From NCBI RefSeq assembly GCF_030408635.1, contig NZ_CP047198.1, positions 1,674,001-1,738,000 of the forward strand: a DNA stretch of 64,000 bases. The letters are read 5' to 3'. The first letter of the stretch is position 1, and every line of letters starts with the position of its first letter. The notes under the pieces are model-generated. The model searched no databases and was not told the origin of the DNA. It worked only from the letters and a program-made list of their open reading frames with translations. The translations under genes and the position numbers were made by a program. Positions 1 to 64,000 of the stretch are shown here, piece after piece. Source of the DNA: Corynebacterium coyleae. Its GTDB lineage: Bacteria; Actinomycetota; Actinomycetes; Mycobacteriales; Mycobacteriaceae.

Positions 1-1324
1 CCTTCTTCTTGCCGTCCTCCTCATACACGGCGTCGAGCGGGACGTTGAGCGCGTCCTTCGCCTCAGCGGTAATGATCTCCGCACGCGCGGTACCACCCAG
101 CAGCAGACCTTCCTTGTCGCCGGTGATTTCGATCTCGACCGGGAACGTCACCTCGCTCGAATTTTGCGATCCGCCGCCGCCCATCGCCATGCCAGGAACC
201 TCAGCAGAACCAGAACCGCTCGCGGCCGGCGCAATGCGCGTGACCTTGCCCTTGAACTGCTTCTTGCCAGTTGCGGTCGACGTGAAATCAACCCGGTCCC
301 CGACAGAGATGTTTGGCACGTCCGACTCACGGACGTCTGCCCGGATGACCAGGGAGGAATCGTCGGCAATACTGAGCAATTTGCCTTGCGGGATGTCGCC
401 TTCGTGCACGGAAACCTCGGTCACCAATCCCGCGATCGGGGCGTACACGGTGCCTTCACGGACTTGGTATTCGAGGGTGCCGTCGCCCTCGCCAAGCTGC
501 GCCGACTCGGCCTGACGGGTAGCGGAGTTCACCTGCGCCTGCAACTGGTCACGTTCCTGCGCCGCCTGCGCACGTGCGGACTCAAGTTCCGCCTGAGCCT
601 GCTGCAGCGCCGCCTGAGCCTCCTGCTTGCTCAAAGAACCACCAGCGAGCTGCGCCGGAGCTTGCGGAGCCGGTTGTGCCGGCTGTGCCGGTGGTGCTGG
701 AACACCCGGCTTTGCCGTCGCATTGCCAAGCGAGGAGATCTGACCCGCCATCTGCTCCACAGCCGCCATGCCGCGGTTGATCAAGCGCGGGCCGCCCTCT
801 GCAGCAACAGCAGCGTTGTAAGCCGCCTGCGCCTGGTCGACCTGCGCCTGGGCAGCAGCAATCGCCGGGTGCGTCCCGTTGTTAATGCTTGCCTGATACG
901 CGTTCAACTGCTGCTGCGCCTGCTGCACGTTGGCCTGCGCATCAGCCTGCGCGTTCGCCTGCTGCTTTTGCTGGACCGCCAACTGGCGCTCCAGCTCCTC
1001 GGTATTCATGGCAACGAGGAACTGCTGCGCCTGGACCCTGTCGCCAGCCTTCACTGCAACACTCTTTACCTCAGACTGCACCGCGGAGGTGATGTTGACC
1101 GTGCGCACCGGCTCAATCTTGCCGGAGACGACAACACTGTCAGAGACGCCTTCCTGGGACACGACGGTGTAATCGCCGGGCTGCAGCCCGTCACCTTCGC
1201 CTTCGCCGTTGCCATCGCCACCGAATCCGCACGCGCCGAGCAGCAGTGCGGACGACGTGACAATTGCCAGGCTCACGCGTGTCAGCCGGCGACGTGCGGT
1301 CGAGTGATTGGTCTCGGAAGCCAA
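1..1324 (-). CDS. HlyD-family efflux periplasmic adaptor lipoprotein (partial, 3' end outside window)
   Basis: Reads leftward off the window edge; about 441 residues are visible. The start is TTG at 1324, chosen because GGAGGAG lies six bases upstream and the frame begins MASETNHS. A lipoprotein signal peptide ends in the lipobox LLGAC with Cys32. After it come a biotinyl-lipoyl-like half (about 60-110), a long Gln/Ala-rich region (about 115-275) that should form the alpha-helical hairpin coiled coil, then the second lipoyl half and beta-barrel (about 285-430). This is the layout of MacA/HlyD membrane fusion subunits, which in Gram-positives sit outside the membrane and work with a MacB-type ABC transporter. 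The partner genes would be expected beyond position 1. Substrate cannot be inferred. The hairpin includes a Pro/Ala-rich stretch around residues 205-225, which is a little unusual. Confidence 0.85.
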   Translation of the reverse strand, partial: MASETNHSTARRRLTRVSLAIVTSSALLLGACGFGGDGNGEGEGDGLQPGDYTVVSQEGVSDSVVVSGKIEPVRTVNITSAVQSEVKSVAVKAGDRVQAQQFLVAMNTEELERQLAVQQKQQANAQADAQANVQQAQQQLNAYQASINNGTHPAIAAAQAQVDQAQAAYNAAVAAEGGPRLINRGMAAVEQMAGQISSLGNATAKPGVPAPPAQPAQPAPQAPAQLAGGSLSKQEAQAALQQAQAELESARAQAAQERDQLQAQVNSATRQAESAQLGEGDGTLEYQVREGTVYAPIAGLVTEVSVHEGDIPQGKLLSIADDSSLVIRADVRESDVPNISVGDRVDFTSTATGKKQFKGKVTRIAPAASGSGSAEVPGMAMGGGGSQNSSEVTFPVEIEITGDKEGLLLGGTARAEIITAEAKDALNVPLDAVYEEDGKKK

Positions 1325-1362
1325 GGGGTCTCCTCCCGGTAGCAGGCATATAACTCCGCAAA

Positions 1363-1893
1363 CTATACACGGCCCCCAGAGACGTTTCGGGTCAATGCAA
1401 ACGCTCCCCACACAGCATCAGAAGGCAATACTTCCACGGCGAAAACAGCTGGCTGTTCGGCAACCGCGCGGAGTTCATCGCCTGAACCGTAAACGATCAC
1501 TGCGTCAATTGGCTGCGTGGTTGCTTGCTGGAAGATTTCGTCACGTAGCTGCCCCGCCGGCGGTTCACCAACCGCGATAGGCGCTCCGCCGTCCGCGACC
1601 AGAGCACTCGCCCGGCGCGCCGGCGCAACCGCCACCGCAGCATCGTGAGCAGATAATGCTGTATCGAACGTCACAAGCGCGAACGCGGGGGCGTCGGCGG
1701 CACGCAAGGTTTCGTCGGCACGTTGCTTGTAGTTCTCTTCCCCGTCTTCGGGCCCGAGGGTGTCGCCTTGCAGCACAGATGGCAATGGTGGCGTCGCAAC
1801 GCCAATCGCCCACAACGCTGAGAGCGCAACAACAGCTGCAAGCAGCGTTGCGACGACCCGCCTACCCGTTACGGACCGCATCAAGCGCCACAC
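1363..1893 (-). CDS. Conserved hypothetical membrane-anchored protein downstream of rluD
   Basis: 176 residues from GTG 1893, chosen because GGAGG ends six bases upstream; an ATG at 1881 is the alternative. It overlaps the end of rluD by about 30 bases, so the two are probably translationally coupled. A single transmembrane segment lies at about residues 12-33 after an Arg-rich N-terminus. The remaining 140 residues are predicted outside and show no catalytic motif I recognise; two stretches (ALVTFDTALSA and IDAVIVYGSG) look like beta strands of a compact alpha/beta domain. Function unknown. The reading frame and codon choice look genuinely coding. Confidence 0.75.
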   Translation of the reverse strand: MWRLMRSVTGRRVVATLLAAVVALSALWAIGVATPPLPSVLQGDTLGPEDGEENYKQRADETLRAADAPAFALVTFDTALSAHDAAVAVAPARRASALVADGGAPIAVGEPPAGQLRDEIFQQATTQPIDAVIVYGSGDELRAVAEQPAVFAVEVLPSDAVWGAFALTRNVSGGRV

Positions 1894-2788
1894 GAAGGTC
1901 CTCCGGATACTCGGAGGTGACCTCCATATATTCACCGGTACGCGGGTGGACGAACCCAAGGCTGGTGGCATGCAGCCACTGGCGCTTCAACCCGAGTTGC
2001 TTCGACAGAGTCGGGTCCGACCCATACATCGGATCTCCCACGCAGGGATGGCCCACCGAGGACATATGCACTCTGATCTGGTGGGTCCGGCCCGTTTCTA
2101 GGTGCACCTCGATGAGACTCGCCCGGCGGAACGCTTCAATTACCTCGTAGTGGGTCACGCTCGGCCGGCCGTCCTGCGTGACGGCAAACTTCCACCCGGC
2201 GGAAGGGTGGCGTCCGATCGGTGCATCGATTGTGCCAACTGTCGGGTCCGGCAGCCCCTGCACCAACGCGTTATAGGTCTTGTCCACGGTGCGTTCTTTA
2301 AAGGCGCGTTTCAACGCGGAGTAAGCGGGCACGCTTGCGGCAACGATCATGACGCCGGATGTGCCGACGTCGAGACGCTGCACGATGCCCTTGCGCTCCG
2401 GCGGGCCGGCATCGGGAAGCGTGAATCCCATGGCTTGCAACCCACCGACCACATCGGGGCCTTCCCAGCCCAAGGTCGGATGCGCCGCCACACCCACAGG
2501 CTTATCCACCGCGATGACGTCGGCATCCTTGTACAGGATCTCCAGACCTTCAACGAGTTCGGTGACCGGCTGCGGCGCCCGCTTCGGCTCCGGCAGAGTG
2601 ACCTCCAGCATGGCGCCTGTGTGGACTCGTTCCGATTTCTGTGCAGCAGTGCCGTTGACAAGCACGTCACCGTTCGCGGCGATTTCTGCGGCGACGGCAC
2701 GGGAGACACCGAACAGCTTCGACATCGCAGCATCGACACGCATCCCGTCCAGCCCTTCCGGCACTGGAAGCGCCCGGAACTTACCCAT
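1862..2788 (-). CDS. rluD: RluD-family 23S rRNA pseudouridine synthase
   Basis: 308 residues from ATG 2788 (MGKFRALPVPEG), preceded by AAAGGGGGA and overlapping the end of lspA by eight bases. An S4 RNA-binding domain covers about residues 15-75. The catalytic domain contains RLDVGTSG, with Asp140 as the nucleophilic aspartate of the RluA/RluD family. These enzymes isomerise uridines in large-subunit rRNA; for RluD the targets are in helix 69. The lspA-rluD pair is a common actinobacterial operon. Assignment to RluD rather than another RluA-family member rests on the S4 domain and on the gene order. Confidence 0.9.
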   Translation of the reverse strand: MGKFRALPVPEGLDGMRVDAAMSKLFGVSRAVAAEIAANGDVLVNGTAAQKSERVHTGAMLEVTLPEPKRAPQPVTELVEGLEILYKDADVIAVDKPVGVAAHPTLGWEGPDVVGGLQAMGFTLPDAGPPERKGIVQRLDVGTSGVMIVAASVPAYSALKRAFKERTVDKTYNALVQGLPDPTVGTIDAPIGRHPSAGWKFAVTQDGRPSVTHYEVIEAFRRASLIEVHLETGRTHQIRVHMSSVGHPCVGDPMYGSDPTLSKQLGLKRQWLHATSLGFVHPRTGEYMEVTSEYPEDLRVALDAVRNG

Positions 2789-3287
2789 CGTTGTCCCCCT
2801 TTCGCTCTGCAACAAAGGTGGCCACGACAAACACCACCACACCGACCGTAATAGCAGCATCGGCCAGGTTAAACACCGCGAAACTGCCTACGGAGATGTA
2901 GTCCACCACATGTCCGAACCAGAATCCAGGCTCACGGAACAACCTGTCGCACAGGTTGCCCAGTGCGCCACCTGCGACCAGCGCTAGACCAAACGCCTCC
3001 CAACGTGTGGACATGCGAGGACCAAACCACAGCGCACCAATGACAAACACAAGTTGGAGGGTGGTGAATAACCACGTCGAATTCTGCCCCATCGAAAATG
3101 CGGCGCCCGGGTTAAACAGCAGGTAGAAGCGGAACCAATCTCCGATCACTGGGTGGGGCACTCCGGGTTCCAGCCATGCGACCATGATGATTTTCAGGAG
3201 CTGGTCCAGCGCCGCCACGATGAGCATCACAGCGATCACGACACCAAGGTAGCGGGGTGTCGAGCGGGGTTTCGTTGCCTGTTCCAT
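2781..3287 (-). CDS. lspA: Prolipoprotein signal peptidase II
   Basis: 168 residues. Membrane aspartyl protease that cleaves the signal peptide from diacylglyceryl-modified prolipoproteins just before the lipobox cysteine. Four hydrophobic segments are visible (about 14-36, 70-90, 96-112, 135-158). The catalytic dyad is Asp114 in NLCDR and Asp143 in FNLAD, both in the conserved family context. A -10-like TAAGGT at 3297-3302 lies nine bases before the ATG, so the mRNA probably has a very short leader. Several lipobox proteins in this same window (at 1, 3351, 4273, 8768 and 51974) are likely substrates. Confidence 0.95.
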   Translation of the reverse strand: MEQATKPRSTPRYLGVVIAVMLIVAALDQLLKIIMVAWLEPGVPHPVIGDWFRFYLLFNPGAAFSMGQNSTWLFTTLQLVFVIGALWFGPRMSTRWEAFGLALVAGGALGNLCDRLFREPGFWFGHVVDYISVGSFAVFNLADAAITVGVVVFVVATFVAERKGDNDG

Positions 3288-3350
3288 CGCCGTCCCACCT
3301 TAGCGCCTCGGACGCTACCCCTGCGTATGCCGTGCGGTACGTTCTTAAAG

Positions 3351-4271
3351 ATGTCTCGTTTAACTGCCGCCGTTGCCGCCGTTGCTTTGTCACTGTCCCT
3401 CACCGCATGCGCGGGCGAGGAAGACCTGATCGAGGGCGTGCCCGCGTTCCCTGTGGACGAGCCGGGTGTCACTGTCGTCGATACGGGCGAACATGCTCGC
3501 GTGTTGTCGTACACCGAGAACGCCGAGCCCTGGTCCACCACGGTTGCGGTCTCGTCCGGTGTCGCGCAGACAGTGGGCGATCAGGTCCGGGGCGGCGATG
3601 TGGCGATCACGACGTTGCCGCTGGACATCTCGGTTGGCGACGCACCTGAACCCGGCGAGGGAGAAGCAGCTGCTTCTCGACGAATCGACTTCACTGTCGG
3701 CGCCGGCAAACACTCCAACCTGGACATCGGTCAGGACGTCGCCGCCACTGAAGGCTTCCGCATGAGCTGGCGTGGCGACGACTCTGGGAAGATCTCCACC
3801 ATCAAACTGCTCGCCCCACCGGAAGCACCGGAGCGCGGCCTGCAGCATGTGGAGCCCGCCCTGCTGGCGCTGATCACCCAAAACGTCGTGTTCCCCACCG
3901 AACCAATCGGTGAGGGTGGCGTGTGGAAGGTGGAAAACCGAGTCGCCGGCGACAACACGATGTTGCGCACCACCACCTACACTGTCGAGTCGCTTACCGG
4001 TTCCACCGTTGACCTCGCCGTCGACATCGAGGAACGCCCCTCGGAAAAGGACATGACGATCGACGCCGATGCCGCCGGGGACCTCAACGGCCAGCACATC
4101 GAGGTGGAGTCCTCTTCCACCACGTCGAAGGGGCACATCACCGTCGATTTCTCCCGCCCGTTGCCAGTGTCAGGCGAGGTGGAAGCGACAACCCACCTGG
4201 TGTACTCCGGCGGGGAGCAAACAACCCGCGTGGTCCAAGACATCACGCGGGCTGTGCGGTACGGCGCTTAA
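3351..4271 (+). CDS. Conserved hypothetical lipoprotein
   Basis: 306 residues from ATG 3351. The N-terminus MSRLTAAVAAVALSLSLTAC is a lipoprotein signal with lipobox LTAC (Cys20), so the product should be anchored to the outer face of the membrane. The mature part is soluble, rich in beta-strand-like sequence and acidic residues, with no enzyme motif I recognise; the overall look is that of the large uncharacterised lipoproteins found next to lspA in corynebacteria. It is divergent from lspA (63 bases apart) and convergent with the next lipoprotein gene, one base from its stop. Function unknown. Confidence 0.8.
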   Translation: MSRLTAAVAAVALSLSLTACAGEEDLIEGVPAFPVDEPGVTVVDTGEHARVLSYTENAEPWSTTVAVSSGVAQTVGDQVRGGDVAITTLPLDISVGDAPEPGEGEAAASRRIDFTVGAGKHSNLDIGQDVAATEGFRMSWRGDDSGKISTIKLLAPPEAPERGLQHVEPALLALITQNVVFPTEPIGEGGVWKVENRVAGDNTMLRTTTYTVESLTGSTVDLAVDIEERPSEKDMTIDADAAGDLNGQHIEVESSSTTSKGHITVDFSRPLPVSGEVEATTHLVYSGGEQTTRVVQDITRAVRYGA

Positions 4272-4272
4272 C

Positions 4273-4869
4273 TTACAGGCCAGGAGCTGCCGGAGGCGCC
4301 TGCTCGGCTGGGGCTTCGGCCGGGGCCTCAGCCGGTGCGGCCGGTGCGGCCGGTGCGCCGGTGTTGCACATGTCCGGCACCTGCTCCGGCGGCAAGGTGT
4401 TGCTGACCAGGAAGCACGCCCAGCTTTGCGAGATCTTCCAGTGGCCCTCCTCGTACACAAACTCCACATCCTCAGCCAGCTGCGATTCCGCGTCCGGTCG
4501 GGTGAAGTTCACCGTCGCCAACACCGAGTTGGTGGTGTAGCCCGGCAACACCGGGTTGACCACCTGGAAGTTCGCGCCTGATTCCTGCTGAGACTGGGTC
4601 ATCAGATCGAACAGTTCCGGCGTGGTTTCGCCACCCTGGACGGTGTTCGCGCGTTCTGCGATGGGCAGGTTCGGGTCGGCAGCGCGCTGCAGGACTGCGT
4701 TGAGCTCTTCTGCGGTGGGCATTTCTGCCACGGGCGCTGCGTCGGATGCGCTTGCCTGTTCGGCTGCGGTGGTGGTGTTCTCCGTGTTGTCGGACTCGCC
4801 CGAGCAGGCGGTCAGACCCAGCGCGAGGCTGGCCGCTGCAAGTGCCGCAGCAAATCGCTGTGCTTTCAC
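4273..4869 (-). CDS. Mtb12-like low-molecular-weight antigen lipoprotein
   Basis: 198 residues from GTG 4869, chosen because AAGGAG lies five bases upstream and a signal peptide follows at once. The lipobox is LTAC (Cys22). A Ser/Thr/Ala-rich linker leads to a domain (about 50-160) whose pattern ELNAVLQRAADPNLP, then a Gly/Glu-rich turn, then strands ending EEGHWKISQSWAC, resembles the secreted Mtb12 family of mycolata. The last 30 residues are an Ala/Pro repeat ((A/P)APAEAPA). In M. tuberculosis Mtb12 is a secreted antigen of unknown biochemical function. The resemblance is by eye, so the family call is moderate. Confidence 0.65.
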   Translation of the reverse strand: MKAQRFAAALAAASLALGLTACSGESDNTENTTTAAEQASASDAAPVAEMPTAEELNAVLQRAADPNLPIAERANTVQGGETTPELFDLMTQSQQESGANFQVVNPVLPGYTTNSVLATVNFTRPDAESQLAEDVEFVYEEGHWKISQSWACFLVSNTLPPEQVPDMCNTGAPAAPAAPAEAPAEAPAEQAPPAAPGL

Positions 4870-4944
4870 GTGTTCTCCTTGCATACCTTGATTGACTTGC
4901 TCAACGTTACTGCACTGAAGCCCATTTCTGGCACTCTGGTGCAC

Positions 4945-5838
4945 ATGACCGTCTACGTTGTCTCCACCGGAGGCACCATCGCCTCCACCGCCGATGTGTC
5001 CGGGGCGCTTGTGCCGACCTTGTCCGCCGATGAACTTGTCGCCCGTAGCGAAACCACCCGTGACGTGCAAACTCGCGAGATCGCGAGCCTGGATTCGTCG
5101 TCAATGGGGCTCGCCGACATCGACCGCCTTCGTGCGCTCACTAGCGCATTGCTTAACGACGACACCCTCACCGGCCTCGTCATCACCCACGGCACCGACT
5201 CCTTGGCAGAAACCGCCCTCGCGTTAGAACTCGTCCACCGCGATGAACGGCCCGTCGTGTTGACCGGTGCGATGCGCTCCGCCGATCATCCCCACCCTGA
5301 TGGACCCGCAAACCTGCGTGGCGCGATCGAGGTGGCCGCCACCCAACGCGGCGGTGGCGCCTTCGTTCACTTCGGTGGCGCAACCTTGCCTGCACGCGGC
5401 CTACGCAAGCGGCACACTACCGATCTGGACGCCTTCGACGTCCCCGTTTCACTGCGCCGACCTATGCCTGTCCCCGCTGCGCCATTGGACGGCTTGTTCG
5501 TGCCGATCCTGCGTGCATGGCCGGGTGACGACGGCACCGTTGCACATCTTGTCGCCTCGAAGTCCCCCGACGGCGTCATTGTCGAGGCCCTCGGTGCCGG
5601 CAACGTCTCCGACGGCACCGGCGAAGCACTTCGCGACATGCTGCGCCGCGGCATCCCCGTAGTGATTGCCACTTCTGCCCCCTACGGTGCAGTGACCTTC
5701 GCCTACGGCGGCGCAGGTGGCGGCTCTACCCTCGGCGACCTCGGCGCGCTGCCCGCCGGCCATCTCTCCCCCGGCCAAGCTCGTATCGCACTGCTCACCG
5801 CCCTGGCCACCGGTGTGAATCCCAGCTCACTGCTCTGA
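4945..5838 (+). CDS. ansA: L-asparaginase
   Basis: 297 residues from ATG 4945. Hydrolyses asparagine to aspartate and ammonia. The first catalytic threonine is Thr11 in STGGTIAS at the N-terminus and the second motif is THGTDSL with Thr84 and Asp85, both diagnostic of the bacterial type I/II asparaginase fold. The substrate-loop segment TGAMRSADHPHPDGPANL is also conserved. No signal peptide is present, so it is cytoplasmic. The gene is convergent with dinB and the two coding ends overlap by 12 bases. Subtype I versus II cannot be decided by eye. Confidence 0.9.
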   Translation: MTVYVVSTGGTIASTADVSGALVPTLSADELVARSETTRDVQTREIASLDSSSMGLADIDRLRALTSALLNDDTLTGLVITHGTDSLAETALALELVHRDERPVVLTGAMRSADHPHPDGPANLRGAIEVAATQRGGGAFVHFGGATLPARGLRKRHTTDLDAFDVPVSLRRPMPVPAAPLDGLFVPILRAWPGDDGTVAHLVASKSPDGVIVEALGAGNVSDGTGEALRDMLRRGIPVVIATSAPYGAVTFAYGGAGGGSTLGDLGALPAGHLSPGQARIALLTALATGVNPSSLL

Positions 5839-7209
5839 CAGCCAGTCCTCCCACGCCAACGAATCGACGGGGTCGGCCGGGACGAGCGCGGGGTCGTCGC
5901 TACGCAAGCTCTTGACCCTGCCAGGCCCCGTCGCGCGCGTTTCAAACCGCACCGTGACCCATCCCTTGCCGGCCCCTTGCACCCAACCGTGCCCAAACTC
6001 AGGGTGAAACACGTCCTGGGTAGCCCGCCACTGCCCCGGCGTATCCCCCATCTCCGAGACCACCTCTAGCCCTACGGGTGCGGTGTGGTCACTCACCCCA
6101 GTTTCGTAGTCCTCCGCCACCGGCGCCGGCTTCACAATCTCCTGATCCAACTCCGGAAACAACACATCCTGCAGCGCATCCTCCAGGCCCGAATACGACA
6201 CCCCGACAAGCCTGATTGGCCCGACTTCGTCCGGGTAACGCACCAGTCGAAACGCCGTTGCGAGCAGGGTTTCCGCATCGTCGGTTGCATACGGCAGGGT
6301 CGCCGAGCGGGATTCGATGTGAAAGTCCGCCATCCGCAGCTTCACTGTCACCGTGCGAGCCCCTCTCCCGTCCTTGAGCAACCGTCGATGCGAATCCGCT
6401 GCCGCACGTTCCAGCGCAGTGTCTACCTCCGACGGCTGGGTTAAATCGTTCGGGTAGGTGTGCTCGGAGGAGATCTGCTTCGCCACAGCACGCGGGGCAA
6501 CCGGCCGCTCATCCACACCGCGAGCAAGCCACCACAGCTGCTTGCCCACCGCACCACCAATCGCGATATCGAGTTCTTTCTCGGTCAGCGCCGCCAAATC
6601 CCCAATCGTCTCGATCCCCGCCGACGCTAACTTCGCCTCCGTCACCGGCCCCACACCCCACAGCTCATTGACCGGCATCGGATGCAGGATCTCTAACTGT
6701 TCTTCATGCGGGATGACAAACACTCCGTCCGGTTTCGCACGGCCCGAACCAATCTTGGCGTATTGCTTGCCCGACCCAGCTCCGATCGAGCTCGGCAAGC
6801 CAGTCTCCTCCTTGATCTCCGCGCGCAACTGGTTCGCCCACTCACGCACCTCGTCAGGGGTAGCACCAATGAGCTCAGCTGGCTCCATGAAGGCTTCATC
6901 GATAGACAGTTGCTCCACCACATCAACGTGCTTGCTAATCACCTCGAACACTCGCCTCGACGCGGTCGTGTACACCGCCCGCCGGGGTGCCACAAGAACT
7001 GCTTTTGGCCCCACCAAACGTGCCGCCCGGTGTGTTGGCATGGCGGAGCGCGCCCCATACTTTCTTGCCTCGTAACTGGCGCCCGCCACGACCCCGCGGC
7101 CGGTCACACCCGCAACGAGCACTGGCCGCCCTTTCAGCGTGGGACGGGTGAGCTGCTCACATGACGCGTAGAACGCGTCCATGTCGATATGCAGCACCCA
7201 GCGAGTCAT
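5827..7209 (-). CDS. dinB: DNA polymerase IV (Y family)
   Basis: 460 residues from ATG 7209 (MTRWVLHIDMDAF); a GTG 27 bases upstream is less likely. Error-prone translesion polymerase. Metal-binding carboxylates are Asp9 in HIDMDAFYASCEQ and Asp104-Glu105 in SIDEAF. The thumb with helix-hairpin-helix (VGPVTEAKLASAGIETIGD) and the little-finger domain follow. About 100 extra C-terminal residues compared with the E. coli enzyme contain a second compact segment (HPEFGHGWVQGAGKGWVTVRF), which is usual for corynebacterial DinB. I did not identify a clear SOS box upstream. Confidence 0.92.
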   Translation of the reverse strand: MTRWVLHIDMDAFYASCEQLTRPTLKGRPVLVAGVTGRGVVAGASYEARKYGARSAMPTHRAARLVGPKAVLVAPRRAVYTTASRRVFEVISKHVDVVEQLSIDEAFMEPAELIGATPDEVREWANQLRAEIKEETGLPSSIGAGSGKQYAKIGSGRAKPDGVFVIPHEEQLEILHPMPVNELWGVGPVTEAKLASAGIETIGDLAALTEKELDIAIGGAVGKQLWWLARGVDERPVAPRAVAKQISSEHTYPNDLTQPSEVDTALERAAADSHRRLLKDGRGARTVTVKLRMADFHIESRSATLPYATDDAETLLATAFRLVRYPDEVGPIRLVGVSYSGLEDALQDVLFPELDQEIVKPAPVAEDYETGVSDHTAPVGLEVVSEMGDTPGQWRATQDVFHPEFGHGWVQGAGKGWVTVRFETRATGPGRVKSLRSDDPALVPADPVDSLAWEDWLSEQ

Positions 7210-7251
7210 GCCACCACTGTGCACCACCGCTACCACCGAGTTCCAATTTCG

Positions 7252-8550
7252 TCATTCATCGAATGAGGTACCCGTGATGAAATCCAGGCGACGCGGCAAC
7301 CCTCGCCCGCGGGAAACAAACCGCGCGCCATCGTTAAACGTGAAGAACAAGTCGGTTCCCCTGCTTTCAATTGTGATCGTCCCGTGGCTAACCTGCGAGT
7401 GACAACTCGAGCACAGTGGAATGAGGTTATCCATGTTGGTCGAGCCACCATGCTCCCATTCTCGGATGTGGTGGATCTCAATAAACCGGCGATGCGAGCA
7501 CCCAGGCATGGCACATTGATACCCCCACGTTGCTAGCAACGCCTGCACCTGGCCGTCAGTGGCGAACCGCTGTGCACGGCCGACGTTGATGGTCAGCCCA
7601 TGTTTGTCCATCAAGTGCAACCGCACCACGGCGTTAGCAAGGTAGCTTCGCACATCCTCTGACCGTGCGGCACGGTTTTCGGGCATCCAACAGCCCCCGC
7701 CCTGATTCACCATGAGATTAACCTGCACACCGGGGCTACGAAGCGGACTAATCGGGTGAGCCCGCACCATATCCACCATGGCCAGCAACGCTGCGTAAAC
7801 GTCCTGTTTCTCCGGAGGCCCGTAGCGCGAAACCGTCTTCGCGATGTCTTCGGCGGTGATCTTTGTCCGTTTCCGTGGTTCGCGATCCTGCTCAGAGGCG
7901 ACAGCATCCTTGGCGTTGGTGGCGTCGTCGATAAGCAGTTGCACCTTTTCAGGATCGTTGAGATCCTCCGGATCGACGTCCTCCAGACCAAAACTGGCCA
8001 ACTGCGCCATTTTCAGCGCGGTCAGAAGTTTCTGCCCAGCCACGGCGGGAAGACGGGCCTCGAACGCAAGCATGCCATCGTCGCACTCGCTGGCCCGGGC
8101 GAAGGGCTCGGTCGGCTCATCGTCTTTCGGCCCGGCACCGGCGAGCACAAGTTTCAGGTCCGAAAACGCCAGAGACAACGCAAGAGCGACAAGCTCCTCT
8201 TCGTTTTGCTCGTCCAGAAACTGCAGGACAAAACGAACCGTCGAATACGGCATCACCCCAGACTCAAACGCCTCGAATAACCGGCGATACCTGCGCAGGC
8301 CCCGGGCAACCCTCACATACTCAAAGGCCGTCGGTTCGGGCAGGTTGAGTTCCCTACGCAACCACGTCGCGGTCGACTTCTCCCCATACTGCGACGCGAG
8401 ATCCTGCTCATCGAACTGCCCGACTGCTTCAAGCATCCGCGCACGATGGTGATTGGCCGAAAGGTGGTTGACCTTAATCCGGTCTTCGAGCACCTCTGCC
8501 GACAAATCACTCGTTCGATCAGCCACCCACTGGCTCACTGCAACTGTCAT
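7252..8550 (-). CDS. 13E12-repeat-type protein: DUF222 domain plus C-terminal HNH endonuclease
   Basis: 432 residues. ATG 8550 is preferred to the GTG two codons earlier because AAGGGG sits seven bases upstream of it. The N-terminal two thirds is helical and matches the DUF222 pattern of actinobacterial 13E12 proteins. The C-terminal 70 residues form an HNH nuclease: paired cysteines in CAMPGCSHRR, the HHIREWEHGG histidine motif, then NLIPLCSSCHSQVSHG. These proteins occur in many copies in actinobacterial genomes and are of unresolved role. A near-consensus promoter precedes it, separated from a palindrome-bearing region and the divergent protease gene. Confidence 0.88.
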   Translation of the reverse strand: MTVAVSQWVADRTSDLSAEVLEDRIKVNHLSANHHRARMLEAVGQFDEQDLASQYGEKSTATWLRRELNLPEPTAFEYVRVARGLRRYRRLFEAFESGVMPYSTVRFVLQFLDEQNEEELVALALSLAFSDLKLVLAGAGPKDDEPTEPFARASECDDGMLAFEARLPAVAGQKLLTALKMAQLASFGLEDVDPEDLNDPEKVQLLIDDATNAKDAVASEQDREPRKRTKITAEDIAKTVSRYGPPEKQDVYAALLAMVDMVRAHPISPLRSPGVQVNLMVNQGGGCWMPENRAARSEDVRSYLANAVVRLHLMDKHGLTINVGRAQRFATDGQVQALLATWGYQCAMPGCSHRRFIEIHHIREWEHGGSTNMDNLIPLCSSCHSQVSHGTITIESRGTDLFFTFNDGARFVSRGRGLPRRLDFITGTSFDE

Positions 8551-8582
8551 GTTCACACCCCTTGTTTACAAACATTGACACC

Positions 8583-8611
8583 TTTATATATCGTATAGGT
8601 GTTCGAGTCAA
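8583..8611 (-). promoter_or_regulatory. Sigma-A-type promoter of the HNH gene
   Basis: On the minus strand TTGACT (8611-8606) is followed after 17 bases by TATAAA (8588-8583), close to the housekeeping consensus. The expected start site lies about 25 bases upstream of the ATG at 8550, giving a short leader containing the AAGGGG ribosome site. It is one of the best -35/-10 pairs I see in the window. Confidence 0.7.
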
Positions 8612-8671
8612 TAGTTTTCCTCAAATCTACCCAAAGAGGCCATTCCCCCACCTTGGCTGCGCAGCTTTTTC

Positions 8672-8689
8672 ACTATGCCGCTGCATAGT
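8672..8689 (+). repeat. 18-bp palindrome, copy 1
   Basis: ACTATGCCGCTGCATAGT: seven-base arms ACTATGC and GCATAGT around CGCT. First of six identical copies in the window. It lies in the divergent gap between the HNH gene and the protease gene, 49 bases (start to start) from copy 2 and in the same orientation. Confidence 0.9.
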
Positions 8690-8720
8690 TTGGAGCAGAC
8701 GGCGGTTCTTTGTTCGAAAA

Positions 8721-8738
8721 ACTATGCCGCTGCATAGT
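8721..8738 (+). repeat. 18-bp palindrome, copy 2
   Basis: Identical to copy 1, 30 bases before the protease start codon. Its right arm contains CATAGT at 8733-8738, which would fit as a -10 box 17 bases after TTGTTC (8710-8715); promoter function for the protease gene is an inference only. Confidence 0.9.
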
Positions 8739-8767
8739 CGACACATTCGTCGCCACGATGTGTCACC

Positions 8768-9931
8768 ATGACATCTGTGAAGATCATCCAAACGTTAATC
8801 TCGGTAGCGCTCGCATCCGCGACCACGCTCACTGCGCTCACTGCCTGTTCCGGTGCAGAAGATATCGCCGCCGATGCTCCCGAGACCAAACTGACACCGA
8901 CTGAGGTCGCCGAATTATGTCAGAACGCCGCCAGAAACGCGTCCACCGCCGACGGCGTTGCCTACGACGCCCTAACGGTCTATGCACACGAGGTGCCCAC
9001 CGACGCAATCACGGGACAGTCGTTCGACAGCGAGATCTCCGGTTTTCTCAGCAATGACGAATACATCGGTGAATTCACATTCCGTTGCAGGATCGACGAC
9101 TCCGACGCCCAAGTGAGCAGTTTTTATTTCCCTCCCGAGAACTTTCTCGCCCCGCAATCGGAATCCAGCCCCACAAGGCAAGCACAGCGACAGCACGCAC
9201 AGCCGCAGCAACCACAGGCGCAGGCCGTGGACCCGCAGCGCATCGACCCACGAAACAACGGCGCGGGAGTAACCGGCAGGGACGACAACCTGGGCATTTA
9301 CTATCACAACAAACAGGACTGGCTGTTTCTCGAGGCTCCGGGCAAGGTTGTACCTGGCGCGAAGATTTACAACGTGAACAAAAGCTACTGCTCTACTGGT
9401 TTTATCGCGTCGCGGGAGAACCGCACATTCATCGTTACTGCCGGGCACTGCGGCGATGTGGGTGACCAGTTCTACGTCAATAACCAATACGGCGGGTCAC
9501 TGGTTGTGGGCGAGATGGTCGAATCCTTCTACGAGCGCGACAACACGGGCTTTATCGGCACCGACATCGGACTGATTGAGATTTACGACGATGCCAAGCC
9601 GTACGTGGATTCCGCACTGCCCGTAAATTCCCGATTGAAGGGCTGGATCACCCCAGCCCAAGCGGGGCAAGGCAACATGACCATTTGCCGTCTCGGTGCC
9701 ACCACTGGCTACTCCTGCGGCAAATTCGTCGAGGTAGATAGGGCCGGCCAATTCGTGTTTCGCAACATCGCTGACAGAGGCGATTCCGGAGGCGCGATCT
9801 TCGCGTTCGACGGCACGGACGCATGGGCGCTAGGGGTGACGTCGAACGGCAGCGACTACAACAAGACGCTCACCAGCGGCATGGAAATCGCAGGCGCAAT
9901 GCAGCACTGGGGCCTCACGCTTCACGGCTAG
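8768..9931 (+). CDS. Secreted trypsin-like (S1 family) serine protease lipoprotein
   Basis: 387 residues from ATG 8768. An N-terminal lipoprotein signal ends LTAC (Cys27). Residues 30-125 form a pro- or accessory domain without a motif I know, followed by a Gln-rich linker (about 138-155). The protease domain carries the full catalytic triad: His227 in TAGHC, Asp266 in GTDIGLI and Ser340 in GDSGGA, with likely disulfide cysteines at 208/228 and 308/317. This is the alpha-lytic/streptogrisin-like branch of the chymotrypsin clan. It is expected to act on proteins outside the cell. The gene stands alone, bracketed by two pairs of an 18-bp palindrome, which may indicate that it moved as a unit. 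Target unknown. Confidence 0.88.
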   Translation: MTSVKIIQTLISVALASATTLTALTACSGAEDIAADAPETKLTPTEVAELCQNAARNASTADGVAYDALTVYAHEVPTDAITGQSFDSEISGFLSNDEYIGEFTFRCRIDDSDAQVSSFYFPPENFLAPQSESSPTRQAQRQHAQPQQPQAQAVDPQRIDPRNNGAGVTGRDDNLGIYYHNKQDWLFLEAPGKVVPGAKIYNVNKSYCSTGFIASRENRTFIVTAGHCGDVGDQFYVNNQYGGSLVVGEMVESFYERDNTGFIGTDIGLIEIYDDAKPYVDSALPVNSRLKGWITPAQAGQGNMTICRLGATTGYSCGKFVEVDRAGQFVFRNIADRGDSGGAIFAFDGTDAWALGVTSNGSDYNKTLTSGMEIAGAMQHWGLTLHG

Positions 9932-9942
9932 CCCCTAAAAAC

Positions 9943-9960
9943 ACTATGCCGCTGCATAGT
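9943..9960 (+). repeat. 18-bp palindrome, copy 3
   Basis: Identical to copies 1 and 2, starting 12 bases after the protease stop codon. Together with the inverted copy 4 it forms a larger stem of at least 20 bases (ACTATGC...AGTGG pairing with CCACT...GCATAGT) around a 15-base loop. Confidence 0.9.
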
Positions 9961-9977
9961 GGTCCGGGTCAGGATCC

Positions 9978-9995
9978 ACTATGCAGCGGCATAGT
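9978..9995 (-). repeat. 18-bp palindrome, copy 4 (reverse orientation)
   Basis: On the plus strand it reads ACTATGCAGCGGCATAGT, the exact reverse complement of the other copies. It sits 10 bases before the end of ileS on the opposite strand. Copies 3 and 4 therefore lie between the convergent protease and ileS genes and may act as a bidirectional terminator, although no strong T run follows. Confidence 0.9.
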
Positions 9996-10005
9996 CCGTC
10001 AGCGC

Positions 10006-13000
10006 CTAATTCTTGCGAACGGTGGCGGTCACACCGTCGACAACATCATGGCCTTCGACTGGTTCGGTGACCACATCGAAGGAGGTTGCCAACGTTTCAG
10101 CGGCGATGTGCTCTGCGTGACGACGAGCCCACTCCTCCTTCTCAGCCGGCACCGCAAGCACAACCGCAATGCGATCGGAGACCTCAAGGCCCTCACGCTT
10201 GCGCGCATCCTGCAGGCCACGGATGACATCGGCGGCCCAGCCTTCAGCCTCGAGTTCCTCAGTGACGTTGGTGTCCAGGACGACGAGGCCGACGGCGGCG
10301 AGGGCGTCGACACGCGCAGTGCTCTCCGGGTTCTCGGCGACGAGGCGCTCGGTGTAGAGCTCCGGAGTCAGCACGATGTCTCCGTCGACCACCACGTCGT
10401 CGCCACGACGCTCATAGTTGCCAGCCTTGACGTTCTTGATCGCGCGCTGGACATCCTTGCCCAGCTTCGGACCAGCAATCTTCGCATTAACGACGACCTC
10501 GAACGAACCAGCCGAGTCCACATCCGCGGTGAGCTCAACGTCCTTGACGTTCACTTCGTCGCGAATGGTGGAGCGGAACGGCTCAAGTAGATCAGCCTCT
10601 GGCAGAGCAACAGTGAGCTTCGGCAGTGGAAGACGGTTACGCAGCTTGTTCGCCTTGCGTACCGACGACGCCGCCGAACACACCGCACGCGTCGCATCCA
10701 TCGCAGCGACCAGGTCAGCATCCGCCGGCAGGTTGTCTGCCTTCGGGAAGTCAGTCAGGTGCACGGAACGGCCACCGGTCAGGCCACGCCAGATCACCTC
10801 AGAGATGTACGGCAGCAGCGGCGCGACCGTGCGGGTAACCACTTCGAGCACCGTGTAGAGCGTGTTAAACGCCTCCGGGTAGGCCTCCTGGCCTTCCCAG
10901 AAACGGTCGCGGGAGCGACGCACGTACCAGTTGGTCAGGGTGTCCGCGAAGCGACGCACCTCATCGCAAGCATCGGCGATGCGCGTGTCGTCGAGAGCCT
11001 CGCCCACGGCCTCAACCAAGTCGTGGGTCTTGGCCAGGATGTAACGGTCGAGCACGTTGTCGGAATCCACCGACCACTGAGCGTCCTCAGAGGAGTACAG
11101 CTGCAGGAAGGTGTACGCGTTCCAGATCGGCAACAGTGCCTGGCGCACGCCCTCACGGATACCCTGCTCAGTGACGATCAGGTTGCCACCACGCAGGATC
11201 GGCGAAGACATCAGGAACCAACGCATCGCGTCGGAACCGTCGCGGTCGAAAACCTCGTTGACGTTCGGGTAGTTGCCCTTGGACTTGGACATCTTCTGGC
11301 CGTCGGAACCAAGCACGATGCCGTGGGCGACGACCTTCTTGTACGCCACACGGTCGAACAGCGCGGTAGACAGCACGTGCTGGACGTAGAACCAGCCACG
11401 GGTCTGGCCCGAGTACTCAACGATGAAGTCAGCCGGCTGGCGAGCGTCGTGCTCTTCGCGGTTCTCAAACGGGTAGTGGTACTGCGCAAACGGCATAGAG
11501 CCGGATTCGAACCAGCAGTCAAGCACGTCCGGCACGCGGCGCATCATGGACTTGCCGGTCGGATCGTCCGGGTTCGGACGCACCAGTTCATCAATGTGCG
11601 GACGGTGCAGCGACTTGGGACGCTCACCGAAGTCACGCTCGAGCTCATCGAGGGAACCGTAGACATCCACGCGCGGGTACTCCGGGTTATCGGATACCCA
11701 CGCCGGCACCGGGGAGCCCCAGTAGCGGGTACGCGAAATGTTCCAATCGCGAGCGCCTTCGAGCCACTTGCCAAACTGGCCATCGCGGATGTGCGACGGG
11801 ATCCAGTCGATCTCCTGGTTGAGCTCGACCATGCGGTCGCGGATGTCGGTGACCTTCACAAACCATGCCGGCAGCGCCATGTAGATCAGTGGCTCGCCGG
11901 AGCGCCAGGAGTGCGGGTAAGAGTGGACGATGGTCTGGTCACGCACGACACGGCCCTTGGCGCGCAGGTCGCGGATGATGTCGCGGTTCGCGTCGAAGAC
12001 CAGCTTGCCTTCGTAGTCCGGAACCAGCGAGGTGAACTTGCCGTCGGCGTCGACGGGGATGACCAAATCGATGCCGTAGTCCTGGCAGGTGAACATATCG
12101 TCTTCACCGAAGGCGGGCGCCTGGTGGACGACACCGGTGCCGTCCTCGGTGGTGACGTAGTCCGCGTTAAGCACCATGAACGCGTTCTCGTGATCGCGGA
12201 AGTAGTCAAAGACAGGCTCGTATTCCAGGCCCTCGAGCTGGGCGCCGGTGAACGTGGAGATGACCTCGTACTCGCCGAGTTCCTTCGCGTATGCGCCGAG
12301 CAGGTTCGTCGCCAAGAGCAATGGCGTATCGACGACACCCTCATCCCCCGGCTTCACCAACGAGTACTCAACCTCCGGGTGAACCGCCAACGCCAAGTTC
12401 GACGGCAGCGTCCACGGCGTAGTGGTCCAGGCGATCGCAGCCGCATCGTGCAGTTCAGGGTGCTCAGCCCACGTCTTCTCCGCAGCGTAGCCGGCGCGCC
12501 CGCCGGTGAACGGCATGGTGACGGTGACGGTAGGGTCCTGGCGGTCGCGGTAGGAATCGTCGAGACGCGTCTCCTGGTTGGACAACGGCGTGTGCTCTGC
12601 CCAGGAGTACGGCAGCACACGGAAGCCCTGGTAGATCAAGCCCTTGTCGTAGAGCTCCTTGAACGCCCACATGACAGATTCCATGTACTCCGGGTCCATG
12701 GTCTTGTAGCCGTTCTCAAAATCGACCCAACGAGCCTGGCGGGTGACGTACTCTTCCCACTCGCCGGCGTAGTTCATGACGGACTTCGCGCAGTATTCGT
12801 TGAACTTCTCCAGGCCCATGTCCTCGATCTGGGCTTTGTCAGTGATGCCGAGCTGCTTTTCTGCCTCAAGCTCCGCAGGCAGACCGTGGCAGTCCCAGCC
12901 GAACACACGCGGCACATGGAAGCCGGTCATCGTGCGGTAGCGCGGAACGATGTCCTTGACGTAGCCCGTCAGCAGGTGGCCGTAGTGCGGCAGACCGTTA

Positions 13001-13170
13001 GCAAACGGCGGGCCGTCATTGAACACGTATTCTTCGCAACCTTCACGCTGCTCAAGCGATGCCTGGAACGTTTCATCCTTGTTCCAGTAGTCGAGCACAG
13101 CGCGTTCCATCTCGGGAAACTTGTCGCTGCCTCCGGTCATATCGACCTTAGGGTAGACGTTGCCAACCAT
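10006..13170 (-). CDS. ileS: Isoleucyl-tRNA synthetase
   Basis: 1054 residues from ATG 13170, with GGAGGAG four bases upstream. Charges tRNA-Ile with isoleucine; class Ia synthetase. The HIGH signature appears as HYGH (residues 62-65, in GLPHYGHLL) and the KMSKS loop as KMSKSKGN. The editing (CP1) domain and the anticodon-binding domain with [11 protein letters not shown] are in the normal order. HYGH and the adjacent sequence place it in the eukaryote-like IleS2 branch common in actinobacteria, which is generally less sensitive to mupirocin; that last point is family knowledge, not shown here. A T-box leader precedes the gene. Confidence 0.97.
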
Positions 13171-13174
13171 GACA

Positions 13175-13350
13175 CTCCTCCACACACAATCTGCAGGGAC
13201 GCATGTGCTGCGCGGTACCACCCTGCTTGGGGCGAAAGCCCCCACTTCATTTGTGGTGAAGGAAGTGACGTCTTCCCATTTAACGTCCGGTTCTAATAAG
13301 CGTAATGCCGTTCTTCCGGAATGCTCCCCGGTGATAGCCGGATCAAAGCG
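13175..13350 (-). promoter_or_regulatory. Ultrashort stem-I translational T-box riboswitch (tRNA-Ile sensing)
   Basis: The minus strand carries the T-box sequence AGGGTGGTACCGCG (13224-13211), which pairs with the uncharged tRNA acceptor end. Upstream, a short stem CCGG/CCGG encloses CTATCA with the isoleucine specifier AUC at 13335-13333, followed by the GGGGAGC and GGAAGAACGG elements seen in mycobacterial ileS leaders. A second hairpin GGGGGC/GCCCC lies just before the T-box. No terminator T run precedes the ATG, and the ribosome site GGAGGAG is inside the region, so regulation is expected at translation initiation: uncharged tRNA-Ile frees the site. Confidence 0.88.
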
Positions 13351-13353
13351 TTA

Positions 13354-13380
13354 CGCCCGGAAGTGTAGCACTCCCGGGCG
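13354..13380 (-). terminator. Hairpin after wag31, probable terminator
   Basis: A 12-bp stem CGCCCGGGAGTG/CACTTCCGGGCG with one G-U pair and a three-base loop starts eight bases after the wag31 stop codon. It lacks a good T run on the minus strand. It also overlaps a TACACT -10-like box (13367-13362) that could start the ileS T-box leader, so terminator and promoter may share the same DNA. Confidence 0.55.
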
Positions 13381-13388
13381 TTGAGGTT

Positions 13389-14348
13389 TTACTTCTCGTT
13401 CGGCGCCGTAGTTGAGCGGGCCTCGAGTTCCTCGAGCTGGGACTCAAGCAGCGTCTTCAGGCGAGTACGGTACTCGCGCTCGAAGGTGCGCAGCTCCGCA
13501 ATGCGATTCTCCAGCGCAGTCTGCTGCTGCTTCACCGTGTTCATAATCTCGGTGTGCTTGCGCTCTGCATCTGCCTTGAGCTTGTTGGCCTTCTCCTCCG
13601 CTTGGCGGATCTGGGCCTCGGCGCGGGAAGCGGCCTCGCCAGTGGTCTCCTCGGCCTTCTTCTGGGCCTCGGCGACGAGCTGCTTGGCGCGAGTCTCCGC
13701 CTCCTGCAGCTGAGACTGGGAGCGGGTCTGAGCGTCCTGCAGTTGCTTCTTGGACTTCGCCTCAGCCTCGGCCACCTCACGCTCTGCAGCGCTGCGTGCG
13801 TCTGCCAGCATGGAGGTTGCCTCTGCCTGGGCATCGCTGGTCAGACGGTCTGCCATCTCCTGTGCAAGGCCGAGCACCTTGGCAGCCTGGATGTGCGAAT
13901 CTTGCGAAGGCTCTGCCTTCTGCGGGGCGGTGTTGACCGCCTTGGACACGCCTTCAGCCGGACGCTTCGCAGCCTGTGCGCGAGCTTCCTCAGCCTGCTT
14001 GCGGGCTGCTGCCGCATCTTCCTTGGCAGCCTTAGCCTCAGCCTCAGCCTTGTCCTTGGCTTCCTTCGCGGAACGCAGCTGCGCCTCGTAGTCAGCGCGG
14101 ATCTTCTGCTCCACCTCGCGGCGGATTGCAGCCTCGTCTGCGGAAGAACCGGCTGCTGCCGGTGCCGCTACGCCAGCGCCACCCTCTTCGAGTCGTGCGC
14201 GGAGCTCTTCGTTTTCATCCTGGAGCTGTGCAAGCGCGTCTTCAACCAGGTCGAGGAACTGATCAACTTCGTCCTCGTTGTAGCCCCGCTTGCCAATCGG
14301 GGGCTTGCTGAAAGCGACATTGTGCACGTCAGCTGGCGTCAACGGCAT
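13389..14348 (-). CDS. wag31: DivIVA-family polar growth protein Wag31
   Basis: 319 residues from ATG 14348 ([17 protein letters not shown]), with AAGGGA upstream. The N-terminal 60 residues are the membrane-binding DivIVA domain with the [15 protein letters not shown] motif. An Ala/Gly/Pro linker (about 80-95) leads into a long Ala/Glu/Lys coiled coil (about 100-305). In corynebacteria and mycobacteria this protein marks the cell pole and recruits the elongation machinery; it is usually essential and can be phosphorylated by Ser/Thr kinases. Its location upstream of ileS and downstream of yggT, sepF and ftsZ is the conserved order. Confidence 0.95.
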
Positions 14349-14375
14349 TTGCGTTCCCTTCATGTTCTTGTAACG

Positions 14376-14393
14376 GACCCGCGTCTGCGGGTC
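14376..14393 (-). other. Small hairpin in the wag31 upstream region
   Basis: GACCCGC/GCGGGTC around a four-base loop, 28 bases before the wag31 start. It would lie in the 5' untranslated region if the promoter is in the AT-rich stretch 14409-14460. Role unknown; it could affect mRNA stability. Confidence 0.4.
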
Positions 14394-14479
14394 GCGAATG
14401 CGCCCCACGTTACGGGAACGTACTTAATTTGTCTGCTGAATTGTAACTGTTTCGTCTACACAACGCACATGACAGCGCG

Positions 14480-14788
14480 CTAATGCAGTGCCGGAACGAT
14501 CATCGTCGCCCGAATAACCATCTGGAGCAGCGAAAGCGCCAGGAATAGCACGATCACGCTCACGTCGAGCCCCACTCCCCCGTTCAACCTCAACGGGGGG
14601 ATGAGCTTGCGCAATGCAAACACTGGAGGGTCGGTGATCTTGAACAGTGGTTCCGCCACCATGATGAACCAGTGTGGCGGGTCGAAGTGCTTCGAGAAGG
14701 CCTGAATCATCTCAATGATGATGCGCACGACGACAAATAGCGAGTAGATGCCGATGACGGCGTAGAGAATTGCTCCGATAAGTGCCAC
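14480..14788 (-). CDS. yggT: YggT-family membrane protein
   Basis: 102 residues from GTG 14788. Two hydrophobic segments (about 4-28 and 74-97) flank the PPHWFIMVAEPLFKITDPPVFALRKLIPP core, which is the YggT family signature. It lies between sepF and wag31, as in other actinobacteria. The family is linked by gene context to division and polar growth, but its biochemical role is not established. Confidence 0.9.
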   Translation of the reverse strand: MALIGAILYAVIGIYSLFVVVRIIIEMIQAFSKHFDPPHWFIMVAEPLFKITDPPVFALRKLIPPLRLNGGVGLDVSVIVLFLALSLLQMVIRATMIVPALH

Positions 14789-14810
14789 GCGTTCACACCC
14801 TACAGGTTCG

Positions 14811-15293
14811 CTAGCGCAGGCCTGCAGAGCGCTTCAGCGCATCTTTGTCCACGTTGGCGTTTTCCGGGACGATGGCAAACAGGCGCTTGCGAGTGTCCTC
14901 ACCACGGGACAGGTTGTGCATGCTGCCGCGCAGGCCGAAGCACAGGCCAGCAGCAAAGTCGACGATGCGCTTCGCGTCGGCGGTATCCAGGTCGGTCAGA
15001 TCCATAACCACTGCGTCGCCATCGCGGAACGGCTCGCCGATCTCCTTGGCATCGTTGTAATTACGCGGAGACACGTTGACGATGCGCGGGGTCGGACGGT
15101 AGCTGGCGCGTGTCGACGACACCTCGCGGTGGTCACGCTCATAACGCGACGGACGCTCAGCACGGTCGTACGCGCCAGCGCCAGCAGTCGAGGAAGTTTC
15201 GGAGTAGCGCGAATCCTCAAAGTAGGCGTCGTCCTCGTTGTTCTCGATCGGACCGAGGCCGAAGAATTCTTTTGCGCTGCCAAAGAAGGACAT
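14811..15293 (-). CDS. sepF: Cell division protein SepF
   Basis: 160 residues from ATG 15293 (MSFFGSAKEFFGLG), with AAGGAG eight bases upstream. The first residues form the amphipathic membrane-binding helix. An acidic, Ser/Arg-rich linker (about 20-75) leads to the SepF core (about 75-150; VVMDLTDLDTADAKRIVDFAAGL). In Corynebacterium SepF tethers FtsZ to the membrane and is essential, replacing FtsA, which is missing here. The FtsZ partner tail is present in the gene at 16748. Confidence 0.95.
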   Translation of the reverse strand: MSFFGSAKEFFGLGPIENNEDDAYFEDSRYSETSSTAGAGAYDRAERPSRYERDHREVSSTRASYRPTPRIVNVSPRNYNDAKEIGEPFRDGDAVVMDLTDLDTADAKRIVDFAAGLCFGLRGSMHNLSRGEDTRKRLFAIVPENANVDKDALKRSAGLR

Positions 15294-15328
15294 AGTGGGG
15301 CTCCTTGGGGGTGGTTTTGCAATGAAGG

Positions 15329-16015
15329 TCAGCCTACGGGGCGGGGCCCAAGCAGCGCTGTTCCGACACGCACGAGATCGGATCCGCACGCGATTGCTGT
15401 CTCAAAGTCCCCGCTCATACCGGCCGACAAGATGAGGTCGCGGCCGAGGTGGGCGGAGGTGTCGTCGACAAGCGCACGTGCCCTGCGGAACACCGTCTCG
15501 GGGTCGGAGTTCAACGGGGGCACGACCATGAACCCGTCGAGGCGAAGATGCTCGGAATTTTCGACCGCCTCGATGATTTCCGGAACATCGTCGTAGGACG
15601 CGCCGCCGCGGGCGGTATCGCCGTCGTCGGAAAGCTGGATCAGGCACGGCAGGGTGTCCGTGGTGCGGTCGCCGCGCTCGAGGGCAAGCGCCATGCCACG
15701 GTCAAGGCCGTGGGCGAGTTTGACCGAGTCGAGCGAGTGGACCTGAGCCGCCCAACGCGCGACGGCGTTAGCTTTCTTGGACTGGATCTGGCCGATCATG
15801 GCGATCTGGCACCGCCCATCCAGAGCTTCAGCCTTCGCGCGGGCCTCCTGCTCGCGGTTTTCGCCGACGAGGGTGATGCCTGCCTCGGCGAGTTCAATAA
15901 TGCGCTCAACGGGGTGGAATTTGGTCACGGGCAAGAGTTGCACGCTGCCTTCCGGGCGACCTGCGGCACGCTCGGCGTCGTGAATCTGCTTGGTTACGGT
16001 TTCAAGGTTATGCAT
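15329..16015 (-). CDS. yggS: YggS-family pyridoxal phosphate homeostasis protein
   Basis: 228 residues. PLP-binding alanine-racemase-like barrel without racemase activity; family members buffer PLP and influence amino acid balance. Lys32 in LPVTKFHP is the cofactor lysine. GENREQEA, MIGQIQSKKA, and the phosphate-binding LSAGMSGDFETAI and VRVGTALLG motifs follow in order. The start codon lies inside the last codons of pgeF (eight-base overlap), so the two are coupled. The first conserved GENYVQE is GENREQE here. Confidence 0.93.
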   Translation of the reverse strand: MHNLETVTKQIHDAERAAGRPEGSVQLLPVTKFHPVERIIELAEAGITLVGENREQEARAKAEALDGRCQIAMIGQIQSKKANAVARWAAQVHSLDSVKLAHGLDRGMALALERGDRTTDTLPCLIQLSDDGDTARGGASYDDVPEIIEAVENSEHLRLDGFMVVPPLNSDPETVFRRARALVDDTSAHLGRDLILSAGMSGDFETAIACGSDLVRVGTALLGPRPVG

Positions 16016-16733
16016 CTGGCATCCAAATCACGCCGGCCTGACGTCCGGTGACGCCCTCGCGGCGATGAGAGAAGAAATCGGTATCGGTGATGGTATCGCG
16101 CGGATCTGCGTCGATGTGGGTCACGCCCATGCTCATCAGTTGGCGCACAAGCCCGGCACGGACGTCGATGCCCGCGGTCCCCTGCTTGGTGGTTGTGCGC
16201 GAGCCGGGCAAATGCTTTTCGACGTCCGCAGCCATCTCGGCAGGCACCTCATAGGACTCACCTGCCGCCGCCGGCCCGAGCAGCACCTGGATACGCTCCG
16301 GGGCTGCGCCAAGCGCCACCATCTCCTCGACGGTGCGGCGCACAATGCCGTTGCGAGCTCCCATACGGCCCGCGTGGGCTGCGGCGATCACACCTGCGCT
16401 GTGGTCGGACAGCAGCACGGGGGTGCAGTCCGCAACCAGCACGCACAGTGCGAGGTTTTTCTCGCGAGTCACGATCGCGTCAGTGGCCGCAACCGGCTCA
16501 TCCGCGGGCCCGTCGACCACGGTGACGGTGTTGGTGTGGAGTTGTTCCATCCACACGAAACGCTCGGCGGGAAGGCCCAAGATGTCGGCGAGACGCTGAC
16601 GGTTCGCGGCGACGTCGGCTGGGTCGTCGCCAACATGCGTTCCCAGGTTGAACGCATCGTACGGAGAACGCGAAACCCCGCCAGCACGGGAAGTAAACAC
16701 CATGCGGACGGGGCGGTTGGAAAGATCTGGCAT
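16008..16733 (-). CDS. pgeF: Multicopper-like laccase-domain protein (PgeF/YfiH purine nucleoside phosphorylase family)
   Basis: 241 residues. The family fingerprint is clear: HLGTHVGDD-like NLGTHVGDDP, an LHT motif (MEQLHTNTV), VADCTPVLL and AAHAGRMGARNG, whose His and Cys residues bind zinc or copper. E. coli YfiH acts in peptidoglycan edition, and related members cleave purine nucleosides; which activity applies here is not visible. It is located directly after ftsZ (14-base gap) and overlaps yggS, the standard actinobacterial arrangement. Confidence 0.9.
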   Translation of the reverse strand: MPDLSNRPVRMVFTSRAGGVSRSPYDAFNLGTHVGDDPADVAANRQRLADILGLPAERFVWMEQLHTNTVTVVDGPADEPVAATDAIVTREKNLALCVLVADCTPVLLSDHSAGVIAAAHAGRMGARNGIVRRTVEEMVALGAAPERIQVLLGPAAAGESYEVPAEMAADVEKHLPGSRTTTKQGTAGIDVRAGLVRQLMSMGVTHIDADPRDTITDTDFFSHRREGVTGRQAGVIWMPDA

Positions 16734-16747
16734 GCCAGCCAGTCTAA

Positions 16748-17962
16748 CTAGCGCATGAAATCAGGCACATCCAAGTCGTCGAAGCCGCCGCCGAACTCCT
16801 CGTCGCGGCGCGGACGGGAGTCCTCACGGTCCGTAAACAGGCCACGGTTTGGCTCGTAGCGGTGACGAGCCTGGTAGCTCTCCGACGGCTGCTCGGTGCG
16901 GGTCTCGGTCCGGGTCTCAGTGCGTGGCTCGGCCGGCTTCTCCGGCTGGGACTCGAGCTCCTCGGCTGGAGCGATGACGCTTGCCTGCGGGGCGTCCTCG
17001 GCAGGGCGGGCGTTGGCCTTCTCGTCGAAGCCAGTGGCGATGATGGTCACGCGGACCTCGTCGCCCAGGTTGTCGTCGATAATCGTGCCGAAGATGATGT
17101 TGGCATCGTCGTCGGCCTTCTCCTCCACGATGGAGGCAGCGTTGTTGACTTCCATCAAGCCAAGGTCCGAACCGCCGGCCACAGAGATGAGCACGCCCTT
17201 GGCGCCCTCCATGGTGGTCTCCAGCAGCGGAGAGTTGATGGCCTGCTCGGTGGCGGTCATCACACGGTTTTCGCCGCGGGCGGAACCGACGCCCATGAGC
17301 GCGGAACCAGCGTCGGCCATGACGGAGCGCACGTCCGCAAAGTCAACGTTGATCATGCCCGGAATAGTGATCAGGTTGGTAATACCCTGAACACCGTTGT
17401 AGAGCACCTCATCAGCTGCGCGGAACGCTTCCATCATGGAAAGTTCAGCATCGCCCAGCTGCAGGAGGCGATCGTTCGGGATCACGATGACCGTGTCACA
17501 AACTTCCTTCAGGTTCTCAATGCCGGCCAGAGCCTGGCGGGTGCGACGCTTGCCCTCGAAGGTAAACGGGCGGGTCACAACACCGATGGTCAGGGCGCCC
17601 ATCTTCTTCGCAATGCCTGCGACGACCGGGGCCGCACCAGTGCCGGTGCCGCCACCTTCGCCTGCAGTAACGAAAACCATGTCGGAGCCCTTCAGGGACT
17701 CCTCAATCTCCTGCTTGTGGTCCTCGGCAGAAGTGCGGCCAACCTCGGGGTTCGCGCCTGCACCCAGTCCACGGGTGGCTTCGCGTCCGATGTCGAGCTT
17801 GGTGTCAGCGTCGGTAAACAGCAGCGCCTGCGAGTCGGTGTTGATGGCGACGAATTCGACGCCTTTCAGCCCCTCCTCGATCATTCGATTCACAGCATTG
17901 ACGCCGCCCCCGCCGACACCGACGACGCGGATCATGGCGAGGTAGTTGGCGGGAGAAGTCAT
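16748..17962 (-). CDS. ftsZ: Cell division GTPase FtsZ
   Basis: 404 residues from ATG 17962 ([15 protein letters not shown]), with AAAGGCGAG upstream. Tubulin-like GTPase that forms the Z ring. The GTP-binding loop GGGTGTG is at residues 103-109 and the N-terminal [13 protein letters not shown] is complete. An intrinsically disordered linker (about 320-390) ends in the conserved tail [10 protein letters not shown], which binds SepF. A 132-base gap with a strong hairpin separates it from ftsQ, leaving room for its own promoter. Confidence 0.98.
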
Positions 17963-18055
17963 AGCGTAAGTCTCGCCTTTCAAAACTCGGGTGTGCAGTT
18001 GCGTCCCATCATGTTGGAAAGCGAAGCATTTTTTGTGTTCTCCCCCGGCGTGTCT

Positions 18056-18082
18056 CAACCCTAAACCTGTACTTTAGGGTTG
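18056..18082. other. Perfect 10-bp inverted repeat between ftsQ and ftsZ
   Basis: CAACCCTAAA and TTTAGGGTTG are separated by seven bases. On the minus strand the hairpin begins 13 bases after the ftsQ stop codon and about 94 bases before ftsZ. No T run follows, so it could be an attenuator, an RNA stability element that separates ftsQ and ftsZ levels, or a protein-binding site. Confidence 0.65.
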
Positions 18083-18094
18083 TGACCTGGGCTT

Positions 18095-18790
18095 TTACCG
18101 AGATGTCACCAACTCGGGGTTAGAAATATTGAACTCACGCCCCTCCAACTGGAGCACGGTCTCAAGAGCCAATGCCTTATTCGCATTATCGGTTGCGGCT
18201 CCCCACTGGACCACGCGGTCGTCGTCAAGCACGAGCGTGTACGTGTAGTCACCGTTGGCTTTGAGCGCGCGGACGCGAGGCCGGGCAACATCGCTAATCG
18301 ACGACGCCACCTCCACCGCCTGCGCAAACCGCTCCTGGGCCACCCCCTGGATCTCCACAGCGCCTGCGGGCGGCGCCGCAACGATGAAATCGCGGCCCTC
18401 CCGGTCGATCAGGTGCGGCTGGCCATCAATGTCCACCCACGCCACCGGATCATGCTCTGTGATCTCCACACTGACGCCGTTCGGCCACGCGCGCGACACT
18501 GTTGCGGAATCCACCCAGGGGTTTGCGGCAACATTCTCGGCGGCTCGGCGCGGCTTCACCTTGCCTATCGGCGTGCCGTAATCAATCCCGGTGAGATTGC
18601 GTACTTCCTCCTCGGGCAGGTTCACGGACCCCTCGACGGCAATATCGTTCACGCTCATCAGCGGCGTGAACGGAACAGCCGCGCACACAGCCACAACAAT
18701 GGCCACCGTTGCTGCGATCGCACCGTACGGGATCTTCCGGTGCTTCGGCTGCTCCTCGGTTGAATCAGGCATGGGAACTTTCGTGGACAT
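18095..18790 (-). CDS. ftsQ: Cell division protein FtsQ
   Basis: 231 residues. A short cytoplasmic N-terminus, one transmembrane segment (about 23-44), a POTRA domain starting at VNDIAVEGSVNLPEEEVRNLTGI (about 46-115), then the beta domain with AWPNGVSVEITEHDPVAWV. Part of the FtsQLB-type complex at the septum. Its ATG overlaps the murC stop as TAATG, so it is translationally coupled to murC. Confidence 0.93.
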   Translation of the reverse strand: MSTKVPMPDSTEEQPKHRKIPYGAIAATVAIVVAVCAAVPFTPLMSVNDIAVEGSVNLPEEEVRNLTGIDYGTPIGKVKPRRAAENVAANPWVDSATVSRAWPNGVSVEITEHDPVAWVDIDGQPHLIDREGRDFIVAAPPAGAVEIQGVAQERFAQAVEVASSISDVARPRVRALKANGDYTYTLVLDDDRVVQWGAATDNANKALALETVLQLEGREFNISNPELVTSR

Positions 18791-20211
18791 TACTTGCCCG
18801 CCAACGCATCCAGGATCTCGTCTGCCAGCATGGTCACACTGCCCGCCCCCATCGTGAGCACCAAGTCACCCGGCTCGGTCACGGACGCAACGGTTGCAGG
18901 AGCAGCAGAGAAGTCCGGTTCAAGGTGCACCGGGATGGTCATTTCGTCGCTAATAATGCGCGAGGTCACACCCTCAACCGGGGTTTCACGGGCACCGTAG
19001 ATATCTAACAGCACGCACTCGTCTGCCAGCGACAATGCCTTAGCAAACTCGCTGGAGAACTCCTGGGTGCGCGAGTACAGGTGTGGCTGGAAGCACACGA
19101 CCACACGCGCACCGTTGCCTTCTGCTTCCACCTTGTCGCGGGCCGCGGTAAGCACCGCCTCCACCTCGGTCGGGTGGTGGGCGTAGTCGTCGTACACGCG
19201 AGTCTCACCGACGCTGCCTTTGTACTCGAAACGACGGCGCACGCCCGTGAACTCGCTGAGCCCCTGGGCGAGCTTCTCCGGACTCGCGCCGACGAGTACC
19301 CCACCGAGCAGCGCTGCTGCCGAGTTGAGCACCATGTGGCGGCCCGGGATAGCCATGCTGTAGGTGACCTCGCCGGAGACATCAGGCGTGCGCAAACGCA
19401 CACCGACTGCGGTGTGCTCGCCTTCCTGGCGCTCTTCGGTAATCACCGCCGCTGCCGGCACGCTCGGGTGGCGCTTTGCGGCTTCTTCAGTGCCGTATCC
19501 ATAAACCGTCAGACCACGCTCGATTGCGCGCTCACCGCAAGCTGCGGCGTGTTCGTCATCTAGGCACACCACGATGTTCTTCGCAATGTCCGCAAAATCA
19601 TCGAACACCTTGAAATACGCCTCACGCGTGCCGTAGAAGTCCAGGTGATCCGGCTCAATGTTCGTAATCACGGCGACATCTGGGGAGTAACGCAACAGCG
19701 ACGCGTCCGACTCGTCGGCCTCCGCGACAAAAACCTCGCCCTGGCCGTGATGAGCGTTCGTGCCGGCACGGTTGAGCTGCCCGCCGATCGCGAACGACGG
19801 GTCTTGCCCTGCTGCTTGCAACGCCACGACCGCCATCGACGTCGTCGAAGTCTTGCCGTGCGTGCCAGCGAGCAACAGCTGAGTACGGCCCTCCATCAAC
19901 TCGGCCAGCAGGTCCGAGCGGCGCAGCAGCGGAACACCCTCCCGCTTGGCGCGGACGAGTTCGGGGTTGTCCTGCGGGATAGCAGCAAAGCTCGTCACCA
20001 CCGCGGTGGGAAGCTCACCAGAGAGCTCCAGGTTGGCCTCGTCGTGGCCAAGCGCCACCTTCGCGCCCTTGGCCTTCAGTGCGCGAACCGGACGAGAGTC
20101 CTTCGCGTCAGAGCCAGTCACGGTTGCGCCTCGGTCCAACAAGATATGCGCCACGCCCGACATGCCGGCACCGCCGATGCCAATGAGGTGCACACGTGAG
20201 AGATCCGTCAT
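18790..20211 (-). CDS. murC: UDP-N-acetylmuramate--L-alanine ligase
   Basis: 473 residues. Adds L-Ala to UDP-MurNAc, the first peptide step of peptidoglycan synthesis. The N-terminal GIGGAGMSG motif binds the UDP part, the P-loop is [10 protein letters not shown], and the central and C-terminal Mur ligase domains are complete ([22 protein letters not shown]). Its ATG overlaps the murG stop (TGATG). Confidence 0.97.
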
Positions 20212-21287
20212 CAGTTTTCCTTTCCAGCCGCATCAGCAATGCGGCGCGCGAGGTCCTCGGCAACATTGCCGGCACCGGATTGAGCAATAGCGTGGCGCAT
20301 CTCGGCGCGCACGTCGTCGTTATTCAACAAAGGCAGCAGCTTCTCGACGAGTACGTCGCCGGTCAGCTCCGCGTCGTCGATACGCAATGCCGCCCCTGTG
20401 GCCACCAAGTGTGCAGAGTTCAACCCCTGCTCACCGTTACCGTGCGGCAGCGGGATGTAAATCGCAGGCACACCGGCCGCAGAGTTCTCCGCAACCGTCA
20501 TCGCCCCCGAGCGGCACACCACCACATCTGCGACCGCATAGGCCGCCTCCATGTCGTCGATGTACGGCACAGCCGTATAGCCATCGTGGGGTGCAGGTGC
20601 GTCGTTCTTGCGCCCGTAGGCGTGCAGCACCTGGTGGCCGGCAGCGGTGATGCGCTCCACTGCATCGGCGAGCGCCGTATTGATACTCACCGCACCCTGG
20701 GAACCACCAGTGACGAGGACAGTCGTCTTCTCCGGATCCAGCCCCCACGTGCGTAGGCCACGCTCACGCTTTGCCCCATCCGGGTCGACCCCGACACCGG
20801 GACGCACCGGAATGCCGACGACGTCGCCGGCCATCCCCGAGTTCGCCACCGCATTCAGGCCAACGCCACCGAGCTTGACCCCAAGCTTGTTCGCCATCCC
20901 CGCAAGCGCGTTGGTTTCCAGCACGAAAAACGGCAGCCGCAGCGACTTCGCCGCCAAGTATGCCGGCGCCGACACATACCCTCCGGTACCGAGCACCACC
21001 TGAGCACCCGAAGATTTCATCGCTTGCTTCGCCTGATTCACGGAACGAAGCAACTTCGCCGGCACCGTGGCCAGCTTCCACGGCTTCTTGCGCGGGATGG
21101 GAACCGGGTCAATCAACGCCAGCTCGAACCCGCGGGCGGGAACGATTGTGGTTTCCAAACCACGCTCGGTGCCTAACGCAACGACGTTCGCGCCAAACTG
21201 ATCGCGCAACACCTCCCCCACGGCAAGCGCTGGCTCAATATGGCCTGCGGTGCCGCCGCCTGCCAAGACGACGTTGAGTTCACTCAT
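20211..21287 (-). CDS. murG: Lipid II synthase MurG (GlcNAc transferase)
   Basis: 358 residues. Transfers GlcNAc from UDP-GlcNAc to lipid I on the inner membrane face. The N-terminal GGGTAGH loop, the TGGYVSAPA motif, the second Gly loop [11 protein letters not shown] and the donor-binding [13 protein letters not shown] segment are all present. AGGAGG lies five bases before the ATG, immediately after the ftsW stop codon. Confidence 0.97.
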
Positions 21288-21299
21288 GTAATCCTCCTG

Positions 21300-22694
21300 C
21301 TATCTACGCACGCGGCGCGGCCCACCAGTGGCTTGACGCACCGGCGCCGTCGGGCGGTGATTGCGCTGTACCTGCTCACGTGGGTGCTGGCGAGGCTGGC
21401 GTTGCTGTGTGATCGGACGGGGCTCCTGGACGCCAAGCATGCGGTCGAACACTGGGCGGCCGTAGTTCTGCATCGCGGAAATCGCATCCGGCTCGTGGCG
21501 AGCCACGTTTGCCAACACACCCATCGCCCCCAGGGTGATCACAGCCGAGGTACCGCCAGCAGAGAGCATCGGCAGCTGAATGCCGGTCACCGGCAGCAGA
21601 CCGATGACGTAGCCGATGTTGACAAATGCCTGCGAAACAACAGCTGCCGTCAGCGCCGCCGCCATCAGCGTCTGGTACTGCGACTGCGCACGCCGAGCGG
21701 TACGGAAACCGAAAAAGCCGAGCAAGGCGAACAGGGAAATAACCAAGGTGCCGCCCCACAAGCCGAGCTCTTCGCCGATGATCGCGAAAATAAAGTCGTT
21801 GCGTGCCTCAGGCAGGTAGAACCACTTCGCGCGGGACTGGCCAAGACCGACACCGAAAATGTGACCGTCTGCGAGCGACAAAAAGCCTTGGTGGGACTGG
21901 AACGCAATACCTTGCGTGTCATCGAAGTGGCCGCGCAGTGCGTCGAAGTACACGTGGAAACGCGCGGAGCGGAAACCTCCGGACAAGAACGCCACAATCA
22001 GTGAGAACGCGCCACCAATTCCCAGGTAAACGATTGCCTTCTTTGGCACACCCGCGAAGATCAGGATGAAGGCGACCACAACCGCGAACGACAAAGCCAT
22101 ACCCATGTCGCCCTGTGCGGCAATCAACGCGACACAGATTGCAGCCACGATAAAGAACGCGAGGAAACCGTTGTTGGCCTGGAACAAACGTTGCGGATTT
22201 CTGTGTTCGAGCACCTTCGCGCCCCACATCGCGATAGCCACACGGGCCACCTCCGATGGCTGCAGGCGCAGCGGGCCCAGCACAATCCACGACTGGGAAC
22301 CTACCTCTTCGCGGCCGGTGCCCAAGGGCGTGAGCACCAAGATCAGCAAAATAACGGAAGCGGCCATCAGGACAGCGGAGAAGCTGCGCAGCCGCTCAGG
22401 CGGCGTTTTCAGCGCCACCCAAAACGCGATCAGGCCACCGATGACCATGACGGTTTGACGGATGGCCACGCCCCAGACGCTCTCGGAATCTGCGAACGAC
22501 GTCGCCATTGACGACGACATCACCATGACCACACCAAGACCTGCAAGCACCAGGACAATGCTGCGGATCATGGTGTAGTCGATGAGCGGCCGGGAATCCA
22601 GAAACTCCTCGAATTTGCGCACCTTAAGCGCCAATTTTGAGGTTGGCTCGGTCGATCGCGGGGCACGTCGCGTTGTCCCCTGTTGCACCGCCAT
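21300..22694 (-). CDS. ftsW: SEDS-family septal peptidoglycan polymerase FtsW
   Basis: 464 residues, about ten hydrophobic segments. The SEDS family polymerises glycan strands from lipid II together with a class B penicillin-binding protein, here FtsI in the same cluster. Diagnostic segments include QPSEVARVAIAMW, GDMGMALSF, GLGQSRAKWFYLPEARNDFIFAIIGEE and the C-terminal PMLSAGGTS. The final 50 residues are a Gln/Pro/Arg-rich cytoplasmic tail, longer than in E. coli. AAAGGG serves as ribosome site. Confidence 0.96.
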   Translation of the reverse strand: MAVQQGTTRRAPRSTEPTSKLALKVRKFEEFLDSRPLIDYTMIRSIVLVLAGLGVVMVMSSSMATSFADSESVWGVAIRQTVMVIGGLIAFWVALKTPPERLRSFSAVLMAASVILLILVLTPLGTGREEVGSQSWIVLGPLRLQPSEVARVAIAMWGAKVLEHRNPQRLFQANNGFLAFFIVAAICVALIAAQGDMGMALSFAVVVAFILIFAGVPKKAIVYLGIGGAFSLIVAFLSGGFRSARFHVYFDALRGHFDDTQGIAFQSHQGFLSLADGHIFGVGLGQSRAKWFYLPEARNDFIFAIIGEELGLWGGTLVISLFALLGFFGFRTARRAQSQYQTLMAAALTAAVVSQAFVNIGYVIGLLPVTGIQLPMLSAGGTSAVITLGAMGVLANVARHEPDAISAMQNYGRPVFDRMLGVQEPRPITQQRQPRQHPREQVQRNHRPTAPVRQATGGPRRVRR

Positions 22695-22737
22695 GCAGCT
22701 GCCCTTTCATTCGAGAAGTCTCAACGTGAAGTTGAGC

Positions 22738-24132
22738 TTACTTGTTATCCGGGCTCCAGTGTCGCATCGCTGCCGCTGCGAAGGCGTCGCCACGCGCTGA
22801 CATGCCCGAAAACATATCCAAGCTCGCAGCAGCCGGCGCCAACAGCACCGTATCGCCCGGCTGCGCCTGGCTCGCCGCCCACGCAACAACCTCATCCATG
22901 GCTTGTTCCGGATCCGTGGAGTCAGAGACAAACACCGGAACGTCCGGGGCGGCCGCGTTGACAGACGCGCGGATGAGCCCACGATCCACACCGAGCAGAG
23001 CAACGGCGCGGAACTGATCAGCGTGTGCTTTGACGACACCGTCGACGGCAGCGCCTTTGAGCTGTCCTCCCGCGACCCACACCACCGTGCCCGCACCGGT
23101 GAGCGCAGAATCCGCCGCGTGCGGGTTCGTGGCCTTGGAGTTATCCACCCAATCCACACCGCCGCCGGAGTGCACCACCGCCCCACGGTGACCGGCCACG
23201 CGGTACTTCTCCAGTGCCCGCTGGATGTGATGCGGCTTGGCCCCCTGGGTCAACGCCACCGCAGCGGCCGCGAGTGCGTCAAGCAGACCGGCGGCTCCGG
23301 CGGGCTCGATGCCGTCGGCACTTGCAACGTCGATAGTTTCGCCGCCGAGTTTGGCCACGATCCTGCCGCCCGAAACACCGACCTGGTTGTCGCCAGGCTC
23401 TTGAAGTGTGAACCCGATGATGTCGTCGCGACCAGTCTGCTCAGCTAAACGCTGCACCTCCGTATCGTCGATACCTGCAACCGCATGCGTTGCTTGCAAT
23501 ACCTTCGCCTTCGACGCGGCGTATTCCGCAAACGAGCCGTGCCAGTCAATGTGGTCTTCAGCCAGGTTCAGCAGCACGCCAGCATCCGGCACGAGCTCGG
23601 AGGACCAGTGCAGCTGGAAACTCGACAGTTCGGCGACGAGGACATCAACGTGTTCGTCGAGAAGCAGCACCTCTCCGACCGCGGTGCCGATGTTGCCGCA
23701 GGCACGTGCGATACGGCCGGTGTCGGCGCCGACTTCGGTCATCATCGCCGCCAGCATGCCCGTAGTCGTGGTTTTGCCGTTGGTGCCCGTGACGACGAGC
23801 CACGTCCGCGGTGCGCCAAACACGCCGGCGCGGTCAAGGCGGAAGCACAGTTCAACATCGCCGATGACGTCGATGCCGGCGGCGGTGGCGTCGACAAGCA
23901 ATGGCGTATCAGGTCGCCACCCGGGCGAGGTGACCACAAGGCCAGTGTCAGCGAAGCGCTCGCGCGCTTCAGCGCTGGAACACACCGCGAAGCCTTTTGC
24001 GGTAGCGGCTGCGCGCCCATCCGGGTTGTCGTCGACAACCGTGCAATTCGCACCCGCCTTCGTCAGCAAGTGCGCTGCGCCGAGACCAGAAACACCAGCA
24101 CCGGCGACTAAAACATGATCTGGCAGCGTCAC
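22738..24132 (-). CDS. murD: UDP-N-acetylmuramoylalanine--D-glutamate ligase
   Basis: 464 residues from GTG 24132, which overlaps the mraY stop as GTGA and has GGAG seven bases upstream; a GTG 27 bases earlier is possible but would overlap mraY more. Adds D-Glu to UDP-MurNAc-L-Ala. The [10 protein letters not shown] nucleotide fold, P-loop [10 protein letters not shown], and the [11 protein letters not shown] and [12 protein letters not shown] motifs of the C-terminal domain are visible. Confidence 0.95.
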
Positions 24133-25235
24133 AGGCCCGCTCCGTTCAACGAGAGCCACTCACCATAAAACGCGGCGAGGCCAAGCATGACCGACATCCC
24201 GGAGATGATCCAGAAACGCACCACTACGGCAGTCTCTGGCCAGCCGCCGTTTTCAAAGTGGTGGTGGAACGGCGCCATGCGGAACACTCGCTTGCCGGTG
24301 GTCTTGAAGGACGCAACCTGAATCACCACGGAGGCGGCCTCCAGGACGAACAACGCGCCGATGACAACCATCAGCAACTCGGTGCGCGAAGCAACCGACA
24401 GGCCCGCAACAAGGCCACCGAGTGCCAGCGAGCCAGTATCCCCCATAAAGATCTTCGCGGGTGCGGCATTCCACCACAGGAAACCCACGCAGGCACCAAA
24501 ACCGGCCGCCGCGAGGATAGCCAGGTCCAACGGGTCGCGCACCGAGTAACAGCCAGCGGTCGCGACAGCGTCACAAGAGTTACGGAACTGCCAGAACGTA
24601 ATGCCCGAGTAGGCAGCCATCACAAGTGCCGTCGTACCAGCGGCCAACCCGTCGAGACCGTCAGTCAGGTTCACTGCATTCGACCACGCGGCCAGCAGGA
24701 TGTAGATGAACACCAGGAAGATGATGGTGCCCACCACACCCCCGCCGATGGCGAGGTTGATCGTGTCGATGTCGCGCACGAACGACAAGAACGTCGAGCC
24801 AGGTGTCAGACCGTTCTCGTCCGGGAACTGCAAGATAAGCAGCCCGAAGGCGATCGAAATGACAAACTGCGCCACAAGCTTCGCTGTCTTATTGAGGCCA
24901 AGGTTGCGGTGCATGAACAACTTAATGCCATCATCGGCAAAACCTACGAGGCCGAGCGACAGCGTAAGCCCCAGCACGATCAGGCCCGAGGCAGTAAACG
25001 CCGTGTGGCCCGTAGCCAACGCTGAGAGACTGCCGCCGACGTAGCCAAGCGCGATTGCTAACAAAATAGCGATGCCGCCCATTGTTGGCGTGCCACGCTT
25101 GCGGGCGTGCGACTTCGGGCCGTCCTCGCGGATCTCCTGCCCCATCTCGCGGCGATGGAAATATCTAATGAGCAGCGGGGTCACAAAAATCGAGACCAGG
25201 AAACTAAGAATCCCGGCGCAAATGACTTGAACCAT
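24129..25235 (-). CDS. mraY: Phospho-MurNAc-pentapeptide transferase MraY
   Basis: 368 residues, about ten transmembrane segments. Makes lipid I by transferring phospho-MurNAc-pentapeptide to undecaprenyl phosphate. Catalytic Asp pair in FADDGIKL, the [10 protein letters not shown] and [11 protein letters not shown] loops and the [10 protein letters not shown] histidine motif are all intact. GAGG precedes the ATG by about ten bases. Confidence 0.97.
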
Positions 25236-25274
25236 GAAGTGTTACCTCGCTGCTGTTTCGTTATTCATGTTGAA

Positions 25275-26795
25275 CTATCTAAGCGTATGCCCTTGCAGTA
25301 GCGCCTCGGCCACTGCCCACAGTCGCGCAACGTTTGATGCTTTTACCAGCACGACATCGCGGTCGGTGCGCGACTGCCAGTCGTCGATACCCGCTGGCGG
25401 CATAGCCAACAGTTCGCGCACTACCTCGCTGGCTTCGGCAGCATCGGCGACGCTGCTGGTGCGGATGCCGAATTGCTCAGCACGCTCGGCCAGCGCTTCC
25501 ATCGACGCATTATTCCCGACAGTGATGAGGTCGGTGACGCTGTAGCGCGCCAACTCATCGGCAAGCGCCGCGTGCTCGTGTTCCGCACCGGCGCCAAGTT
25601 CGCCCATCTCCCCCAGCACCGCAAGAGAGCGCACACCTGGGCGCGCCGCGGCGGTGTAACCCAACGCGGCAATGGCAGCCCGCATCGATTCAGGGTTGGC
25701 GTTGTAGGCATCGTTGATCACGGTCACGCCATCGGCGCGGGTGTTGACGTCCATGCGGTTGACCGACACGGAGTGCGCATCAGACAACGCCTGCGCGACA
25801 GTTGCGACATCCATGCCCGATTCAATGCCGACTGCAGCTGCAGCCAGCGCATTGCCCACCTGGTGCGCACCGAACACGTTGAGAGTTACGCGCTGCGGAT
25901 CGCCCTTCGGGGTGTGCATGATAAACGACGCACGCGCCACCGCATCCAGTTCCACATCGGTGGCGTAGTAATCCGTTGCCGTATTGCCGTTGGCGGAAAA
26001 GCGCACCACGCGTGCCTTCGTCCGCGGAGCCATCGCGTTGACCAGGTCGTCGTCGGCGTTGAGCACCGCGATGCCATCGGCAGGCAGCGCCTCAACGAGT
26101 TCGCCCTTGGCCTGCGCGATGTTCTCGCGGGAGCCGAACTCCCCCAGGTGCGCCGAGCCCACGTTAAGCACCACACCGATCTGCGGTGGTGCAATCGTGG
26201 CCAAGTGCGCAATGTGGCCGATACCGCGCGCCGACATCTCCGCAACGAGGAACTTCGTCTCCTCAGTGCAACGCAGCACCGTGTACGGGTGGCCAATCTC
26301 GTTATTAAACGACCCCGGAGGCGCCACAGTTTCGCCCGCGCGCTGCAACACAGCGGCGATCAGGTCCTTCGTAGAGGTTTTTCCGGCCGAACCGGTCACA
26401 CCGATGATCTGCAACCCGTGGTTACCCGTCAGTTCGCGGGCCACATAGGTGGCCAACTTTGACATCCCATCCACTACGCCTGCAGCGGAGCCAGTCGGAT
26501 CATTCACCGCTAAATCGGAGTTGTCGTCAGCGCGAGGCGGTCGCTTCTCGACGACCACCGCCGGCCAACCAACCTCCCTCGTCGTCAATGACGCAGCAGC
26601 ACCTGCTGTCGCTGCCTTCTCCACGAAGTCGTGGCCGTCCACGTTCGCGCCCGGAAACGCGACAAACAACCCCCCTGGACCGATCTTGCGGGAATCGAAC
26701 TCCACAAACCCGGTCACCGAGTTGTCCGGATCAGCCTCCGGGCTCAAGTGTCCTCCGGTGATCTCCGCGATCTGGCGAAGCGTCAGTGCAATCAT
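25275..26795 (-). CDS. murF: UDP-MurNAc-tripeptide--D-Ala-D-Ala ligase
   Basis: 506 residues. Adds D-Ala-D-Ala to the muramyl tripeptide, completing the pentapeptide precursor. The P-loop is GVTGSAGKTSTKD; NEIGHPYTVLRC and the INDAYNANPESMRAA motif are characteristic of MurF. The start overlaps the murE stop (ATGA) and has AAGAGG upstream. A 40-residue acidic insertion around residues 85-110 is family-variable. Confidence 0.96.
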   Translation of the reverse strand: MIALTLRQIAEITGGHLSPEADPDNSVTGFVEFDSRKIGPGGLFVAFPGANVDGHDFVEKAATAGAAASLTTREVGWPAVVVEKRPPRADDNSDLAVNDPTGSAAGVVDGMSKLATYVARELTGNHGLQIIGVTGSAGKTSTKDLIAAVLQRAGETVAPPGSFNNEIGHPYTVLRCTEETKFLVAEMSARGIGHIAHLATIAPPQIGVVLNVGSAHLGEFGSRENIAQAKGELVEALPADGIAVLNADDDLVNAMAPRTKARVVRFSANGNTATDYYATDVELDAVARASFIMHTPKGDPQRVTLNVFGAHQVGNALAAAAVGIESGMDVATVAQALSDAHSVSVNRMDVNTRADGVTVINDAYNANPESMRAAIAALGYTAAARPGVRSLAVLGEMGELGAGAEHEHAALADELARYSVTDLITVGNNASMEALAERAEQFGIRTSSVADAAEASEVVRELLAMPPAGIDDWQSRTDRDVVLVKASNVARLWAVAEALLQGHTLR

Positions 26796-28297
26796 GCGTT
26801 CCTCTTCTCTCGGCGGGCGCGAAGTGCGCGCCGCATCTCTTCGCGGTCATCAAAATGGTGCTTGGTGTCGCCGATGATCTGTCCAACCTCGTGGCCTTTA
26901 CCCACGACAATGATGGCATCGCCGGGCTTTGCCCACTCGACGAGCGCGTCGATCGCCCTCGCGCGGGAGCCTGCCTCGATGATCTCGGCTGCCGTTTCTG
27001 CGTCGCGTGCGCCTTGCAGCACCGCTGCGCGGATCGCTGCCGGGTCTTCGGTGCGCGGGTTGTCATCAGTCACCACAACAAAGTCTGCGCCCTTCGCTGC
27101 TTCCGCTCCCATGAGCGGGCGTTTCGAGGAATCTCTGTCACCACCAGCGCCGATCGCCACACCAATCCGGCCATCGACCTGTCCACGCAGCGTCTGAAGC
27201 ACTGCTGCGACAGCGGCCGGCTTGTGGGCGTAATCCACAACAGCTACAAAATCCTGGCCTTCATCAATTCGCTCCATGCGCCCCGGCACCGCCGCCTGCT
27301 CTAGGCCTGCGACAAACGCTGCTACATCGACACCAACCTGCGCCGCAAGCGTGGTGGCAAGGGCGGCATTGGCGACGTTAAACGCACCCGGCATCGGCAG
27401 AGCAAACTCCACCTGACGCTCTGGAGTGTGAAGTCGAATGTGCTGGGTTCCGGTGTCGTCGATACGCAATAGCTCCGCAGTGACATCTGCATGCTCACCG
27501 CGGGTTGCCACCGTCACCGGGTGCTCCGCGCGCGCGGCCATCTTCTGACCCCAAGAATCGTCGACACAGATCACGCTGCGCTTCGCGTGGAGGTCGCTCG
27601 ACGGGTCAAAGAACAAGGCTTTCGCCTCGAAGTAGTCCTCCATCGTCGGGTGGAAATCAAGGTGATCCTGCGACAGATTGGTAAAACCAGCGACGTCGAA
27701 CTGGGCACCCGTCACGCGCCCAAGCATGAGCGCGTGGGAGGAAACCTCCATCACCACATGCGTAACGCCCTCGTCGCGCATACGGGCAAACAGTGCCTGC
27801 AACGTCGGCGCCTCAGGCGTAGTCAACTCGGTGGCCACATCGCGGCCCATGATCTTCGTGCCCGTCGTACCAATCAGGCCGACCTTGCAACCAGCCTGTG
27901 TCAGTCCACGCTCCAGCATGTACGTCGTGGTGGTCTTGCCCGACGTCCCAGTCACGCCCAGCAGCGTGAAGTCCTTCGACGGATGCCCGTACACCTCCGC
28001 GGCAACATGGCCAAGAATCGCGCGCACATTATCGACGACCAACACCGGCCGGCGATCCGACGTCTGCTGGATGATCGCAAGACCTTCTTCGTCAGTCAGA
28101 ACCGCACCTGCGCCCGAATCGAACGCGTACGACGCGCCATGCACCCGCGTGCCAGGCAGCGCAGCAAACAAGCCACCGGGCTCCACGTTTTGGGAATCAA
28201 GACCAATAAACGACACCTCAAACGGTGCCTGCGGCGCATTGACGATGCGTGCCCCCGCAATCTCAGCGAGGGATGTCAGCGTGGGCGCTGAGGACAT
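26792..28297 (-). CDS. murE: UDP-MurNAc-L-Ala-D-Glu--meso-diaminopimelate ligase
   Basis: 501 residues. P-loop GVTGTSGKTTTTYML; the substrate-specificity motif is DNPRTEDP, where the DNPR sequence marks meso-diaminopimelate rather than lysine addition, consistent with the DAP-type wall of corynebacteria. The carbamylated-lysine region and VDYAHKPAAVAAVL are present. AAGGAA precedes the ATG; it lies 24 bases after ftsI. Confidence 0.97.
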   Translation of the reverse strand: MSSAPTLTSLAEIAGARIVNAPQAPFEVSFIGLDSQNVEPGGLFAALPGTRVHGASYAFDSGAGAVLTDEEGLAIIQQTSDRRPVLVVDNVRAILGHVAAEVYGHPSKDFTLLGVTGTSGKTTTTYMLERGLTQAGCKVGLIGTTGTKIMGRDVATELTTPEAPTLQALFARMRDEGVTHVVMEVSSHALMLGRVTGAQFDVAGFTNLSQDHLDFHPTMEDYFEAKALFFDPSSDLHAKRSVICVDDSWGQKMAARAEHPVTVATRGEHADVTAELLRIDDTGTQHIRLHTPERQVEFALPMPGAFNVANAALATTLAAQVGVDVAAFVAGLEQAAVPGRMERIDEGQDFVAVVDYAHKPAAVAAVLQTLRGQVDGRIGVAIGAGGDRDSSKRPLMGAEAAKGADFVVVTDDNPRTEDPAAIRAAVLQGARDAETAAEIIEAGSRARAIDALVEWAKPGDAIIVVGKGHEVGQIIGDTKHHFDDREEMRRALRARREKRNA

Positions 28298-28321
28298 GAT
28301 AATTCCTTCCTTTCAGGGCCG

Positions 28322-30274
28322 TTACTGGGCTTGCAGAACAAACGGTTCCGCGGGCGGGCTCGGCGGGATATTTTCCTTATCCAACATCCAGCTCGCAATC
28401 TGACGGAACACCGGCGCCGCAGACTGGCCACCGGCACCGCCGTCGAGTACACCGCGCTGCGGCTCGTCCAGCATGACCGCCACAACAAATCTCGGATCGT
28501 TCGCCGGGGCAATACCCGCAAACGTAATCCAATACTGGCTCTGTGAGTATGCGCCCGTTTCCGGGTTCACCTTCTGTGCAGTACCTGTCTTGCCAGAGAA
28601 CTGGTAGCCCTCCAGCGCATTTCCTTGTGCAGTACCCGACTGGTTGCCGGTCGGGTCTTCTTGGAATGCGGCACGGAACATATCCACCGTTGTACGGGCC
28701 GCCTCCTTGCTCACCACTTGGTTGCGCTGCGGCTCATCCTGCGGGATATCTTGTCCGTCTGGTCCGACGATGCGCTCTATGATGCGTGGCTGGATGCGCT
28801 CGCCGTCGTTGGCCAACGCCTGGTACACACTCGCCATCTGCAGCGCAGTCCAGCTCATGCCCTGACCGATTGGCAGGTTGGCAAAGGTACCGCCCGACCA
28901 CTGTTCAAGCACCGGCAGAAGACCCGGCGACTCATTGGGCAACTCAATGCCGGTCGGAGCACCGACACCGAAACGGTTGAGGTAATCCCAGTAACGCTCC
29001 TCGCCGAGGCGCTGCGCCAACTGCAATGTGCCCACGTTGGAGGACTTACCGAAGATGCCTGCGGTAGTGTACGGCAGAACATCGTGCTGCCAGGCGTCGC
29101 TCACTGTCACACCGGCCATGTCGATCGAGCCCGGCACCTGGTGCACCTCGAACGGGTCAGTCAACCCCTGATCGATTGAAGCCGCTGCAGCGATGACCTT
29201 TGCCACCGAGCCTGGCTCGAACGGGTGCGAGATCGCTGGGTTTTCAAAATCCTTACCCTGCTTGATCTGCTTTTCAATATCCCCGTTCGGGTTGATGGTG
29301 TCTGTATTTGCCATCGCCAACACCTCACCCGTGTGAGCGTCAAGGACGACAGCCTCAGCCGACTTTGCCAAAGAGTTTGCCTTTGCCTGCTCAAGCACTT
29401 GCTGCACATACGTCTGCAGGTCGAGGTCCACCGTGAGCTCAATGCGCGCACCAGGTACCGCTGGCACCACATCGCGCAGGGAGCCCGGAATGGACTGCCC
29501 ACCTCCCGAGACGTCCTCGGTCGAGCGGCCGTCGATACCGGTAAGCACCGCATCGCTAGAGGCCTCAAGGCCGAACTGACCGTGCCCGTCCATGGAAACC
29601 TTGCCAATGATGTTCTCCCCCACAGCACCGTTCGGGTACTGGCGGATGTCCTGCTGGTCAGCAGCCACACCGTGGAACTTCGCCGCCACCTTCGCAGCGA
29701 CATCCGGGTCAACGTTGCGCACTAAAACTTCGTACGACGTGTCGGCGTGGAGCTTGTCCAAAATCTCCTTGGCACTGACACTGCCCACAGTGCGCAACTG
29801 CTCTGTGTCTGTACCCGTAGGCTGTGGATCAGTTTCGCCACCGATCATGCCGGGGATCTCATTCGCCATTGTGCGCAGCACGTCTTCAACGCGGGCGTCG
29901 AGCTGCGCGTCGATATCTGCCTTGGGGACGCCGTCGATACGCATCTGCAGCTCTTGCTGCTGTCGCAGTTCCTCACGCAACTGCTTCGGCGAGACCGTCA
30001 ACGACCTTGCCTGCATCGTGTACGCCAACTGCTTGCCGTCACGGTCCACGATCTCACCGCGACGTGCTGGCTCAACATACTCGCGCTGGCGTTGCACCTT
30101 GGCAACTTCACGCAACTCGCCGCCGATGATCACTTGGACCCAAAACAGGCGTGCGATCAGCAAGGCTGCGACGCTGAGGAACACAAGCGTCAAAAGGAAT
30201 ACACGGTGGTTGGTGATGTGACGCTGACTCTTCCGTGGCGCCGGACGCTTCCGGGGTGTGCCCGTGGATGTCAC
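28322..30274 (-). CDS. ftsI: Septal class B penicillin-binding protein FtsI (PBP3)
   Basis: 650 residues from GTG 30274, with GAGGAGGG three bases upstream. One transmembrane segment (about 24-48), the pedestal/dimerisation domain (about 55-270), then the transpeptidase. Active-site motifs are Ser356-x-x-Lys359 in EPGSVAKV, Ser411-Ser-Asn413 and Lys562-Thr-Gly in SGKTGTAQ. It crosslinks septal peptidoglycan with FtsW. No PASTA domains are present. Confidence 0.97.
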   Translation of the reverse strand: MTSTGTPRKRPAPRKSQRHITNHRVFLLTLVFLSVAALLIARLFWVQVIIGGELREVAKVQRQREYVEPARRGEIVDRDGKQLAYTMQARSLTVSPKQLREELRQQQELQMRIDGVPKADIDAQLDARVEDVLRTMANEIPGMIGGETDPQPTGTDTEQLRTVGSVSAKEILDKLHADTSYEVLVRNVDPDVAAKVAAKFHGVAADQQDIRQYPNGAVGENIIGKVSMDGHGQFGLEASSDAVLTGIDGRSTEDVSGGGQSIPGSLRDVVPAVPGARIELTVDLDLQTYVQQVLEQAKANSLAKSAEAVVLDAHTGEVLAMANTDTINPNGDIEKQIKQGKDFENPAISHPFEPGSVAKVIAAAASIDQGLTDPFEVHQVPGSIDMAGVTVSDAWQHDVLPYTTAGIFGKSSNVGTLQLAQRLGEERYWDYLNRFGVGAPTGIELPNESPGLLPVLEQWSGGTFANLPIGQGMSWTALQMASVYQALANDGERIQPRIIERIVGPDGQDIPQDEPQRNQVVSKEAARTTVDMFRAAFQEDPTGNQSGTAQGNALEGYQFSGKTGTAQKVNPETGAYSQSQYWITFAGIAPANDPRFVVAVMLDEPQRGVLDGGAGGQSAAPVFRQIASWMLDKENIPPSPPAEPFVLQAQ

Positions 30275-30342
30275 GTGCCCTCCTCACCTACCAAAACTGC
30301 TCATTGACTCGTTTATCATGCCCCGCACAAATGCGAAACGAG

Positions 30343-30368
30343 GTTGCGCCACACGCCTGCGGCACAAC
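30343..30368 (-). other. Hairpin between the FtsL-like gene and ftsI
   Basis: On the minus strand an 11-bp stem (GTTGTGCCGCA/TGTGGCGCAAC, with two G-U pairs) closes a four-base loop 15 bases after the FtsL-like stop. No T run follows directly. It may attenuate or process the division operon mRNA. Confidence 0.45.
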
Positions 30369-30383
30369 CCCCACCGTTAACGT

Positions 30384-31091
30384 CTATTCGCCGGCGGGCA
30401 CATTTGCCTGATACGGCGCCACGTTGGCAACCTGCGGTGCTTGCTGCGGACGAGGCGGAGCTTGATTGCCACCTGGAACCTGAGTCAGCGCATCCGCCAG
30501 CTCGCGGGTTGCACGGTCATCACTGCTTGCACGGCCCTGACGCAACGCTTCGCCGTTAACGTCGACAATCTTGGCAACCTTTTCTGGGTTGAAAGGCCGG
30601 CGCTCTTCAGCACGACCATCTTCCATGACCTCCACTAGGCCAGGTTCTCCAGCGACCACCATGCCTGCGCCTGCAGCGCGCTGTGCGATCTCCGCAGCAG
30701 AACGACGATCCTCTAAGTCACGGTTGAGCGACTCGACCTCGTTGGCAAGTTCACGCTCCTTCGACTGCAGCTGCTGGATGGTGAAGGTTTGTGTCGTGGC
30801 CACGCCGGACAGCAGCATCGCTATAGCAATACCGATCACCAGCAGAGGCACCGCAAGTGCGGACACTGCGGAAAAACGCGACGGCGCCGCGACCGTGCCA
30901 ACCCGACGCCCACGCACAGACACAACCTGCTGCGAGCCGAGGCGCCCCCGCCCTCGGGAGTGCGGCACATGCGGCTTCACACCCGGCATCGTGCGACGAC
31001 GTGCCGGAGCGCTTGTACGGCTGGTGCGGGCACTGCCATCGCGCGTCAGCGTCATCGCGCGGGAGCCACCTCGTGTGTCTCGTGCTGCCAT
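30384..31091 (-). CDS. FtsL-like septum protein
   Basis: 235 residues from ATG 31091. A basic cytoplasmic N-terminus (about 1-70), one transmembrane segment (about 74-97), then a coiled-coil stretch (LQSKERELANEVESLNRDLEDRRSAAEIAQ, about 105-135) and a Pro/Gln-rich tail. This is the layout of FtsL-type proteins, which bind FtsQ and activate FtsWI, and it sits exactly between rsmH and ftsI where FtsL belongs. Sequence conservation is too low in this family to be certain without structure prediction. Confidence 0.8.
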   Translation of the reverse strand: MAARDTRGGSRAMTLTRDGSARTSRTSAPARRRTMPGVKPHVPHSRGRGRLGSQQVVSVRGRRVGTVAAPSRFSAVSALAVPLLVIGIAIAMLLSGVATTQTFTIQQLQSKERELANEVESLNRDLEDRRSAAEIAQRAAGAGMVVAGEPGLVEVMEDGRAEERRPFNPEKVAKIVDVNGEALRQGRASSDDRATRELADALTQVPGGNQAPPRPQQAPQVANVAPYQANVPAGE

Positions 31092-31138
31092 GGTGTCCGT
31101 CCTCAGATGGTTGTGTGTTGTACGTGGTTTGTTGTGGG

Positions 31139-32152
31139 TTATGTGGTTGTCGTTGAGTGCTTAAGCTTCTCGACGCCGCGCACCCTCACCGGTGCTGCAC
31201 GCGAGTTGCGCTCAATCTCTTCCTGCGGAGCCTTTTCCGCCCCGCGGGTGATGAGTTTGAACGTTGGCTCGGTGCCCGGCAGATCCATCGGAAGTCCCGC
31301 CGGCGTCTTTGAAGCTGTCAGTTCAGCGAAGGCAGATTTGACGATCTTGTCCTCGAGCGACTGGTAACTCATGAACACTGCCCGCCCGCCGACGCCGAGC
31401 AAATCCGTAATCACCGGAACCACTCGCTCGACAGCCTCAAGCTCGCGGTTGACCTCAATCCGCAGCGCCTGGAAGGTGCGCTTCGCCGGGTGACCGCCAG
31501 TACGTCGCGTGGCGGCCGGGATGGTGCTGTACAGCAGTTCCACGAGCCGGTCCGCACGGTCAAACGGCGCACGCTCGCGCTCCTTCAGCACAGCCGACGC
31601 AATCTTGCCTGCGAAACGTTCATCGCCGTAGGACTTCAGAATCCTCGCCAGGTCTCCATGCGAGTACGTGTTAAGTACCTCGGCCGCAGTGATGCCGGTG
31701 GTCGGATCCATGCGCATATCCAGCGGTGCGTCACCGCGGTAGGAAAAGCCACGCTCCTCCTGGTCCAACTGCATCGATGAAACACCGAGGTCGAACAGCG
31801 CACCAGCCACACCGTGCTGCCTCACAAGGTCGAAGGTCTCGCCCTCCCCCGATGCGATCTCGTCGCCGATGTAGTCGAACCGGCATTGCACCGGAGTGAA
31901 ACGCTCACCGAACTGAGCCAGGCGCTCAGTCGCCTGCTGCAGCGCATTCGGGTCGCGATCCACACCGATCACGCGCGCTTGCGGAAATACGTTGAGAAAG
32001 TATTCGGTGTGGCCACCAGCGCCAAGAGTTCCATCGACAATGACGGCGTTGGCGCCGAACGCCTCTACAGCTGGGGCCAGGAGTTCGGCCATGCGGTCGC
32101 GCATGACCGGCACATGCCCATGAGGGTCTGCAGCGTGTGTGCGGTACACCAT
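31139..32152 (-). CDS. rsmH: 16S rRNA m4C1402 methyltransferase RsmH (MraW)
   Basis: 337 residues. S-adenosylmethionine-dependent N4-methylation of C1402 in 16S rRNA. The SAM-binding [10 protein letters not shown], the [11 protein letters not shown] acidic loop, [11 protein letters not shown] and the [15 protein letters not shown] motif are present. GAGGGG precedes the ATG by about ten bases. A strong hairpin matching the published mraW RNA context lies upstream. Confidence 0.96.
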
Positions 32153-32216
32153 CCGGGCTCACCCCTCGCGGTCAGTTAGTCGTCGGCTCCTTCTAAGCCG
32201 GGGAGTATGTAGAGCC

Positions 32217-32278
32217 CTGTCCGGGGCGGCTGTTCTGATGTCGGGGAAGTACACCAGAATGCTTCACGCCCCGGACAG
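32217..32278 (-). ncRNA. Candidate mraW RNA motif (structured leader of rsmH)
   Basis: A perfect 12-bp stem CTGTCCGGGGCG/CGCCCCGGACAG encloses a 38-base loop in which TTCTG and CAGAA can form an inner helix. It lies 65-126 bases before rsmH in the mraZ-rsmH gap. A conserved RNA called the mraW motif is known at this place in actinobacterial mur operons; the match here is by position and by stem-loop form. It is not followed by a T run, so it is unlikely to be a plain terminator. Confidence 0.6.
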
Positions 32279-32327
32279 AGTCCGTACACACTCTCCGAAT
32301 TGGTTGCCCGCTGTTGGGTAGTCAGTC

Positions 32328-32762
32328 CTACAGCAGACCGGAGAGAATGTCGTCGTCATCCGCCGCGGAGAACGCGGCTTCAGTCTCTTCTTGATACTTA
32401 TTCCAGGATTCAAGATCCCAGATCTCGAGAAAATCCACAGAACCGATAACTACGCATTCCTTGGAAAGGCCTGCGTACTCACGGTGTGCCGGCGACAGGG
32501 TGATACGTCCGGACCCATCGAGCGTTTGCTCATCCGCACTGGCAGCCAGATTGCGGATAAACGCGCGCGCCTTCGGGTTCGTCCTTGATGCTGCAGCGGC
32601 CTTGCGGGCGCGTGCAGCAAACTCGTCCCGCGGGTACACCGCGAGGGAGTGGTCCTGCCCTTTGGTCACCATCAGGCCGTCTGCCAAGTCCTCACGGAAC
32701 TTCGCAGGCAGCGTCAGGCGCCCTTTGTCGTCGAGCTTGGGAGTGTAGGTTCCCAGAAACAT
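32328..32762 (-). CDS. mraZ: Transcriptional regulator MraZ
   Basis: 144 residues. Two SpoVT/AbrB-like half domains (about 5-50 and 76-120), with the DxxGRL motif in [15 protein letters not shown] and a degenerate repeat in [15 protein letters not shown]. MraZ forms ring oligomers and binds tandem GTGGGN repeats to control its own mur/fts operon. Such repeats lie upstream on the same strand (32870-32895). First gene of the division and cell-wall cluster. Confidence 0.96.
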
Positions 32763-32869
32763 CCGGCGACCTACCTTCCTTCACCTTCAGAGATTGGCAT
32801 TTGCAGTTTTCTCGGCTTCGCTCCGCATTACGCACGTAGTCAAGATGCGCACCACGGTGCTCCGCTGTG

Positions 32870-32895
32870 CCCCACTTTAACCCACTTCCCCCCAC
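32870..32895 (-). promoter_or_regulatory. MraZ operator: three GTGGGN boxes in exact 10-bp register
   Basis: On the minus strand GTGGGG (32895-32890), GTGGGT (32885-32880) and GTGGGG (32875-32870) repeat with a period of ten bases, one DNA turn. This is the established MraZ box arrangement. The nearest box is 108 bases upstream of the mraZ start, next to a TTGACT (32843-32838) that could be a -35 element. Confidence 0.8.
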
Positions 32896-32988
32896 AAACG
32901 CCACACTCTGAGCAACTTAGTTCCCACAACAAGAAGAACACGCAGGTCAACGGCCACAATCCCCGTGGGGCAATTACCCGCCAATGTC

Positions 32989-33013
32989 CCCCACTTACCG
33001 CCACATCCCCCAC
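32989..33013 (-). promoter_or_regulatory. Second group of GTGGGG boxes upstream of mraZ
   Basis: On the minus strand GTGGGG at 33013-33008, a weaker GTGGCG at 33004-32999 and GTGGGG at 32994-32989. The period is nine to ten bases, as in the proximal operator. A CCCCGTGGGG palindrome lies at 32961-32970 between the groups. The whole 32763-33189 gap is 427 bases with no gene. Confidence 0.55.
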
Positions 33014-33102
33014 TACAACCCCATCAATCACCTACAGGCACACGAGACGCAACCCGCTCCGAACGTCCTTTAACAGGCAAAATGGCCGGATCAAACCAAC
33101 GG

Positions 33103-33137
33103 GTGGGGCAAAGTGGGGAATGTGGGGCGAAGTGGGG
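33103..33137 (+). promoter_or_regulatory. Third, inverted group of four GTGGGG boxes
   Basis: GTGGGG begins at 33103, 33113, 33122 and 33132 on the plus strand, spaced 10, 9 and 10 bases. The orientation is opposite to the two groups nearer mraZ. It abuts the terminator of the DUF3040 gene. It fits the MraZ box pattern at least as well as the proximal operator, but no plus-strand gene follows it. Confidence 0.6.
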
Positions 33138-33139
33138 AT

Positions 33140-33174
33140 AAAAAATCGCCCTCCCGAAGAGACCGGGAGGGCGA
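33140..33174 (-). terminator. Rho-independent terminator of the DUF3040 gene
   Basis: An 11-bp perfect stem TCGCCCTCCCG/CGGGAGGGCGA with a seven-base loop, followed on the minus strand by six T residues. It begins 16 bases after the stop codon at 33190. Confidence 0.9.
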
Positions 33175-33189
33175 AGGGAAAGCTAAAAG

Positions 33190-33582
33190 CTACTGACGAT
33201 CCTCAAACCGTCGACGGAAGCTCTCCTCCAGGCTAACACTGCGCGGCGAGCGCGACTTGGACTGAGCCTGCGCTCGCTGCAGCGAAACACCAGCGGCAGC
33301 CGGGGTACGGAGCGCCATGATCCCCCCATAGAACATCACACCGAAGCCGACGATGCTCAACACCACAGTCCACAGACTCCACGACGCCAGCGCCACTCCC
33401 CCAAGAAGAAGGACAAGGCCCAGCACAATGAGGGCGAGGCTACGCATAGTCAGCCGGCCTGACGGGCGCGAAGCACCATACTCAGAGGACGGAGCGACCG
33501 AGGAACCGAACTTCGGGTCGTCCGCAAGGAGCGACTGCTCGATCTCGCGCAGTGCGCGCATTTCCTGCTCAGAAAGAGACAC
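33190..33582 (-). CDS. DUF3040 membrane protein
   Basis: 130 residues from GTG 33582, with GGAGAG upstream. The N-terminus MSLSEQEMRALREIEQSLLADDPKF is the DUF3040 signature. Two transmembrane segments (about 46-66 and 70-91) are followed by a basic Ser/Arg-rich tail. The family is actinobacterial and of unknown function; it regularly sits just upstream of mraZ. It is transcribed in the same direction as mraZ but ends in its own terminator. Confidence 0.9.
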   Translation of the reverse strand: MSLSEQEMRALREIEQSLLADDPKFGSSVAPSSEYGASRPSGRLTMRSLALIVLGLVLLLGGVALASWSLWTVVLSIVGFGVMFYGGIMALRTPAAAGVSLQRAQAQSKSRSPRSVSLEESFRRRFEDRQ

Positions 33583-33663
33583 TACTTTCTCTCCAGATCC
33601 CAGCTATGAATGAACAATGTATGGATACAACGAACATCGTACCCACATTGTTCCCGCGCCTTA

Positions 33664-34098
33664 TTACGCCGCCATTGGCGCATCACCCCCAGTGGTGTCC
33701 AGGAGAAAGTCCTCAGCCGAACCGATAAGGCTTGAGACCACGACCGGCGACGGGTTGTCGTCGATCCCAGACGCCACCCTCGCCCGGCGCGCCGAGTATG
33801 CAGAAAATACCGTCGCCCAGTGCTGGCCACTTTCCCCGGTGAGCGCGAGCTTGTCCCACGCATTAGTTGGCAGCCGCTTCCGCTTCCGGAGCACAATGCT
33901 GCGAGCGTTGCATGCGCCAGCGATGCGCAGTGCAGCCCGGTATGCGTTTTCCATTGCAAGGTCGTAGCGCCTTGCCGCAAAGTCGGTGTGCGCCTGTGCA
34001 AGCAGTGCCTCCGCAGAGAAAATGAACGAGTCAAACTTTCGCGGCGCCCCCATATCCCCGTACGCCCTGCCCGTTGTGGCTGAAACTACGCTTCCCAT
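33664..34098 (-). CDS. SAV_6107-type HEPN domain protein
   Basis: 144 residues from ATG 34098, with AAGGGGAAA upstream. All-helical; the pattern SAEALLAQAHTDFAARRYDLAMENAYRAALRIAGA resembles the HEPN fold described as the SAV_6107 family in actinobacteria. HEPN domains often bind or cut RNA through an R-x4-6-H motif; I do not see a clear copy, so nuclease activity is doubtful. Conserved neighbour of DUF3040 and mraZ. No partner antitoxin is visible. Confidence 0.75.
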   Translation of the reverse strand: MGSVVSATTGRAYGDMGAPRKFDSFIFSAEALLAQAHTDFAARRYDLAMENAYRAALRIAGACNARSIVLRKRKRLPTNAWDKLALTGESGQHWATVFSAYSARRARVASGIDDNPSPVVVSSLIGSAEDFLLDTTGGDAPMAA

Positions 34099-34265
34099 GA
34101 CACTTTCCCCTTTCGCTGTTACCAGTGCATGTCGCCTTTTGATTGCCCATGACCCTAGAAGTCACCCACGACACCACAACCAAAAATTAGCATGTTTGTT
34201 CGACTTTTCGAACGAGGATGTGTGGTCAAGCCCCGCAACAGGCACATAAGTGGTTCGATAGTGGG

Positions 34266-34853
34266 GTGCACATTGAGATCCAAAGGCTGACCAAGGCGGA
34301 GTTTTCTTTCCTCGTGCCACGGTTGGTGGACATCTACATGGAAGCTATGGGGTACCCCCAAACCATGCGCGCGCAGCGTTTACGCGTGTGGCGTGGAGAG
34401 GTCACCTGGCCAGGCTTTTCCGCCGTGGCCGCAATCTCGGACAACAGCGTCATCGGAGTGGCCTACGGTTTTCTCGGCGCGCGGGAGCGCTGGTGGGACC
34501 AACAACTCGTCAAAGCACTCACTCAGCAACGTCTAGACGGCATGCTTTCTGACGACGACCGTGCGCTACTGGCCAACTACTTCGAAATCGCCGAAGTGCA
34601 TGTGGATCCGAGGCACCAGGGCCGCGGCATTGGTGCGGCGATGCTCAGGGAACTGCTCGCATCGACATCAGCTCGTTGGGCTGTCCTATCTACTCCCGAG
34701 GTAGACGGCGAAGCTAATAACGCATTTGGGCTTTACCGCAAGTTTGGGTTCCAGGACGTTGCTCGCAATTTTTATTACGGAAGCGACCCTCGCCCGTTTG
34801 CGATTCTCGCACTCGACATGGCGGGCACACCTCATGTCGGCGAGGCTGACTAG
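34266..34853 (+). CDS. GNAT-family N-acetyltransferase
   Basis: 195 residues from GTG 34266 (VHIEIQRLTKAEF). A -10-like GATAGT at 34257-34262 lies just upstream, so the mRNA may be leaderless. The acetyl-CoA-binding motif is visible as IAEVHVDPRHQGRGIGAAML (about 111-130), and the C-terminal NNAFGLYRKFGFQDVARNFYY is typical of GNAT motif B. Substrate unknown. Divergent from the HEPN gene, upstream of the prenyl synthase. Confidence 0.85.
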   Translation: MHIEIQRLTKAEFSFLVPRLVDIYMEAMGYPQTMRAQRLRVWRGEVTWPGFSAVAAISDNSVIGVAYGFLGARERWWDQQLVKALTQQRLDGMLSDDDRALLANYFEIAEVHVDPRHQGRGIGAAMLRELLASTSARWAVLSTPEVDGEANNAFGLYRKFGFQDVARNFYYGSDPRPFAILALDMAGTPHVGEAD

Positions 34854-34897
34854 GGTACGTTCCAGAGAGATTTTCGTAGACGACGGTGAGGAGCAGC

Positions 34898-35989
34898 GTG
34901 GCTACACACGAATTGGGGATTGGGAACTTAAGTGCGGTGCCTGGTGTCGTCGAAAAGCATTTGGAGCAGTTTTTCGACGAACACGGGCCGGCGATTTCCG
35001 CGATCGGTGAGCCTGTCTCGGAAGCAGTCGCGCACTTGCGCGCGTTCACACTGGGTGGTGGCAAGCGAGTGCGTCCGCTGTACGGCTGGGCAGGTTTTGT
35101 CGGCGCCGGTGGTTTGGAAACCAGCAGCGAGGACCCAAACGCGGTCTTGCGCGCGATGAGTGCGCTTGAGTTCATCCAGGCGTGTGCACTGGTCCACGAC
35201 GACATCGTGGACGCCTCCGATACCCGTCGCGGAAACCCCACGGTGCACCGCAGTGTGGAGGCCCAGCACCTCGAAAACCGTTGGCTGGGCGACGCTGCGA
35301 CGTTTGGCGTGAACACCGCGATTTTGCTCGGCGATCTCGCCTTAGTCTGGGCGGAAGATATGTGGCGCTACTCCGGTGTTTCGTTGGAGGCGCTGCAACG
35401 CGCCGCGGAACCGTGGGTGGGCATGCGCACGGAAGTCATCGGTGGGCAGATCCTTGATATTTCGTTGGAAAGCCGTGGCAGCGAGTCTGCGGACATGGCG
35501 GATCGGGTGAACCGGTTTAAGACCGCCGCGTACACGATCGAGCGTCCGCTTCATCTTGGTGCGACTATTGCTGGTGCCGACGATGAGACCATTGCGGCAT
35601 TCCGTGGTTACGGACGCGATATCGGCATCGCATTCCAGCTTCGCGACGACCTCCTCGGTGTCTTCGGCGACCCAGCAATCACCGGAAAACCTGCGGGCGA
35701 TGACCTGCGCGAAGGAAAGCGCACTGTCCTTTACGCGACGGCGCTTGAGCTTCTCGATGCCAACGATGCCGACGAGCTCCGCACCGGTGTAGGTACCGCC
35801 ACCGACCCAAAGGTGCTTCAGCGCCTCGCCGATCTCATCCGCCAAAGTGGTGCGGAGGATGCGGTCGAAGAGCGCATTAACCGTCTCACCGCGTCCGGCA
35901 TTGCTCACCTGGATACCGCCGGTATTACTGCTGAAGCTCGCCAGGCACTGTCCGAGTTGGCCCACAAGGCCACAGACCGGCGTATGTGA
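34898..35989 (+). CDS. Long-chain (E)-polyprenyl / geranylgeranyl diphosphate synthase
   Basis: 363 residues from GTG 34898, with GGAG four bases upstream. Head-to-tail prenyl transferase that elongates isoprenoid diphosphates. Both Asp-rich motifs are present: the first as HDDIVD in ALVHDDIVDASDTRRG and the second as RDDLLGVFGD; the GGGKRVRP basic motif precedes them. The product chain length cannot be read by eye. In corynebacteria the equivalent gene next to mptA is called idsA or a GGPP synthase gene and supplies carotenoid, menaquinone and lipid-carrier precursors. Its stop overlaps the mptA start (TGATG). Confidence 0.9.
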   Translation: MATHELGIGNLSAVPGVVEKHLEQFFDEHGPAISAIGEPVSEAVAHLRAFTLGGGKRVRPLYGWAGFVGAGGLETSSEDPNAVLRAMSALEFIQACALVHDDIVDASDTRRGNPTVHRSVEAQHLENRWLGDAATFGVNTAILLGDLALVWAEDMWRYSGVSLEALQRAAEPWVGMRTEVIGGQILDISLESRGSESADMADRVNRFKTAAYTIERPLHLGATIAGADDETIAAFRGYGRDIGIAFQLRDDLLGVFGDPAITGKPAGDDLREGKRTVLYATALELLDANDADELRTGVGTATDPKVLQRLADLIRQSGAEDAVEERINRLTASGIAHLDTAGITAEARQALSELAHKATDRRM

Positions 35990-37434
35990 TGGCCGGTAAA
36001 ATCCGGCCGATCCCCCTCGGCGTTGTCGCAGCCGTTCTCATCGCGATCGGTTCCTTTGGTGCCGGAGCGACGCGTTACCGTGACGGCCTCATGCGCTCGA
36101 TAGGCCTTGAGTTCCTCACTTACGGCCACGGCCGCGGCATGATGGACGGCCTCCTGATGGCGGGCACTGGTCTTCTCGTGTTTGCCTGGCTGTGGCTGTG
36201 GCGCACCCGCCCAGGCGAGCAGACCGTGCTCCGTGCGGTGTGGTCGTGGGCCGCTCCACTCGCCTTGAGCGCACCAATCATGTCGCGCGACGTGTACTCC
36301 TACCTCATGCAGGGGGCAATGCTTCGCGACGGCTTCGACCCCTACTCCGAAGGCGCCGCTATCAACCCCGGCCCGTATTTGTGGGAGGTCTCCCACGACT
36401 GGCGCAACACCACAACGCCGTACGGGCCACTGCACTTGGGCATTGGCAAAGCGGTGACCACGATTGTCGGCGACCACGTCGCGTTTGGCGTCGTTGCCTA
36501 CCGGCTGATCGCGCTGGCAGGTTTCGCGCTCATTGTCTGGTCGGTACCGCGCATCGCGCGCCTCGCAGGTGCTAGCCCCGGGTTTGCACTGTGGGTAGGT
36601 GTAGCCAACCCTGTCATGCTGTTGCACCTGATTGGCGGCATGCACAACGAGGCGGTCATGGTCGGCCTGGTGTGCGCGGGCCTGTACCTGTGCATGCGAC
36701 ACACGTGGTGCACCCCCGGAATCGTGCTCATCGCATGCGCGGTGTCGCTCAAGGCCACGGCTGCGTTCGCGTTGCCGTTTGTGGTGTGGCTGATGGTCAC
36801 GCGTCGCGCCCGCGTCCACGATGTGCCCCACCACCTCGCCGCGCTTGCCGTCTCTGGAGCCTGGGCGCTGGCGGTCTCGGTCGCCGTCATCCAGGTGGTG
36901 ACGTGGGTCTGCGGCTCAACGTGGGGTTGGCTCGAGGAAATCACCGGTAACTCGAAGGTGATCAATCCGCTGGCTGGTCCGACGTTCGCCGCAGAACTGA
37001 TTACCCCGCTCGTGCAGTTGGTCAACGACGACTTCAGCTACAACACAACGCTTGCAGCCACCCGCACGGTGTTCAGCTTCGCGATGCTCCTCGCGCTCGT
37101 GATCACGTGGTGGTGGTTCCGCCCGGCGCGCGGCAAGGCCTACGCGCCGCGGATGCTGGCGGGCACCACCGTGGCGTATACGGCAGCGTTTGTCACCAAC
37201 GCGGTAACGCTGCCGTGGTACTACGCCTCCATCTTGGCGCTCGTGGGCACGTTCCGGGCACCGGCCTGGGTAGCTAGAATTACTACCGGCGCATCCGTCG
37301 TCGTGGCACTCGCGTTTACAGGCAGCGGCAACCACAGGCTCTACGACGTGTGGTTCCTCGCCGCAGCCTTCATCGTCGCCGTGGTAGCGACTCGCTGGGT
37401 GTTTAGAACGCCATCGCTTGCGCACGACGAATAA
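35989..37434 (+). CDS. mptA: Alpha-(1->6)-mannopyranosyltransferase MptA (GT-C family)
   Basis: 481 residues from ATG 35989 (a GTG three bases earlier is possible). A polytopic membrane protein with about 12-13 hydrophobic segments. The first periplasmic loop contains MSRDVYSYLMQGAMLRDGFDPY, whose acidic residue after the first helices is the catalytic type seen in GT-C enzymes. MptA extends the mannan core of lipomannan using polyprenyl-phosphomannose. Assignment rests on this motif and on its conserved place between the prenyl synthase and the Rv2175c/pknL pair, as in M. tuberculosis and C. glutamicum; MptB is the main alternative. Confidence 0.85.
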   Translation: MAGKIRPIPLGVVAAVLIAIGSFGAGATRYRDGLMRSIGLEFLTYGHGRGMMDGLLMAGTGLLVFAWLWLWRTRPGEQTVLRAVWSWAAPLALSAPIMSRDVYSYLMQGAMLRDGFDPYSEGAAINPGPYLWEVSHDWRNTTTPYGPLHLGIGKAVTTIVGDHVAFGVVAYRLIALAGFALIVWSVPRIARLAGASPGFALWVGVANPVMLLHLIGGMHNEAVMVGLVCAGLYLCMRHTWCTPGIVLIACAVSLKATAAFALPFVVWLMVTRRARVHDVPHHLAALAVSGAWALAVSVAVIQVVTWVCGSTWGWLEEITGNSKVINPLAGPTFAAELITPLVQLVNDDFSYNTTLAATRTVFSFAMLLALVITWWWFRPARGKAYAPRMLAGTTVAYTAAFVTNAVTLPWYYASILALVGTFRAPAWVARITTGASVVVALAFTGSGNHRLYDVWFLAAAFIVAVVATRWVFRTPSLAHDE

Positions 37435-37765
37435 CTTCGCGCGCTTTCTGACCATGCAAGGCGTCAATCGGGCGCCCCGGCAGCGAATCCTCTTCGGTGT
37501 AGAGGAATGTGAGGATCTCCTCGTCGTTGTAGCCGCCATCGGCAAGCACGGTGATCGCGCCTGAGACGAACTTCGACAGCCCATCCTCACCGATCAGCCC
37601 AGCCGGGATGAATTTTTTACCATCCCGGATGTACATGACAAGTTTGCGGGCACCGACATAGTCGTGCACACGAGTGACCGGAACGCCCAACGCTTCGGCG
37701 GCGTCGGGAAAGGCCAGCAAGGTTTCGTCGCTAAGCAATTGCTCGAGATTCGTTTGTGTGCTCAC
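37403..37765 (-). CDS. Rv2175c-like winged-helix DNA-binding protein
   Basis: 120 residues from GTG 37765. The -10 TAGAAT (37779-37774) is eight bases upstream, so the message is probably leaderless. The N-terminal half is a helix-turn-helix (FPDAAEALGVPVTRVHDYV), and the family C-terminal segment is complete (SGAITVLADGGYNDEEILTFLY). In M. tuberculosis Rv2175c is a substrate of the neighbouring kinase PknL and phosphorylation blocks its DNA binding; a threonine is present near the N-terminus here (Thr3, Thr5). It overlaps the mptA 3' end by 32 bases on the opposite strand and is divergent from pknL. Confidence 0.85.
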   Translation of the reverse strand: MSTQTNLEQLLSDETLLAFPDAAEALGVPVTRVHDYVGARKLVMYIRDGKKFIPAGLIGEDGLSKFVSGAITVLADGGYNDEEILTFLYTEEDSLPGRPIDALHGQKAREVIRRAQAMAF

Positions 37766-37790
37766 GGCGCCCGATTCTACCCTGGGGTAC
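37766..37790. promoter_or_regulatory. Interlocked divergent -10 boxes of the Rv2175c-like gene and pknL
   Basis: Only 25 bases separate the two start codons. Minus strand: TAGAAT at 37779-37774, eight bases before GTG 37765. Plus strand: TACCCT at 37778-37783, seven bases before ATG 37791. The two -10 boxes share bases 37778-37779, so polymerase could occupy only one promoter at a time. Each -35 region would fall inside the opposite coding sequence. Confidence 0.6.
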
Positions 37791-39092
37791 ATGGCAACAC
37801 TCGCTCCAGGCACAACTCTCGACGAACGCTACGTCGTGGACCGCGCCATCGCCCGTGGTGGCATGGCCACGGTGTATCGCTGCATCGATTCCCGCCTGGG
37901 CCGGGAAGTCGCTGCGAAAGTCATGCACGAGCAATACGTCCACGACGCGGTGTTTCGCGACCGATTCCGGCGCGAAGCCCGCGCGATGGCGCAGCTCAGC
38001 CACCCGAACTTGGTCAACGTGTACGACTTCTCCGCGTCCGGCAACAACGTGTTTCTCATCATGGAACTCATCACCGGCGGCACGCTGCGCGAATTGCTCG
38101 CCGAGCGTGGTCCGATGCCTCCCCACGCAGCCGCGGAGGTGATGCGCGGCATGCTCACGGGACTTTCTGTCGCGCATGAGAAAGGCATGGTGCACCGCGA
38201 TATTAAGCCGGACAACGTGCTTATCGACGCCTCCAGCCGCGTCAAACTCTCCGACTTCGGCCTCGTGCGCGCAGCCGCCGAAAACACACATTCGACCGAC
38301 CAAATCGTGGGCACCGTCGCCTACCTCTCCCCTGAACAAGTCGACGGCAGCCCCATCACAGCCGCATCGGATGTGTACTCCGCCGGCATCGTGTTGTTCG
38401 AACTCCTCACCGGCCGCACGCCATTTCACGGCGACACCCCCATCGCGCACGCGTACGCACGCCTCCATGGAGATGTGCCCGCGCCGTCCTCACTCATTGC
38501 CGGGGTGCCAATGCTTTTCGACGAGCTCGTCGCCACCGCAACCGCCCGCACCCCCGAAGCGCGCTTCCGCGATGCGGGAGAATTCCTCGCCGCACTCGAC
38601 GACGTAGCAGCCGAACTTGCACTGCCGGACTACACCGTGCCTGCCCCGCGCAACGCCGCAGCCACGCGAGCCGCAGCACACCCGACTAACTTCGGACTGG
38701 TCAACAACGCCGCACAGCGACGCCTCTTCCCCGATGACGAGGCGCCAACGCGAGTCGCCCCCGCAGTTGAGAGGCCAACTAAGCAGGCGTCCCCAGAACT
38801 GCCGTCACGCAGCCAATGGCCCGCTGCACAGGCGTCTCCGGCTCCGGTTCCGGCCCCCGTTCCGCCTGCAGCCGCCCCCGTGCCCGCACCCGTGCCACCA
38901 CGTGCACCCCGGCCTGCCGCTCCCAATCCGGCAAAGCGCCCCGCAGTCAAGCCGGTAACTAACCGCTCTCTGATCGGTGTCGTGCTCTACACCGCTGTTG
39001 CAATCGCCGTGGTAGCTGCGGTTGGTCTGGGCGCGTGGTGGTTCGGCTCCGGGATGTATGGCGACATCCCGGAGATCGTCATCCCGCGGTAG
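37791..39092 (+). CDS. pknL: Membrane Ser/Thr protein kinase PknL
   Basis: 433 residues from ATG 37791, probably leaderless. Kinase domain at about 12-270: Gly loop ARGGMATVYR, Lys43 in AAKVM, HRDIKPDN (Asp137, Asn142) and Asp155-Phe-Gly. A Pro/Ala-rich linker (about 300-385) leads to one transmembrane segment (about 394-416) and only some 15 outer residues. There are no PASTA domains, which matches PknL and separates it from PknB. Gene order with the Rv2175c-like gene and aroG supports the name. Convergent with aroG. Confidence 0.92.
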   Translation: MATLAPGTTLDERYVVDRAIARGGMATVYRCIDSRLGREVAAKVMHEQYVHDAVFRDRFRREARAMAQLSHPNLVNVYDFSASGNNVFLIMELITGGTLRELLAERGPMPPHAAAEVMRGMLTGLSVAHEKGMVHRDIKPDNVLIDASSRVKLSDFGLVRAAAENTHSTDQIVGTVAYLSPEQVDGSPITAASDVYSAGIVLFELLTGRTPFHGDTPIAHAYARLHGDVPAPSSLIAGVPMLFDELVATATARTPEARFRDAGEFLAALDDVAAELALPDYTVPAPRNAAATRAAAHPTNFGLVNNAAQRRLFPDDEAPTRVAPAVERPTKQASPELPSRSQWPAAQASPAPVPAPVPPAAAPVPAPVPPRAPRPAAPNPAKRPAVKPVTNRSLIGVVLYTAVAIAVVAAVGLGAWWFGSGMYGDIPEIVIPR

Positions 39093-39113
39093 CGCTGGCC
39101 GAGTAGCGCTGTC

Positions 39114-40559
<1,446 letters not shown>

Positions 40560-40580
40560 TCACAAGGCGGTTTTATCGTC

Positions 40581-41093
40581 TCACATTTTGGATACGGCGC
40601 CGTCGCGGTTCAACGGCAAATGCTCCGCACATACACGAAACTTCCGCAGATTATGGCGCGCATCAACGAGAGCATCGTGGTTGCCCTCCGGCACCCGTGG
40701 CAGGCGCGGCTTGCCTGCCATCTGCCAATACTGCTTCAGCTCGCAGGTGTAGCGCGGCAGCGAACGCGGCAGACCGGACATGTCACCCCATAGTTGCGCG
40801 AGCACCACGTGGTCATAGGCGCCAACCCAAGCCCACAGTTCTGGCCTGGTGTCACCCGAGGTGAGAAACTCATAGACCTCGTTACGGATGCGCTCCAGCG
40901 ACTTCCACACTGGTTGGTTCTTCGGAGGGAGCTTCGACAACACGTGCGCTTTGACCCAAGCGTTGGCGCGTGCTGGGTCGAACTCATCGGACACCGCATA
41001 GTATTCGCGGCCATCCTCAGCAACAATGCCGATGGACACCAGCTCGATCGTCTCGCCGTCCTCAATGAATTCGGTGTCGTAGAAGAATCTCAC
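40581..41093 (-). CDS. 3'-5' exoribonuclease of the Rv2179c (exoribonuclease AS) family
   Basis: 170 residues from GTG 41093. DEDDh-type RNase T-like fold: Asp6 and Glu8 in FYDTEF, the middle Asp in GAYDHVVL, and His/Asp in NHDALVDARHN at the C-terminus. The M. tuberculosis homologue trims 3' overhangs and poly(A) from RNA. The position between aroG and plsC is conserved in mycolata. Confidence 0.9.
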   Translation of the reverse strand: MRFFYDTEFIEDGETIELVSIGIVAEDGREYYAVSDEFDPARANAWVKAHVLSKLPPKNQPVWKSLERIRNEVYEFLTSGDTRPELWAWVGAYDHVVLAQLWGDMSGLPRSLPRYTCELKQYWQMAGKPRLPRVPEGNHDALVDARHNLRKFRVCAEHLPLNRDGAVSKM

Positions 41094-41102
41094 TGCGTCG
41101 AA

Positions 41103-41318
41103 CTACTTCCGTTGCTCCGATCGAATATCCCCCAACACCTCGCGCCGCGAAGGGCCCTTCTCCCCCTCAACACGCCTCGGCCAAAACATCACTGCAGCCA
41201 CCGCCACGACGGCAAGCGGGCCTGCCAGCTTCGGATACCACCCCTGCTCAGACGCAATCAGGAACACCACAACAACGACGCACACCAACGCGATTCGGGT
41301 AACAAGCGGTTTATTCAT
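41103..41318 (-). CDS. Small conserved membrane protein
   Basis: 71 residues with two adjacent hydrophobic segments (about 6-23 and 31-46) followed by a charged tail EGEKGPSRREVLGDIRSEQRK. Its ATG overlaps the plsC-like stop (TAATG), so it is co-translated with the acyltransferase. No known motif; function unknown. The tight coupling supports a real gene. Confidence 0.75.
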   Translation of the reverse strand: MNKPLVTRIALVCVVVVVFLIASEQGWYPKLAGPLAVVAVAAVMFWPRRVEGEKGPSRREVLGDIRSEQRK

Positions 41319-42070
41319 TACTGCACACCTTTCGGCCCAGTTTTCGGTTCAGCACCTTCGGGGTATTTCCCTGTCTGCTCGAGGGACTTCTTCACATCGG
41401 TCGCGTAGACATCCACGTATTCCTCACCGATCATCTCTGCAATGCGATGCATGCAGTAGTCCGTAAAGGGACGCACGGCCTCGCGCGAGTCAGGGTCGTA
41501 GCCATTTTCAACCGCCCAAGCTCGCGGATCAATCGGCTCCGAAATCTTGATCTGCACCTTGACCGGCCGGATGAGCTTGGTGCCGATCGGGTTCGCGCGA
41601 CCAGATCCAATCATGCCGACCAAAATCACAGGCACGCCGGTTGGCATAGCGATGCGCGCCATGCCAGTGCGCCCCTTGTACACACGCCCATCCGGCGAAC
41701 GGGTTCCCTCGGCATAAATGCCGAAGAGCTCGCCGTCGTCGAAAATCTTCTTCACCGTTTCCAGCAAGACGTTCCCGGCGGTGTCGGAGCTTCGGTCAAT
41801 GGGAACTTGGCCCACGGCGGTGAAGAAAAACCGCTGCAAACGTCCACTGAGCCCCGTGCCAGTGAAGTACTCCATTTTGGCCGGGAACTTCAGCTGCCGG
41901 CGAACCATCAACGGCAAGTAAAAGGAATCCAACACAGCCTGATGGTTAGAAACCAACAGGGCCGGACCTTCGTCCGGGATGTTCTCCACACCGTAAATGC
42001 GCGGGCGGTTCCACACCAACAGCGGCGGCCCGAAAATAGCCTTGAACAGGGAATACCACTTGTTTGCCAT
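41318..42070 (-). CDS. 1-acyl-glycerol-3-phosphate acyltransferase family protein (PlsC-like)
   Basis: 250 residues; AGGGGAGAA precedes the ATG. The acyltransferase motifs are NHQAVLDS (HX4D type), IDRSSD, YAEGTRSPDGRVYKGRTG and VPVILVGMIGS. Expected to acylate lysophosphatidic acid or a lysophospholipid at the inner membrane face. The neighbourhood with pimB' and mptA makes a role in phosphatidylinositol mannoside precursor supply plausible, but the acceptor is not known from sequence. Confidence 0.88.
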   Translation of the reverse strand: MANKWYSLFKAIFGPPLLVWNRPRIYGVENIPDEGPALLVSNHQAVLDSFYLPLMVRRQLKFPAKMEYFTGTGLSGRLQRFFFTAVGQVPIDRSSDTAGNVLLETVKKIFDDGELFGIYAEGTRSPDGRVYKGRTGMARIAMPTGVPVILVGMIGSGRANPIGTKLIRPVKVQIKISEPIDPRAWAVENGYDPDSREAVRPFTDYCMHRIAEMIGEEYVDVYATDVKKSLEQTGKYPEGAEPKTGPKGVQ

Positions 42071-42084
42071 TGTTTCTCCCCTTT

Positions 42085-43047
42085 TTATCGCAGCTGGCGG
42101 GCCAAATCAGCAACGCCAATCATACCCGCCTTCGCTCCGAGCTCAGCACAGAGGATCTCCGGCAGCGGACGGTATCCAGCGCCGACGATGTTCGACGCCA
42201 TGGACGCTTTGGCAGCGTCAAGGAAAAGATCAGCGTCTTCGCTCACACCACCGCCGAGGACGATCAGCGATGGATCCAAAATGTCGGACACCATTGCCAG
42301 GCCTCGTCCCAGCCAGATGGAGAAACTCTCCAGAGCCGCCACACCCAGCCCATCGCCTGCGCGTGCTGCGGCCATAATGTCGTGCCCGCTTGCTCGCTTT
42401 TCGACGACCTCCCGGTACAAATCGGAACCTCGATACCCTCCCCTGCTGGCAATCTCGATCGCACAATCGACCAGCGAGGTGCCAGAAGCGTATCGCTCAA
42501 GACAGCCCTGCTTGCCACACGAGCACACCCGACCTCCCGGCACCACCGTGATGTGGCCAAACTCAGGCGCGGTGCCGAACGCACCACGGTAGATCTCGCC
42601 ACGGTGCATCAGCGTTGCGCCGATCCCTGTGCCGACGGCGAAAAACACCCACGTCTCTGCGTCACGAGCGGCACCGAACCGATACTCACCCCAGGCTGCC
42701 GCATTCGCATCGTGCTCGAGCCGGACCGGCAGCCCCAGCGCATTCTCCAAATCTTTGCGCACCGGCTGATCATCACGCCACGGCAAATGGGGCGCAAAAC
42801 GCACGATTTCACACTCCGGGTCGAGGAAGCCCGCAACGGCAGCGCCAACTGCCCCGATCTCGTGTTTGTCCTGGAGCTGCTCGACCATCTGCACGATCGT
42901 GCGGGTCAGCCCGTCAGCGTCCTGCGGGGTCCGCGTACTCACCGTGTCGAGGATCGAACCATCCGGCGCGACCACAGATGCACGAGCGTTCGTCCCGCCA
43001 ATGTCAAAGCCGACTGTCAGCGCCTGGTCTCCTCGTTGTGAAGTCAT
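42085..43047 (-). CDS. glk: ROK-family glucokinase
   Basis: 320 residues from ATG 43047. ATP loop FDIGGTNARAS at the N-terminus, GVGTGIG-like AVGTGIGATLM, EFGHITVVPGG, and the zinc motif CSCGKQGCLERY are all in place. Phosphorylates glucose to glucose 6-phosphate. A TAAACT -10-like box lies eight bases before the ATG, so leader length is near zero. A transcriptional role is unlikely because there is no N-terminal helix-turn-helix. Confidence 0.93.
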   Translation of the reverse strand: MTSQRGDQALTVGFDIGGTNARASVVAPDGSILDTVSTRTPQDADGLTRTIVQMVEQLQDKHEIGAVGAAVAGFLDPECEIVRFAPHLPWRDDQPVRKDLENALGLPVRLEHDANAAAWGEYRFGAARDAETWVFFAVGTGIGATLMHRGEIYRGAFGTAPEFGHITVVPGGRVCSCGKQGCLERYASGTSLVDCAIEIASRGGYRGSDLYREVVEKRASGHDIMAAARAGDGLGVAALESFSIWLGRGLAMVSDILDPSLIVLGGGVSEDADLFLDAAKASMASNIVGAGYRPLPEILCAELGAKAGMIGVADLARQLR

Positions 43048-43082
43048 AGCCGGACAGTTTATGCCCCTGACAGCGGTCAGCC

Positions 43083-44210
43083 CTAACCCGCCAACACGTC
43101 GCGCAGGCGCTCCCCCAGAGTGCCCCACGAAAACTCCCGTTGTACATGCTTGCGCCCGGCGGTGCCCATGGCGGTGCGGTGGTCGTCGCAAAGCAATTGC
43201 CCAATGGACCGTGCGACCTCATTCACATCGCGACCATTGACGACGACACCGCTTTCCGGCACCACCGTCTCCGGCGCACCACCGGAATCGCCAGCGACTA
43301 CCGCAACCCCACACGCCTGCGCCTCGAGATACACAATCCCCAGACCTTCCACATCAAGACCACCCCACCGCGTCCGCGCGGGCATGGCAAACACATCGGC
43401 GGCAGCCACAATGTCGCGCAACCGCTCGCGCGACACCCGGCCCGTGAATTCCACGCCCGGCGAAGACGCGGCGAGCTTGCGCAGCCGCTGCTCGTACGGC
43501 CCCTCCCCCACAATCACCAATCTCGCATTCGGCGCGTATCGACGAATCTCCGGCAACGCACGGATCAACACATCCTGTCCCTTGCGCGGGACCAACCGCG
43601 ACGAACACACCACAAGTGGTGCATCGCCCACGCCGAGCCAGCGCCGCGTTTCATCCCGCTTGTGCGCGCTCGCTGGCGCGAAGAAATCCGTGTCCACCCC
43701 CGACGGCAGCGCAACATAGTCGACGTCATCGCCGAACACCGCCTGCAAGCGCTCTATCGTGAACCGCGAAATGTACGTCACCACATCCGCGCTACGACCA
43801 ATCCGGCGCAACACCTGACGGGCCCCGGGAATCATCGCCCAGCCAACCTCGTGGCCGTGGGTAGTAGCCACCACACGTTTTGCTCCAGCGCGTTTCGCCT
43901 GGGCTCCGAGAATTGCCAACGGTGCAGCCGCACCGAACCACACAGTGTCGATGCTGTGTGTTCTGATAATTCGAGCCATCTCCCGAGCAAGCCCCGGGGT
44001 AGGCAACATGATGTTGCGAGGCCAACGAATCACCGCGAAACTCTGCTCGGCGTCCCACTCGCGCGCAGCATCTGCTTCCTGGACGGAGGCGAGCACCACG
44101 ATTGATTCCGGGCCTTCGCGCTTGACGAGCTCGTCGACGTAATCCCGTAAGTACGACTGAATCCCGCCGACAGTGGGCGGGAAATCATTCGTTACCAACA
44201 ACGTGGTCAT
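43083..44210 (-). CDS. pimB: GT4-family mannosyltransferase PimB'
   Basis: 375 residues. GT-B fold retaining glycosyltransferase: N-terminal TNDFPPTVGGIQSYL, the HGHEVGW acceptor motif, SSRLVPRKGQD and the nucleotide-sugar EX7E motif in EGLGIVYLEAQACG. In Corynebacterium and Mycobacterium the gene at this location, beside an NlpC/P60 hydrolase, encodes PimB', which adds the second mannose to phosphatidylinositol monomannoside. It lies seven bases after the hydrolase gene, so they are likely co-transcribed. Confidence 0.88.
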   Translation of the reverse strand: MTTLLVTNDFPPTVGGIQSYLRDYVDELVKREGPESIVVLASVQEADAAREWDAEQSFAVIRWPRNIMLPTPGLAREMARIIRTHSIDTVWFGAAAPLAILGAQAKRAGAKRVVATTHGHEVGWAMIPGARQVLRRIGRSADVVTYISRFTIERLQAVFGDDVDYVALPSGVDTDFFAPASAHKRDETRRWLGVGDAPLVVCSSRLVPRKGQDVLIRALPEIRRYAPNARLVIVGEGPYEQRLRKLAASSPGVEFTGRVSRERLRDIVAAADVFAMPARTRWGGLDVEGLGIVYLEAQACGVAVVAGDSGGAPETVVPESGVVVNGRDVNEVARSIGQLLCDDHRTAMGTAGRKHVQREFSWGTLGERLRDVLAG

Positions 44211-44217
44211 AATCGCG

Positions 44218-45246
44218 CTAGTAGCGCACAGCCCCCTGAATCGGCATGGAGTTCGCCGGCACTACCTGGATCGGAATGCCGTAGTCAGACGAGTGCACGA
44301 CCATGCCGTTACCGATGTACATACCCACGTGAGTCACACCCGGGTAGTAACCAATGATGTCACCCGGCTGCAACGCATCCAGCGACACCGGCGTGCCACC
44401 CGCAAGCTGCGCTTGGGAGGTACGCGGAATGCTAATGCCGTTCTGCCCATACGCCCATACCATCAGACCAGAGCAATCGAACGCATCCGGCCCAGCGGAG
44501 CCCCAGCCATATGGCTTACCCACCTGAGCCAACGCCGCACCAACGATTCCGGAGTCCACGCCCGGAAGCGACGCGCCGCTAATCGGGTTGTCCTTATTGA
44601 TCCAGCGCAGGCGATCGGCCTCGCTCAAGTTGTCTACGCGGCGTTCGATGTCACGAACCTTGTCATCCAACTCTTCACGTTCACGCTCCAGCTTCTTACG
44701 CTGAATCTCCAGCTCATTGCGCGCATGGCGTGCCTCAGCCACCGCAATATTGGCCGAGTTGGACTTCTCTGCCGCCATCCGGTTGGCATCCTCCAACTCG
44801 GTCAACGCGCGTTGAGACTTGCGAGTGAGCGCCGCCAAATAAGCAGAACGGTCGATCGCCTCTTGCGGGTTGCCCGAATCCAGGGTGGTCAGGATCGCGT
44901 CAGATTTCGGGATACGGTAACGGGACTGCGCAATGTCACCGACATTCCTGCGATGCTCGTTGCTTACCTCCTGAATAGCGGCAAGTTCCTGTTTCGCCTC
45001 TGCAGCGCGGCCATTGGCTTCCTTAACCTTGCGCTCTGAATCGGCGATTTTCTCTTCGAGTCCCTTAATTTCTTCCGACTTCGCAGTGGCGTCGTGGGAG
45101 ATCTGCTCCATCTCATCGATGAGAGCATCGACATCATCGGCCTTCACAGGGGCCGCGACGCCGCCGGCGAGGATGACGCCGACGAGCGCGGACACTGCGG
45201 TCTTCTGAGCAGAAGGACGACGAGACTGAAAAGAGTGCTTACCCAC
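44218..45246 (-). CDS. RipC-like NlpC/P60 peptidoglycan endopeptidase with N-terminal coiled coil
   Basis: 342 residues from GTG 45246 with AAAGG upstream. A signal peptide (about 1-36), a long coiled coil (about 40-215; IDEMEQISHDATAKSEEIKGL onward) and a C-terminal NlpC/P60 domain with Cys258 in FDCSG, His306 in THVG and a third polar residue His318. It should cut D-Glu-mDAP links in peptidoglycan at the division site; in C. glutamicum and mycobacteria the coiled coil makes such enzymes dependent on FtsEX. The catalytic domain closely resembles the next gene upstream, including the final MPI...VR(Y/F). Confidence 0.9.
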   Translation of the reverse strand: MGKHSFQSRRPSAQKTAVSALVGVILAGGVAAPVKADDVDALIDEMEQISHDATAKSEEIKGLEEKIADSERKVKEANGRAAEAKQELAAIQEVSNEHRRNVGDIAQSRYRIPKSDAILTTLDSGNPQEAIDRSAYLAALTRKSQRALTELEDANRMAAEKSNSANIAVAEARHARNELEIQRKKLEREREELDDKVRDIERRVDNLSEADRLRWINKDNPISGASLPGVDSGIVGAALAQVGKPYGWGSAGPDAFDCSGLMVWAYGQNGISIPRTSQAQLAGGTPVSLDALQPGDIIGYYPGVTHVGMYIGNGMVVHSSDYGIPIQVVPANSMPIQGAVRY

Positions 45247-45396
45247 GACCAAAACCTTTTCGCAATACTTGTGAGAACACAAAAACTATAGCGACATCGG
45301 CCCCACCGTCCAAGCAAAAAACATGGCCACACAGCATATTGTGAATCAAGAGCACTGGTGTGACGCACGAGGTGTCAAGGTCCCCAAAACGCACGA

Positions 45397-45428
45397 AAGC
45401 CCCAACTCCAAACACAGAGTCGGGGCTT
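45397..45428 (-). terminator. Terminator of the upstream NlpC/P60 gene
   Basis: Minus strand AAGCCCCGACTC/GAGTTGGGGCTT with one G-T pair and an eight-base loop, starting 12 bases after the stop codon at 45441 and followed by TTTCGTGCGTTTT. Confidence 0.85.
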
Positions 45429-45440
45429 GAAAACGTGCCG

Positions 45441-46187
45441 TTAGAAGCGAACCACAGAGTGGATCGGCATGAGGTGCAGATCGCGGTAGCCCACCGGGAT
45501 ACCGGAGTTCAGCGCATCGATGATCTGGCCGTTGCCAACGTAGATGCCAACGTGGGATGCACCACCGTAGTAAACAACGATGTCACCCGGCTGGATGTTG
45601 CTCAGCGCAACCTGCTGGCCAGCAGCAGCCTGAGCCTGGGAGGTACGCGGGATGGACTTGCCAGCCTGAGCGTAAACCCAGGAGGTGAAGCCGGAGCAGT
45701 CGAATGCGTTCGGGCCAGCCGCACCGTAAACGTACGGGGAACCAACCTTGGACTGTGCGATGGACACAACGCGCTCAGCGAAGGACGGCTGCGGGGCCGG
45801 AGCCGGCTGCGGCGCAGCGGCCGGTGCCGAGTAGTTGGTTGCGGCCTGTGCCGGCAGAACCTGCTTCTCGACGTTCGCGATGAAGGCGCTGAAGCCCGGA
45901 ACGTTGTTCACGCCCGGCAGAGCCTTCACGCGAGCGATAGCAGCCTGAGCGTCGCCCGTAGCGGCTGCGCCCTTCAGCGACGGGATCCAGGCGTCAATGC
46001 CCGGGATTGCCGCTACGCCTGGAATGGTCTCAATACCCGGGACCTGTACTGCGATCGGCGAGTTGGGGACGCGGACCTCTGCTGCGGAGGCGGCGGCCGG
46101 CGCGATGAGCGCAGCGCCTGCTGCGAGAGCGGTGGTGGCCGCTGCTGCGCGGGCTGCGGTGTTGGTCTGGCGACGGTGCTTTGCCAC
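45441..46187 (-). CDS. Secreted NlpC/P60 peptidoglycan hydrolase under c-di-AMP riboswitch control
   Basis: 248 residues from GTG 46187, with GGAGA upstream. A signal peptide (about 1-36) ends near SAAEV. Residues 40-90 hold repeated (V/I)PG(I/V) units (VPGIETIPGVAAIPGIDAW), then an Ala/Pro linker, then the NlpC/P60 domain with Cys164 in FDCSG, His212 in SHVG and Asp224 as the third residue, where the paralogue downstream has His. No coiled coil. Probably a septal or general wall hydrolase. A c-di-AMP riboswitch and a GlxR-like site lie upstream, with a terminator downstream; it is thus a single-gene unit. Confidence 0.9.
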   Translation of the reverse strand: MAKHRRQTNTAARAAAATTALAAGAALIAPAAASAAEVRVPNSPIAVQVPGIETIPGVAAIPGIDAWIPSLKGAAATGDAQAAIARVKALPGVNNVPGFSAFIANVEKQVLPAQAATNYSAPAAAPQPAPAPQPSFAERVVSIAQSKVGSPYVYGAAGPNAFDCSGFTSWVYAQAGKSIPRTSQAQAAAGQQVALSNIQPGDIVVYYGGASHVGIYVGNGQIIDALNSGIPVGYRDLHLMPIHSVVRF

Positions 46188-46212
46188 TTTAGATTTTCTC
46201 CATATCTTCTCT

Positions 46213-46375
46213 TCGCCAACCGGGTTAGCTGTCGGGCGGGGTGTTGAGAAATGACCCTCGGTCCGAACGACCTACGCCCCACGGGAGCAAGTACTCCACT
46301 CTGGTTCCCCGGTCCCCTTCGGCTTCGATCGGCTTTTCCGATCTCCACTTCAGAGTTACGGCTCATATGTTGTTT
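46213..46375 (-). promoter_or_regulatory. Cyclic di-AMP riboswitch (ydaO/yuaA type)
   Basis: The minus-strand leader of the NlpC/P60 gene contains the conserved ydaO elements in order: GGGGAACC (46310-46303), GGGGCGTAGG, and then CCCGACAGCTAACC followed by GGTTGGCG (46236-46213). This is the core of the c-di-AMP riboswitch, which in actinobacteria commonly precedes rpf and NlpC/P60 wall hydrolase genes and switches them off when c-di-AMP binds. Outer boundaries are approximate. About 25 bases remain to the start codon, so the expression platform must overlap the ribosome site or the 3' stem. Confidence 0.8.
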
Positions 46376-46457
46376 TCGATCCATGCTTCCAACGGCTGTT
46401 GTCGCAATGTCTCGAACAGGTTACGAAACGGCAACAAGAGTGTCCAGCCAACACGCC

Positions 46458-46473
46458 GTTACAGTTCCGTTAT
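46458..46473. promoter_or_regulatory. Tandem GTTAC/GTTAT repeat, possible MtrA-type site
   Basis: Plus strand GTTACAGTTCCGTTAT: two GTTA half sites 11 bases apart, with a third GTTAC at 46420-46424. Response regulator MtrA controls NlpC/P60 and rpf genes in corynebacteria and binds loose direct repeats of this type. The motif is short, so this is only a suggestion. Confidence 0.3.
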
Positions 46474-46636
46474 CAAAAGATTTGACGCAAAGCTGCGTCG
46501 AAGCCTCCGTTTCTAAATGAAAACTAAGAACGGTCCAATATCCCCAAAACACGGCCATACGCTGCGCATTTATCCGCCAAACCAAGAAGCAAGTTGATCT
46601 CCGCAAAGTTAAAGACAACCCAATTAAAACGGATTG

Positions 46637-46652
46637 TGTGATCTTACTCACA
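46637..46652. promoter_or_regulatory. GlxR (cAMP-CRP family) binding site
   Basis: TGTGATCTTACTCACA has perfect TGTGA/TCACA half sites with the six-base spacing of the corynebacterial GlxR consensus. It lies about 450 bases upstream of the NlpC/P60 start and 20 bases before the qcrB terminator on the other side. The rest of the 46188-46735 gap is AT-rich leader and promoter DNA without a gene. Confidence 0.75.
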
Positions 46653-46682
46653 CTTGCTTGTTAACCTCATTGTTACAAAGAA

Positions 46683-46717
46683 AATCGCCCCGCACCACAG
46701 TGTGGTGCGGGGCGATT
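46683..46717 (-). terminator. Terminator after qcrB
   Basis: A perfect 17-bp inverted repeat AATCGCCCCGCACCACA/TGTGGTGCGGGGCGATT, 19 bases after the qcrB stop. On the minus strand it runs directly into TTTTCTTT. Very stable, ends the ctaE-qcrCAB unit. Confidence 0.9.
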
Positions 46718-46735
46718 CACGCAACTACTTACATG

Positions 46736-48358
46736 CTAGCGAGGCGATACGTCGCGGTCGTCGCGATCCTTGTTGGCCTCGAGAGCACGCAGCGTCTCGA
46801 CAGCCTCCTCGTGCTTCTGCTTCTCTGCATCGCGTACACGCTCAGACACGCCGATCTCGGCGGGCGAGAACTTACCGATGGTCTCAGAGTCAGCGAAGCC
46901 AAGCTGGTTCATCTGCTTCGGCACACGAGCACCTGCGTACTCGAGCGGAACCGGGTGACCATTCTCGTCCACTGGGCCAAGCGGCTGGTGGATCTCGATG
47001 AAGGCACCGTTCGGCAAACGCTTGATGATGCCGGTCTCGATACCGTGCTCCAGCACAGCGCGGTCGGAGCGCTGCAGGCCGATGCACAGACGGTAGGTGA
47101 TGAAGAATGCCAGCGGCGGCAGAACAATGATGCCGATACGTCCCACCCAGGTCATCGCGTTCAGCGAGATCTGGAAGAAGTGAGCAACGTGGTCGTTACC
47201 ACCGGAGATGGTCATCAGCAGGAAGAAGGTCAGACCCATCACGCCGATGCCGGTACGTACCGGAACGTCACGCGGACGCTGCAGCAAGTTGTGGTGTGCG
47301 TCGTCGCCGGTGACCTTCTTCTCGATAAAGGGGTAGGCGATGAGCAGCGCAACCATCAGACCACAGAGCAGTGCGACCCAGAATGCACCCGGGATGGTGT
47401 AGCTACCGATGTAGAGCTCCCAAGCCGGCATGACACGGGCGGCACCATCAGTCCACAGCATGTAGACGTCAGGCTGCGAACCAGCAGACACCTGCGACGG
47501 GTTGTACGGGCCGATGTTCCAAATACCGTTGATGGTGGTCAGACCAGCCATTGCAGCCAGCACTGCGAACACGATCATCATGTAGCCGATTGCGTGCGTT
47601 GCAAACACCGGCATGATGCGGACACCAACAACGTTGTTCTCGGTGCGACCCGGTCCCGGGAACTGGGTGTGCTTCTGGAACCACACGAGCAGCAGGTGAG
47701 CTGCGATCAGCGCCAGGATGATGCCCGGCAGGATCAGCACGTGCAGGATGTAGAAGCGGTCCAGCATCAGATCGGACGGGAAGTCGCCGCCGAAGATAGC
47801 CCAGTGCATCCAGGTGCCGATGATCGGCAGGCCCAGGATGATCGCGGACATAATGCGCAGACCAACACCGGAGAGCAGATCGTCCGGCAGGGAGTAGCCC
47901 ATGAAGCCCTCAATCATGCCGAGGAGGACAAGGGTTACACCGATGAGCCAGTTTGCCTCACGCGGGCGACGGAACGCACCGGTGAAGAAGACACGCATCA
48001 TGTGGGCGAACATGGCCATCATGAACATCAGTGCAGCCCAGTGGTGCATCTGACGAACAAACAGGCCACCGCGGACGTCAAAGGAAATGTCAAGCGCGGT
48101 TGCGTATGCACGGGACATTTCGACGCCGTTGAGCGGCAGGTATGCACCGTCGTAGATCACCTTGGTGATCGACGGGTCGAAGAACAAGGCCAGGTAGATA
48201 CCGGTCAGCAGCAGGATGATGAAGCTGTAGAGCGCCATCTCGCCGAGCATGAAGGACCAGTGCGTCGGGAAGACCTTGTTGAGCTGCGGGCGCAGGACGC
48301 CCGCAACGGTAAAGCGGGAATCCGCATTGTTTGCGGCTTGCTGAAGTTTCGTACTCAT
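46736..48358 (-). CDS. qcrB: Cytochrome bc1 complex cytochrome b subunit
   Basis: 540 residues, eight to nine transmembrane segments. Heme ligands lie in the paired histidine helices ([23 protein letters not shown] and the [25 protein letters not shown] helix). The quinol-site signature appears as PEWY-like PAWELY. The C-terminal extension of more than 100 residues is characteristic of actinobacterial QcrB. Part of the menaquinol:cytochrome c branch of the bcc-aa3 supercomplex. Start overlaps the qcrA stop (TAATG). Confidence 0.97.
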
Positions 48359-49578
48359 TAGGACTGACGCTCCCAGAATGCCGGGCCGACGGGCTCAATG
48401 AAGTTCCCGTTGGCGATGAGGTAACCGTCTTCGTCAACCGTCACAGGAAGCTGCGGCAGTGCACGAGCGGCGGGACCGAAGATCGGCTTACCGTGCTGCA
48501 ACGCATCGAACTGCGACTGGTGGCACGGGCACAGGATGCGGTTGGTCTGAGCCTCGTACAGCGAGGTCGGGCAACCAATGTGCGTGCAAATCTTGGAGTA
48601 GGCGTAGTAATCGCCGTAGTGGAAGTCTTCCTGACCCTCACGTTCGATGACGCGCTTCGCGTCCTCAGAACGCAGACGGATCAGCATGACAGCGTTGCGC
48701 GGACCGTGGATGGAGTGCATCTGGTTCTCATACACATCGCGCTTCGGGTCGTATTCCTTGCCGTCATTGACGTCCTCTGGGTAGAGCGGGAACACGGTCT
48801 CCATCGCAGCGGCGGCAAGGTCCTCCGGACGCATACGCACCAGGCGAGACACGCCGGCGGTGGTGTAGTGCGAGCCGACCTCACCCTTGTGAAGTTCTGC
48901 AATCGCACCGGTGTCGCGGCCGAGGTAAACCTTCACGCCTTGATCCTGGACGGTCCAGCCGTGGGTCCACAGGGTGCCGTCGCCGAAGTAGTTCAGCTCG
49001 TGGCGGACCTTCCACGGGTTCTTGATCATGCCGCCAAGCGGAGCGATGACCATCAGACCGGCGAGGACACCAGCGGTGCCGAGCAGACCCTTGAGCGCCT
49101 TGCGACGACCAAGCGTCGAGGTCTCCCAAGCATCGTTCAGCAGAGCGGTCGTAGTGCGACGATCCAGTTCGCTGGACGGGCCGTCATGGCGACGCTGTAC
49201 AGCGATCTCTTCAGGGACAAACTTCTTCACGTACTGGATGATTGCAACACCCAGGCCGAGGAAGGCCAGACCTGCGGTCAGGCCAAGCAGTGGCGTGTAG
49301 AAGGTGTAGATCCAGAGTCCTTCGTCGCCGTGGAACTTCGGCTCCCACGGCCAGAACAGGTAAACACCGAGGAAAGCAATCGCGGCGAGAACCGAGATGG
49401 CCAACCAAATCTTGATGCCACGCTCAGAGGACTTCTCGCGAGGGTCACCCTCGACCGGGAAGCGCTCCTTACGGTAAGCAACCGTTACGTCGTCAAGCTC
49501 CGTGCCGAGAGCAGCGAGCTCCGCATTGCTCATGCGGTCAAGCTCTTCCTTCGTGTAATTTTTCTTCACATCACTCAT
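48358..49578 (-). CDS. qcrA: Cytochrome bc1 complex Rieske iron-sulfur subunit
   Basis: 406 residues from ATG 49578 ([14 protein letters not shown]), overlapping the qcrC stop (ATGA). Three transmembrane segments (about 53-73, 89-113, 168-190), then the Rieske domain with cluster ligands in CTHIGCP and CPCHQSQFD near residues 330-355. The three-helix anchor is an actinobacterial feature. Transfers electrons from menaquinol to the diheme QcrC. Confidence 0.97.
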
Positions 49579-50423
49579 GAGCGGGATCCAATCCACATAG
49601 CACCAGCGGCGACCAGCGAGATGCCGATCATCCACATCGCAATACCTTCAGAAACCGGGCCGAGGCCACCGAGGGACCAGCCACCCGGGGACGGGGTCTC
49701 CTTGGTCGACTTAATGAAGGCAATGATGTCCTTCTTCTCATCAGCGCTGAGCTGACGGTCAGAGAACTTCGGCATGTTCTGCGGACCAGTGAGCATCGCC
49801 TGGTAGATCTCCTGCTCGTTCGCAGGGTCGAGCACCGGGGCGTACTTACCAGAAGACAATGCGCCACCACGACCGGTGAAGTTGTGGCAGGAGGCGCAGT
49901 TCAAACGGAAGAGTTCGCCGCCACGTGCGACGTCTGCTTCCTGAACCTTGCCGTCGTAGTTCTTGCCGCGCAGCTCTTCCTTAGCCAGGGTGCCGTCCGG
50001 GTTGTACACGAGCTCCGGGCCACCACCGTTGGCTGCGACATATGCAGCCAAGGCGAGAGCCTGGTTCTCCGTGTAGCGCGGCTTCTTACGCTCAGCCTGC
50101 GCGTCGTTCGACATCATCGGCATACGGCCAGAGTTGACCTGGAAGTACACGGCGCCTTCGCCGGTACCGATCAGAGACGGACCACGGTCGGCAACGCCCT
50201 GCAGGTTCGCACCGTGGCAGGTGATGCAAGCGACGTCGTAGATTTCCTTACCCTCCTGGATAAGGGCCTGGTCGTCACGCTGGGCGGTGGCCACCTGTGC
50301 ATTAGGGGCCAATGCGGATGCGAGAAGACCCGCGCCGGACAAGCCCAGCGTCAACGCAGCAGCACCTGCGAAGGTGCGCTGCGCCTTGCGTGCGCGACGC
50401 TTCTTGTTGGGTGAGTTTTCCAT
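49575..50423 (-). CDS. qcrC: Diheme cytochrome c subunit of the bcc complex
   Basis: 282 residues. An N-terminal signal anchor (about 18-45), two CXXCH heme sites (CITCH and CASCH) in successive cytochrome c domains, and a C-terminal transmembrane helix (about 258-278). In actinobacteria this diheme protein replaces both cytochrome c1 and the soluble cytochrome c and hands electrons straight to cytochrome aa3. Confidence 0.97.
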
Positions 50424-50485
50424 TTTGTTCCTTATTAACGAGTTTTCAGAACACGTCTGCAGCCCGGGTTATACCCAGGGCACGG

Positions 50486-51106
50486 CTACTGGACGAGGTA
50501 GAGGGTGATGAACACGCCGATCCAAATGGCGTCAACGAAGTGCCAGTAGTACGAAACCACCATGGCAGCAGTTGCCTGTGCCGGGGTGAACTTCGACTTG
50601 GCTACTCGCATCAGCACGACGATGAACGCGATAATGCCTGCAGTCACGTGCGCCATGTGGAAACCGGTGATGATGTAGAACACCGATCCATAAACGCTGG
50701 ATTGCGGGGTCACGCCGTGCATGACCATCTCGGTCCATTCGAATGCCACCAGACCAAGGAAGATGACGCCAAGCACAACGGTTACGGTGAACCACTTGCG
50801 CAAGCCGTATACGTCACCTCGTTCTGCAGCGAACACGCCGAACTGAGAGGTGAAAGAGGAACCAATCAGCACGACGGTAATGATTCCACCGAAAAGGACG
50901 TTGAGGTGGTCCGTCTGGTTGCTCCAGTCACCTGCGGCGAGGCCGTTTGCGCGCGATGTGAAGTACATCGCGAACAAGCCGGCAAAGAACATGAGCTCTT
51001 GGGCGAGGAACGCGATCGTGCCAACGCTGACCATGTTCGGCCGGTTCAGCGCCGGAAGACGATTCTGCGGAGTCGCCATATTTGGGTTAGTAGTTGCGGT
51101 CGTCAC
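50486..51106 (-). CDS. ctaE: Cytochrome c oxidase subunit III
   Basis: 206 residues from GTG 51106. GATAAT at 51118-51113 lies seven bases upstream, so the message is probably leaderless. Five hydrophobic segments; conserved QELMFFAGLFAMYFTSRA, EW-containing LVAFEWTEM, FHMAHVTAGI and the last helix YYWHFVDAIWIGVFITLYL. First gene of the ctaE-qcrCAB unit, 62 bases before qcrC. Confidence 0.96.
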   Translation of the reverse strand: MTTATTNPNMATPQNRLPALNRPNMVSVGTIAFLAQELMFFAGLFAMYFTSRANGLAAGDWSNQTDHLNVLFGGIITVVLIGSSFTSQFGVFAAERGDVYGLRKWFTVTVVLGVIFLGLVAFEWTEMVMHGVTPQSSVYGSVFYIITGFHMAHVTAGIIAFIVVLMRVAKSKFTPAQATAAMVVSYYWHFVDAIWIGVFITLYLVQ

Positions 51107-51112
51107 GCATGC

Positions 51113-51453
51113 GATTATCCCCTATTTCTTCCTGATATTCATCTCATTCACCCCCACGATTTCCCTGTGAGACAGGGCCCGACCAGCAGCATTTAAAAAC
51201 ATTTTGGTTGCGAAAATAATTTTTAGAATTTCGGGAACTTTTTATAGCACCTATCCGACGCACATCAACGCAGGTCATTGCCCCGCCACCCAAAGTCGCC
51301 GTCTCCCCCACAAGATAGTTCCCCCAATTGCTCGAGCAAATAGGAGTCGCGCTGGGGTTCCAGAAAGTTCCCAGGTGTGCCCGACATCACATTGCGGCAC
51401 ACCCCCGCTTCGTGCCTAAACTTTCGATTGATTGAAATCTCTTTAACAACAAA
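51113..51453. other. Gene-free stretch upstream of ctaE
   Basis: About 340 bases between the ctaE promoter (GATAAT at 51118-51113 on the minus strand) and the ctaF terminator. It holds a 15-base inverted repeat CCCTGT/ACAGGG with GAG between (51163-51177) that could be an operator, and an AT-rich patch at 51190-51250. I see no open reading frame with a ribosome site and no RNA gene. Confidence 0.5.
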
Positions 51454-51485
51454 AATGCCCCTTCCGATAACTCGGAAGGGGCATT
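51454..51485 (-). terminator. Terminator of ctaCF
   Basis: Perfect 12-bp stem AATGCCCCTTCC/GGAAGGGGCATT with an eight-base loop, followed by TTTTTG on the minus strand, 38 bases after the ctaF stop. Confidence 0.92.
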
Positions 51486-51523
51486 GTCGTGGGCCGGGAA
51501 GGCCGCGACCCACTCTTTCTGCG

Positions 51524-51955
51524 TTAGTGCTTCTCGCGCGGAATACCGTACTGCAGGTTCAGCTGGGCGGTAGCCCAGATCAGCATGACCGCACCAAAGG
51601 CGATCAGCCAGAACTGCCAGAAGGCAATGCCGAGGCCGAGGAACAGAATCGATGCAGACATCGTAAACGGCCAGATCGAGCCCGGCGAGAAGAAGCCCAG
51701 CACGCCAGCGCCGTCTTCAATCTCTGCCTCTTCCCAGTCTTCCGGGAGGACGTCAGAGCGGGACTCCGCAATGTGGAGGTAACCGCCGAGCATGAAGCAG
51801 AGTGCGGTAGCAAGCACGAGGCCCACTGCGCCGATCCACTCAACGCCGAAGAGGTATGCGTCTTCGCCGATCCACGCCGTTGCGAGGATGTAGAACACTG
51901 CCATCAGGGCAAGAAATGTGCCAATGGCGTAGAAAACTTTTGAACCGGTTCCCAT
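51524..51955 (-). CDS. ctaF: Cytochrome c oxidase subunit IV (actinobacterial CtaF)
   Basis: 143 residues, four hydrophobic segments (about 7-27, 36-58, 88-110, 114-134). The pattern FYAIGTFLALMAVFYILATAW, the mid-protein acidic loop EDWEEAEIEDGAG and FFSPGSIWPF match actinobacterial subunit IV. It lies 18 bases downstream of ctaC and shares its transcript; AGAGAG serves as ribosome site. Confidence 0.94.
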   Translation of the reverse strand: MGTGSKVFYAIGTFLALMAVFYILATAWIGEDAYLFGVEWIGAVGLVLATALCFMLGGYLHIAESRSDVLPEDWEEAEIEDGAGVLGFFSPGSIWPFTMSASILFLGLGIAFWQFWLIAFGAVMLIWATAQLNLQYGIPREKH

Positions 51956-51973
51956 GGCTACGTTCTCTCTTTC

Positions 51974-53068
51974 TTAAACGGTCGCGTTCGGATCGACAGT
52001 GTTGACGCCGTCACGAGAACCCTCGCGCTCGGACACAAACGGACGGGTGCTGGTTGCGTACGGTGCTTCACCGATGGAGCGCAGTGCCTCGGAGTTCGGT
52101 GCCTCCGGGTTCTGACGACGGAATTCGATGTACTGCTGGAACTTCTCCGGTGTAACTGCACGGATCTCGAAGTTCATCATTGCGTGGTAGGTACCGCACA
52201 TCTCAGCACAGCGGCCGACGAATGCACCTTCCTTGTCGATGCGCTCAATCTGGAACTCACGCTGCTGCTGGTTCGACTCCGGGTGCGCGTACACGTCACG
52301 CTTGAAGAGGAACTCCGGAACCCAGAACGCGTGGTTCACGTCGCCAGATGCGAGACGGAACGCGATCGGGGTGTCGGTCGGCAGAACCAGGACCGGAACT
52401 TCCTCGGTGGAACCAACGGTCTCGATCTCGTTGAAGTTGAGGTAGGACAGGTCGCCCATCGAGGTGCCGTGGATTGGGTTCGCGTTGTGCATGTCCTCGT
52501 CGTCGTACTTCGTTGCCTCTGCAAGAGCCTGGCGCTCAGCGTCGAGACCGTCGTAGTCAGCACCGTTTGCAGTCAGGTCGCCTGCGACCTCTGCGTAACC
52601 GAACTTCCAGTTCCACTGGTAGCCGGTGACGTCAACGGTCACCTTCGGATCCTTATCCAGGGCGGTCGTGCGTGTCTGCGCCTGAACCGTGAAGAAGAAC
52701 AGGACCATCACGATGACGATCGGGAGGATCGTCAGACCGAGCTCGAGCGGCACGTTGTACTGCAGCTGCTTCGGGAACTCGCCGGCACCTTGCTTTTCGC
52801 GGGCCTTGTGGTTCCACCGAACGATGGACCAGAGGAACAGACCCCACATAATGATGCCGATTGTCCAGGCCGCTACCCAGACCCAAACCCAGAAGTTGTA
52901 CATCTGGGTACCTTCAGGGGTGACCGGGTCCGGCCAGCCCATGTCGAGGATGCGCGCGACTGACTCCGGCGGAGCTACATCACAGCCCGTCAGCGCAAAG
53001 CTTCCGAGGAGCAGCGAACCGGCGACGGCAGCCTTCTTGGCGAATCCGCGCTTAACTTCCTTTTCCAC
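51974..53068 (-). CDS. ctaC: Cytochrome c oxidase subunit II (lipoprotein)
   Basis: 364 residues from GTG 53068, with AGGAAGG eight bases upstream. A lipoprotein signal ends in LTGC (about residue 28). Two transmembrane segments (about 60-85 and 103-125) precede the cupredoxin domain. The CuA ligands are seen in GRCAEMCGTYHAMM, with an upstream His in SGDVNHAFW. About 35 residues after the CuA site form an actinobacterial extension. A moderate promoter TTGAAC (53152-53147), 17 bases, AATGTT lies upstream. Confidence 0.96.
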   Translation of the reverse strand: MEKEVKRGFAKKAAVAGSLLLGSFALTGCDVAPPESVARILDMGWPDPVTPEGTQMYNFWVWVWVAAWTIGIIMWGLFLWSIVRWNHKAREKQGAGEFPKQLQYNVPLELGLTILPIVIVMVLFFFTVQAQTRTTALDKDPKVTVDVTGYQWNWKFGYAEVAGDLTANGADYDGLDAERQALAEATKYDDEDMHNANPIHGTSMGDLSYLNFNEIETVGSTEEVPVLVLPTDTPIAFRLASGDVNHAFWVPEFLFKRDVYAHPESNQQQREFQIERIDKEGAFVGRCAEMCGTYHAMMNFEIRAVTPEKFQQYIEFRRQNPEAPNSEALRSIGEAPYATSTRPFVSEREGSRDGVNTVDPNATV

Positions 53069-53473
53069 GTGTGTTTGCCTTCCTGTCCACACTAGAACCA
53101 TCGAATGCACATGCCGATGGCAGAACATTCCTACGGAGCCAGAATAGTTCAAACAGATCGTCGCTACGGAATCTTGTCGAGCCTCACGCTTTTCGACGAT
53201 TGCCCCTCCGAACAAAACCACCTCTCCCCCGCAAATTAGCCCGCAGTGCTGGGCATTAAGTTCATAAGCAAGGCGTTGCGAAGATCAGTCGAAATCTTCG
53301 CTTTGACCCCTCAACCATTAGTTGGCCCCCTTATGGGGCACCGCAAAAGGTGGACACTCCGCGACGCGTTCGGTTCACGAGTTCGCCGTTGAAAACCCTA
53401 TTGTGGAATGCGTCATGACGGTGCCGCACGGTTCGAGGCGGCGCACCTTATATATAGGAGAGGTTTCACAACG
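53069..53473. other. Divergent ctaC/ltsA intergenic region
   Basis: 405 bases with no gene. Near ctaC is a TTGAAC/AATGTT promoter candidate. At 53278-53301 lies a perfect inverted repeat, and GCCCC/GGGGC (about 53325-53338) forms a second small one. Near ltsA, TATATA (53451-53456) is followed directly by the ribosome site AGGAGAGG. The mixture suggests two divergent, regulated promoters. Confidence 0.5.
53278..53301. promoter_or_regulatory. Inverted repeat GCGAAGAT-N8-ATCTTCGC
   Basis: Perfect eight-base arms separated by eight bases, midway between the divergent ctaC and ltsA genes. No T run of terminator type is needed here because both genes read away from it. A dimeric repressor or activator site is the natural reading. 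Which regulator is unknown. Confidence 0.5.
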
Positions 53474-55396
53474 ATGTGCGGTCTTGTTGCACTGTTGACT
53501 GCCCGCGGCGATGCCCCAGTGTTTACCGACGCGGTCGGTCGCTCGCTTTCCTGCATGTATCACCGCGGCCCTGACGCTGCGGGAACATGGAACGACGATG
53601 ACGCTGTTTTCGGCTTTAACCGCCTGGCGATCATCGACATCGAGCACTCCCACCAGCCACTGCGCTGGGGGCCGGCAGAAAACCCCGAACGTTACGCCCT
53701 GACGTTTAACGGCGAGATTTACAACTACGTGGAGTTGCGCGAGGAACTCACCAAGGCCGGATACACCTTCAACACTGCTGGTGATGGCGAACCGATCGTG
53801 GTCGGTTTCCACCACTGGGGCGCCAACGTGGTTGAGCATCTGCGCGGCATGTTCGCCTTTGTCATCTGGGACACTGAGACCAAGACGATGTTTGCAGCGC
53901 GCGACCAGTTCGGCATCAAGCCATTGTTCTATGCGACGACCGACAAGGGCACCGTTTTTGCCTCCGAGAAGAAGTCGATCCTGGAGATGGCCGACGAGCT
54001 AGGTCTAGGCCTCGACCTTGATCGCCGTGCAATCGAGCACTACGTGGACCTGCAGTACGTCCCGGAACCGGAGAGCCTGCACCGCGAGATCCGTCGCGTG
54101 GAGTCGGGCTGCACCGTGACTATCAAGCCGGGTGGCGAGGTCCACTCGGACCGCTACTTCAAGCCACACTTCAATTCCCAGCCTGTGCCAAAGGGCAAGG
54201 AGCAGGACCTGTACGACAGGATTGCCCGGGCGTTGGAGGATTCCGTCGAAAAGCATATGCGCGCTGACGTGACGGTTGGTTCCTTCTTGTCTGGCGGCAT
54301 CGACTCCACGGCGATCGCGGCGCTGGCGAAGCGTCACAATCCGAACCTGTTGACCTTCACCACTGGTTTTGAGCGGGAGGGCTATTCCGAGGTGGACGTC
54401 GCTGCAGAGTCGGCGGAGGCGATTGGTGTGGAGCACATCGTGAAGATTGTCTCCCCGGAGGAGTACGCTGACGCGATTCCGAAGATCATGTGGTACCTCG
54501 ACGATCCGGTCGCTGACCCTTCCCTGGTGCCACTGTTCTTCGTGGCACAGGAGGCGCGCAAGCACGTCAAGGTTGTGCTGTCCGGTGAGGGCGCAGACGA
54601 GCTTTTCGGCGGCTACACCATTTACAAGGAACCGTTGTCGCTCGCACCGTTTGAGAAGCTGCCGAGCGCGCTGAACAAAGGACTCAACCGTCTCAGCCGT
54701 GTGCTCCCGGAGGGTATGAAGGGCAAGAGCCTGCTCGAGCGCGGCACTACTCCAATGGAGGATCGGTACTACGGCAACGCTCGCTCGTTTAACTTCGAAC
54801 AACTCCAGCGCGTTCTGCCGTGGGCGAAGCGCGAGTGGGACCACCGCGAGGTCACCGCACCGATCTACGCTGCCTCGACACAGATGGATCCGGTGGCACG
54901 TATGCAGAACCTGGACCTGTTCACCTGGATGCGCGGCGACATTCTGGTCAAGGCCGACAAGATGAACATGGCAAACTCCCTGGAGCTGCGCGTTCCGTTC
55001 CTGGACAAGGAAGTCTTCGAGGTCGCGCAAACGATCCCGTATGACCAGAAGATTGCCAACGGCACCACGAAGTACGCGCTGCGTAAGGCGATGGAGCAGA
55101 TCGTTCCGCCTCACGTGCTGCACCGCAAGAAGTTGGGCTTCCCGGTACCAATGCGTCACTGGCTGGCCGGCGACGAGCTCTTCGGCTGGGCGCAGGACAC
55201 GATCCGCGAGTCGCAGACCGACGACATCTTCGCCAAAGACCAAGTCCTGGAGATGCTCAAGGAGCACCGCGACGGCGTGTCCGACCACTCGCGCCGTCTA
55301 TGGACGGTGCTGGCGTTCATGGTCTGGCACGGCATTTTCGTGGAAAACCGCATCGATCCCCAGATCGAGCACAAGGATTACCCGGTCGAGCTGTAG
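53474..55396 (+). CDS. ltsA: LtsA-type glutamine amidotransferase (asparagine synthase-like)
   Basis: 640 residues from ATG 53474, with AGGAGAGG upstream. The mature N-terminal Cys2 (MCGLVALL) is the glutaminase nucleophile; NGEIYNYVELRE and GDGEPIV follow. The synthetase domain has the pyrophosphatase loop SGGIDSTAIA and SGEGADELFGGY. In Corynebacterium the homologue next to ctaCF amidates the diaminopimelate of peptidoglycan; loss causes lysozyme sensitivity. AsnB activity is the alternative, but location and length favour LtsA. Confidence 0.9.
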   Translation: MCGLVALLTARGDAPVFTDAVGRSLSCMYHRGPDAAGTWNDDDAVFGFNRLAIIDIEHSHQPLRWGPAENPERYALTFNGEIYNYVELREELTKAGYTFNTAGDGEPIVVGFHHWGANVVEHLRGMFAFVIWDTETKTMFAARDQFGIKPLFYATTDKGTVFASEKKSILEMADELGLGLDLDRRAIEHYVDLQYVPEPESLHREIRRVESGCTVTIKPGGEVHSDRYFKPHFNSQPVPKGKEQDLYDRIARALEDSVEKHMRADVTVGSFLSGGIDSTAIAALAKRHNPNLLTFTTGFEREGYSEVDVAAESAEAIGVEHIVKIVSPEEYADAIPKIMWYLDDPVADPSLVPLFFVAQEARKHVKVVLSGEGADELFGGYTIYKEPLSLAPFEKLPSALNKGLNRLSRVLPEGMKGKSLLERGTTPMEDRYYGNARSFNFEQLQRVLPWAKREWDHREVTAPIYAASTQMDPVARMQNLDLFTWMRGDILVKADKMNMANSLELRVPFLDKEVFEVAQTIPYDQKIANGTTKYALRKAMEQIVPPHVLHRKKLGFPVPMRHWLAGDELFGWAQDTIRESQTDDIFAKDQVLEMLKEHRDGVSDHSRRLWTVLAFMVWHGIFVENRIDPQIEHKDYPVEL

Positions 55397-55412
55397 GTAG
55401 TGCCAGCACTAC
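55397..55412 (+). other. Small hairpin after ltsA
   Basis: GTAGTG/CACTAC around CCAG begins at the base after the ltsA stop codon. It is followed eight bases later by a second hairpin. The two could together form the 3' end structure of the ltsA mRNA. Confidence 0.5.
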
Positions 55413-55419
55413 CCCAGTT

Positions 55420-55448
55420 GGGCAGCCGTCTGTATTGTCGGGCTGCCC
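55420..55448 (+). terminator. Probable ltsA terminator hairpin
   Basis: GGGCAGCC/GGCTGCCC with a 13-base loop, 24 bases after the ltsA stop and 23 bases before the S41 protease start. It lacks a T run, so termination efficiency is uncertain, and read-through into the protease gene is possible. Confidence 0.45.
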
Positions 55449-55470
55449 GTTCGCCGGTTGAATGTGGTGT

Positions 55471-56463
55471 ATGTCAACTGCAAAGAAAGTACTCACCACC
55501 ATCGCCGCGGTGTTCGGCGTCCTGTTGATCGCCGCCGGCGCCGTCGCTTATGTGTACGGGCCGACTGTGACGGCGATGTTCACCGGCACCGCCAAGTTCA
55601 TGGGCACTGATACCCCGAAGCGTTACGCTTCAACGGTGCTTAACCTGGCAGAGCAGGGCATTTACGCCGACTCGAAGGAGTTCGAGGACGCGAAGGCCCG
55701 CGCAAAGGAGGCCGCCAAGCAAGCAGATACGCTTTTCGACGTCTACCCCGCCCTGGAGGACGCCGTCAAAGCTGCTGGCGGGAAGCACTCCCGGCTGATT
55801 GAACCTGATAACCCTAACCTCGGCTGGACTATGGAAGAGAAGTCGGAAGCCACAGTAAGCGTCGAGGACCGCGTTGCGGTGGCAACGGTGCCTGGCGTCG
55901 ACCGTCACTCGGATGTGCAGGGGTACGCAGACACGCTCGCAACGGGTCTTGCTTCCGCGCGTGATGCCGGGGCATGCGGGGCGGTCGTTGATCTGCGTGG
56001 CAACGACGGGGGCGACATGGGTCCTATGATCGCCGGTCTCTCCTCGCTGTTGCCGGATGGCACGGTGCTCGAATTCGTATCGCGGACGAACACCAGCCAG
56101 GTCACGGTTGAGGGAAACTCGGTGAGCGGCGGGGGCACCCCGGTGACTACATCTGGAGGGAAGTGGGAGGCGCCGGTGGCGGTCTTAGTCGATGGCGACA
56201 CTGCTTCGTCGGGCGAGGCCACGATGCTGTCGTTCCGGGGGCTTGAGCACTCCCAAAGCTTCGGGTCCCCTACCGCGGGCTACGCCTCGGCTAATATGGT
56301 GTACGACTTCCCGGATGGCAGCCTGCTGATGCTCACCATCGCGAAGGACAAGGCACGCACTGGCGAGGAGTTCGCCGAAGATCCGGTGCAGCCGGACGTC
56401 GAAACCGATACGCCGTTAGAGCAAGCGAAGCAGTGGCTTGCCACCGAGCACGGCTGCAAATAG
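55471..56463 (+). CDS. S41-family (tail-specific type) peptidase, membrane-anchored
   Basis: 330 residues from ATG 55471 (MSTAKKVLTTI). One N-terminal transmembrane or signal segment (about 9-31). The protease part has GAVVDLRGNDGGDMGPMIAGLSSLL and the catalytic serine segment DGDTASSGEATMLSFRG followed by SFGSPTAGYAS, as in S41 enzymes; a lysine general base is not certain, because the usual SxxxxK spacing is not obvious. No PDZ domain is visible, so it is shorter than CtpA. Extracytoplasmic role presumed. Ends at a bidirectional terminator. Confidence 0.82.
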   Translation: MSTAKKVLTTIAAVFGVLLIAAGAVAYVYGPTVTAMFTGTAKFMGTDTPKRYASTVLNLAEQGIYADSKEFEDAKARAKEAAKQADTLFDVYPALEDAVKAAGGKHSRLIEPDNPNLGWTMEEKSEATVSVEDRVAVATVPGVDRHSDVQGYADTLATGLASARDAGACGAVVDLRGNDGGDMGPMIAGLSSLLPDGTVLEFVSRTNTSQVTVEGNSVSGGGTPVTTSGGKWEAPVAVLVDGDTASSGEATMLSFRGLEHSQSFGSPTAGYASANMVYDFPDGSLLMLTIAKDKARTGEEFAEDPVQPDVETDTPLEQAKQWLATEHGCK

Positions 56464-56476
56464 TCCACACAGACGA

Positions 56477-56520
56477 AACACCCCGCGCTCCCCTCAATAA
56501 TGAGGTGGGCGCGGGGTGTT
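56477..56520. terminator. Bidirectional terminator
   Basis: A 12-bp outer stem AACACCCCGCGC/GCGCGGGGTGTT plus an inner CCTCA/TGAGG helix with an ATAA loop. It lies between the converging S41 protease and ErpA-type genes. Confidence 0.8.
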
Positions 56521-56539
56521 GGCGTCGATAAGCAGCGGC

Positions 56540-56884
56540 TTAGTTGAAGCTATCGCCACAAGCGCAAGCGGAACCTGCGTTCGGGTTATCGATGGTGAAG
56601 CCCTGCTGCTCGATGGTGTCCGCGAAATCGATCGTCGCACCCGTGAGGTACGGCACGCTCATCTTGTCCACGACAAGACGCACGCCACCAACCTCATCGG
56701 CCTTGTCGCCGTCCAGGTCGCGGTCGTCGAAGTAGAGCTGGTAGCGCAGACCAGCGCAGCCACCAGGCTGAACAGCGATGCGCAGGGACAGGTCGTTGCG
56801 GCCCTCCTGATCAAGCAGGGCCTTCGCCTTCGCCGCCGCTGCCTCGGTGAGGTTCACGCCAGTTGCGGAAGTAGGTGCAGTCAT
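56540..56884 (-). CDS. ErpA/IscA-type iron-sulfur cluster carrier
   Basis: 114 residues from ATG 56884. A-type carrier (HesB family) that delivers iron-sulfur clusters. The three conserved cysteines are present: one in PGGCAGLRY and two in the C-terminal ACACGDSF. The position beside the cta/qcr and ltsA genes is conserved in mycolata. Divergent from the DUF3043 gene. Confidence 0.93.
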   Translation of the reverse strand: MTAPTSATGVNLTEAAAAKAKALLDQEGRNDLSLRIAVQPGGCAGLRYQLYFDDRDLDGDKADEVGGVRLVVDKMSVPYLTGATIDFADTIEQQGFTIDNPNAGSACACGDSFN

Positions 56885-57021
56885 TGGGTACTCCTTCGTG
56901 CTACGCGTTCGAGTGGCGCCCATGCTACGCGCGCCCCTTCATAGCCGGTGTAACGGTTCTCCCCCGCAATCTATTCCCACTGGTTACAGGAATGTCGCGG
57001 TGGCCTTGTAGCCTAGGTGGC

Positions 57022-57738
57022 GTGAAACTACCCTGGCAAAAATCCGAGCAGACCGCTGAGGCTGGTTCGACCAAGGCCGAACTGCCCCAGACCGACAACG
57101 CGCCCGCGGCAGACACCCCAGAGGCCGCAGAGCAGAAGCTTCCGAAGGGCTACACCCCGCCGAAGGGCAAGCCGACGCCGAAGCGACTTGATCAGGAGAT
57201 CAAGCGCGGTGTTGTGCGCGACCCGAATGCGGCCACCCCGGCGCAGATTCGTCAGCGTGAAAAAGAGCTGAAGAAGTCCATGACCAAAGAGGAGTGGAAG
57301 GCGCACAAGAAGCAGGTGCGCGAGGAGAATCGGGCCCGCAACCGCGAGATGCAGGCCAAGATCGACTCGGGCGACGAGCGCTACCTCATGGAGCGCGACA
57401 AGGGCGAGGAGCGTCGCTTCATCCGTGACTGGGTGGACTCGCAGCGCTTCTTCAACAACTACGTCATGCCGATGGCGCTGGTGCTGCTAATCGTGATGTT
57501 GATCGGCACGTGGCTGCCTCGCGTCGCGGCGGCATTGTCTTTGGTGAGCCTGCTGTTTATCGTCACCATCTTCATCGAGGGCATCATCATCGGCATCCGC
57601 GCCAACCGTGCGGTCCGTGCAAAGTTCCCGGAGGCGAACACTGGTTTCAGCCTGGGTATGTACGCGTTCTCCCGCGCTACTCAGCCGCGTAACTGGCGCT
57701 CCCCCAAGCCGCGGGTGGCGTTGGGCGCGAAGGTATAG
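57022..57738 (+). CDS. DUF3043 membrane protein
   Basis: 238 residues from GTG 57022; TAGCCT at 57009-57014 lies seven bases upstream, so probably leaderless. The N-terminal half is a charged, Lys/Glu-rich cytoplasmic region (KKSMTKEEWKAHKKQVREEN), then two transmembrane segments (about 150-170 and 174-196) preceded by RRFIRDWVDSQRFFNNYVMP, the DUF3043 hallmark. Actinobacteria-specific, function unknown. Three bases separate it from cobT. Confidence 0.88.
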   Translation: MKLPWQKSEQTAEAGSTKAELPQTDNAPAADTPEAAEQKLPKGYTPPKGKPTPKRLDQEIKRGVVRDPNAATPAQIRQREKELKKSMTKEEWKAHKKQVREENRARNREMQAKIDSGDERYLMERDKGEERRFIRDWVDSQRFFNNYVMPMALVLLIVMLIGTWLPRVAAALSLVSLLFIVTIFIEGIIIGIRANRAVRAKFPEANTGFSLGMYAFSRATQPRNWRSPKPRVALGAKV

Positions 57739-57741
57739 CCC

Positions 57742-58728
57742 ATGCAGTTTCCCCCGGTTGAGCCGCCGAAACGCGCGCATGCCCGTGCGGTGGCGGATGC
57801 GTTGGCAGGTGGCACGAGTGGCGTTGCCCTTGGAAGGCTGGGGGCGATCGGTGCGTGGGTTGCCTCCGTACAAGGCCGTGACGTGCCCACACCGTTTCTG
57901 CGCCCGCGTGCCGTGATCGTCGCTGGCAATCACGGCATTGCTACGCGAGGTTTGTCGGCGTGGACATCGGATGCCGGCGCCGCTCAGGTTGAGCAGCTGC
58001 GCGCCGGTGTCGGCCCTGCCTCCACGACGGCGCGGGTTGCGGGAGCGAGCATCAGGCTTATCGACGACTACCTGGACACCCCCACCGGCGCCATCGACGT
58101 GGAACCCGCCGTGTCGCAAGACGTGTGGGATGCGGCGTTGGCTGCGGGTGCAGAGATCGCCGATAGTGAAATCGACGGCGGTGCTGACCTGCTGATCCCC
58201 GGAGACATCGGCGTTGGCAACACCACCGTCGCCGCGGCGGTGTACGGCACGTTTACGCGCACTGAGCCCGCAAAGGCGATCGGGCGTGGCTCCGGCATCA
58301 ACGATGAGGTCTGGAAGATCAAGGTCGCCGCTATTCGCGACGCGATGTTCCGCGTGCGCAGATTCCGCGACGACACCGAACGTGTCTGCGCGGAACTCAC
58401 CGGCCCGGACTTCGCCTGCCTGGTCGGCTTCATCGCCCAGGCCGCCGCGCGCCGCACGCCGTTGCTTATCGACGGCGTCTACCCCGCCGTCGCCGCATAC
58501 GTCGCCGAACGCCTCGCACCCGACACCAAAGACTGGCTCATGGCAGCGCAGGAGGCGAACGAGCCGGCGCAGGCTGGCTGCTTCGAAGCGCTCGGGCTTC
58601 GACCGTTGCAACACCTGGATATGAAAACGGGCCAGGGCGCTGGGGCCCTGGCCGCGTTGCCGCAGTTAAACCTGGCGGCGGAGATGGTTGGCGAGGTGCT
58701 CGCCGGGGGATCGTCGATAAGCGACTAG
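57742..58728 (+). CDS. cobT: Nicotinate-nucleotide--dimethylbenzimidazole phosphoribosyltransferase
   Basis: 328 residues. Activates the lower ligand of cobalamin. The fold motifs [26 protein letters not shown] (the GEMGIGNTT region) and [10 protein letters not shown] (the phosphate-binding loop) are recognisable. cobS and cobU, which usually accompany it in mycobacteria, are absent here; ilvE follows directly and its 3' end overlaps by four bases on the other strand. The shortened neighbourhood suggests cobalamin salvage or an isolated relic. Confidence 0.9.
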
Positions 58729-59831
58729 CCCTCGACGAGCGTGAGGTTCCAACCGTGGGTGTCCTCGACCTCGCCGGTCTGGATGCCGCGCAGACGCTCG
58801 CGCATTGCCAGGGTGATCTCGCCGGCCTCGTTGTTATTCACCGTGAACTCGCCCTCGTTGCTGAGCACGCGGCCAACCGGGGTGATCACAGCTGCGGTGC
58901 CGCACGCCATGGTCTCGGAGATGGTGCCGTCCTCGGCACCAGCACGCCACTGCTCGACGGTGATCTTGCGCTCCTCGCTGGTGTAACCCAGGTCTTCTGC
59001 GACCTGCAGCAGCGACTTACGCGTAATGCCCGGCAGGAGCGAACCGGACAGGGACGGGGTGATGATCTTCGCGTCCTTGCCGGAGCCTTCGACGAACATG
59101 AGGTTCATGCCGCCCATTTCCTCGATGTACTTGCGCTCGATCGCGTCGAGCCACACCACCTGGTCGCAGCCCTTGTCCGCAGCCTGCTGCTGCGCAAGCA
59201 GGGACGCTGCGTAGTTGCCGGCGAACTTCGCATCGCCGGTGCCACCCGGTGCTGCACGGACGTAGTCTTCGGAGATCCACACGCTGACCGGTTTCACACC
59301 ACCCTTGAAGTAGGCGCCTGCCGGGGAGGCGATGATGTAGAAGGAGTACGACGAGGACGGCTTCACACCCAGGGTCTTCTCCGTGCCGATCATGAATGGA
59401 CGCAGGTACAGCGACGCCTCGCCGCCAGCTTCAGGTACCCACTTCTGGTCGATGGTGACCAACTGGCGCACGGCCTCCAAGAAGTCCTCATCCGGCAGTT
59501 CCGGCATTGCCATACGACGCGCGGAGCTGCGCATACGCTCAGCGTTTTGCTCCGGACGGAACGCGGTGATGCGCCCATCGGTGTGGCGGTACGCCTTCAG
59601 GCCCTCGAAGATCGCCTGGCCGTAGTGGAAGACGTTGGCGGCCGGGTCGAGCGCGATCGGTTCGTACGCGCGCACCTGGGCGTTGTGCCAGCCTTTGTCT
59701 TCGGTCCAGTCGATGGAAACCATGTGGTCGGTGAACTCCTGGCCGAACGCCGGGTTAGCGAGGATCTTTTCACGCTCAGCATCGGTTGCGGGGTGGTCTG
59801 ACGGGGTAACTGCGAATTCGAGGTTAGACAT
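58725..59831 (-). CDS. ilvE: Branched-chain amino acid aminotransferase
   Basis: 368 residues from ATG 59831. Fold-type IV PLP enzyme, last step of Leu/Ile/Val synthesis. The PLP lysine is Lys202 in [48 protein letters not shown] and the [15 protein letters not shown] cofactor loop are all present. Only 72 bases separate it from the divergent pepA. Confidence 0.97.
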
Positions 59832-59903
59832 GTGGCCCACGTTACTCCGTGGCTATGTACCCTCGGGAGGCAATCCTGTTCAATTGTCAGAAAGGTGTTG
59901 TTT

Positions 59904-61388
59904 ATGTCGTTCGATGTCACACTTCCTGCCCGCGGTACGACGGTGCGCGCGGTTGCCGGTTCTGCCGCCCCTGAGGGCGCTGTGCTGCTGGTTCCGGTCG
60001 CACAGGGCGAAGACGGAGTCGAACTTCCTGTCACCCAACTTGCCCCGAAGGGCCTGCTTGAAGCCCTCGTTGCGGTCGGCGCGAAGGGTACGGCTAACGA
60101 GGTCACCCGCGTTGTCGTCGACGGCACGCTGGTCATCGCGTACGGCCTCGGCGACGCGAACGACATTGACGACGAAGCCGTGCGCCGCGCCGTCGGTGCC
60201 GTCACCCGCACCCTCAATGGGGTGGAAAAGGCAGCTATCTCCGCCGAGTTCGGCGTCCAGCCGGTCGTCGAGGGCCTCCTGCTCGGCGGCTACGTTTACA
60301 ACGGTCTGAAGTCCACCGCCAACACGCTTGACGACGACAACACCGACGCCGAACTCCCCCAGACCACCGAAGTCACCGTGGTCGGCGCAGACGAGAAGGC
60401 GTTCGAGCAGGCCGTTATCGTCGCCGAGTCGGTCAACCTGGCCCGCGACCTTGTCAACACCCCGTCAAACTTCCTCTACCCCGAGTCCTACGCCGCTGTC
60501 ATGGGCGAGGTTGCTTCGGCGGCCGGCCTGGACATCGAGGTGCTCGACGACAAGGCGCTTGAAGATCAAGGCTTCGGCGGCATCCTCTCCGTCGGTCGCG
60601 GCTCCGCACGTACCCCGCGCCTGGTCCACCTGACGTGGGCGCCGTCCGGGGCGACGAAGAAGGTCGCGCTTGTGGGCAAGGGCATCACCTTCGACACTGG
60701 TGGCATCTCGCTGAAGCCGGGCTCCGGCATGGAGGACATGATCTCCGACATGGGCGGCTCCGCAGCACAGCTCGGCGTCATCGCCGCTGCCGCCCGCCTT
60801 GAGCTGCCAGTGCGTATCGACGCCTGGCTGCCCCTGGCCGAGAACATGCCATCCGGCACCGCCACCCGCCCGGGCGACGTGATCACCCACTACGGCGGCA
60901 TCACCAGCGAGGTCATCAACACCGACGCCGAAGGCCGCCTCGTCCTTGCCGACGCCATCGCCCGCGCCTGCGAGGACAACCCCGATTACCTCATCGAAAC
61001 CGCAACCCTCACCGGCGCACAGCTGGTCGCCCTGGGCAACCGCACCTCCGGCGTGATGGGGTCCGACGACCTGCGCGACCTCATCGCCGAGACAGGCCGT
61101 GCCGTCGGTGAGCAGGCTTGGGCTATGCCGCTTCTCGAGGAGCAGGAAGACGAGCTGAAGTCCCCCATCGCTGACATCCGCAACACCCACAACGCCCGCA
61201 CCGGCGGCATGCTCTTCGCCGGCCTCTACCTCTCCCGCTTCGTGCCGGAGAACGTCGAGTGGGCTCACATCGACATCGCCGGTCCGGCCTGGAACGGCGG
61301 CGGCGCCTGGGGCTACACCCCGAAGCGCGCAACCGGCGCCCCGGTCCGCACAATCCTCGAGGCGCTCAACCGCCTGGCTGCGAAGTAG
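59904..61388 (+). CDS. pepA: Leucyl aminopeptidase (M17 family)
   Basis: 494 residues from ATG 59904 (MSFDVT). N-terminal domain about 1-160, then the catalytic domain: VGKGITFDTGGISLKPG, DMGGSA, the metal site NTDAEGRLVLADA, and the C-terminal GGGAWGYTP. Two zinc or manganese ions are expected. Removes N-terminal residues from peptides in the cytoplasm. In C. glutamicum the gene at this locus is called pepB. The 3' side carries two palindromes. Confidence 0.96.
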   Translation: MSFDVTLPARGTTVRAVAGSAAPEGAVLLVPVAQGEDGVELPVTQLAPKGLLEALVAVGAKGTANEVTRVVVDGTLVIAYGLGDANDIDDEAVRRAVGAVTRTLNGVEKAAISAEFGVQPVVEGLLLGGYVYNGLKSTANTLDDDNTDAELPQTTEVTVVGADEKAFEQAVIVAESVNLARDLVNTPSNFLYPESYAAVMGEVASAAGLDIEVLDDKALEDQGFGGILSVGRGSARTPRLVHLTWAPSGATKKVALVGKGITFDTGGISLKPGSGMEDMISDMGGSAAQLGVIAAAARLELPVRIDAWLPLAENMPSGTATRPGDVITHYGGITSEVINTDAEGRLVLADAIARACEDNPDYLIETATLTGAQLVALGNRTSGVMGSDDLRDLIAETGRAVGEQAWAMPLLEEQEDELKSPIADIRNTHNARTGGMLFAGLYLSRFVPENVEWAHIDIAGPAWNGGGAWGYTPKRATGAPVRTILEALNRLAAK

Positions 61389-61408
61389 GCGTTTGAGGCA
61401 ATACGGCC

Positions 61409-61426
61409 ACTATGCCGCTGCATAGT
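61409..61426 (+). repeat. 18-bp palindrome, copy 5
   Basis: ACTATGCCGCTGCATAGT, identical to copies 1-3, 21 bases after the pepA stop. It lies 40 bases (start to start) from copy 6 in the same orientation. Confidence 0.9.
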
Positions 61427-61448
61427 CCCCCGCTCTCGAGCCGACAGG

Positions 61449-61466
61449 ACTATGCCGCTGCATAGT
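61449..61466 (+). repeat. 18-bp palindrome, copy 6
   Basis: Identical to copy 5, 18 bases before a 73-bp nested palindrome. Located between pepA and a convergent hypothetical gene, about 51.5 kb from the other two pairs. Confidence 0.9.
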
Positions 61467-61484
61467 TCTGCTAGGCCTCCCCAC

Positions 61485-61557
61485 CTAAACGGCACACCGT
61501 ACACGGTACATTTCGCTATTTTTCGGTGAAATGTACCGTCTTTGATGTGCCGTTTAG
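61485..61557. repeat. 73-bp nested palindrome
   Basis: Two perfect 12-bp inverted repeats one inside the other: outer CTAAACGGCACA (61485-61496) with TGTGCCGTTTAG (61546-61557), inner ACGGTACATTTC (61503-61514) with GAAATGTACCGT (61528-61539). Six unpaired bases separate the arms on each side. It lies between convergent genes and would form a very stable two-tier hairpin in RNA of either strand. A terminator, a palindromic repeat unit or a small mobile remnant are all possible. Confidence 0.8.
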
Positions 61558-61611
61558 CCGTATGGGTCGGGCGGGGGCAGCGTAGCAGGCACGGGACGGC
61601 GCAGAAGCCGT

Positions 61612-62019
61612 CTAGCTGTACGGGTTTTCGCCGCGCTCGAACCGGGCGCGGCGTTCTTTTTGTTCCTCGCGCTTACGCAGGATGCGTTCCTGTTCCATTT
61701 TCTTTCGCATGCGGTCGGGGTAACCGGTCTCTTCGACGTCGTAAAGCAGAATCCCCAGCATTTTGGAGACGGCGTCGATGCCCTTGGGGCCGCCGATGCG
61801 GCGTCGGGTGTAGTTGCCGTGCTCGTCGACAAGAACAACGGACATCTCGTTGACCATGGTTTCTGGCTCGACAAAGCCTTCCACGAACGTGCGGCCGGCG
61901 ACCCAATCGCGCAAGTATTGTGCGTCGTCGGGGCGGATTGTCTCGCCCGGTGCCCGTGGCGGTTTGAACGTCGTGGACTTCTTGCCTTTGCCGAACAGGT
62001 TGAACACGCCCCACATCAT
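61612..62019 (-). CDS. Conserved hypothetical protein downstream of sucB region
   Basis: 135 residues from ATG 62019 (an ATG at 62016 is next). Small, mixed alpha/beta: an N-terminal Lys/Pro-rich stretch, a middle segment with FVEGFVEPETMVNEMSVVLVDEHGNYTRRRIGG that looks like a beta sheet, and a C-terminal basic-acidic helix (MRKKMEQERILRKREEQKERR). No motif I recognise. TAGACA seven bases before the ATG suggests a leaderless message. The same spot between pepA/pepB and sucB is filled by a small hypothetical gene in related genomes. Confidence 0.72.
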   Translation of the reverse strand: MMWGVFNLFGKGKKSTTFKPPRAPGETIRPDDAQYLRDWVAGRTFVEGFVEPETMVNEMSVVLVDEHGNYTRRRIGGPKGIDAVSKMLGILLYDVEETGYPDRMRKKMEQERILRKREEQKERRARFERGENPYS

Positions 62020-62127
62020 ACGGGCCTGTCTAAGCAATTAGGTCACCCCTTGGGCAACGAACGTGTGTGGATGCAGGTACGCTTTGTGCCGTATAGCTTC
62101 CAACGTTTCAATGAGGAGACTTTAAAC

Positions 62128-64000
62128 ATGGCGCACTCTGTTGAGATGCCCGAGCTGGGCGAGTCAGTCACCGAAGGCACGATCACTACGTGGCTGAAGG
62201 AAGTCGGCGACACGGTTGAGGTCGACGAGCCGCTGCTCGAGGTCTCCACTGACAAGGTCGACACCGAGATCCCCTCCCCTGTCGCTGGTGTGATCCTGGA
62301 GATCAAGGCTGAGGAGGACGACACCGTCGAGATCGGCGACGTCATCGCGATTATTGGCGACGAGGGCGAAACCCCGGCCGGCGACGACAAGTCCGACGAC
62401 TCCGCCGACGCCAAGGAAGAGGCGAAGGACGAAGAGCCGGCTGAGGAGCCGAAGGAAGAAAAGAAGGCTGCTCCGAAGCAGGCTTCCGGTTCCGCTACCG
62501 ACGTTGAGATGCCGGAGCTTGGCGAGTCCGTCACCGAAGGCACTATCACCACCTGGCTGAAGGAAGTCGGCGACGAGGTTGAGGTCGACGAGCCGCTGCT
62601 CGAGGTCTCCACTGACAAGGTGGACACCGAAATCCCGTCCCCGGTTGCTGGCACCCTGATCGAGGTCCTGGCGCAGGAAGACGACACCGTTGAGGTCGGC
62701 GATGTTATCGCCCGTATCGGTGACGCTAACGCTGCTGCTTCCTCCGACGACGCCGACGAGGCAGAGGCTGAGGCCGAAGAAGAAGCACCGGCTAAGGCTG
62801 AGGAGCCGAAGGAAGAGAAGAAGGCTGCTCCGAAGAAGTCCTCTGGTGAGGGCACCAAGGTTGAGATGCCGGAGCTCGGCGAGTCCGTCACCGAAGGCAC
62901 CATCACCACTTGGCTGAAGGAAGTCGGCGACACGGTCGAGGTCGACGAGCCGCTGCTCGAGGTCTCCACTGACAAGGTCGACACCGAGATCCCGTCCCCG
63001 GTTGCTGGCACCATCATCGAGATCCTCGCTGAAGAGGACGACACCGTTGAGGTGGGCGACGTGATCGTGATCATCGGCGACGCTGACGCCGCTGCTGCTT
63101 CCGACGACTCCGCCGACGAGGCCGAGGACGAGGTCGAAGAGGCTGAAGAAAAGGCCGAGGAGAAGGCTGAAGAGAAGAAGCCGGAGCCGAAGGAAGAGCC
63201 GAAGCAGGAGGCTCCGAAGGCTGCTTCCACCGAGTCCAAGAACGCTTCCGCGAAGGTGAACAACGACGACAACGTCCCGTACGTCACCCCGCTGGTGCGC
63301 AAGCTGGCTGAGAAGCACGGCGTTGATCTGAACACGGTTGAGGGCACCGGTGTTGGTGGCCGCATCCGTAAGCAGGATGTTCTGGCTGCTGCCGAGGGCG
63401 GCAAGGCTGAGGGTGCATCTGCTTCCTCGTCTGCGACGAAGGAGCAGACGGAGCAGCCGAAGGGCGAGCGCGCGAACTGGTCCACCAAGTCTGTGGATCC
63501 GGCGAAGGCAGAGCTCATCGGCACCACTCAGCGCGTGAACCGCATCCGCGAGATCACGGCTGCGAAGATGGTCGAGTCGCTGCAGACGACTGCCCAGCTG
63601 ACCCACGTGCAGGAAGTCGACGTCACCCGTGTGGCGGAGCTGCGCAAGAAGGTGAAGCCGGCGTTCGTCGAGAAGCATGGCGCAAACATCACGTACCTGG
63701 CCTTCTTCATCAAGGCCACGGCAGAGGCGCTTGTGTCCCACCCGAACGTGAACGCTTCCTACGACGCGGATGCGAAGGAGATCACCTACCACGAGGATGT
63801 CAACATCGGTATCGCTGTTGATACCCCGATGGGTCTGCTGGTGCCGGTGATCAAGCAGGCGCAGAAGAAGAACCTTGCGGAGATTGCGAAGGCGATCACC
63901 GACCTGGCCGAGCGCGCACGCAACAAGAAGCTGCGTCCGGACGACCTGTCTGGCGCAACCTTCACGGTGACCAACATTGGTTCCGAGGGTGCGCTGCTGG
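62128..64000 (+). CDS. sucB: Dihydrolipoamide acyltransferase (E2) with three lipoyl domains (partial, 3' end outside window)
   Basis: 624 codons are visible from ATG 62128, with GAGGAG nine bases upstream. Three near-identical lipoyl domains (about 1-78, 126-203, 245-322) each carry the lipoylated lysine in STDKVDTEIPSP; acidic Ala/Glu/Lys linkers separate them. The E3/E1-binding domain is VPYVTPLVRKLAEKHGVDLNTVEGTGVGGRIRKQDV, and the acyltransferase core starts around residue 470. In corynebacteria this E2 (SucB/AceF) serves pyruvate and, with OdhA, 2-oxoglutarate oxidation. The catalytic His/Asp motif lies beyond the window. Confidence 0.95.
   Translation, partial: MAHSVEMPELGESVTEGTITTWLKEVGDTVEVDEPLLEVSTDKVDTEIPSPVAGVILEIKAEEDDTVEIGDVIAIIGDEGETPAGDDKSDDSADAKEEAKDEEPAEEPKEEKKAAPKQASGSATDVEMPELGESVTEGTITTWLKEVGDEVEVDEPLLEVSTDKVDTEIPSPVAGTLIEVLAQEDDTVEVGDVIARIGDANAAASSDDADEAEAEAEEEAPAKAEEPKEEKKAAPKKSSGEGTKVEMPELGESVTEGTITTWLKEVGDTVEVDEPLLEVSTDKVDTEIPSPVAGTIIEILAEEDDTVEVGDVIVIIGDADAAAASDDSADEAEDEVEEAEEKAEEKAEEKKPEPKEEPKQEAPKAASTESKNASAKVNNDDNVPYVTPLVRKLAEKHGVDLNTVEGTGVGGRIRKQDVLAAAEGGKAEGASASSSATKEQTEQPKGERANWSTKSVDPAKAELIGTTQRVNRIREITAAKMVESLQTTAQLTHVQEVDVTRVAELRKKVKPAFVEKHGANITYLAFFIKATAEALVSHPNVNASYDADAKEITYHEDVNIGIAVDTPMGLLVPVIKQAQKKNLAEIAKAITDLAERARNKKLRPDDLSGATFTVTNIGSEGALL
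62140..63090 (+). repeat. Triple in-frame DNA repeat encoding the lipoyl domains of sucB
   Basis: Three copies of a unit of about 230 bases start at GTTGAGATGCC near 62140, 62503 and 62860. Long runs are identical between copies, for example the segment coding for VDEPLLEVSTDKVDTEIPSP. The linkers between them are also similar. The arrangement is prone to unequal recombination and assembly collapse. Confidence 0.85.

Follow-up and report, generated by a model that had tools for sequence, protein, structure and literature searches.

REP palindromes that accompany RAYT transposases are imperfect, clustered and located beside or around the gene of their enzyme, the phylogeny of which is followed by the palindrome type (consulted sections of PMC2817692 and PMC3733652). 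CGTC-tagged REPs are REP palindromes without a RAYT, and the consulted sections of PMC3733652 know of no enzyme dedicated to them. The palindromes analyzed here, six of which are located in the window (the whole analyzed stretch of 64,000 nucleotides from Corynebacterium coyleae), are likewise short, intergenic and dispersed, adjoin an enzyme gene and are of a type that follows the enzyme phylogeny, as the consulted sources describe for REP/RAYT systems, REPtrons and REPINs. Unlike in RAYT systems, however, the partner is an HNH nuclease rather than a tyrosine (Y1/HUH) transposase, the palindrome resides mostly on the upstream side only, and a LexA-like promoter site is found at many of the HNH genes. 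Furthermore, they lack the GT(A/G)G head of RAYT-associated REPs, the conserved block stopping at a symmetrical 18-mer, and form arrays of 1 to 12 instead of an inverted two-palindrome unit; the scans made revealed at most 43 copies per genome, compared to the more than 100 usual for REPs according to the consulted sections of PMC2817692. With CGTC-tagged REPs, as far as portrayed in the sections consulted, they share REP-like palindromes in the absence of a RAYT, but differ in sequence and in having a candidate enzyme.

In free-standing HNH homing endonucleases, the nuclease gene adjoins the sequence presumably recognized. The HNH gene described here also resides next to a presumed recognition sequence, which is, however, an intact short palindrome with many chromosomal copies and not a unique, interrupted site of a cognate gene. 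A C-terminal HNH domain and a putative DUF222-like N-terminus (weak here) are shared with the Mycobacterium 13E12/DUF222-HNH proteins (REP13E12), among which are Rv3074, Rv3776 and their kin. REP13E12/HNH/DUF222 has itself been named a repetitive element in the sources consulted, and no cognate dispersed palindrome for this family was found in the consulted portions of the literature searched. HNH genes of M. tuberculosis were reported among the SOS genes and to possess LexA boxes (consulted sections of PMC7911356, PMC8151990 and PMC4181829), which at the sequence level are paralleled by the LexA-like sites described below; for such SOS-induced mycobacterial HNH proteins, function is given as unknown in the sections consulted. 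The REP-like 18-mer of the window probably represents the cognate site of the adjacent, putatively SOS-regulated, DUF222-like HNH nuclease, with which it would have co-diversified in Corynebacterium. No description of an HNH-palindrome partnership was found in the literature searched.

Palindrome copies in the window, the genome and related species

The relevant features of the window are the following:

7252..8556, minus strand: gene of an HNH endonuclease of 434 aa with HNH domain PF01844 and weak DUF222; candidate partner gene of the palindrome
8591..8606, minus strand: LexA/SOS-box-like site TCGAACACCTATACGA, preceding the HNH start by 34 bp, 2 mismatches to TCGAAC-N4-GTTCGA
8672..8689, plus strand: palindrome copy 1, exact ACTATGCCGCTGCATAGT, the closest one to the HNH gene, about 115 bp upstream of its start
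8721..8738, plus strand: palindrome copy 2, exact ACTATGCCGCTGCATAGT
8768..9931, plus strand: trypsin-like protease gene, between the first two palindrome pairs
9943..9960, plus strand: palindrome copy 3, exact ACTATGCCGCTGCATAGT
9978..9995, minus strand: palindrome copy 4, exact ACTATGCCGCTGCATAGT with the asymmetric centre reversed, directly beyond the ileS stop
39090..39116: site used for comparison, where about 27 bp (counting the stop codons) separate a Ser/Thr kinase gene from a class II DAHP synthase gene
61409..61426, plus strand: palindrome copy 5, exact ACTATGCCGCTGCATAGT, between a leucyl aminopeptidase gene and a small gene in convergent orientation
61449..61466, plus strand: palindrome copy 6, exact ACTATGCCGCTGCATAGT

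The six identical 18-mers reported in a first-pass annotation of the window were confirmed by exact search, all of them located between the genes identified there, and they are more frequent than expected by chance (shuffles of the window average 0.01 matches with up to 3 mismatches allowed). Copies 1–4 belong to a single interval reaching from ileS to the HNH gene, in which the two pairs are separated by the protease gene; in a comparison with 8 related species, the corresponding interval lacked the latter. The annotated restriction to pairs applies inside the window, but not across the genome, where singles, pairs, a cluster of 3 and a cluster of 6 occur. Similarly, the CGCT centre is identical among the window copies, but 14 centre forms exist in 130 copies from the core species (AGCT, 50; CGCT or AGCG, 50; others, 30). 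The arms are nearly invariant across these 130 copies, which is partly a selection effect, since copies with at most 1 arm mismatch were chosen. Conservation ends at about the 18-mer, with flanks reaching 0.3–0.4 bits one base out and values near 0 beyond. A search of positions 8300–10100 for known RNA families yielded two matches only, both far below gathering scores.

The whole genome contains 13 copies of the exact 18-mer and 18 of CTATGC-N4-GCATAG, versus 0 for the reversed control pattern. They are arranged in clusters of 1 to 6 (one cluster of 3 includes a mismatched copy), with single copies at 751847, 1258023 and 2019962. Thirteen of the 18 exact copies plus one 1-mismatch copy locate in the region 1646934–1735465, whereas the best dif-like match resides away from it at 1304090; an assignment as terminus (ter) sites was therefore rejected. 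Genome count, reversed-pattern control and intergenic location support a dispersed REP-like palindrome in the broad sense (dispersed, intergenic, palindromic and above chance frequency, at low copy number), and a predominance of single copies in coding DNA, which the first-pass annotation had named as speaking against it, did not emerge from the genome-wide count.

The same repeat is present near members of the HNH family in ten Corynebacterium species (that of the window included), forming arrays of up to 12 copies, many of them at shared sites. Since several arrays are shared at orthologous positions by as many as nine species, their spread need not be recent. Spacings within arrays vary (e.g. 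34, 45/46, 55, 67, 92 and 102 bp), and the proposed unit of two palindromes was not supported in view of varying array size and spacing and of conservation covering only about 18 bp. Absence at orthologous sites, for which the annotation had suggested looking, was indeed observed at some sites in relatives: none of the 6 relatives harbours a palindrome at the leucyl aminopeptidase site (copies 5 and 6), and, conversely, the kinase/DAHP synthase gap, devoid of palindromes in the window, holds 1 to 5 of them in 5 relatives.

The HNH gene and its pairing with the palindrome

All 6 proteins scanned exceeded the cut-off for the HNH domain, while the DUF222 score was below cut-off in 4 of 5 Corynebacterium proteins (unlisted for the fifth) and above it in a homologue from outside Corynebacterium (L174). 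Residues without variation across 51 proteins are three cysteines and, in the HNH part, two histidines, an asparagine and another histidine; a fourth cysteine is almost invariant. The matches to solved structures with E under 0.1 fall in the HNH part. Affiliation with a defence or other named family was rejected, as PADLOC and NCBIfam matches were weak or below cut-off and mostly confined to the HNH part; the same holds for phage or plasmid origin, with no phage match and one plasmid match (25 % identity, Rhodococcus). In the core species, orthologues of the window gene are likewise located beside this palindrome. The window gene is followed by a DNA polymerase IV gene, and its relative in genome G122 adjoins an error-prone DNA polymerase gene (model fit). 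With 30 % identity, the G122 polymerase gene is distinct from the dnaE located at the other array site and provides no argument for movement of the HNH gene between palindrome sites.

A palindrome of the form NNNYGC-N2-5-GCRNNN or TCCGCANTGCGGA was detected within at most 350 bp upstream at 59 of 82 HNH loci and on either side at 64, with none on either side at the remaining 18; these adjacency counts are inflated because orthologues are not independent. The 82 loci do not comprise the six loci L166–L171, which had been selected because palindromes or dispersal were already known, nor some 30 HNH loci with weaker support. Control ORFs of the same loci possessed a palindrome in 2 of 38 cases, shuffled controls averaged 1.9 of 88 (maximum 5), and ORFs elsewhere amounted to 11 of 151, two of which are the HNH and protease genes of the window. 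Considering only the best locus per genome, the palindrome is located beside the HNH gene in 26 of 30. Centres of palindromes beside HNH genes mostly comprise 3–4 bases. Some HNH genes also carry a palindrome 0–10 bp past the stop, and six have the same type on both sides; no target-site duplication was seen by eye at these doubly flanked genes. LexA-box-like sites (at most 2 mismatches) precede 45 of 87 HNH genes versus 11 of 1740 shuffles, from which SOS induction of the HNH genes in Corynebacterium would be predicted.

Co-variation and dispersal of half-site types

Mapped onto the HNH tree, the half-site types (10 types, 69 labelled proteins) require 20 changes, compared to a mean of 47.4 (minimum 40) in 200 shufflings of the labels. 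Genomes G130, G098 and G118 each contain HNH paralogues with different palindromes; thus, the type of palindrome depends on that of the HNH protein rather than on species identity alone.

Dispersal was scanned for four palindrome types in 201 genomes each. At least 5 copies were present in 25 genome-by-type cases, all in HNH-bearing and none in HNH-less genomes, and in 21 of them an HNH gene adjoins the respective type; the four unmatched cases are G092 (twice; an assembly of 360 contigs), G104 and G159 (a 27-bp tandem array). An HNH gene, one with an internal stop, resides beside ACTCCGC-N3-GCGGAGT in 8 of 8 genomes holding this type. Copies of TCCGCANTGCGGA number 4 to 43 in all 14 genomes chosen as HNH-bearing and 0 to 2 in 10 HNH-less ones. 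Descent of the palindromes from decayed HNH elements was rejected, since no HNH relics were found at the other array sites read. Pairing, co-variation and dispersal together suggest a partnership of HNH enzyme and repeat.

Alternative explanations and proposed mechanism

Among the alternatives, control of the HNH promoter by the HNH protein itself or a co-inherited regulator, with the other copies serving as decoys or in chromosome structure and no mobility involved, is unlikely, albeit worth considering. At 49 of 65 loci, the closest upstream copy precedes the start codon by 80–180 bp, some palindromes are found only beside the gene (both TTCTGC-type copies of G180 and 2 of 3 in G049), and a conserved 18-bp block with variable centre resembles the site of a dimer. 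However, the palindrome of the window gene (L107) lies, by eye, upstream of promoter-like and LexA-like sequence, arrays of up to 12 reside between convergent genes distant from the HNH promoter, some copies are situated at the HNH stop codon, and the nuclease motif is invariant in the 51 proteins. Many copies at the ends of convergent genes would also agree with bidirectional terminator hairpins multiplied through ordinary duplication, and one of four copies in the scanned stretch passes as a terminator (site 9942–9961, minus strand). Yet the stem is weak (−7 to −7.6 kcal/mol), a T-rich flank on either side accompanies at most 36 of the 130 copies, and sequence-specific arms, HNH pairing and co-variation are left unexplained, rendering terminators very improbable.

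Passive hitch-hiking, i.e. neutral repeats multiplied by slippage and recombination with HNH genes merely sitting in repeat-rich intergenic regions, would account for array turnover, shared spacer modules and tandem units of 46, 92 and 148 bp as well as for the single case, among 51 gene ends examined, in which a diverged duplicate of an adjacent gene end resides between palindromes. It is considered improbable, as control ORFs of the same loci are mostly free of palindromes and palindrome type tracks HNH type beyond the species. The RAYT-type REP/BIME elements of the first-pass annotation are compatible with short, intergenic, clustered and dispersed palindromes and a candidate enzyme gene, but 25 of the 27 palindrome-bearing genomes searched, that of the window included, contain no member of the Y1 transposase family PF01797, which is matched in 5 of 14 control genomes; with an HNH endonuclease gene as partner, this proposal is practically dismissed.

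For the favoured cognate-site reading, we infer that the HNH protein may bind and cut the palindrome and drive its spread. DNA damage would lead to formation of the HNH protein, which would bind its own palindrome, as duplex or extruded hairpin, and nick or cut there; repair of the break could then duplicate, delete and spread palindromes, often to gene ends. Whether this amounts to a second, independent class of enzyme-driven REPs, with SOS-induced DUF222-like HNH nucleases recognizing, cutting and propagating their own palindromes in about ten specificities within one genus, appears nearly evenly balanced. If so, the enigmatic 13E12-type HNH family would gain its substrate. The pairing offers a testable candidate DNA site for many Corynebacterium HNH proteins, and the about ten half-sites represent a natural series for learning how an HNH protein reads DNA. 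Should the nuclease spread the palindromes, REP-like repeats would have arisen in partnership with an enzyme that bears no relation to RAYT transposases; genomes with REPs but without RAYT may hide further enzyme/repeat pairs.

Arms similar to those of the palindrome were also observed in a pair on viral contig L073 and in arrays of Bacillota MAGs.

HNH genes and their adjoining palindromes

Palindromes of several half-site types adjoin most of the HNH genes examined in Corynebacterium and are dispersed in many of the genomes concerned. In the window, an HNH endonuclease gene has the ileS-side array immediately upstream of it and a DNA polymerase IV gene after it:

8672, 8721, 9943, 61409, 61449 and, in reverse, 9978: 18-mer palindromes (half-site CTATGC)
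7252–8556, minus strand: HNH endonuclease gene (434 aa, weak DUF222)
5827–8556: stretch from the HNH gene to the polymerase gene
8768–9931: trypsin-like protease gene within the ileS-HNH interval, with one palindrome pair on each side

The protease gene is absent from this interval in the 8 related species compared and is possibly cargo. In G122 (locus L089), a related HNH gene adjoins an error-prone DNA polymerase gene instead; in both genomes the neighbour is a damage-tolerance polymerase gene. With the window HNH protein as query, 123 places (rows counted by hand, with some genes split over two rows) were detected in 56 of 201 Corynebacterium genomes; only two matches, both weak, were obtained outside the genus among 249 genomes of the order. 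A functional nuclease seems to have been kept: across 51 proteins the HNH histidines and asparagine do not vary, nor do three cysteines, and a fourth cysteine is almost constant.

Flanks were read at 88 HNH loci (the top 82 rows plus six of lower rank, leaving out about 30 weaker places) and searched for NNNYGC-N2-5-GCRNNN or TCCGCANTGCGGA within 350 bp upstream. Such a palindrome preceded the gene at 59 of 82 loci, followed it at 13 and was present on either side at 64, a count that omits L166-L171, which had been fetched for known palindromes or dispersal. For loci L107-L136 alone, the best one of each genome, the upstream figure was 26 of 30. Controls yielded 2 of 38 for other ORFs of the same loci, a mean of 1.9 of 88 (maximum 5) for shuffled upstream regions, and 11 of 151 for ORFs elsewhere, two of which are the HNH and protease genes of the window. 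The nearest upstream palindrome was positioned 80–180 bp before the start at 49 of 65 loci (from all 88, L166-L171 included). Six HNH genes (L118, L156, L189, L193, L205, L206) are flanked by the same type on both sides, with the downstream copy 0–10 bp past the stop codon, and five (L124, L125, L152, L197, L202) possess a downstream palindrome only.

Half-site types and dispersal

The half-sites comprise CTATGC, CTCTGC, CTCCGC, GTCCGC with a shorter TCCGC form, TTCTGC, TTCCGC, GTGCGC, GTATGC and GTCTGC. A tree was built from 87 HNH proteins, of which 69 could be labelled by type; 20 type changes were required on it versus a mean of 47.4 and a minimum of 40 in 200 shuffles, near-identical orthologues adding to this clustering. 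Paralogues with different types occur within one genome: CTATGC and GTATGC in G098, where both palindromes recur in mixed arrays (L103, L104), and CTATGC (L107) and TCCGCAATGCGGA (L146) in G000, the genome of the window.

Four types were each scanned in 201 genomes, and 25 genome-by-type cases reached at least 5 copies, a cut set after the counts were seen (CTATGC 12, CTCTGC 4, ACTCCGC-N3 5, TTCTGC 4). An HNH gene adjoins the same type in 21 of them (11, 3, 5 and 2, respectively); such a neighbour is missing in both cases from G092 (an assembly of 360 contigs), in G104, and in the TTCTGC case of G159 (a 27-bp tandem array). All 25 cases fall in HNH-bearing genomes, and genomes without an HNH match contain at most 4 copies. 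Likewise, all 14 genomes selected for bearing an HNH gene have 4–43 copies of TCCGCANTGCGGA, versus 0–2 in 10 HNH-less genomes.

A possible link to DNA damage

Upstream of 45 of 87 HNH genes, TCGAAC-N4-GTTCGA was found with at most 2 mismatches, versus 11 of 1740 shuffles. A Streptomyces LexA motif reported in PMC9380542, tCGAAC-N4-GNNCGa, is very similar, and PMC7911356, PMC8151990 and PMC4181829 place HNH genes of M. tuberculosis among SOS or LexA-linked genes. A distant DUF222-HNH gene from another genus of the order (L174, G294) is preceded at 28 bp from its start by an exact box of this kind, itself part of a palindrome.

The best reading is that of an HNH nuclease and its cognate palindrome, maintained and diversified jointly. 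The data show the pairing of gene and palindrome and the dispersal of the latter. Recognition of the palindrome by the HNH protein is suggested, and we infer that the protein cuts at palindromes and drives their spread: DNA damage would induce cutting or nicking there, which in turn may lead to array turnover and spread. The main rival regards the palindrome as an operator-like binding site and the other copies as decoys; arrays at convergent gene ends and palindromes at the HNH stop codon are, however, not easily explained as operators or decoys. In the accessible portion of the DUF222, 13E12, HNH, REP, RAYT and LexA literature (few subscription papers covered), no description of dispersed palindromes paired with HNH genes was found, and the RepRanger text (PMC12306157) is without mention of HNH, RAYT, Corynebacter or nuclease.

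Copies in the genome and at orthologous sites

All six 18-mers of the window are exact and intergenic, as stated in the first-pass annotation. The single 2.51-Mb contig of G000 harbours 13 exact 18-mers and 18 copies of CTATGC-N4-GCATAG (0 for the reversed control pattern), 13 of the 18 within 1646970–1735465 and 5 adjoining rRNA operons (identified by eye from 5S-like sequence). The pair, earlier proposed as the unit of the repeat, does not hold as such, since singles, a triplet (one copy mismatched) and a six-copy cluster are also present. Mixed arrays downstream of the rRNA operons (L015, L016, L018, L019) contain CTATGC, GTTGGT-N-ACCAAC-like and TCCGCAWTGCGGA palindromes, the last matching the palindrome that precedes a second HNH gene of G000 (L146). 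At the dnaE 3' end (G000, about 1667652–1667884), two diverged copies of the gene end, stop codon included, lie between palindromes; of 51 gene ends tested, no other gave a clear case:

L014:7652-7736 and 7800-7884: diverged dnaE 3'-end copies

CTATGC-N4-GCATAG occurs in 16 of 201 Corynebacterium genomes. Ten of these, among them G000, make up a core group whose HNH genes are closely related (54–100% identical). Arrays are shared at the aminotransferase-IV (pabC-like)/uvrA and ileS/HNH intervals by 9 species each, between Ser/Thr kinase and class II DAHP synthase genes by 5, and at the dnaE 3' end by 2. Reading of the other array sites revealed no HNH relics. Across 130 copies, which had been picked by their arms, the conserved block is the 18-mer, and information is near zero two bases beyond; spacers vary, some modules being common to several species.

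Absence at orthologous sites, a check proposed earlier, was observed in both directions. The two palindromes that follow the leucyl aminopeptidase gene in the window have no counterpart in 6 of 6 relatives fetched, which lack palindromes there, the gap being just 21 and 25 bp in two of these, and at dnaE, 3 of 3 relatives fetched lack palindromes versus six in G000 and five or six in G016. Conversely, in the window the kinase and DAHP synthase genes are separated by about 27 bp of palindrome-free sequence; five relatives have one to five palindromes there. At the aminopeptidase site of the fifth and sixth window palindromes, G159 (L159) has a gap of 2.2 kb, far exceeding that of other relatives and containing one TCCGCAATGCGGA copy. 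A MITE-like element of roughly 100–160 bp, whose termini resemble TTTGTACGAATTTACATGC and TTTTGCA-TTTCGTTTAG, recurs by eye in arrays of site 1 (L081, L084, L087, L096, L099) and at the aminopeptidase site of L157. In the Bacillota MAG RGIG2938 (L043 and other loci), tandem CTATGCACGTGCATAG arrays with a period of about 32 bp often lie near contig ends.
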